DNA from: Pezizomycotina sp. ARF18
Taxonomy: Eukaryota; Ascomycota
Assembly: GCA_002224055.1 (NCBI GenBank)
Contig: AZLU01000246.1
Location: forward strand, 29,070 to 58,731
Direction of reading: 5' to 3'
DNA length: 29,662 nt
The notes below the pieces were generated by a model. It did no database searches. It worked only from the letters and a program-made list of their open reading frames with translations, and was not told the origin of the DNA. This document shows, in pieces, positions 1 to 29,662 of the stretch (its first letter is position 1; each line of letters opens with the position of its first letter). Made by a program: the position numbers and the translations under genes.

Positions 1-1476
1 AAAAAAAAAGTACCCAGTTCCGATAGTTTAAGCAATGCTTTACAGGGCTTCGTTTAGCTTTACCGTGTACGGAGCTCATGATCTCGCGCGGCGCGTACGC
101 TCCGGATGGGTATCAATCCAAGGTCAAACGGACCGCTGCTCGCCGATCTGCTTGAAGCGGGAAACAGCAGGTCCTTGAATTCCTCGCCCCAATCGTCGAC
201 GCCCGCTTCACGGTCGGAACGCGCCTATAACCAGTATCACTGCATAATTACAAAAAACGCCGTTAGAATAATGTTTTTTTTTTTTTTTTAGAATGCAAAC
301 TAACCCAGCGAAGTAAAACAGATTTCCCGCCGCTGGATAGCCCCCAGCTACTCCAAAGCGTTTGGTCGCGATCGAATGGCGTACCTTCGCAGCGTATGCT
401 GGCACGGCAAGCAGTGAACGACGGTTCGCTTCACCTTTTGAGCTATCTTTCCTTGTCCAGGGATATCGAAACTTCCGCGGCTTGTCCCACCAGTCCTCTC
501 CGTGCAATTCTTTATCCCACACTTCGCGAACCATTCTTGATTTCCAAGCGGCACGAAAAAAGTGCGCGTTCGGGTGCTTCGACTGGATTTTTCTTAACTC
601 CGTCAGGGATAGATGGTCGTAGTGCGATGGATATGACACGGCACGTCGACGAGGGGATGTCCTCAATTTGGCAGGGTGCTCCGTTATAGCGGGCAGGCCC
701 ATCCACGGTAACGGCGAACATCGTTGGCCAAAGAACCTACATCATAGTAAGCACAGCAGATAGGTCAGTTCCACTTTCAAAAACATGCGAGTATACATGG
801 ACGTAAGTAGCAAGTTTCATACCGGGTCGAAAGAGTGCTCTAAAACCACCGGGAAACTCGACCAAGTAACAGGCATGGCCGAGCCAGGTCGCACGGAATT
901 TTTCGTCGGCTTATAGATCTAGTCTCTAAAAATACAGGTTTGGTAACGGTAGGGATATTTGGAGGGTTCGTGTTTGGTCGTTCGCCCTTGAAAATGCTCC
1001 TATTGGAGAGAGGGTTAAGTCACATATTAGCGTAGCACGTGGCGAGCTTCGCGCAGCAATTGTGCGACTCTGAGGATTTTTTTTTTGAAAAAAAAAAACA
1101 AATCTCACCCTATAAGCCATTTGAAGATCTTCCAGCGGTCCTGCATTTGAAAACTGGATAATCAAATATTGTTAGCAAGTTGTTGTATGTATTCTATAAA
1201 AAAAATTGCTCCGGTGATAGAGAAACAAAGCTGTAGGTTTATCCAATGAATAACCAGAACTTCGCGCGCGTGCAAGTTCACCGACAGCTTACAGCCGCCA
1301 TTCTGTTTCTTCAGCTGCCTTTTGTTGTTGCTGCTCTTGCTGTTGCTAATTTCCGACGAATAGTTGAAACTTACGAAGGCCACGGGTTTTGAACACGCCA
1401 TTTGGCTGGTGGTGCGCTTTTCCGACGCATCCGCAGGAGCTGGATAGGGCCTAGATGGAACAATAACTGAAGTCAT
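1..1476 (-). CDS. NAPEPLD: NAPE-hydrolysing phospholipase D (metallo-beta-lactamase fold), partial, frame-disrupted
   Basis: This family uses a metallo-beta-lactamase fold with bound zinc to release N-acylethanolamines from N-acyl-phosphatidylethanolamine; the yeast member is mitochondrial Fmp30. The ATG is at 1476-1474 ([14 protein letters not shown]...). Family landmarks follow in order but in changing frames: AHHQPNGVF then NPWPS near 1390, a Gln-rich linker, DRWKIFKWL near 1130, [17 protein letters not shown] near 860, RCSPLPWMG near 710, a metal motif S-H-R-H-Y-D-H-L near 610 (two C bases must be missing), [15 protein letters not shown] near 545, CLPCQHT near 410 and FAGDTGY, whose codons are joined across the last intron. 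Three introns are placed at 1000-1108, 737-822 and 240-304; the N-terminal linker probably holds another. The C-terminal third lies beyond the left edge. At least eight single-base indels interrupt the frame, so it is either a pseudogene or a poorly polished sequence. Family assignment is secure; functional status is not. Confidence -1.
240..304 (-). other. NAPE-PLD intron that restores FAGDTGY
   Basis: Read on the minus strand, the donor is GTTAGT at 304-299 and the acceptor is TTATGCAG ending at 240. The intron is 65 bp and holds a 16-base T run on the plus strand (274-289). Splicing joins TTC GCT GG to T GAT ACT GGT TAT and recreates the conserved FAGDTGY turn of the family, which is strong support for this boundary. 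Confidence -1.
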
Positions 1477-1801
1477 GAAGCTGAAGCGAAGAGGATCCGT
1501 CGGGGTTTGCTGCTTTGTAACGGGATACGAGGCGTGGTGCAATGGTACTTTAAATCTCGAGATCAGTCGCAGGACCATATATATGTAGTACGGACGTATG
1601 GCTAAGGAGTTGTGCCAAGGGAAAACGGTCTCGGACAATAAGGGAGAGAGAGGAGGAATTGGAATTGGATCGTTTGGAGGGGTAAGTTATATATGAAATA
1701 TTGCTTCGCTGGCAGTGGAATCGGCGTCCCCTTTTTTTTGGTTCAAAATTTAAAAAAAAAAAAAAAAAGTGGATAATAATCTTTTTTTTGTTTACTTTAA
1801 G

Positions 1802-1832
<31 letters not shown>

Positions 1833-3527
1833 GTTTTCTGTTGGAGAGGCCACGGAGCACGGGAAACTATTATTTACTGTTCACTTTTCGGTCGCTTCGC
1901 TTGCAGTCGGGCCTAAGACCCTTAAAGTCCGGATGCGTGATGTTTTTTGTCTTGGCACGGTAAAAAAAAAAAGAAGAAAAAAAGAAAAAAAGCAAAAGAG
2001 GCTTGTAAGCGAGAGAAGAAGAGCTTACAACTTACAAGTGTGACCTAGCAGAGTTCGAGAACTGTACGCGTAACACCTAAAAAAAAAAAGGAAGAAAGAA
2101 AAGAAAAAGAAGAAGAAACAAAGTAATCTCAGCCACGAAAGAGAAAAAGCTAGAGATCAAGTGAAGTACGTGGTGGGGCGGTTGGGAGATAATGTTGTGG
2201 TTTATGGCTATGGGCGACCGAGGAGAAGAGAATGTGGTGAAAATTATTATAAAAAATGCAAGAAGAGAAAAGTGAGATCTTTAAATGACGAACTATCAGA
2301 TAATCCTGTAGCTAAACTATCAGTTCAATAATAATATATAAGTAGTAACTTCGATTCAGATGATTTAGGCACGACATTTTGAAAGCTACGCACGATCGCC
2401 TACAGAGCGGGTGAAATTAATCGTGAGAACCTCCGATTTTTTAACGATATACTATGTGACATCTATCGAGTATATATATAGTCTTGTGGTCGGTGTTCCC
2501 GAGATACTTCTGTGCCTGTCGGTCGGAGTTCAGGTTGTTCCACACCTTAGCGAGGAATTCTCACATGTCTTGCGCGTTCATTAAGTCATAGACTCTGGAA
2601 ACTTGCTAGCCTGATCAAGAAGAACCAGACAAAAATGATATCAGCAAGCAGCGTCAACCTGTCTACTCCAATACTCTTAAAAGGCCTAGGCTACTATTTA
2701 TTAATTCCTCTGGGCTGGGAAAAGTTTGGTATTTTCTTCTCATATATACATGACCTAGAAATTATGATTGTAATGTGCAGCTAGTTTTTATAGATAAGAT
2801 ATATATAGATAAGGATAGCAAGCCGCAATTGCTAATTGTGTCCATTGCTTTTAACTCAGGCATGGTATTTTATTACTGCTTAATCTTATAGTGGTACTAT
2901 CGACAAGTCCGGACTACCAATATATTCGGAACTACCAATAATATACATACTGCTGATTCGGTAACCGTAATTTCAAATCGCTACCAAGTAGGAATATATT
3001 ATTATTGGCATATAGGAATATCCTAAGTAGAGCCGTGAACCAGATGAATAACGCGGGCCTCATTTCCCTAGGAAAGACGCTATCATTCCCAGGCAGTGTG
3101 CTAGGAATTTAACGTCTTCTTATAATCTTAGTTTAGTACTATAGTTGATTGGTTTTCTTAAGCTCGAACCCAAATTATGTGTAAATGAGTAAAGCGATAC
3201 AGTACAAATAATACAATGAAGTCACCCAAATGAGATATGTTTCTATTCCTGTTTAGCGCCAGCAAAATTGATAAGCCTTCTCTGGGAAGGATTCGTTGAT
3301 AAATGAAGTATACAGCCCCTGGCAGCCATAAATTGCTAAGACCGCAATGGTTTTTTTTTTTTTTTTTTTTTTTTTTGTCCTTTGAAAAAACGTAAATTTG
3401 AAATGGCGTGTCTCATCATATGTGATTAACTCTTCTAATATTGTATACTATTACCCTACAGATGCGTTTATAATGGCCTTGATACTAGCGAGCACTAAGC
3501 TAAGCTATACACTGAAAACTCGAATTC
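1477..3527. other. Intergenic AT-rich region
   Basis: No convincing gene is visible. The stretch is upstream of the NAPE-PLD gene on one side and downstream of the minus-strand gene on the other. It contains a TA dinucleotide run at about 1808-1832, several A-rich runs between 1750 and 2110, and a 26-base T run at 3351-3376. Open frames here are short and low in complexity. Confidence -1.
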
Positions 3528-4800
3528 TCATACCGGGTTAAACAACCACAAGAAAATGCCGCGTAGGAAGGCGTACTGGGGCTCGAGTGTAGGTTGGGTG
3601 CCTTTCTGTCTGCGATTCCACTCGCTCCAGGCGACCTCCTTTTGTTCCCTCTCATCAGCGTACAGTGAAGCTAGGTCTGGATCGGGCAACTTCAGCTTGC
3701 ATAGCATAATCCAGCCCTCAGAGTCGGTCATGAGACCCTTTACAATTCCTCCTACATCTTCGACTTCGCCTTCACCCTCACTTAATTTACCGCCATCTTC
3801 GTTCTCATCTTGTCCTTACTCTTTCCCTTACTTTTGTCCTCGCTTTCAAGGTCGGCTTCACCTTCGCCTTCATTCTTACTTCATTCTTACTTTCAACGTG
3901 AGCTTTATCTTCAACTTCACCTTCACCTTCACCTTCACCTTCGCCTTCGCTCCCGCTCTTATTCACACCCCCACTTTCTCTTCAAGTGTATCCTCTATTG
4001 AAGCAGAAATATTCGCATTCTTCTTCTCCTTTCAGCCCACTCGGATCAATCTCAACCTTCCATTCTTCCTTAACAGGCTCGTCAACGCTTCGAGCCCTTC
4101 CTCAAATCCCTATAGAGAACACGGTACATTACTGCCGTCCCCTTAACCTCCAACCACTCCCCCTTCTCTTCGTAACAACGATGGTAGAGCGTGTCGAGAT
4201 TGCGGTCAAGCCGTACGAGCTCGCGAGCTTGATCTTCTGCCGGCTCAGGAAGCCTTGACGGCTTTATTAATCCTCTGGACGTAGTAGACATTATGAGGGA
4301 CTGCTCGACTCCTTTAGTGTGTTTTTCTGAGAACTCTTTCGTCGAGGTATGGGGTACCCCCAGATCCGCTTCCATTTGCTTAAAAGCCATTTTGGCACTT
4401 TTGCAGCACTGCTGCATTGCTTTGGCCAACTTGTTCAAATTTTACGGAAGTATTTATTGAGCTTTCTCAGTTGGCCGCGGATCGACGTAAATGATGAGGC
4501 GGTTCGTAGAAGGGTATATTGTCATGAATTCGTGTAGCCTTTGTTCCTGTAATGGATTGGTGGGGGTGGACCAGGAGGGGTCTTTTACGCGGGTAAGAGA
4601 ATACGATATTGTAGTATCCTTAGGTATACGCAAATTAAACTGACGGTAGGTGCGGAAGATATTAATGGAATATCTTTCTAATGTTGGCAACTTTGGTGAT
4701 ATTTTGGTGGCAGCTCTAGATGATAGCTGATGGATGGGATGAGAAGGGTGGAATATATATCCAATAACTAAGAAGAAGAGTGAAAGAGGGTACTTTTCTG
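3528..4800 (-). CDS. Unrecognised protein with acidic Gly-rich repeat, frame-disrupted
   Basis: Coding character continues on the minus strand in changing frames. From about 4800 the frame reads through HPIHQLSSRAATKISPKLP and RYSINIFRTYRQFNL to a basic segment near 4490-4440 (PSTNRLIIYVDPR). After a frame change near 4460 comes an amphipathic helical stretch (LNKLAKAMQQCCKSAKMAFK), then a charged segment ending RVLYRDLRKGSK near 4085. The next part is an acidic low-complexity linker rich in EGEGEG at about 3900-3960. The C-terminal block starts with GLMTDSEGWIMLCKLKLPD near 3740 and ends at the stop at 3528. No start codon is certain and no intron is needed. I do not recognise the family. 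The disruptions resemble those in neighbouring genes, so the intact product may be about 400 residues. Confidence -1.
3900..3960 (-). repeat. Hexanucleotide repeat coding Glu-Gly
   Basis: The plus strand shows tandem cttcac/cttcgc hexamers. On the minus strand they read GAAGGT and encode an EGEGEG run inside the unrecognised gene. Similar scattered units occur at about 3750-3790, suggesting local slippage expansion. Confidence -1.
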
Positions 4801-7104
4801 CTCCTTAAGCACACTATTGCCAAGGAAAGACAGTACGTTATTAGAGTTCCTTCGCTTCTCGAGCGAAGATTCACTAAAAGTAGTTGCTCCTAGGAGGAAA
4901 GTTTCAGAACATCTTTGTGAAGTTAGTTTACAGTTTGATCATGAGAGCAAGGAGGAAGAAACGCAAGAAAACAATAATCAATACTTTAGAGTTAAAAGGT
5001 AGTTCCCGCAAGATCTCGTAGAAGCTTATTCTGACACGTCCAACTTAAACATAGTTATCTTCAATACCATTAAAATTGTAATTAATATGAATACTTTCTA
5101 GAATGCTGTTATCGCGACCTTCAATACAAGGAATCTAGACACAGCAATGTGAAGAGATGAAAACATCGTCCTGTAAGCTGGGGACTCCAAGGATCCTGAT
5201 CTCAGCTACGCTGAGAACTGTGGACATCTGAACATGTTTACGGGACTGGACTTGGAGTTAGAGGAGCTCCTCGATGTAATCTCAATAACAGCCTTCTTGT
5301 GTAGCAGTGTCGTAATTTTCGGCCCCGAACAGGAACTTGCTACGGAGTAGGATTTTATTATTTACAAGTACAAAGTTGTTTTATCGATAGATATTTCGAA
5401 TGATTAAAACTATGGAGTATTGACGAGGGAAAATAAATAAATAATAAATAAGTAAATAAATAAATAAATAAAAGGAGAGATCAAAACTTGCTTAGTTTTA
5501 CGCGCTCGCGAGGTAGGGAATTGAGCTCTAGTTCCAAAATAAACTTAGAAGCTCTACAATATTTCAAATTTTGATCAGTAATGTTTGTAGTCCATGACAA
5601 TTGCGTCTTAGCATGCAATGCGTTATATACTAGCCTCCTCCTTATCGAAGGGAGCTCAAGGTTACAGCGTCTAAACGAACCTTGAGCTACGAGAATATCT
5701 TGCAAGGTACAAAGAAAACTCATCTCCGACCTGAATTAATCATTTCAATACATGCGATGAAAAGAAGCGTTTAAACTTTTTATTTTTTTTTTTTTTGAGG
5801 CATTACCTCTATTTGTATATCTTGTCGACAAAATTGAACTTGGAACTTCCCTTTTCATGAGACCGTTAAAAAGATAACATCGGCGAAAGGAGACGACTAA
5901 TTGAGTGCAGCTGTATATATACGATAGTCCGATAGCCCGTGCATCATGAGCATGTATTTTTAGTGAGCGGTAAGCGGTAAGCGTCCAGTAGTATATTATC
6001 AACTACCGAACAGCGATCCTGTCAAAGCGACTTCGATCGCGACACCTCGAAGGACGACTTAAGCTATCATTTCCAGAGAAGGGCTCAACGCACAGGCCCA
6101 CCTCGGTATCCAATTTCTTCCTTCAAAATTGATACTAAAACGATCCACTTGTTGAGTGGTGCATCTTCGCAATTGACCAGATAGATCGAAATCGTCCTGT
6201 TTAACAATTGGTTAGACCATCGCTAGCTACAGCTGCAAGGTGCTTGATAGTAGCTGAATGAAAGTATATTTTTCTCGATATGTTGCTCGTATTTCTTTTG
6301 CCTCTGATGTTTCTTTTCCGTCTTTCTTTCCTTTTTCCTTCTGATGAGTTGAAGGGGCACTGAGTTGACAATAGTTTTGTGTTAAGCGCCTTGGTCGTTT
6401 GGGCTTTGCAGAATTCTGACAGTTCGTGCAACTCCTGTGTTCCCCTTCTGGAGTCCTGGGTGCTTAACGCTCGTGGCTCAACATGGTGGGGTTGACGGAA
6501 AGGGGAATCCAAGAGAAAGTGGGGAAAAAACCGATTTTGGGACTTGCCCACTTTATAACGCCGATCTTGCTATAGGAGAATATTTCCGCCATAGGTGTAT
6601 TTATTGTATTCACTGTAAACGATGCGATCCCGAGCTCGACAAACATCTGGACAGGGTAAAATAGGTGGGTTAAAATGAATAAATGGATAAAATAAAAATA
6701 GGAAGGATTCTGTAAAGTCCCCCACTCTGACCCTTTATCATAGGTAGAGCTTTCTTTTACGGGAAGGAAAGATTCTTGAAAAAAAAAAAAAAAAAAAAAG
6801 CAAAATTAAAGCTCCCGGATTTTATGCGCCCAAGTTAACTTTTGGCGATCAGGAGCGCCAAAATCTGTAGTTCGACGCTAAAAGAACCAACAGCTAGGTC
6901 CTCGGTAACAGTAATAGCTAGCTCGTTATCCAGGAGCGGGCCTGCATGAGCGGATTCTTACAGGCGTTGAAGAGCACAAGAAGCTTTAGCCTATCAGACT
7001 AAAACTCGAGCCTCGCACCAAGAGAAAAGAAAAGCTCCCGGAAGAGGCTGGACGTTCGACCATCAACATGGGAATCCGCGTCTATTTATGGATCAACGAA
7101 TTGC

Positions 7105-7138
<34 letters not shown>

Positions 7139-7611
7139 AATTTTCGTCAAACCAGTTCGAACGGTGAGTGGGGAAAGGTACTTTACCACTTTTGGAAGTG
7201 ATGATCCTTTTTGTCGCTTTTTTAGAATATTCAGAGATTTGCTAGAGAGTTGAAGGATTCCACCACTGACTTACTCCAGCGCAGACAACTTTTGTAAGCA
7301 ACTAGACTTAACAATTTCAATTTTGGGGTTGTCTTTCTCTTAACAGCCTTTTTTGGATTTTAGTTTATTTTTTATTTTTATATTTTTGTTTGTTTTATTT
7401 ATTCTAAACATTAGGCGCAAGGCGCAAGGTAACGTCGAAACCTAAGAGTTGATTGTTTTATGGTACGTCAAGTACCGTAGTAGTCAGAAACCCCTACTGA
7501 CCCATATATGTCAACGACCGTTAGAGGAGCGCATTAACGGAAGCTCAGCCTTGACGACTCTTTGTTCCAAGTTTCCAAATAATTCCTGGGTATTGATTTT
7601 AGGAATCGCAA
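4801..7611. other. AT-rich region without firm genes
   Basis: I see no gene I can support. A plus-strand frame at 4817-5002 (61 codons, starting at a TTG) and one on each strand near 6200-6660 have some coding flavour but no recognisable motif. Simple repeats include AATA tetranucleotides at about 5430-5474, a 21-base A run at 6779-6799 and a 32-base A run at 7106-7137. Several A runs follow purine-rich sequence, as in worn retroposon tails, but no element body is recognisable. Confidence -1.
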
Positions 7612-7877
7612 ATGGCGGTCGGTAAATCACTGTCGTCTGGTTATAAAGATATAGCTTCATGCCACCCGGCTAAAAGACACATCTCTACGAAAGTCAGGAG
7701 AGAAATAGATATTCCAGTTTTTTCATTACCATATTCTATGCGAAATATCTCTTTTTCCTCTTGGTCGAACACCGGAGCACCTCGAATACCCTTTCATTTC
7801 CTATCGCATTTGAGGGCCATCGTGGTGACGGCGGTCATCGATTCGCGCAGATCCTTCTCACTGAAAGGGCGCTGCGA

Positions 7878-8671
7878 TGAGCATGGACGACCCAACTGAT
7901 ATGGGACAATCAAATTCAAAGAGTGCGGGCAACGAAGCACCAAAGGAAATGGTGTAACAATGCTTCTTTCTGCGCTTGAATTGTTTCCCACAAGCTTTGG
8001 CAAAAGACCAAGACTCACCATACTCTAGTTGTTTCTGGAGGGGTGGTCTTCGTCCTACTCTTTCGATCTCGACCTTCCACGGAAGACATAAGTGTTCTGC
8101 AAGCATCCCACCTTGACGCCAAACGAAAACAGTACTCGTCGCAGCGATAAACAGAGCGCTGAAAAACACTCCCTCTCGAAATCTTGGCTCAATAACAGTG
8201 CGGAAAAGGACATAAGCGCCGAAGATCTTGAGGCCGTTATCTCCAGAAGCCTCGCGCAGAAGGAGACGTCTTCAGCAGCGAGGGGCTAAGCTTAATAGCG
8301 GTTGACTTCTACTACGCGCTTAAGAAATGCTTCTCGACCTCTCGAAGGCGCTGAGGAGGGAGCTGCAGCATTCAGCACCCAACACCCCATCTATCGATAT
8401 CGAAGGGACCGAAGGAGACCTCAAAGTGCGGCGCCGCACAAACACGTGGTCCTTAGGGACATGGTTGCAGCTTTGCGGAGGCTGGTTTCCGTCGAAAATC
8501 GAGGCAAGACAGTCGAACGAGCGGAGATCGACGAAGTCTACCCGGACCTCCGCGTAACCGATGAGGCTATCGAATTCTTCAGAGAGCTTATAACGCCAAA
8601 TTCGGTGAGAGAGGGATAGTTGCTGGAAAGCTCTCGACGACGAGCATTTGTATGAGGAACCGAAGGACTAG
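7878..8671 (+). CDS. Unrecognised helical protein, frame-disrupted
   Basis: An ATG at 7878 opens a short frame (MSMDDPTDMGQSNSKSAGNE), which I take as the likely start. Coding character from about 8090 is clear but changes frame. The segments are SKSWLNNSAEKDISAEDLEA in frame with 8092, then FSSEGLSLIAVDFYYALK from 8268, LLDLSKALRRELQHS from 8327, HVVLRDMVAALRRLVSVENR in the original frame, then AKFGERGIVAG from 8595 and KALDDEHLYEEPKD ending at the stop 8669-8671. Each of these five changes is equivalent to one missing base, several beside short G or A runs. The product appears rich in charged amphipathic helices. I do not recognise the family. The part between 7960 and 8090 is unresolved and may hold an intron or further breaks. 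Confidence -1.
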
Positions 8672-10111
8672 GAGATAATGTAGATGTATATCGAAGCTCT
8701 GCGTCATCTGCCATGGTGTAAATCTACGATAAAAGAAAATTGGATCGGCCAGCACCCGAAAAAGGCGTGCAATCGCCTGGAGATTACCTTCGCCACACCA
8801 GTGCTGCGCCACGCTGAGGCGTTGATGATGTCATAGCCGTTTTTCCTTTTCACTGCTTCGAGACACGAGATGAATCGATATCCTTTTCTTTTCTTTTTCC
8901 CTTCTTGTATTCCTACTTTTTCTCTCCTTTTCTACTTCGTTACTCGAAGGCATGGCACGAACTTTTTTTTTTTTTGAGAAGGTGCAGAGCTGGGACCTGC
9001 GTCGTCGTCGCTAATCCAATTGGTCGAGTTGATTTGCCTCCATTTTACCTCTTCTTCCTCCCCTATTTTCGCCTTCGAGCCCTTTTTTCTGATGTTACAG
9101 CTCCTGTCTATAAAATTGATTCTTCACGAGGTAATTGATGTCAGAATTCTATACTGAAACACCAAAAAAAGGAAAGTGTCGTTTTTCTTTGGTCCGGTTT
9201 ACAACGCTTATTTGAGTTGGAGCAAAGGCTGAGGATGACGTACATGGTATGTGATTGGGAACGATCCGGTTAGAATTCCGTCAAATGCAGTCTATCGCCA
9301 CGGCTCGTAGCGGAAAGCCACTCAGAGGTGCTCAGCAAGAAAGTACTCTGTGGATGAGACTTTGTTGGACACTTTTTGTCTGCTGAAAATACTCAGTGCT
9401 GAAAACGAAAACGGCTTTGTTCACACAAGACTGAGCGCGTAGCGTATTTCCTCTTAAACAAAGCAGCAAGGAGACCCTAGAGTCCGCTCGAAACATCTGC
9501 TGGATATTCTTCTGTCTTCAGCCTCTTGACATTCTCTCTCCGTGGAAATATAAGTGAAAAACGAGACACCTGCTTCAAAGCAATCCCGGTCTCAAAATTA
9601 AAATGCCGAAAAAATAAGTTTGCGTTGGTTCTTTTTTCCTTTTTCCTTTTTCCTTTTTTTTTTCCCTTATTTATTACAGTTGGTGTCGTCATTGGAGGGC
9701 GCGAATTTTAATTTGCAGTCTTATAATAATAAAAATAAAATAAAATAAAATATATTTCCTTTTTTTTTTTTTTTTTCTGATTTTGAATGGTTACAAAAAA
9801 GCAACTCCCCCCTACAAAGAAAGAATCACCCCATTGCTACCAATTTGCGCTGCGATCACAATTACGCACCAAATCGAACCAAGCCAATTGCATGCAAGGT
9901 CTCCACACGCACACATCATAAACAAAGCAGGGCTGGGGGACAGGCAAAAGGTCTCTTTCTCACAAAGTACATCACTCTTCCCTCTAAGAAAAAGGTGAGG
10001 AGAACTCCTTCCAGGTGAAGCGCGACAAGGGCAGAAAAAAAAGAAAAAAGCAAAAGAAAGCACTCGAAGACATCTCCGTTGGCTATTCCCCCGCTAGGGT
10101 CTACTGATAGA
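8672..10111. other. Intergenic region upstream of PMP3
   Basis: No gene is supported. The sequence has T- and CT-rich stretches at 8880-9080 and 9630-9665, an AATAA-type run near 9730-9750, and a T run near 9761-9777. The final 250 bp, rich in short C and A tracts, are the probable PMP3 promoter. Confidence -1.
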
Positions 10112-10118
10112 TATAAAA
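10112..10118 (+). promoter_or_regulatory. Likely TATA box of PMP3
   Basis: TATAAAA lies 160 bp upstream of the PMP3 ATG and is followed by a pyrimidine-rich leader, the arrangement common at strongly expressed fungal promoters. The transcription start itself is not visible. Confidence -1.
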
Positions 10119-10277
10119 GAAAGGCTCGCCCTCCCATCGTATCAGTCTCCTCTTCTGTCTATTAACATCTTTTCCTTACAACAGATCTGTAAACCGAACA
10201 CTAAAACAAACAAAACACCCATCCTCCATAACCTCAACAACAAATCTACTAAGCTTACGCTTGTCCAATATACAAAT

Positions 10278-10962
10278 ATGCCTTTCACCGCCAGGTAAGT
10301 CTTGAATGCTGGCTTTGCTCTTCCTCTCGAGACAGATTCCTGAAAGACTGTTATATTTGCTGACTCTCGGTTCATTATAGCGACATTTGCAAGGTAAATA
10401 ATAAAAATTCTCTTCCGGTGGCTCCGCCGGTATCCGGGGATCTCCTTGTCCCCAAGCCTAGGACTCGTTCTTACTCGCTACTTGCGCATATGACCCTTTC
10501 GCTATTTGTGACATGGGACAGAGGAGAAACAGGAAAGAAAAAAGAAAAACAAGGAAAAATACGGAAATGCCGCACAAAATAAAAAAAGAGAGAGAAACTT
10601 GATAGGGTGCAGCAGAGCTATGACAAAATAGTGCATACCTAAACTCTGTGGCTGGGGAAAGAAGGAATAAAAAAAAAAATCCACAAAGCGCCGCAACACC
10701 AAGACAAAGGAGGTAAGGAAGTGTGCTAATCATCAGTCGCTTTTTAGATCATCCTTGCCATCATCCTCCCACCTCTCGCGTCTTCCTAGAGCGTGGTTGC
10801 AATGCCGACTTTTTCATCAATATCCTCCTGACGATTCTCGGTATCTACCTGGTAAGTACAATATCTTCTTCCTCAACACTCCTGATTGATTAAACAAGAG
10901 CTAACGTCTAATCTTCTCTAACCAGGCATAATCACGCGCTCTACATAATCTTGAAATATTAA
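10278..10962 (+). CDS. PMP3: Plasma membrane proteolipid 3 (UPF0057/PMP3), four exons, three one-base losses
   Basis: PMP3 is a tiny two-helix plasma-membrane proteolipid that influences membrane potential and salt tolerance. Exons are 10278-10294, 10381-10393, 10748-10851 and 10926-10962. They encode MPFTAS, DICK, then IILAIILPPL, VFLERGCNADFFINILLTIL, and a final HALYIILKY-like end. Total coding length fits the usual 57 residues. Three positions each lack one base relative to the family: CTCGCG where CTCGGCGTC is expected (about 10777), GGTATC where GGTTATC is expected (about 10841), and ATCACG where ATCCACG is expected (about 10933). Donors, acceptors and branch-like CTGAC/CTAAC sites are all intact. 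Identification is secure; as written the reading frame would end at a TAG in exon 3. Confidence -1.
10381..10393 (+). other. PMP3: 13-nt micro-exon of PMP3
   Basis: CGACATTTGCAAG sits between a TTCATTATAG acceptor and a GTAAAT donor. With the last two bases of exon 1 it encodes S-D-I-C-K, exactly the conserved PMP3 N-terminus. The following intron (10394-10747) is 354 bp, far longer than any other intron in the window. Confidence -1.
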
Positions 10963-11892
10963 ATTATAGAGCGCCTTTTCGTCTGAAGCGCGAGTTTACG
11001 ATTTCTATACCTCCTTGAACTATTACGCCTAATCACGCGAACACAACCAACGACACCCGAATCTCACAAAATGGGCTTGGAAGTTTGGCAGACAAAAAGA
11101 TTAAATACTAACTCGAACTTCATTTCACAATTGCCTTAGGATTTAGCCCCTTAGTATACATTCATTTTATAATAGTCAACCCCTTCTTATTTATTTAAGG
11201 GCATGGAGGATTGCCGGGTGTCATCTTTTCGGCGCTTGATTCCCCCCCTTCTTTCTTTCTTTCTTTCTTTCTTTTTTGGTTGCGCGTAATGATGTTTGTT
11301 CGGAGACATTCCATGTAACTTGTATTTTATCCAGATAATGCTCTAGTATCCATATGCTTCTGTCCCTCTTACACGGATGCTGAATCTCGAAATTCTATGC
11401 GACATATTTCCCTTCAATCACTGGCTTAAAGTTCTATATCCTAAAATCGCGGGCAATACACCATGTCTTCATATTGAGTAATCTCTGCTATAAGTCTGGT
11501 CACCGATTATTAAAAATACGCGTTTATACGGCGGAGGTATTGGTTATGAAAGTGGCGATCGAACTTCCCCAAAACCCTTCGAAATTCAATTTGTCGCGGA
11601 AAATATTCGATATATACTATATACGGTTCCGTTCACAAGGACAATAATATTGAGCGTTTGACATCTGGCTAATCACTAGACTGAACACCCCTCTTATCTA
11701 TACTCTATTGAGCTGCGATCTTCCTAAGTCTATTTTTTCACAGTTTGATGGGAGCTGTAAAAGGATTTGTGACACTCACTTTATTCAAATTCACTTCAAG
11801 ACACGATATAGGCTACGTTACTGCTAATACATATACATATATATCTTGATGTAGCCTTGCACCACGGCTAATTATCCTAATTCTTGAAAATA
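10963..11892. other. Intergenic region downstream of PMP3
   Basis: Nothing coding is supported. It contains a CTTT tetranucleotide run at about 11249-11271 and short AT-rich segments. The first 200 bp are the likely PMP3 3' untranslated region. Confidence -1.
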
Positions 11893-12272
11893 ATGCCTTC
11901 GGATTATCCGTACCGGATCATGTACCCCGACAAGCTTGCGAGTATCTTGACGTCTCAAGCCAGACTCGCCGAGGGTATATTCTCAGCGCCTTTGTGGTAT
12001 CTTACCGAGAAGAGCAAATCCCTGAGAACAATAGAGTATACAATCCAGTCAATATAAAGTGGATACAGGTTGTGGCCCGTAATCCGAGGTTTTTTTTTTT
12101 TTTTGTAATCTGCGACTTTCCTCTTGTTCATTTGGATAGAATTGACGTCGCCCTTCTGAAGTTATTGCCCCAAAATGTGTTGTTCGCCGCTTCCCTCGAT
12201 AATAGGTCCTGTGCCTTCGTGATTCGAATGCTGAGAAGTCAGTTGCATCGTATAATCTGTATCGATAGGTAG
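11893..12272 (+). CDS. Short unrecognised coding stretch, broken
   Basis: An ATG at 11893 opens 54 codons (MPSDYPYRIMYPDKLASILT at the start, LWYLTEKSKSLRTIEYTI near the end) before a TAA at 12055. A second stretch continues one base out of frame through a 15-base T run (12090-12104) and gives LVHLDRIDVALLKLLPQNVL and FVIRMLRSQLHRIICIDR before a TAG ending at 12272. Both halves look protein-like, and the frame change is again equivalent to one lost base. The T run could instead lie in an intron. The family is unrecognised and the gene limits are uncertain. Confidence -1.
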
Positions 12273-13457
12273 GAGCGCATAAATAATGAATGGTATTTAT
12301 ATTGGGTGGCTGCTTCCGAACGCTAACTTCAATTCTCCAGGCTCGGAGAAAGATATGTGGAGATTTTTTGTTTGAGACGAAAATGCGACAATGTCAATGT
12401 TACAAAAAACAGATGAATAGAAAAATAAAATAAATAGAACAGAAAAAAAAAGGAAGAAAGAAAGAAAAGGCGAAGCCCTTCACGCTTCCAATACTTCATT
12501 GCGGTCTGCTTTTGAAAAGTAATTCATTATCGTGAGGGATGTTATTATTCCGACCGTGAAAGTGCGAGCTTTGGTTTTTTTTTTTTTTTTTTTTTTTTTT
12601 TAGAGCTAAGAGAGGGTAAATACATATGTATAATAAGGATATATAGACGCACCGAATATTGCCAGTGAGGAGCTACTTATTAACAAATTAATCAGCGCGT
12701 ATGTCCATCCGCGAAGCAGTATAACTCATGTCTGATTTTGAGCTCAACCTGCCCAACTAACACTCCTACGTCTTGCCATTCTTTGTGTGCTGTAAGATGT
12801 TTGGGTTTGCAATGAACTTCAATAATCGCTTTTGAGTGTTAAAAGTTTTATTCTATTTTCTTGGTCAATCTCAAAATTAGAGCGACGTGGGTAACTGCTA
12901 AGAACGATACATAGGCATGCGGTGTAATTTTACAACAAGGGCGCGGTATTCAACTTTTGATATACACACACGTACACAATACTATTTGCCCTTTATTCCG
13001 TCGAATGAACGAGCAACAACAATGACGATAATAACCGCAGGGCTACTAATGTATGTACTATTTCTATATAAGATCTTTCTAGTAGTCGACCGGACCTCGA
13101 TTTTACGCACAATATATATTTCGGAACATTATAGAGATTTTATAATTTTAAACAAAACCGCAAAGTTGAAGCTGTAACAGATATCCAGCGGTCAAATTTA
13201 ACCTTCGTGACCTTAGCCTTGCAAAGATGAAAGTAAAGTATTGTATAGGTAGAACGAAATATTTACCGCTATTGCCATATATCTCATTACGCGAATATCG
13301 CAAACCATCTCGAGCTTGTCTCAATTCAAGGAAACGAACTTAAAGTTATAGTTGATGAGTATATATCTAAATAAATCTACCTTATTTTGCCATTTTTCAC
13401 GCCTTGAATTTGCGTTTTTCTTCAACCGAGCTTTTTCGAATGTTCTGAACATGCAGT
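12273..13457. other. AT-rich intergenic region
   Basis: No firm gene. A 27-base T run occupies 12575-12601. A plus-strand frame at 12917-13177 contains one hydrophobic segment but has no other support. Confidence -1.
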
Positions 13458-14159
13458 CTAAGATATATCGACTATATCTTTGGTAACTCTGTATCGAAAG
13501 TGAGATGTGGTGGAATTCATTAAATCTTCACTAAACACACCTGTTGTCAAAGCTTCCTCTTTAAATACGTGTATCGGAATGCAGCAAGTAGTAACTGGAC
13601 GTCCCGTTTCTCTGAAAATAAGAACATAAAACACTTTCGGACGGAACAGCCCGCGTTTATACTTGATGAAAGGACCAGATTTTATATAAGTAATCGTGTA
13701 AGAATGTATCAATGAAAAAAAAGAAAGAAAACAAGTCTGCAGAAAATAATGTCCATAAAGAAAGAGAAACAACCTTCTAGTGCGCCATACATATACCTTT
13801 TCATATCTCCTTAGGAATAATAGCTGGCATACAAATAATAAGACCGATGTAAAAAACCGCAACAAGTGATAGAAACATGTAATATAACTGCCATAAGGAA
13901 TGTGCATAAAAACAGAGTATAGGTGTTCTCTGAGTTTATTTAACAATAAGCGGGAACAAAGTATAGGAATTCGAGAAGAAATAAAAACAACGGCGTGTTC
14001 AGGTACCGTAAGGAAGCAGGATTTGGGTCGTCCCGTAGAGTGAGATATAAGAATACACGTAAAGAAAAATAAAGGAATAACAGACCTTGATGTGTCCTGA
14101 TGATAAAATAAAATATCTGGAATGGAAGGAAAAAAAAGGGGGGGAAAGAAAAGAAACAC
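13458..14159 (-). CDS. Doubtful long hydrophobic open frame
   Basis: A 233-codon frame is open on the minus strand from a GTG at 14159, with internal ATGs (for example in FMHIPYGSYITCFYHLL). It is very rich in Phe, Tyr, Leu and Ser, with several hydrophobic segments that could be membrane spans. No motif is recognisable. The strand is T-rich, which lowers stop frequency and favours spurious frames, but this length is still unusual for the window, where real genes are usually broken by frame changes. I keep it only as a candidate. Confidence -1.
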   Translation of the reverse strand: MFLFFPPLFFPSIPDILFYHQDTSRSVIPLFFFTCILISHSTGRPKSCFLTVPEHAVVFISSRIPILCSRLLLNKLREHLYSVFMHIPYGSYITCFYHLLRFFTSVLLFVCQLLFLRRYEKVYVWRTRRLFLFLYGHYFLQTCFLSFFSLIHSYTITYIKSGPFIKYKRGLFRPKVFYVLIFRETGRPVTTCCIPIHVFKEEALTTGVFSEDLMNSTTSHFRYRVTKDIVDIS

Positions 14160-15566
14160 GAGATATACGGATTGGAAATTCGTGTCTTCCTAGCAGTTTC
14201 TAGAAAATACTAGATGATATATCCATCCCCACTGGCAGCGTTTCATCCTCCTTCAGTTCGCGATAATATGAAGGACTTAACCTTCAGAACGAGGTACCCG
14301 CTTTGAAGCGCGGGAAACTACTGGCTCCTCACCTCGGTATAAACCATACTTGTACTCGCACATCCTACTGTAAGAAGCAGAGAAGAATTTATACGACATA
14401 CACCTAACCCTTTCAAATCTTCATGTAGCCCAATCTTGCTCTTTCAATTGCATCTTCATACGTGACAGCTGAATATTTTCTGAAAGGAACGGTCTTTAAG
14501 TACAGAAACATAACTATAACTATTATGCTGGAGAAGGGTTATAAAAGGCTACTATTTTTTCTACCGTCCAATCTGGACCGAACATTCTGTCTTCGGGTGA
14601 ACTTGGTGTCCCAGCACCGGACGGGAGATTTCTTTGAATAAAATTTCAGCATCGTTCAGTGAATAATTATGTCTGATAATATCAAAAACACCTGTTGTAT
14701 TCACACTGCCCGATATCGTGGGTCCTGTGTTACCCCTCTGATAGTCCGTACGTGTGCACTGGTCGTGACAGTAATCACTACTCGCAGTTTAGTAACGTGA
14801 CAATCCCTGTCTTCAAACCCTTCAGTTCTCGTTGAAGGACTTGAGATACACACGTTTTGCCACGGCCCTGTGCTTGGCGGCAATACCATTGACCTGCTAG
14901 GTGAAAGGCTGGGGTTTTATCATTCTTTGTCCTTTGCAAATAAGTAGATGCAGTTGAAACTAGTTATAAGCTGTTGTAGTCGGAGAAAATGGTCTGAGGC
15001 CTGCTCATGAAAAAAACGGTTCAAGGTCCAAAATGGCTCAATAAAAGATTTGAAGCGAGCCAAAAAAAAAAAAATTTTTTTAAGCCGGCTTATGTAAACC
15101 AAAATTGGAGGGGGAAAAAAATATACTCTTCGCTTAATCCTGCCCCAAATAAAAAATCGGAATGATTTCATGTCACTTTCAAATATAGCAGGGTCGTGAA
15201 AAAAAAAAAACTCAAGTTATCCATTCTCTTTTTTCTTCTTTTCTTTTCTTTTTTTTTTTTTTTTTTTACAGTTTTGTCCCCAACATATATCCTAACTGCA
15301 CGCCTGCCTGACATCTTTCACAAGCTCAGGGCTTGCAAGCTTCCTGGAGCTCATTCGCTAGGCTAACTCGCTTTGTTTTTTTTTTTTTTTTTTTTTTCCT
15401 ATTTAGCCCGGACAAAGATTGAGCGACGAGAAAAGCTAGGAACCTCAACTTTAAAAGGAGAAAAAAAGAAGTTTTTGGAGCTTGAGAAACTAACAAACAA
15501 GACCGTGCTTTCTAATCTCACAAGCCGAACCAAAAAAAAAAAAAAAAACAATGGCTTTTCGAACCT
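14160..15566. other. Intergenic region with poly(A/T) runs
   Basis: No supported gene. Homopolymers are T at 15249-15267, T at 15376-15397 and A at 15532-15548, three runs within 300 bp. They flank the 3' end of the next minus-strand gene and may lie in its 3' untranslated region. Confidence -1.
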
Positions 15567-17637
15567 TTATATATATGTATATTTATAATTTTCAATTCCT
15601 TGCTCCGGATCTTCCTCGAGGTATCGCAAAACTTCCGGCATACTGTAAACACTGTTGATCCGTCCATTTTCGTGCCCTTTCTCGACCTCTCTGGCGAGTC
15701 TGTCAACCGTTCCACTTTGCTCTCTTCTTGTGCACTATGCGGCGTTACAAGCTGTAGAGAATTCTCGTGCATCTCTTCATCTTCATCAGGCTGAGTCGTC
15801 CTCCGCTGTGTGTCTGTCACGCTGTCCCTCGAGGCCGAACGCTTACACAATAGTGTAATCGTTTACTAACCCCTCTGGTAAAACATAGCTCCCGTAGAAG
15901 CCACATTTCAAATCACACAGCTGACGCAACAGAGATGAGAACGCTGATGATGGATCGGGTTGTGCCAATAATATCTGGAAGGACTGAAATCCCACGACTT
16001 CCAATCGTCTTGGCGCCACATGTCGTGCAATTGCTGAGCCCGACAGGCCGACAAGTGAACGCTGACCATCGCCAGCTGCCTTCCCGACGGAGGTTCCTCG
16101 CCAAAGGTGAGAAATCGGAAAATATTCTGTTGGTAGACTGGGGTCTATTTTCGAAATTGAGAAACCTATTTTCCTATTCCAGCTTTTCGGAATTCCATCC
16201 AGTTGGAATATCGACGCATCGATTTTGTCGTTAAGAAGTCGATAAGAAGCCGCTGGTGGAATTTGATTTGGGTCTTTCGGCCACGAAAGTACGTATTCGG
16301 GATGAAGAAGTGGCTTAGTTGACGACGCGAGCGTAATATCAGATGTGAAGGATTGGGGGAAAGGGTTGTTGGAGTTGAGTTTGGAATCGAACGTGTGCAC
16401 AGGTTTATACTTTGTGTAAGAAATTAGTATTTGTAGTCGTAGCGACCAATATTAAGCAATCATTTCATGTACGTCAGCTTACCATATGACCTTCTTCGTC
16501 TTCGAGAACAGGCCAATCATTAACCCCATAATAGCCGGTTAGATGTTTAAAAAATCTCAACAACCATGACGTTTCCTTCCTCCAAAGGTAATGGGACATG
16601 TGCGTTGGGTAAGTGTTTAGAAGTTCGTCGCTGTCGTGTTTCTTTACAGTAACACCGAATGAGGAAGACATTTGTTGCCGGAAACATTGATAAGCTTGCC
16701 TGGTAGGTCACTGGAATATGACCCACTAGATGTTAGAATTCTGAGATCCAAATCCCACATCTAAAGCTAGCAGAGTTTTAGGAAGTATACCTCGTGTGAG
16801 CGAATACTCCGACTCTGGCTGTGACTATATAACCGCCTACCGTTGTTGGCAGATGTTCTGAGTCGCTATCCATTTCATTTTTGTTATCGTAGAGAAGCAG
16901 AACATGTCGAGACAGGAGGAACGAAGCGCTATGGAATTTGTAATGTCGAAGAAACCCCACTAGCCTCGGGTCTCTTGAAACCATTAGCGCTATCATATCC
17001 TCTTCGTTTACAACCGCACCAAGTGGATCGGGAACGATGGAAGATTGTGCGATGTACATCCCTAGTTGAGGAACTACAGGTATATTCCCTAAAGAAAGAG
17101 GAATGCTCTCAACGGACTGCGCTAGGTCGACTGTGAGACTCCATGCAAGACCTTGATTACAAAGTACTGCACCCTTTAACGAATCTGGAGCTAATGCAAG
17201 GACTTCCGCTGATTGGCCAGCGTTACCAACATGTGTGGTACGGGATCTGTCTGCATACTGGCAAGTAGTTGTTCCTCTGCTTTGTGTAGTGACTCCGTTT
17301 GAGAGGGAAGGAGGAGCGGAGGATGATGAAGGAGATTGCTGATTCAACTGCGACAGTTTTTGGCGGGAGAGGGCCAAAGTTGATGATGATGATGAGGGTG
17401 TTTGAATTGCTTTGCGTGGTGATTTCCTTTTTTGTGGAGAGAGGGGAGCGGAAGATGATGAAGGAGATTGCTGATTTAGCTGCGATGGTTTTGGCGGGAG
17501 AATGGCAAAGTTGATGATGATGAGGGTGTTTGAGATTTGCGTGGCGACTTGGTCCTTCGAGGTGACGATATCGTTCGCCAGTATTCTCCGTCGAGACCGT
17601 CGGTTGCAATAGAGAATGGGTTGGATCCAGATGACAT
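15567..17637 (-). CDS. Unrecognised three-exon protein with Ser/Pro/Gln repeats
   Basis: ATG at 17637-17635 begins MSSGSNPFSIATDGLDGEYW. Exon 1 runs to 16791, exon 2 is 16699-16483 and exon 3 starts at 16409. Introns are 91 and 73 bp with GTATAC/CCAG and GTAAGC/AAAG ends, and both junctions keep frame (HT-RQAYQCF and EEGHM-YKPVHTFD). The N-terminal third is a Ser-rich, probably disordered region with 44-residue repeats (SQLNQQSPSSSSAPLSPQKR and similar). Exon 1 is exactly one base short for its phase; the repeat comparison places the loss in an A run at 17492-17489. Later exon 3 changes frame near 15848 into an acidic tail (TQPDEDEEMHENS) and again near 15645 to MPEVLRYLEEDPEQGIENY, stopping at 15567. 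I do not recognise the folded part. About 630-650 residues if intact. Confidence -1.
17310..17570 (-). repeat. In-frame 132-bp tandem repeat (44 codons)
   Basis: The segment containing gcggaggatgatgaaggag at 17316 recurs as gcggaagatgatgaaggag at 17448, a period of 132 bp or 44 codons. The copies encode SQLNQQSPSSSS and (K)SPRK-QTPSSSSTL elements of the gene at 15567-17637. A homologous A run is five long in one copy (17357-17361) and four long in the other (17489-17492). Confidence -1.
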
Positions 17638-18818
17638 CTTGAATATGAGCAAATGTTTCAAAAAGTTTCGGGTAAAAAGGTAAAGAGAAGCAAAGGGACA
17701 CAGCGAAGATGAACGATTAGAGGTTCATGATTGATGGAGAACGAACTTCAAGGGGGTCTTAGCGAATATTGATTTTTGGGGTAGAGCCTGGTTTCATACC
17801 TGATGTTCCCAGAGTAGCAGTCGATGTCGATGAATTTTTTGTTCTGACGCTTGATCTGGCTTTTACGGTTCTGATATTTAAGGTTGTTCGGTTGCATATC
17901 CCTATTTGTCGTCTATTTTCCTTCCTTGAGTTAAAATTTCAATCTCAACCATCTATATCCTCCCGTACCATGCGGAAGAGTCTGTGGTAGTTTAGATGAC
18001 TTGGGGTTCGAGATTTCCAAGAAGGAGAAAAAAGTAAATAAAATGGAAAATCGGGAAGGATTGAAAACGAGAATGTGTTCCTCGCCTCCTTCCTCACTTC
18101 TTTCTTTCTTTTTTCTTTCTATCAGAAAAACAAGGACCTAGAAAGAAAATGCACCCAATGGACCCTTTTTATGGGGCGATTAAAGCTTCTCACTAGCTGT
18201 GAAATCGCCACGCTCTATACGATTAGTATATCAGCAAATATCTAATGAACTGAATCGAGTCGAGAAGGCGCTGTTTTCGGAAAGATACCGGTGGAGGAGA
18301 AACGATTGTTTATTATAGGAGGAAGTATATAGTATAAAGAAAAAGAGGAAGAGAGAAAAAAAAATGTTAGCAATGGAAAGTTCTAGTTTTTGTACAAAGT
18401 ATAGTTAAAAGCGCCTCAGAAGAGAAGCGGCTATCTTCCTTTTCATCTCAAGTATCGATGTTTAAGGACTTACCTTAGTTAGTACGCGTTTTATAAGAAG
18501 AGGACCAACTTAAGTTAAATACTACTAATGACTTAAAGTAATAACTCTTTTTCTTTGACTGATAAACGTCGTCATGCTTTGTTGCTTTAATATGGTGACT
18601 TGAACATTATTTACTTGCTTACTTTCGGGATTTTTCTCTCTCTCCGCTTCTCATTTTCCTTTTTTCTTTTTTTCTTTTTAATCGCATACCTTACTTACCC
18701 TCGTATATATATATATATTTGAGCCCAGCCTGCAGATGCATATGACGAAGAACATCTTCACGTTAAATCTATTCTTCAACTTCTCTCAATTCACGACCGT
18801 ATTGAAATCTGTTCTCCA
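17638..18818. other. Intergenic region
   Basis: I see no supported gene. The first few hundred bases are the probable promoter of the minus-strand gene. The region holds CT-rich tracts near 18090-18120 and 18640-18680 and a TA run near 18706-18719. A plus-strand frame at 17769-17990 lacks recognisable features. Confidence -1.
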
Positions 18819-19055
18819 ATGAAGAGTTCCTTTTACCGGATAACTACCCAGAAGGTTGCCGTCCCCTTACCAGAGGGCACGGAGCCTTGCCGGGTAGCAT
18901 CACACCCAAACGCCCGAAGGGGTTATCTCGCACTAGCTCCAGAATTGTTTGCTATTTCAATTGTTAGTTGCCCCGATCCTCCTTTAAGCAAGAAAGAAAG
19001 AGATAACCAGGTATCACTCTACGTGGGTAAGTATAATGACTGTACTAGGTGCTAA
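18819..19055 (+). CDS. Possible first exon, unrecognised
   Basis: An ATG at 18819 opens a 78-codon frame (MKSSFYRITTQKVAVPLPEG at the start). The frame meets a good donor, GTAAGT, near 19026 just after SLYVG, so the natural exon may end there. No acceptor partner or family is clear. It could be a short separate gene or chance. Confidence -1.
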   Translation: MKSSFYRITTQKVAVPLPEGTEPCRVASHPNARRGYLALAPELFAISIVSCPDPPLSKKERDNQVSLYVGKYNDCTRC

Positions 19056-19162
19056 TATCTTTTGTGTATATCCCCTTATTAAAAGCCCATTTATTTTTTA
19101 TGTATTTCCCCAGTCAATTTTTCCCCTTTTCAATCTTATAACGAAGCGCGTAAACCTCCCTC

Positions 19163-19331
19163 TACTACATCGTATCCATCTACGCCTTCTTCCCCTTCCC
19201 CTAACCGCATTATAATATCGTATGGTAGCTTTAGCCATTCTATTTTCTTTCTTTTTCCATTATATCGTGTCTATTTACACCTTCTTCCCCTTCTTCCAAC
19301 CATATTATAACATCGTACGGTAGCTTTAGCC
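19163..19331. repeat. Imperfect 95-bp-period tandem duplication
   Basis: The segment 19163-19236 is repeated at 19258-19331 with a 95-bp period. The 74-bp copies align without gaps and differ at about 14 sites, all C/T or A/G transitions. The duplicate lies just upstream of the gene starting at 19407, possibly in its promoter. Confidence -1.
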
Positions 19332-19406
19332 TTCCTATTCTTCTCTTCTTCCCCCCTGTTTTTCTCTTTTTTTCTTCTTCCTCCGTCCCCGCCTAGCGAC
19401 GACAAG

Positions 19407-21004
19407 ATGGGTGGGGCTCAGGAAAGGAATCGGAAGAAAAGGGCGGCAGAGAAGCTTCAGTCGATATCCACCGAATCTCGATTAGCGAAAGAAAAGTCTC
19501 GCCATACACAAGCAGTCCACGATACGCAAGAGGAAATGGCCCGGAGGCTGTACCTGGGTAATTTAATTTACGCTGCTAGACCAAGTGAAATCGTATCTTC
19601 ATCCAGAGGCAGCAAATTAACATTACTACAATGTTCATTACCCTCGATGTTAATACTGAAAAAAACCTGTCTTATTGCTTTATTGAGTTAACACGGTAGA
19701 GGAGAAGGAAAGAGCGAAAAAAAATATTGCACGGCATCAATTTTCTCGAGAGACCAATCAAAGCATCGGATCCTCTTCACACTGGAAGGACACCCGCCCG
19801 ACAACAGACAACAAATTAATTTGCACCTTCGTTTACAGGATCGAGTCTGGAAAACACAGCCTGGGTAAGCCCCCCATCCATTCCATCAACTTATCAACAC
19901 TAATTTTCTTCTTTTCTAAATTACAGTACCACCTCCGGCTACGTCCCGTCCCAAAGGTATGACGTTGCGGCCTCCGGCGCCAACAATGATCCGGTTGGCA
20001 TGGACGAAAACGAAGAGGTTTGCGGGCCGGCGAACGCAGAGCTGTCATCCGTGCGGCAGGCTTACTCTTTTATTCTGGATATCTACCAAGTAATTTTTTT
20101 TAGAAAAAACGCACACTAATATTATAATGAGCTTATTAGGAGAAAAAGCAGAAACACAACCACGTCCACGCCTCCGATTCTCCTAGCCATACAAGTACAG
20201 CAGATAGTACGATTGGCGGCAGCGCTACGGTGAACACTACGGGAGCCCGCGGTGACACCGCTCGAGAACGCGGACATGATCACTCCAAACCCCTCCATCT
20301 TCCAGGTGTACAAGCACAAGCGGAACAACCAGCTTGACAAGCTGAATATGGGGCTGCGGGGAACGGGAACAATAAAGCAAAGAGGAGTGGGAATAGTAAT
20401 ACGCAACGAAATACAGCAGGCGTGGGCGGTCGAGCTCAGTCGGAAAATGATGCTGATAATTCCGTTTGTGATGAATACACTGAGCAGCTTCGCGAACGAA
20501 TACAGAAGCTCGAAATAACCCTGAAGAAGGAGCCAATTACTTTGGAGGCTTTATATTCGAAATGACTCGCGGGCAGACGTTTGTGTGGAAGATGGACGAC
20601 CAAGGAAATAAAATACCCGATTCGCTAGTCCTGCCCGGGAAGTCAGAGTTCAAAGAAGAACTCAGCAGGAAGTTTCTTGGCAAAGAGCACGACAACCTCT
20701 TTTGTAGATAATTGTATAGAAACTCCGTTCCATTTGATTATTTCTCAATCTGCGTATACTCTGAAACTAATAAAAATATATTTACAGGTATATCATTCTC
20801 AATATTAAGTCGCCTGTCAAAACTCTATGTGAAGCACGAATTCACGTTCCACACTATACATCCTACACCTATTCACGCGGCAACGATTCCCAAACCGGTT
20901 CGATAGTTGGTGGACAACAATCTCAATTACGAAAACGTATCGTGTCTGATTCTCCACGGTTTTCGTCGAATTCAGCCCGCCTACATTCTTTTCGAAATAT
21001 ATAG
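19407..21004 (+). CDS. Unrecognised multi-exon protein with coiled-coil segment, disrupted
   Basis: ATG at 19407 follows a CT-rich leader and begins MGGAQERNRKKRAAEKLQSI, a basic helical N-terminus. An intron probably starts near 19551-19560. A coding block then runs to 19864 (TASIFSRDQSKHRILFTLEG, QDRVWKTQPG). Introns at 19865-19926 (62 bp) and 20090-20139 (50 bp) keep frame into YVPSQRYDVAASGANN, RQAYSFILDIYQ and a Ser/Thr/Asn/His-rich linker. The linker contains a TGA at 20335-20337 and resumes in the same frame to a coiled coil (EYTEQLRERIQKLEITLKKE). After a one-base change at about 20560 it gives MTRGQTFVWKMDDQGNK and FKEELSRKFLGKEHDNLF. A further intron near 20704-20787 leads to a C-terminus that ends SARLHSFRNI at 21004. 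No family recognised. The single TGA could be mutation, a tiny intron or error. Confidence -1.
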
Positions 21005-21035
<31 letters not shown>

Positions 21036-21592
21036 TGTGTTTCCCCTTTCGACTTGTTAAGGAAGAGGAGGACTGTTCTCAAACGGCGCGCCATTCGGTG
21101 TAATGTTTGTCGTTCACGTTGTTTCTTTCCATTGATGCACGTAATGTAATTTTACCCTAGTCAATTCTCTAATCCGAGTTATTCAAATTCTCAACGGCCT
21201 CCCGCGTTTAGGCGATATGATAATCGTCTAAATCTTCGGGTCCCCAGTCCCATTCTTAATACCACAATCACTACCAAAGGCTATATGCTACAGAGTGATA
21301 GATAGATGACCGAATTATTGGTTTCCAGGTCTACATACAAACTGCGTGATATACACTCATTACGTTCCATCCTGAAGACTCTCGCTGGGTGTAGATACGG
21401 GGAATCGGAATTCCGGCTGAAAATTGCAATGCAGCAACAGTCGAATACCTCAAGCCGCACGTATATTGCTTCACTAATTATGCCTTCTCATCTCAAGATA
21501 AAGATCATGGAAGTTTTGACTGCTGGGTATTTATTACACCTTCAACCCGAGGTTTCCTGCAACTAAAGCTTTCCTCCATAGTTTCCCGAGAT
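21005..21592. other. Intergenic region
   Basis: T-rich run at 21007-21036, probably 3' of the preceding gene. A plus-strand frame at 21306-21566 (86 codons) has no recognisable motif and I do not call it. Confidence -1.
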
Positions 21593-22720
21593 ATGCCGTG
21601 CAAGAATCGAGGCCTGACTTTGAGACACGTCGCCGACGAAGTGAATTGTAAGCCAGGCGTTGATGAAGACGTTAATTTGCCGTGGAAAAACTTTGGGACC
21701 TAATGTCTGTCGAGCCGCTTAGGGCGACAGCCGGTCGAGTAAGTAAAGCTTAACTTATATGGTAGGAAAAACTCGGCCATGGCGAGAAAGCGGACCACCT
21801 TAGAAAGATAATAACGGTGGTAATATCTATAAGAAAAAGTCTAAGGAACTATGGAAAGTTTTAAGGAATGGCAGGCTAAAGTTAAAGAGGGTAAACGTAA
21901 AAAGCTCTCTAAAGCTAATCCGTAGAAAATTTATCAGAAGAGCCTGCGCCTTTTAAAATCTAAGGAGACTTTTTTGGGGGATATGCACTGGGATGAGGCA
22001 AAGGAGAAGCACGATGCGAAGAAAGGCAAAAAACCGACTAGAGCTAAACTCGACTATTAGCCCTGGGATAGAATGGGATTACTATATACTGGTACAAAAG
22101 TTTGTTCCTTCTCTATGTGGGCGTATCCCGTAAGTGACTATCCCTCAATCTGGAGGGAAAAATTTTTTAAAACCCTTATTCTAAGAGCTAGCTCTACGAA
22201 GATCGCGCCGAGAATATCCTTATCAAAATTCTCTTAGTATAATGACGGCTATAAAGTCCTCATCTACCTGTCTCTTACGCAAAACTCCAAGGCTGCGTTT
22301 TTCAAATATATCCCCGCCCTTATGAAAGATGCCTCGCAGAAGACTCTTAAGCTCTAAATCGTAGACGCAAAAGGGCAACTGAGCAGGGAAACCTTATTCA
22401 CGATATCGGGTTCCCCGGGATTAGCTCGAAGTCTTAAAGTACAGGAGTTTGCCGAATGACTGAAAGCGACGGATAATCTAGATGCCGGGTCGTTTCAGAA
22501 CGCGCTTGAGAAACGTGCGTAGCCACTCGGCGAGAAGAGGGAGGGAATCTTAGTATATTCTATTGGTCTAGTTTCTCAGCAGAGGTTGTTAAACATTCTG
22601 ACCAACCGGAATAGTGAAAAACGCGTACAAAGCTACGTCGGAATCTGCAACGTCCCCGTGAATGCGTCGAAAAATGGGAATCAACTATATACACCACAAA
22701 GCATCACGATTCGTATATAG
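21593..22720 (+). pseudogene. Decayed open frame with in-frame stops, family unknown
   Basis: A coherent protein-like translation begins with ATG at 21593 (MPCKNRGLTLRHVADEVN) and, after a poorly resolved stretch at 21740-21850, continues from 21851 for 289 codons (MESFKEWQAKVKEGKRKK, then GLLYTGTKVCSFSMWAYP, KVLIYLSLTQNSKAAFFKYI, FTISGSPGLARSLKV, ILVYSIGLVSQQRLLNILTN). Stops interrupt that second part at 21923, 22058, 22235, 22355, 22457, 22520 and finally 22718: five TAG, one TAA, one TGA. That is far fewer than chance, and there is no frame change across 860 nt, unlike neighbouring genes. Every stop can come from CAG, CAA, CGA or TGG by a C-to-T or G-to-A change. The lysine-rich N-terminal part and aromatic middle match no family I recognise; a mobile-element or captured gene relic is possible but unproved. 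Confidence -1.
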
Positions 22721-23453
22721 TCATTGAGTGTAACCACACCAAGCCAAGATACGTAGGTGTAATTATATTCAGCTAAAGAATTCGCGGAAGAAAGGTTGTT
22801 AAGGTGGTATAATTTCCGGTTTTCATTTATATTCGCCATCGGCATTATTATTTTTTTGTAAAGGTTTCTGTTTATTAGATATATCGGTAGCATAAGATAT
22901 GGCGATCATATGCAGATAATTTATCATATAATCCCGGGAAACGCAATTCGAATTTATGGGTAGACTATGCAAGTACACCAATTTTTTTTTCTTCTCGTTT
23001 CTTATACGTCCGATATGAAATTGCTTCACCTTAAACTTCCGTATTCAACCCATGCAAAGCGCACGTCACGGAAGACGGGAGAGTTGCGTCCCGTTCGGCG
23101 AGCTGCGAGGAGAGATAGTTTTAGCTACCAGCTTTTGGTTGGCGATGTACAAAAAACTGCGTTTGCTTTCGCATGGGTTACTTCGCAAGTCGTCGTTCCG
23201 GGCAAGGATATAATACTGATCATGAGATAAAATAGTACTGCAAGGGTTGCAGCTCAAGGTTGATTGATACACGATCACATATATGTAAATCGAGTTTTTT
23301 TGTGTCCCCCTCACTCGATACGAAGCTTCTTTCGGAAGACATTCCGGGGTGTTCGGATATTTAACTAAAGCTGTAATACGAGAAACAAACAATAGATCGA
23401 CGAGCTGTTGATATTAAACCCCCCCTTGAACTTCAATGTTAACTGTTGATGTC
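22721..23453. other. Intergenic region upstream of the P450
   Basis: AT-rich, with no supported gene. A plus-strand frame at 22967-23230 and its minus-strand shadow have no recognisable motifs. The downstream end is the likely P450 promoter. Confidence -1.
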
Positions 23454-23460
23454 TATAAAA
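23454..23460 (+). promoter_or_regulatory. Likely TATA box of the P450 gene
   Basis: TATAAAA lies 138 bp before the P450 ATG, in an otherwise mixed sequence. Position and sequence suit a fungal core promoter; no transcript evidence is available here. Confidence -1.
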
Positions 23461-23591
23461 TATGTCGCGACGCCCGGGTTGTGAAGAATCTCATCTTCAG
23501 TGAGAAAAGCTCCTACACATGGAGGAAACGCGATACAAGTAAATATACAACATTTATTTTTCTTTGAGATAAATCCTCTTACTCTTCGACG

Positions 23592-25393
23592 ATGGCTTGG
23601 ATTCGATACGACTATCAGCCTCCAGTTAGGGCTTCCTATCTCGTCGCTGGGGCAACCTTCTTTGTCTTCATACTGTACAAAATCCTACATGGCAATGGTA
23701 GAAAAGCGCCAGTCAACATCAATACCAACCAAACTCCGCCATACGTGGGATACCCGGAGAGGCTACCATGGTTGTTCCCCAATATACGGTGTGCGATACG
23801 AATCTTCAAGAATGGACCGACGCATTTCCAGGAGGGTTACCAGAAATATACTCGCCACGGTGAGATATTCACCTTGAAGGGTCTGGATGATGATGTTACT
23901 ATCTTGCCAGCAGATGCCTTGAACGAGCTGAAGCCGTACGGCGACGACGTGATTACAACTATGGCTGACGAGGTAGGTAGAACAACTCTTCCATTATGTT
24001 AATTTTTTTATGATCCCCTTCTCAAGTCTTGTAATGTAAAACATGGTCTCTTACTAAATCAATTTTTATATTTCTCCCTTGCACCTGAAGCTCCTGATGA
24101 CCAAATATACGCTTGGTCCTACGATTGGGTCGAACCCATACCATATCAAGATCGTAGCTAAAGACCTCACCTCGAAATTGAACCAAATCACCCCGGCGAT
24201 CTGGGATGAGCTCTCCATGGCCACGGACGACGCGTTCGAGCGCATGTGTTCGCCGCGAGATAGCGAGGGATGGCAACGAGTCACAATTTACAAAGCCCTC
24301 CTCGATATCATAGCTAGGACGTCGAGTAGGATCTTCGTCGGGCACCGCTCTGTCGGGAACTGGAATACCTTCACGCCAGCGTTGCCGCCGCGACGGCGGT
24401 TTCCCGCTCGCAATTTTGCTCCGCACGTTCCCAGATTTTACGCACTTCCTCATCGGGCCGATACTGAGCTACCCGATCAATCGCAAATTCAAGGTTATTT
24501 ACAAGCACCTGAAGCCGGTAATAGAAGAGAGGCTCGCTAAGATCAAAGCTGGTGAGCCGAAATCTGAGGAACCCAACGACCTCCTGCAATGGGTAATCCG
24601 AGCTTCCATGCAGCAAGGACCCGTTGAATCCAGCTCCTGGTACATCTGCCTGAGGATGATTACCCTAAATTTGCGGCAATCCACACCACGTCCCTCACGG
24701 CGACCCACGTGATTTACGACCTCGTGCACATCGCATCGCAGGCCAAACCCGGTGAACCTTCAATAATAGATACCCTGCGGGAGGAAGTGCAGAATAGCCT
24801 GGTGGACGAAAACGGACAAGTTTCCTTTCTGGAGGGAAAAAGACCGTTGCAAAAGTTGCCAAAGTTGGACGCTTTCATAAAGGAGACAGCTAGGTTGCAC
24901 TCGGCTGGAACGTTCAGCGTCATGAGAAAGGTTGCAGACCCGCAGGGTTTCGTGTTTAGAGGGTATCGCTATCCTTACGGCGCCAAATTTGCGTTGGCAG
25001 CGGAGGAGTGGCACCGCGATGAGAGGAATTGCACCAACGCGAATGTGCACGACTATACGAGATACGACACCGATTCGCATGTAGAGCGTTTAAAAAGCAA
25101 GAATACGTTCGAAGGGTCCGAAATGGCCCTGAGGAGAAGGCTGGGGGCGAAAAACGGAAGAAAGCAGACCGATACCTGACAACCATATCAGAAGAATTTT
25201 TGGTGTTCGGAGGACTGAAGCACCAGTGCCCTGGCAGATTCTTCTCAAACAATGAGCTTAGGATCTTGATTTCGTATTTCCTTTTGAACTACGACATCAA
25301 GCCTTTGGGATATCGTCCCAAAAGTATATATGTAGCATCTCAAAGTTCTGCGACCCGACCGTCGAGATAGAGATTCGCAGGAGGAGTCGTTAA
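23592..25393 (+). CDS. Fungal cytochrome P450 monooxygenase, five one-base losses
   Basis: A haem-thiolate monooxygenase anchored to the ER by its N-terminus. ATG at 23592 begins MAWIRYDYQPPVRASYLVAG, with a membrane segment (SYLVAGATFFVFILYKIL) and a proline-containing hinge. Exon 1 ends at 23972; the intron is 23973-24090 (GTAGGT, TTACTAAAT branch, CTGAAG). Exon 2 begins LLMTKYTLGPTIGSNPYHIK. The I-helix reads AAIHTTSLTATH (about 24675), the K-helix ExxR is ETAR in FIKETARLH (about 24885), and the haem loop is FGGLKHQCPGRFF (about 25206). These resemble fungal ent-kaurene-oxidase-type P450s. Five frame changes (near 24341, 24410, 24650, 25145 and 25345) are each equal to one missing base; the likely end is EIEIRRRSR with TAA at 25391-25393, giving about 530 residues. 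The fourth haem-loop position is Leu instead of the usual Gly or Asp. Class is secure; substrate unknown. Confidence -1.
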
Positions 25394-25458
25394 ATTGAAG
25401 GCCCTGTGATATATATAATCTTTTCATGTTTCTTTCCTCCAAATTTTCATATAGTTCA

Positions 25459-26818
25459 TCACCCACCTCTATTGTCGTTGTTTCCGTTCACGTTCATCCA
25501 CAAATCCCTAGCTTCTTTAACCCAAATATACCGAACTCCGATATCTTGGATCTCGTAAAAGTATTCCTCCACATTTATGTAACCCTTGCGCAGGAGATTT
25601 TCGGTGAAAAGGCATAAAAGACGAATATTTCTGGCTTGTGTTTGCTTGCCTCTTCCGGAACCGCGCCAGTGCCCAAATCTCTTCTGTTTATCGAGCCAAG
25701 ATGCTTAGAATCTCCACTGAAGTTACTTGTATCTAGTAGATCCGTCCGGCGCACAGCTTGCGCTAGGTATAGGTGCAATAAGTGTCTGTATTCCTCTGCT
25801 GAGAGAAGCTTCGCTTCGATTATCTGTGTGATGAACTCCAAAATCGGTAGGTCGATGTCTAATCTCGGCAGGACTGTGAGTAGCATGTACTCTCTTGCTT
25901 CTGGCGGGGCTACTCCTGCACCGTTTTCATCAGTTCCATTACTAGAGAGCACTGCGGTTGCAAATAGATTCCCTATGGACGGGTTATTCGAAATCAAGCC
26001 GCTCAGTAGATCAGCTGACAGGACGTCTAAGGGCGGCGACCTTTCCAGAACCTTTTCAACACGACGCCGTTCGAAACTAGATAATGGTCGTTCAAATGCT
26101 TCCGACAGTAGTTCCCTGGAATCCTGTAACGAAGACGATGTGTGGAATTCATTATTTTCACCGCCCGCTCCTTCTTGATCGAAAGGGTCGTCATCCGAAA
26201 ATGTTGAATTTGTATGCAACTCGAAATAGCTCATATCGACTTCTTTGTGAGGGAGAAAAGCGTCTAGGTTTGAATATATCTCCTCTGGTGTGTAGTTGCT
26301 AATCTTTTCAGAGAAAAAAAAAACCCCCTTTTTTTAGCACTTCATCTCGCTGTGAATATTATGAATAGCGGACATCTTACCTTCTCTCCTTCGCCAGCCA
26401 GGATGTGATATAAAAGCCGCAGCCTCGCTCTTTCTACTAAACCATCATTCTTCGGCGATACAGTGCCTTCCTTCTGCTTACCTTTACTCAGCGACCCACC
26501 CGCTGGAAGCCCCCTCCGGCATGTTTCGATCCAGTGCGTTAGAAAGGGATTCTTGCGGACACCAAATTCTCGGTACATCCAGTAAAGCACGAATTCGGCG
26601 TTGAGATTGAAACCGGAAGGAACATCGCCATCACCGCTGGGCTCCCGTGGATGGCCACCCTCCCCTTCTAGCATGCTCAAGATCTCAAGCGCTCTATTGA
26701 AGTTTTCGGCGGGGTCCGGTATAGCTCGGAGGAAGCGCACGGCGGTGCTAGACAGAGGTGCAGACGTAACGGAGAGGACCTCAACGAGGCTTTCGGGGAG
26801 CGCGGAGATGGATTCCAT
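25459..26818 (-). CDS. CNOT11: CCR4-NOT complex subunit 11 homologue, three exons, intact
   Basis: In animals CNOT11 pairs with CNOT10 on the N-terminal part of NOT1, in the cytoplasmic deadenylase complex that shortens mRNA tails. ATG at 26818 begins MESISALPESLVEVLSVTSA. Exons are 26818-26381, 26303-25727 and 25634-25459, with 77-bp and 92-bp introns (GTAAGA/GAAAAG and GTAACT/CACAAG). Together they give 1,191 nt and 396 residues with no frame break. The N-terminal half has FNLNAEFVLYWMYREFGVRK, like the NPF-containing helical repeat region of the family. The C-terminal half matches the DUF2363 core: PLSSFERRRVEKVLE, LISNNPSIGNLF, EFITQIIEAKLLSAEEYRHL, and, after the second intron, NIRLLCLFTENLLRKGYINV and WVKEARDLW. 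The second intron restores alignment to the family exactly. It is convergent with the P450, with 65 bp between stops. Identification is from remembered family patterns; confidence is high. Confidence -1.
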
Positions 26819-27228
26819 CCTGGTTTCTGTTATATGAATGTAGCTTTGTTTTCGACTTTGTTTGGAGGTTGAATGACTCTCGACCGTCGTTTACCACTTG
26901 TTGGATTTTTTTTTTTAATAAAGTGCTCGGCTTAAAAAAGAAGTCCCATTCAAAGGAGTTAAAAGTTGGAAAGTGCACCGACTCGATAGCACGCTAGCCC
27001 GTGGTTCCTTGGAGAAGGGAATCAGAACCCTCTTATTTTCCTATACATATAAATTCAATATCAAGTGGGGGGGAGGAATAGGACGGCCGTGAGCATTGCC
27101 AATAGGGAAGCTTAGACTGAAAGAGGGACAGGTGGAAAGGGAGAGGTCTGAAGAGAAGTTTTGGAATTTCTCAAAAAGGTTGTTTATAAGTGAGTGGGGC
27201 AGAAACCACGAGCGGGATGACGACAGTA
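26819..27228. other. CNOT11: Promoter side of CNOT11
   Basis: No gene. The first 100-150 bp upstream of the CNOT11 ATG (minus strand) are its likely promoter and leader. The rest is purine-rich and runs into the pyrimidine tract that follows. Confidence -1.
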
Positions 27229-27445
27229 TCTTTTTTTTCTTTTCCTTTTCTTTTCCTTTCTTTTCTTTCCTTTTCTTTTCTTTTTTTCTTTTCTTTTTTC
27301 TTTTCTTTTTTCTTTTCTTTTTTCTTTTCTTTTTTCTTTTCTTTTTTCTTTTCTTTTTTTCTTTTCTTTTTCTTTTCTTTTTTCTTTTCTTTTTTCTTTT
27401 CTTTTTTCTTTTCTTTTTTCTTTTCTTTTTCTTTTCTTTTTCTTT

Positions 27446-27493
<48 letters not shown>
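27229..27493. repeat. 265-nt uninterrupted pyrimidine tract with 46-T end
   Basis: The plus strand is only C and T from 27229 to 27493. Most of it repeats a cttttctttttt-like unit of about 10-11 bp, and it ends in 46 consecutive T (27448-27493). The open frames over it on both strands are low-complexity artefacts. Long mirror-like homopurine/homopyrimidine DNA of this kind can form triplex structures and block polymerases. Confidence -1.
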
Positions 27494-27499
<6 letters not shown>

Positions 27500-29662
27500 A
27501 GTAATCGTTGTGTTGTCTCGTACCCAGACTCTTTACTTCTCTATTATTTTCCCGCAGGGCCAAAATTAATTACTGAGGCTTGGTACGAGACAAATCGTTG
27601 TGTAAGATCAACTTCTCTCAAGTAAAGGCCCTAAAGCTACAAGCTAGACGATAGAAGACAGACTTGCTTACCAACGACATTTTCACCAATTGCCCTCTTT
27701 AGGGATACTTTAGTAAGCTGAGTCTTCATTGCATATGTAAATATATGTATTGGGTTTGCAAAGCAAAAAGAGAAAGCAGTTTTGGAGTTCGAAATTGGGT
27801 GATCCTAATTTGAACCCCTTCGCTTTAATACTTTACCGGAGATGCAGAACTACTATTTAGACTCGCTGGGTTTGAAGTTTGAATTAAGTTTGTGTAACGC
27901 CGAAACTCAACATGCAACTGAATCAATGGCATGCCATCTCCGAAGACGGCAGAGAACCGTCCATGGGAAAAAGTATATATATTTTCTAAAGGTAGCTAGA
28001 TCGCTTTCTTATAGGTCCCATGGACTCCGAAATATAACTCAATAAACTCCTACAGTCGCTTGGACCAGGTTTTACATCTAAATTAGGTTTCAACAACAAC
28101 GTCAATGTGAAATCAGTGAGCTGTTTGCTAATAAGGATCATGAGGTTTGCCATGATGGGTATTGTGACGGGGCATACATCAATGTATTGCTCTTTATAAT
28201 AAAAGATATGCATCTTTGGTCGCTTCTCAAGAGAAGCAAAAAAATTCAAAGTAGACCTTCGAGAACATGTATAATGGGTTTATATAGCTATAATACTATT
28301 AGATGCTTACCGTTGTTTTCATTCATCGTATATGAGATCGTCGACACCATGTAGAGCATCATGTTCCGAAGGCTTCAAGATACGCGGGACTACCACAGTT
28401 AGTATTCGGATCGCATCGCATAAGCATTTTATATTATTTCTTCTGCTCCTTATTTATATGCTTAGTTTGTTTTTAACCTGTAAATAATATGCGTGCAAGG
28501 AATATGATCGGTCTACTACTCGGCAGGCTTTCGGGAGAGTTCGAGCAAAGTGGATTGCCCTTTCTCCAATATGTTACAATTTCAGCAAGTAATTGTCAAG
28601 TATTGTCGTCAGGGTAAGCTCGAGATAATCAGAGAGCGTGTCTAGTAATACGTATACAAGCTTGAGTTTCCTGATTCGTTGGAAACATAAACCTTCTTCT
28701 TTCTTACGTTAGAGGGCAATGCGACCGCAAACAGAGGTATACCATCGGATGTTTTTTCACCGATATAGTCCATTTGTCCATATGGATAGGTATATTGTGC
28801 CAGCGAGGCAAAAAAGAAGATTGCTACCTTAACAGAATTTTTTCATACATCGTTGCTACAGAAATAGTATGTATAAATAAGTCGTCAGCGATCAAGAGAA
28901 TAATATTAGGTCCTCATGTATCGTATTTTAAAAATTAAGAAATGAATGCTATTCGTTTCTTATAGGGCAGCATGAGATATGGATGATATTATAATTTAAG
29001 CTAGGTGTTCAGATGTGTATGTAATAACTCAAATAAGGCTATAATTGCGCAAGAAATACGCATTCGAGTAGCTCGTAGAGCTTAATAAATATTTTAGAAT
29101 GTTTTTAAGAAAAGAGAAAAGATTTTTTTTTTTTGGAGAGAAAGGGCGGGGCAGTAAAGCGGCCAGCGAAAGCTACTAGTATAAAAACCTGGAAGTATAT
29201 ATATCGTAAATCCGTATGTCATCTTTTAATACTAGTATAATATTCTGAAGATAAAACTCCGTATCTCCATTTTTCTTGTTCCGAAAGATGACATATACTT
29301 TCGTACCTGTGATATCAGCTTACTTATTTATTAGGACATATGTTAAAAGTGATAAGTCGGTTGTCTAGCAACTTGAACGAAGCTCAACACATCCGCGAAG
29401 ATTTGAATAAAAGGAGCAGAATAGCCTTGCCAGTGATTTCCCTCACTGTCGTATGAGTCATTCATTAATAAGTTTATTATCTTTAACTTGATTCCTGGAA
29501 CAACGCATGTAATAACACCGCTGTATTGTGTATGAAGATAAAAAGTATATTCAGTATCAAATATATTGAAAAATACTTGGCGGTGTTTCAGAGGACGTGA
29601 CAGCGACGATTTGGATTCGCCCCTTTCAACCGCCGGCTTGTTTCAATATTGACCAAAAAGAG
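27494..29662. other. AT-rich gene-poor right end
   Basis: I see no gene. Short frames at 27842-28045 (+) and 27986-28249 (-) have no motifs. A 12-bp perfect inverted repeat, tatgtcatcttt at 29215-29226 and aaagatgacata at 29284-29295, flanks 57 bp. The word tactagtata occurs twice nearby (about 29174 and 29231). No element ends or target duplications are evident. Confidence -1.

Follow-up and report, generated by a model that had tools for sequence, protein, structure and literature searches.

Frame breaks in conserved genes of a Pezizomycotina genome assembly and their probable origin in sequence error

Several genes in the stretch of DNA considered here can be recognised by family and are broken by repeated changes of reading frame, which raises the question of whether these breaks belong to the organism or to its assembled sequence. 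The window, by which we mean this whole stretch of 29,662 nucleotides, runs from base 29070 to base 58731, the last of contig C246 (58,731 nt); the assembly has 46.36 Mb in 408 contigs. Its GC content is 42%, and its DNA has a fungal look, with small introns, PMP3, DUF7582 and a fungal-type cytochrome P450. The features concerned are:

1..1000, minus strand: gene named NAPE-PLD-like in the first-pass annotation, spread across three frames in the frame listing, with weak metallo-beta-lactamase matches
7865..8668, plus strand: DUF7582-like gene (7878-8671 in the first-pass annotation), frames 0>2>1>0>2>1 (8092-8668), PF24483 on two pieces
10277..10959, plus strand: intron-containing PMP3 gene, broken in frame at three places, PF01679
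17357..17492, minus strand: internal repeat, with a run of five in one copy against four in the other
23568..25390, plus strand: cytochrome P450 gene with five frame steps, PF00067 pieces in frames 0 and 2
25575..26890, minus strand: a pair of long open frames, of 252 and 182 codons, named CNOT11 in the first-pass annotation, with no visible frame break and thus the exception in the window

Frame breaks in the window genes

In the P450, the frame listing passes through the order 0>2>1>0>2>1 across 24058-25390, with steps at about 24340, 24372-24410, 24600-24675, 25020-25160 and 25325-25355, and in PMP3 (10748-10959) three losses appear against the conserved protein sequence of the family. Including the DUF7582-like gene, all 13 steps (five in the P450, three in PMP3 and five in the DUF7582-like gene) have the sign of one missing base modulo 3; they were placed by eye from the frame listing and what is known of the families, without an aligner. 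The earlier claim that each change in these three genes equals one missing base is in this way borne out. Pfam searches recover the P450 profile (PF00067) in two pieces and two frames, one over the cut-off (profile 272-393, E 3.1e-12) and one under it (profile 397-445, E 8.2e-4), as well as PMP3 over the cut-off (E 3.5e-8) and two pieces of DUF7582 that each fall just under it (E 5.4e-5 and 4.6e-5).

Two of the first-pass gene names were not confirmed: for NAPE-PLD, a single piece matches Lactamase_B_3 in Pfam (E 0.087) and a metallo-beta-lactamase structure (E 0.12), the other pieces giving no match, and for CNOT11, Pfam and PDB searches with the frames of 25575-26890 returned no convincing match. 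The short runs in which losses had been proposed are all present in the sequence: 24340-24342 reads GGG, G stands alone at 10778 as does C at 10933, and one repeat copy has T4 at 17489-17492 where the other has T5 at 17357-17361. The last of these pairs, given as AAAAA and AAAA on first pass, is weak evidence because the repeat copies differ by substitutions too. That family motifs are otherwise unaltered was put a little too strongly, since the haem-binding motif of the P450 reads FGGLKHQCPG (window 25185-25328), with L at a position where the consensus has G or D.

Elsewhere in the window, 21740-22800 has the appearance of a decayed mobile element, and a whole-genome DNA search for a near-identical copy of it found only the stretch itself. 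A long CT-rich microsatellite occupies 27230-27493 and ends in a T run of more than 40; long homopolymers are kept there, though short runs elsewhere seem shortened.

Conserved protein genes and 5S rRNA across the assembly

A chaperonin family search of the genome gave 33 matches at eight loci, and all eight chaperonin/CCT loci are split between frames. At seven of them, judged by match coordinates and frames, matches that adjoin or overlap each other change frame where no intron would fit, and at the eighth, Hsp60 on C70, the split is seen in an alignment; the chaperonin gene on C139 is CCT-gamma by PDB comparison. Searches with the histone, ubiquitin and ATP synthase beta families met the same scattered pieces, and no whole copy of the broken conserved genes was found in the genome family searches. 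The breaks are therefore genome-wide but patchy, and the suggestion that the error is local falls with the conserved loci hit on other contigs.

Five loci, all off the window contig, were aligned with a protein-to-DNA aligner written for this analysis, which models GT-AG introns and charges nearly the same for a frame event of -1, -2, +1 or +2: polyubiquitin (C346), histone H3 (C32 and C66), Hsp60 (C70) and ATP synthase beta (C404). The references were ubiquitin, histone H3, GroEL of Rhizobium etli and AtpD of E. coli. Over 4,599 coding nt we found 32 frame events (22 of -1, 7 of -2 and 3 of +1, all three gains in Hsp60), that is, one per 144 bases, with 36 bases lost and 3 gained, or about 0.8% of positions. 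The spectrum had been described as same-sign; its strong loss bias stands, but it is not exclusive, with 29 loss events against 3 gain events at these loci. No in-frame stop codons occur in the five alignments; in-frame codon gaps do (for example, one in polyubiquitin) and lie outside the event count. At the same penalty, polyubiquitin carries 5 events, H3 on C32 carries 2, H3 on C66 5 and ATP synthase beta 7, while Hsp60 carries 12, 13 or 12 when aligned with GroEL from E. coli, R. etli or Mesorhizobium, respectively; lowering the penalty brings ATP synthase beta to 11 events and Hsp60 to 13.

As a control, GroEL of E. coli or R. etli was aligned to whole groL genes, in four alignments to three genes at 51-67% identity, with 0 frame events; the Cupriavidus groL, which is unannotated in its record, was accepted as whole on the strength of a single match over 95% of the query. 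In five simulation runs with planted indels, the events were recovered with the right sign: 8 and 10 of 10 losses, 6 and 3 of 10 losses and 5 gains, all of 10 gains, and 9 and 7 of 10 losses and 10 gains. Close indel pairs merge or vanish, so the event counts given above are more likely low than high.

In polyubiquitin, 295 of the 296 aligned codons, over four units, are identical to ubiquitin, beside six lost bases. The losses recur at homologous places, at residues 35-39 in three units and at residue 3 in two, as expected of errors that depend on the local sequence. On C32, the H3 copy aligned to residues 5-117 only, with 91 of 110 codons identical, and may be a variant. On C249, a ubiquitin-eL40 fusion gene is also spread over several frames, and its ubiquitin part seems to carry several amino-acid changes, unlike the polyubiquitin gene. 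Histone-fold matches number only five, at four places in the whole genome, a low number for a fungus; indels may have pushed broken short genes below detection.

An untranslated counterpart is provided by 5S rRNA, for which we found at least 17 matches of varied length among the best 47 of 1,990 candidates scored. After alignment, each copy, minus its final base, was set against two type sequences, and six were put aside as diverged or 3'-truncated (C39, C18, C17, C77, C36f and C7; C39, for instance, has 8 substitutions and 3 losses, and C18 has 9 substitutions and 2 losses). Among the 11 copies kept, four are the type sequences or identical to one, and the seven near-type copies have 13 losses, 1 gain and 5 substitutions. 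Twelve of the 13 losses lie in runs of two or more, which make up 34-39% of the bases; not all of them are independent, because one is common to two copies, two lie side by side in one copy, and type B is known from one copy. Whole and broken copies thus coexist in the genome. There are at least two types of 5S rRNA, different at about 10 of 119 positions, and diverged or 3'-truncated copies besides.

One further contig, C50 (at least 230,876 nt), appears to be a mitochondrial genome of very large size. It carries 33 of the 57 tRNA matches listed, all on one strand (among the best 63 of 1,606 candidates scored), and all five COX1 matches, which are spread from 91,811 to 206,518, with the N-terminal part in two separate copies; long introns, rearrangement or repeated pieces are possible reasons for this spread.

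Origin of the breaks

With a probability of about 0.96, we consider the breaks to be errors of the assembled sequence and not of the organism, left by indels scattered unevenly through a consensus that was poorly polished and probably built from long reads. The error reaches across the genome regardless of gene function or essentiality, as the chaperonin/CCT genes and the five aligned loci attest; it reaches untranslated sequence too, in the 5S rRNA; and indels far outnumber substitutions, both in polyubiquitin and in the near-type 5S copies (14 against 5). Between the breaks, the encoded protein sequence is hardly altered. A living cell cannot have ubiquitin, H3, Hsp60 and CCT all dead, and consensus error therefore remains as the explanation.

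The rival view of the window genes as genuine pseudogenes, free of selection and in decay beside a few live genes, draws on the facts that P450 and DUF7582-like genes are often dispensable, that one open gene adjoins the broken P450, and that the haem motif departs from the consensus. Decay, however, predicts that essential genes are spared and brings substitutions and stop codons, whereas single-copy and essential genes elsewhere are broken alike, without a whole copy in the family searches and with neither in-frame stops nor, in polyubiquitin, more than one changed codon. We accordingly regard this reading as improbable, and the first-pass proposal that some genes really are dead would have to be extended to ubiquitin, H3 and Hsp60; some window genes could be dead in addition to the sequence error. 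A mutator acting by homopolymer slippage, also raised on first pass, would account for the concentration of the 5S losses in runs, but every aligned conserved gene is broken, most of them by several events, and a genome truly changed in this way would have killed its cell, which makes a mutator scarcely credible.

Readings in which the assembled sequence is right and the cell compensates have known parallels. In Euplotes, programmed +1 ribosomal frameshifting operates in many genes with one prevailing sign, and the many breaks of one sign in conserved genes here are alike in this respect. Recoding is limited to translated sequence, though, and 5S RNA is never translated, so that ribosomal recoding cannot be the cause of its losses; besides, losses of two and +1 events occur, and the sites differ between homologous ubiquitin units. 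That programmed frameshifting or other recoding reads through the breaks is thus extremely improbable. In Physarum mitochondria, insertional RNA editing restores single bases missing from the DNA of both coding and non-coding RNA genes, and single bases are likewise missing from both kinds of gene here. Editing at short runs, restoring bases patchily in nuclear mRNAs and 5S RNA, was considered and rejected: the genome is of nuclear type, the losses lie largely in runs, and whole and broken 5S copies stand side by side, all of which leaves such editing with a negligible chance.

Some observations sit less easily with error in the consensus. Right beside the broken P450, the frames of 25575-26890 stay unbroken for about 1.19 kb, by the first-pass figure. 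Were events uniform, at one per 151 nt, such a stretch would have a probability of 4e-4; a rate of one per 200 gives 0.003, and one per 340, which by our estimate is roughly what the P450 itself shows, gives 0.03. Run content does not explain the open stretch, since runs are more abundant there than in Hsp60; uneven depth or polishing would be our guess. Unbroken stretches exist elsewhere too, since 48 regions (192,849 nt, picked mostly for conserved genes) contain 37 open frames of at least 200 codons, 5 of at least 300 and 2 of at least 400, the longest with 643 and 499 codons. The scarcity of frames of 300 codons or more, on the other side, favours sequence error. A run of three or more lies near 14 of the 32 coding events against 9.4 expected, a borderline excess (p 0.06) based on imprecise placement, in a test that is conservative because a shortened run counts as shorter. 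A reference-free frame HMM, applied to both strands of the 48 regions, favoured the one-missing-base sign by 29:22, 53:33 and 60:42 in three rounds, and carries little weight because short introns can pass as steps.

Consensus error and its meaning for the genome

Under consensus error, the assembly process would drop bases, mostly singly and often in short runs, unevenly along the genome; an indel-prone, nanopore-like long-read consensus with too little or uneven polishing is the cause that we infer. A close counterpart is offered by nanopore-only assemblies of Drechmeria coniospora, in which gene prediction recovered fewer than one-sixth of 305 conserved genes at full length, most inspected errors lay in homopolymers, and their distribution was patchy and without clear pattern (PMC7500977). 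As in those long-read-only assemblies, conserved genes are broken by indels here; unlike in them, where insertions exceeded deletions in the polished sequence (PMC7500977), losses prevail, with 29 of 32 events, and the use of a long-read technology for the present assembly is therefore only presumed.

The broken essential genes on other contigs and the losses in 5S rRNA support the preference of the first-pass annotation for long-read consensus error over decay; its observation was mostly right, and its artefact reading is extended to the whole assembly, with no new biology needed. Until the genome is polished, its predicted genes, its counts of pseudogenes and any finding that depends on reading frame are consequently unreliable. 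Where a genome is unannotated and relatives are scarce, errors of this kind can be tested for quickly with polyubiquitin units and copies of 5S rRNA.
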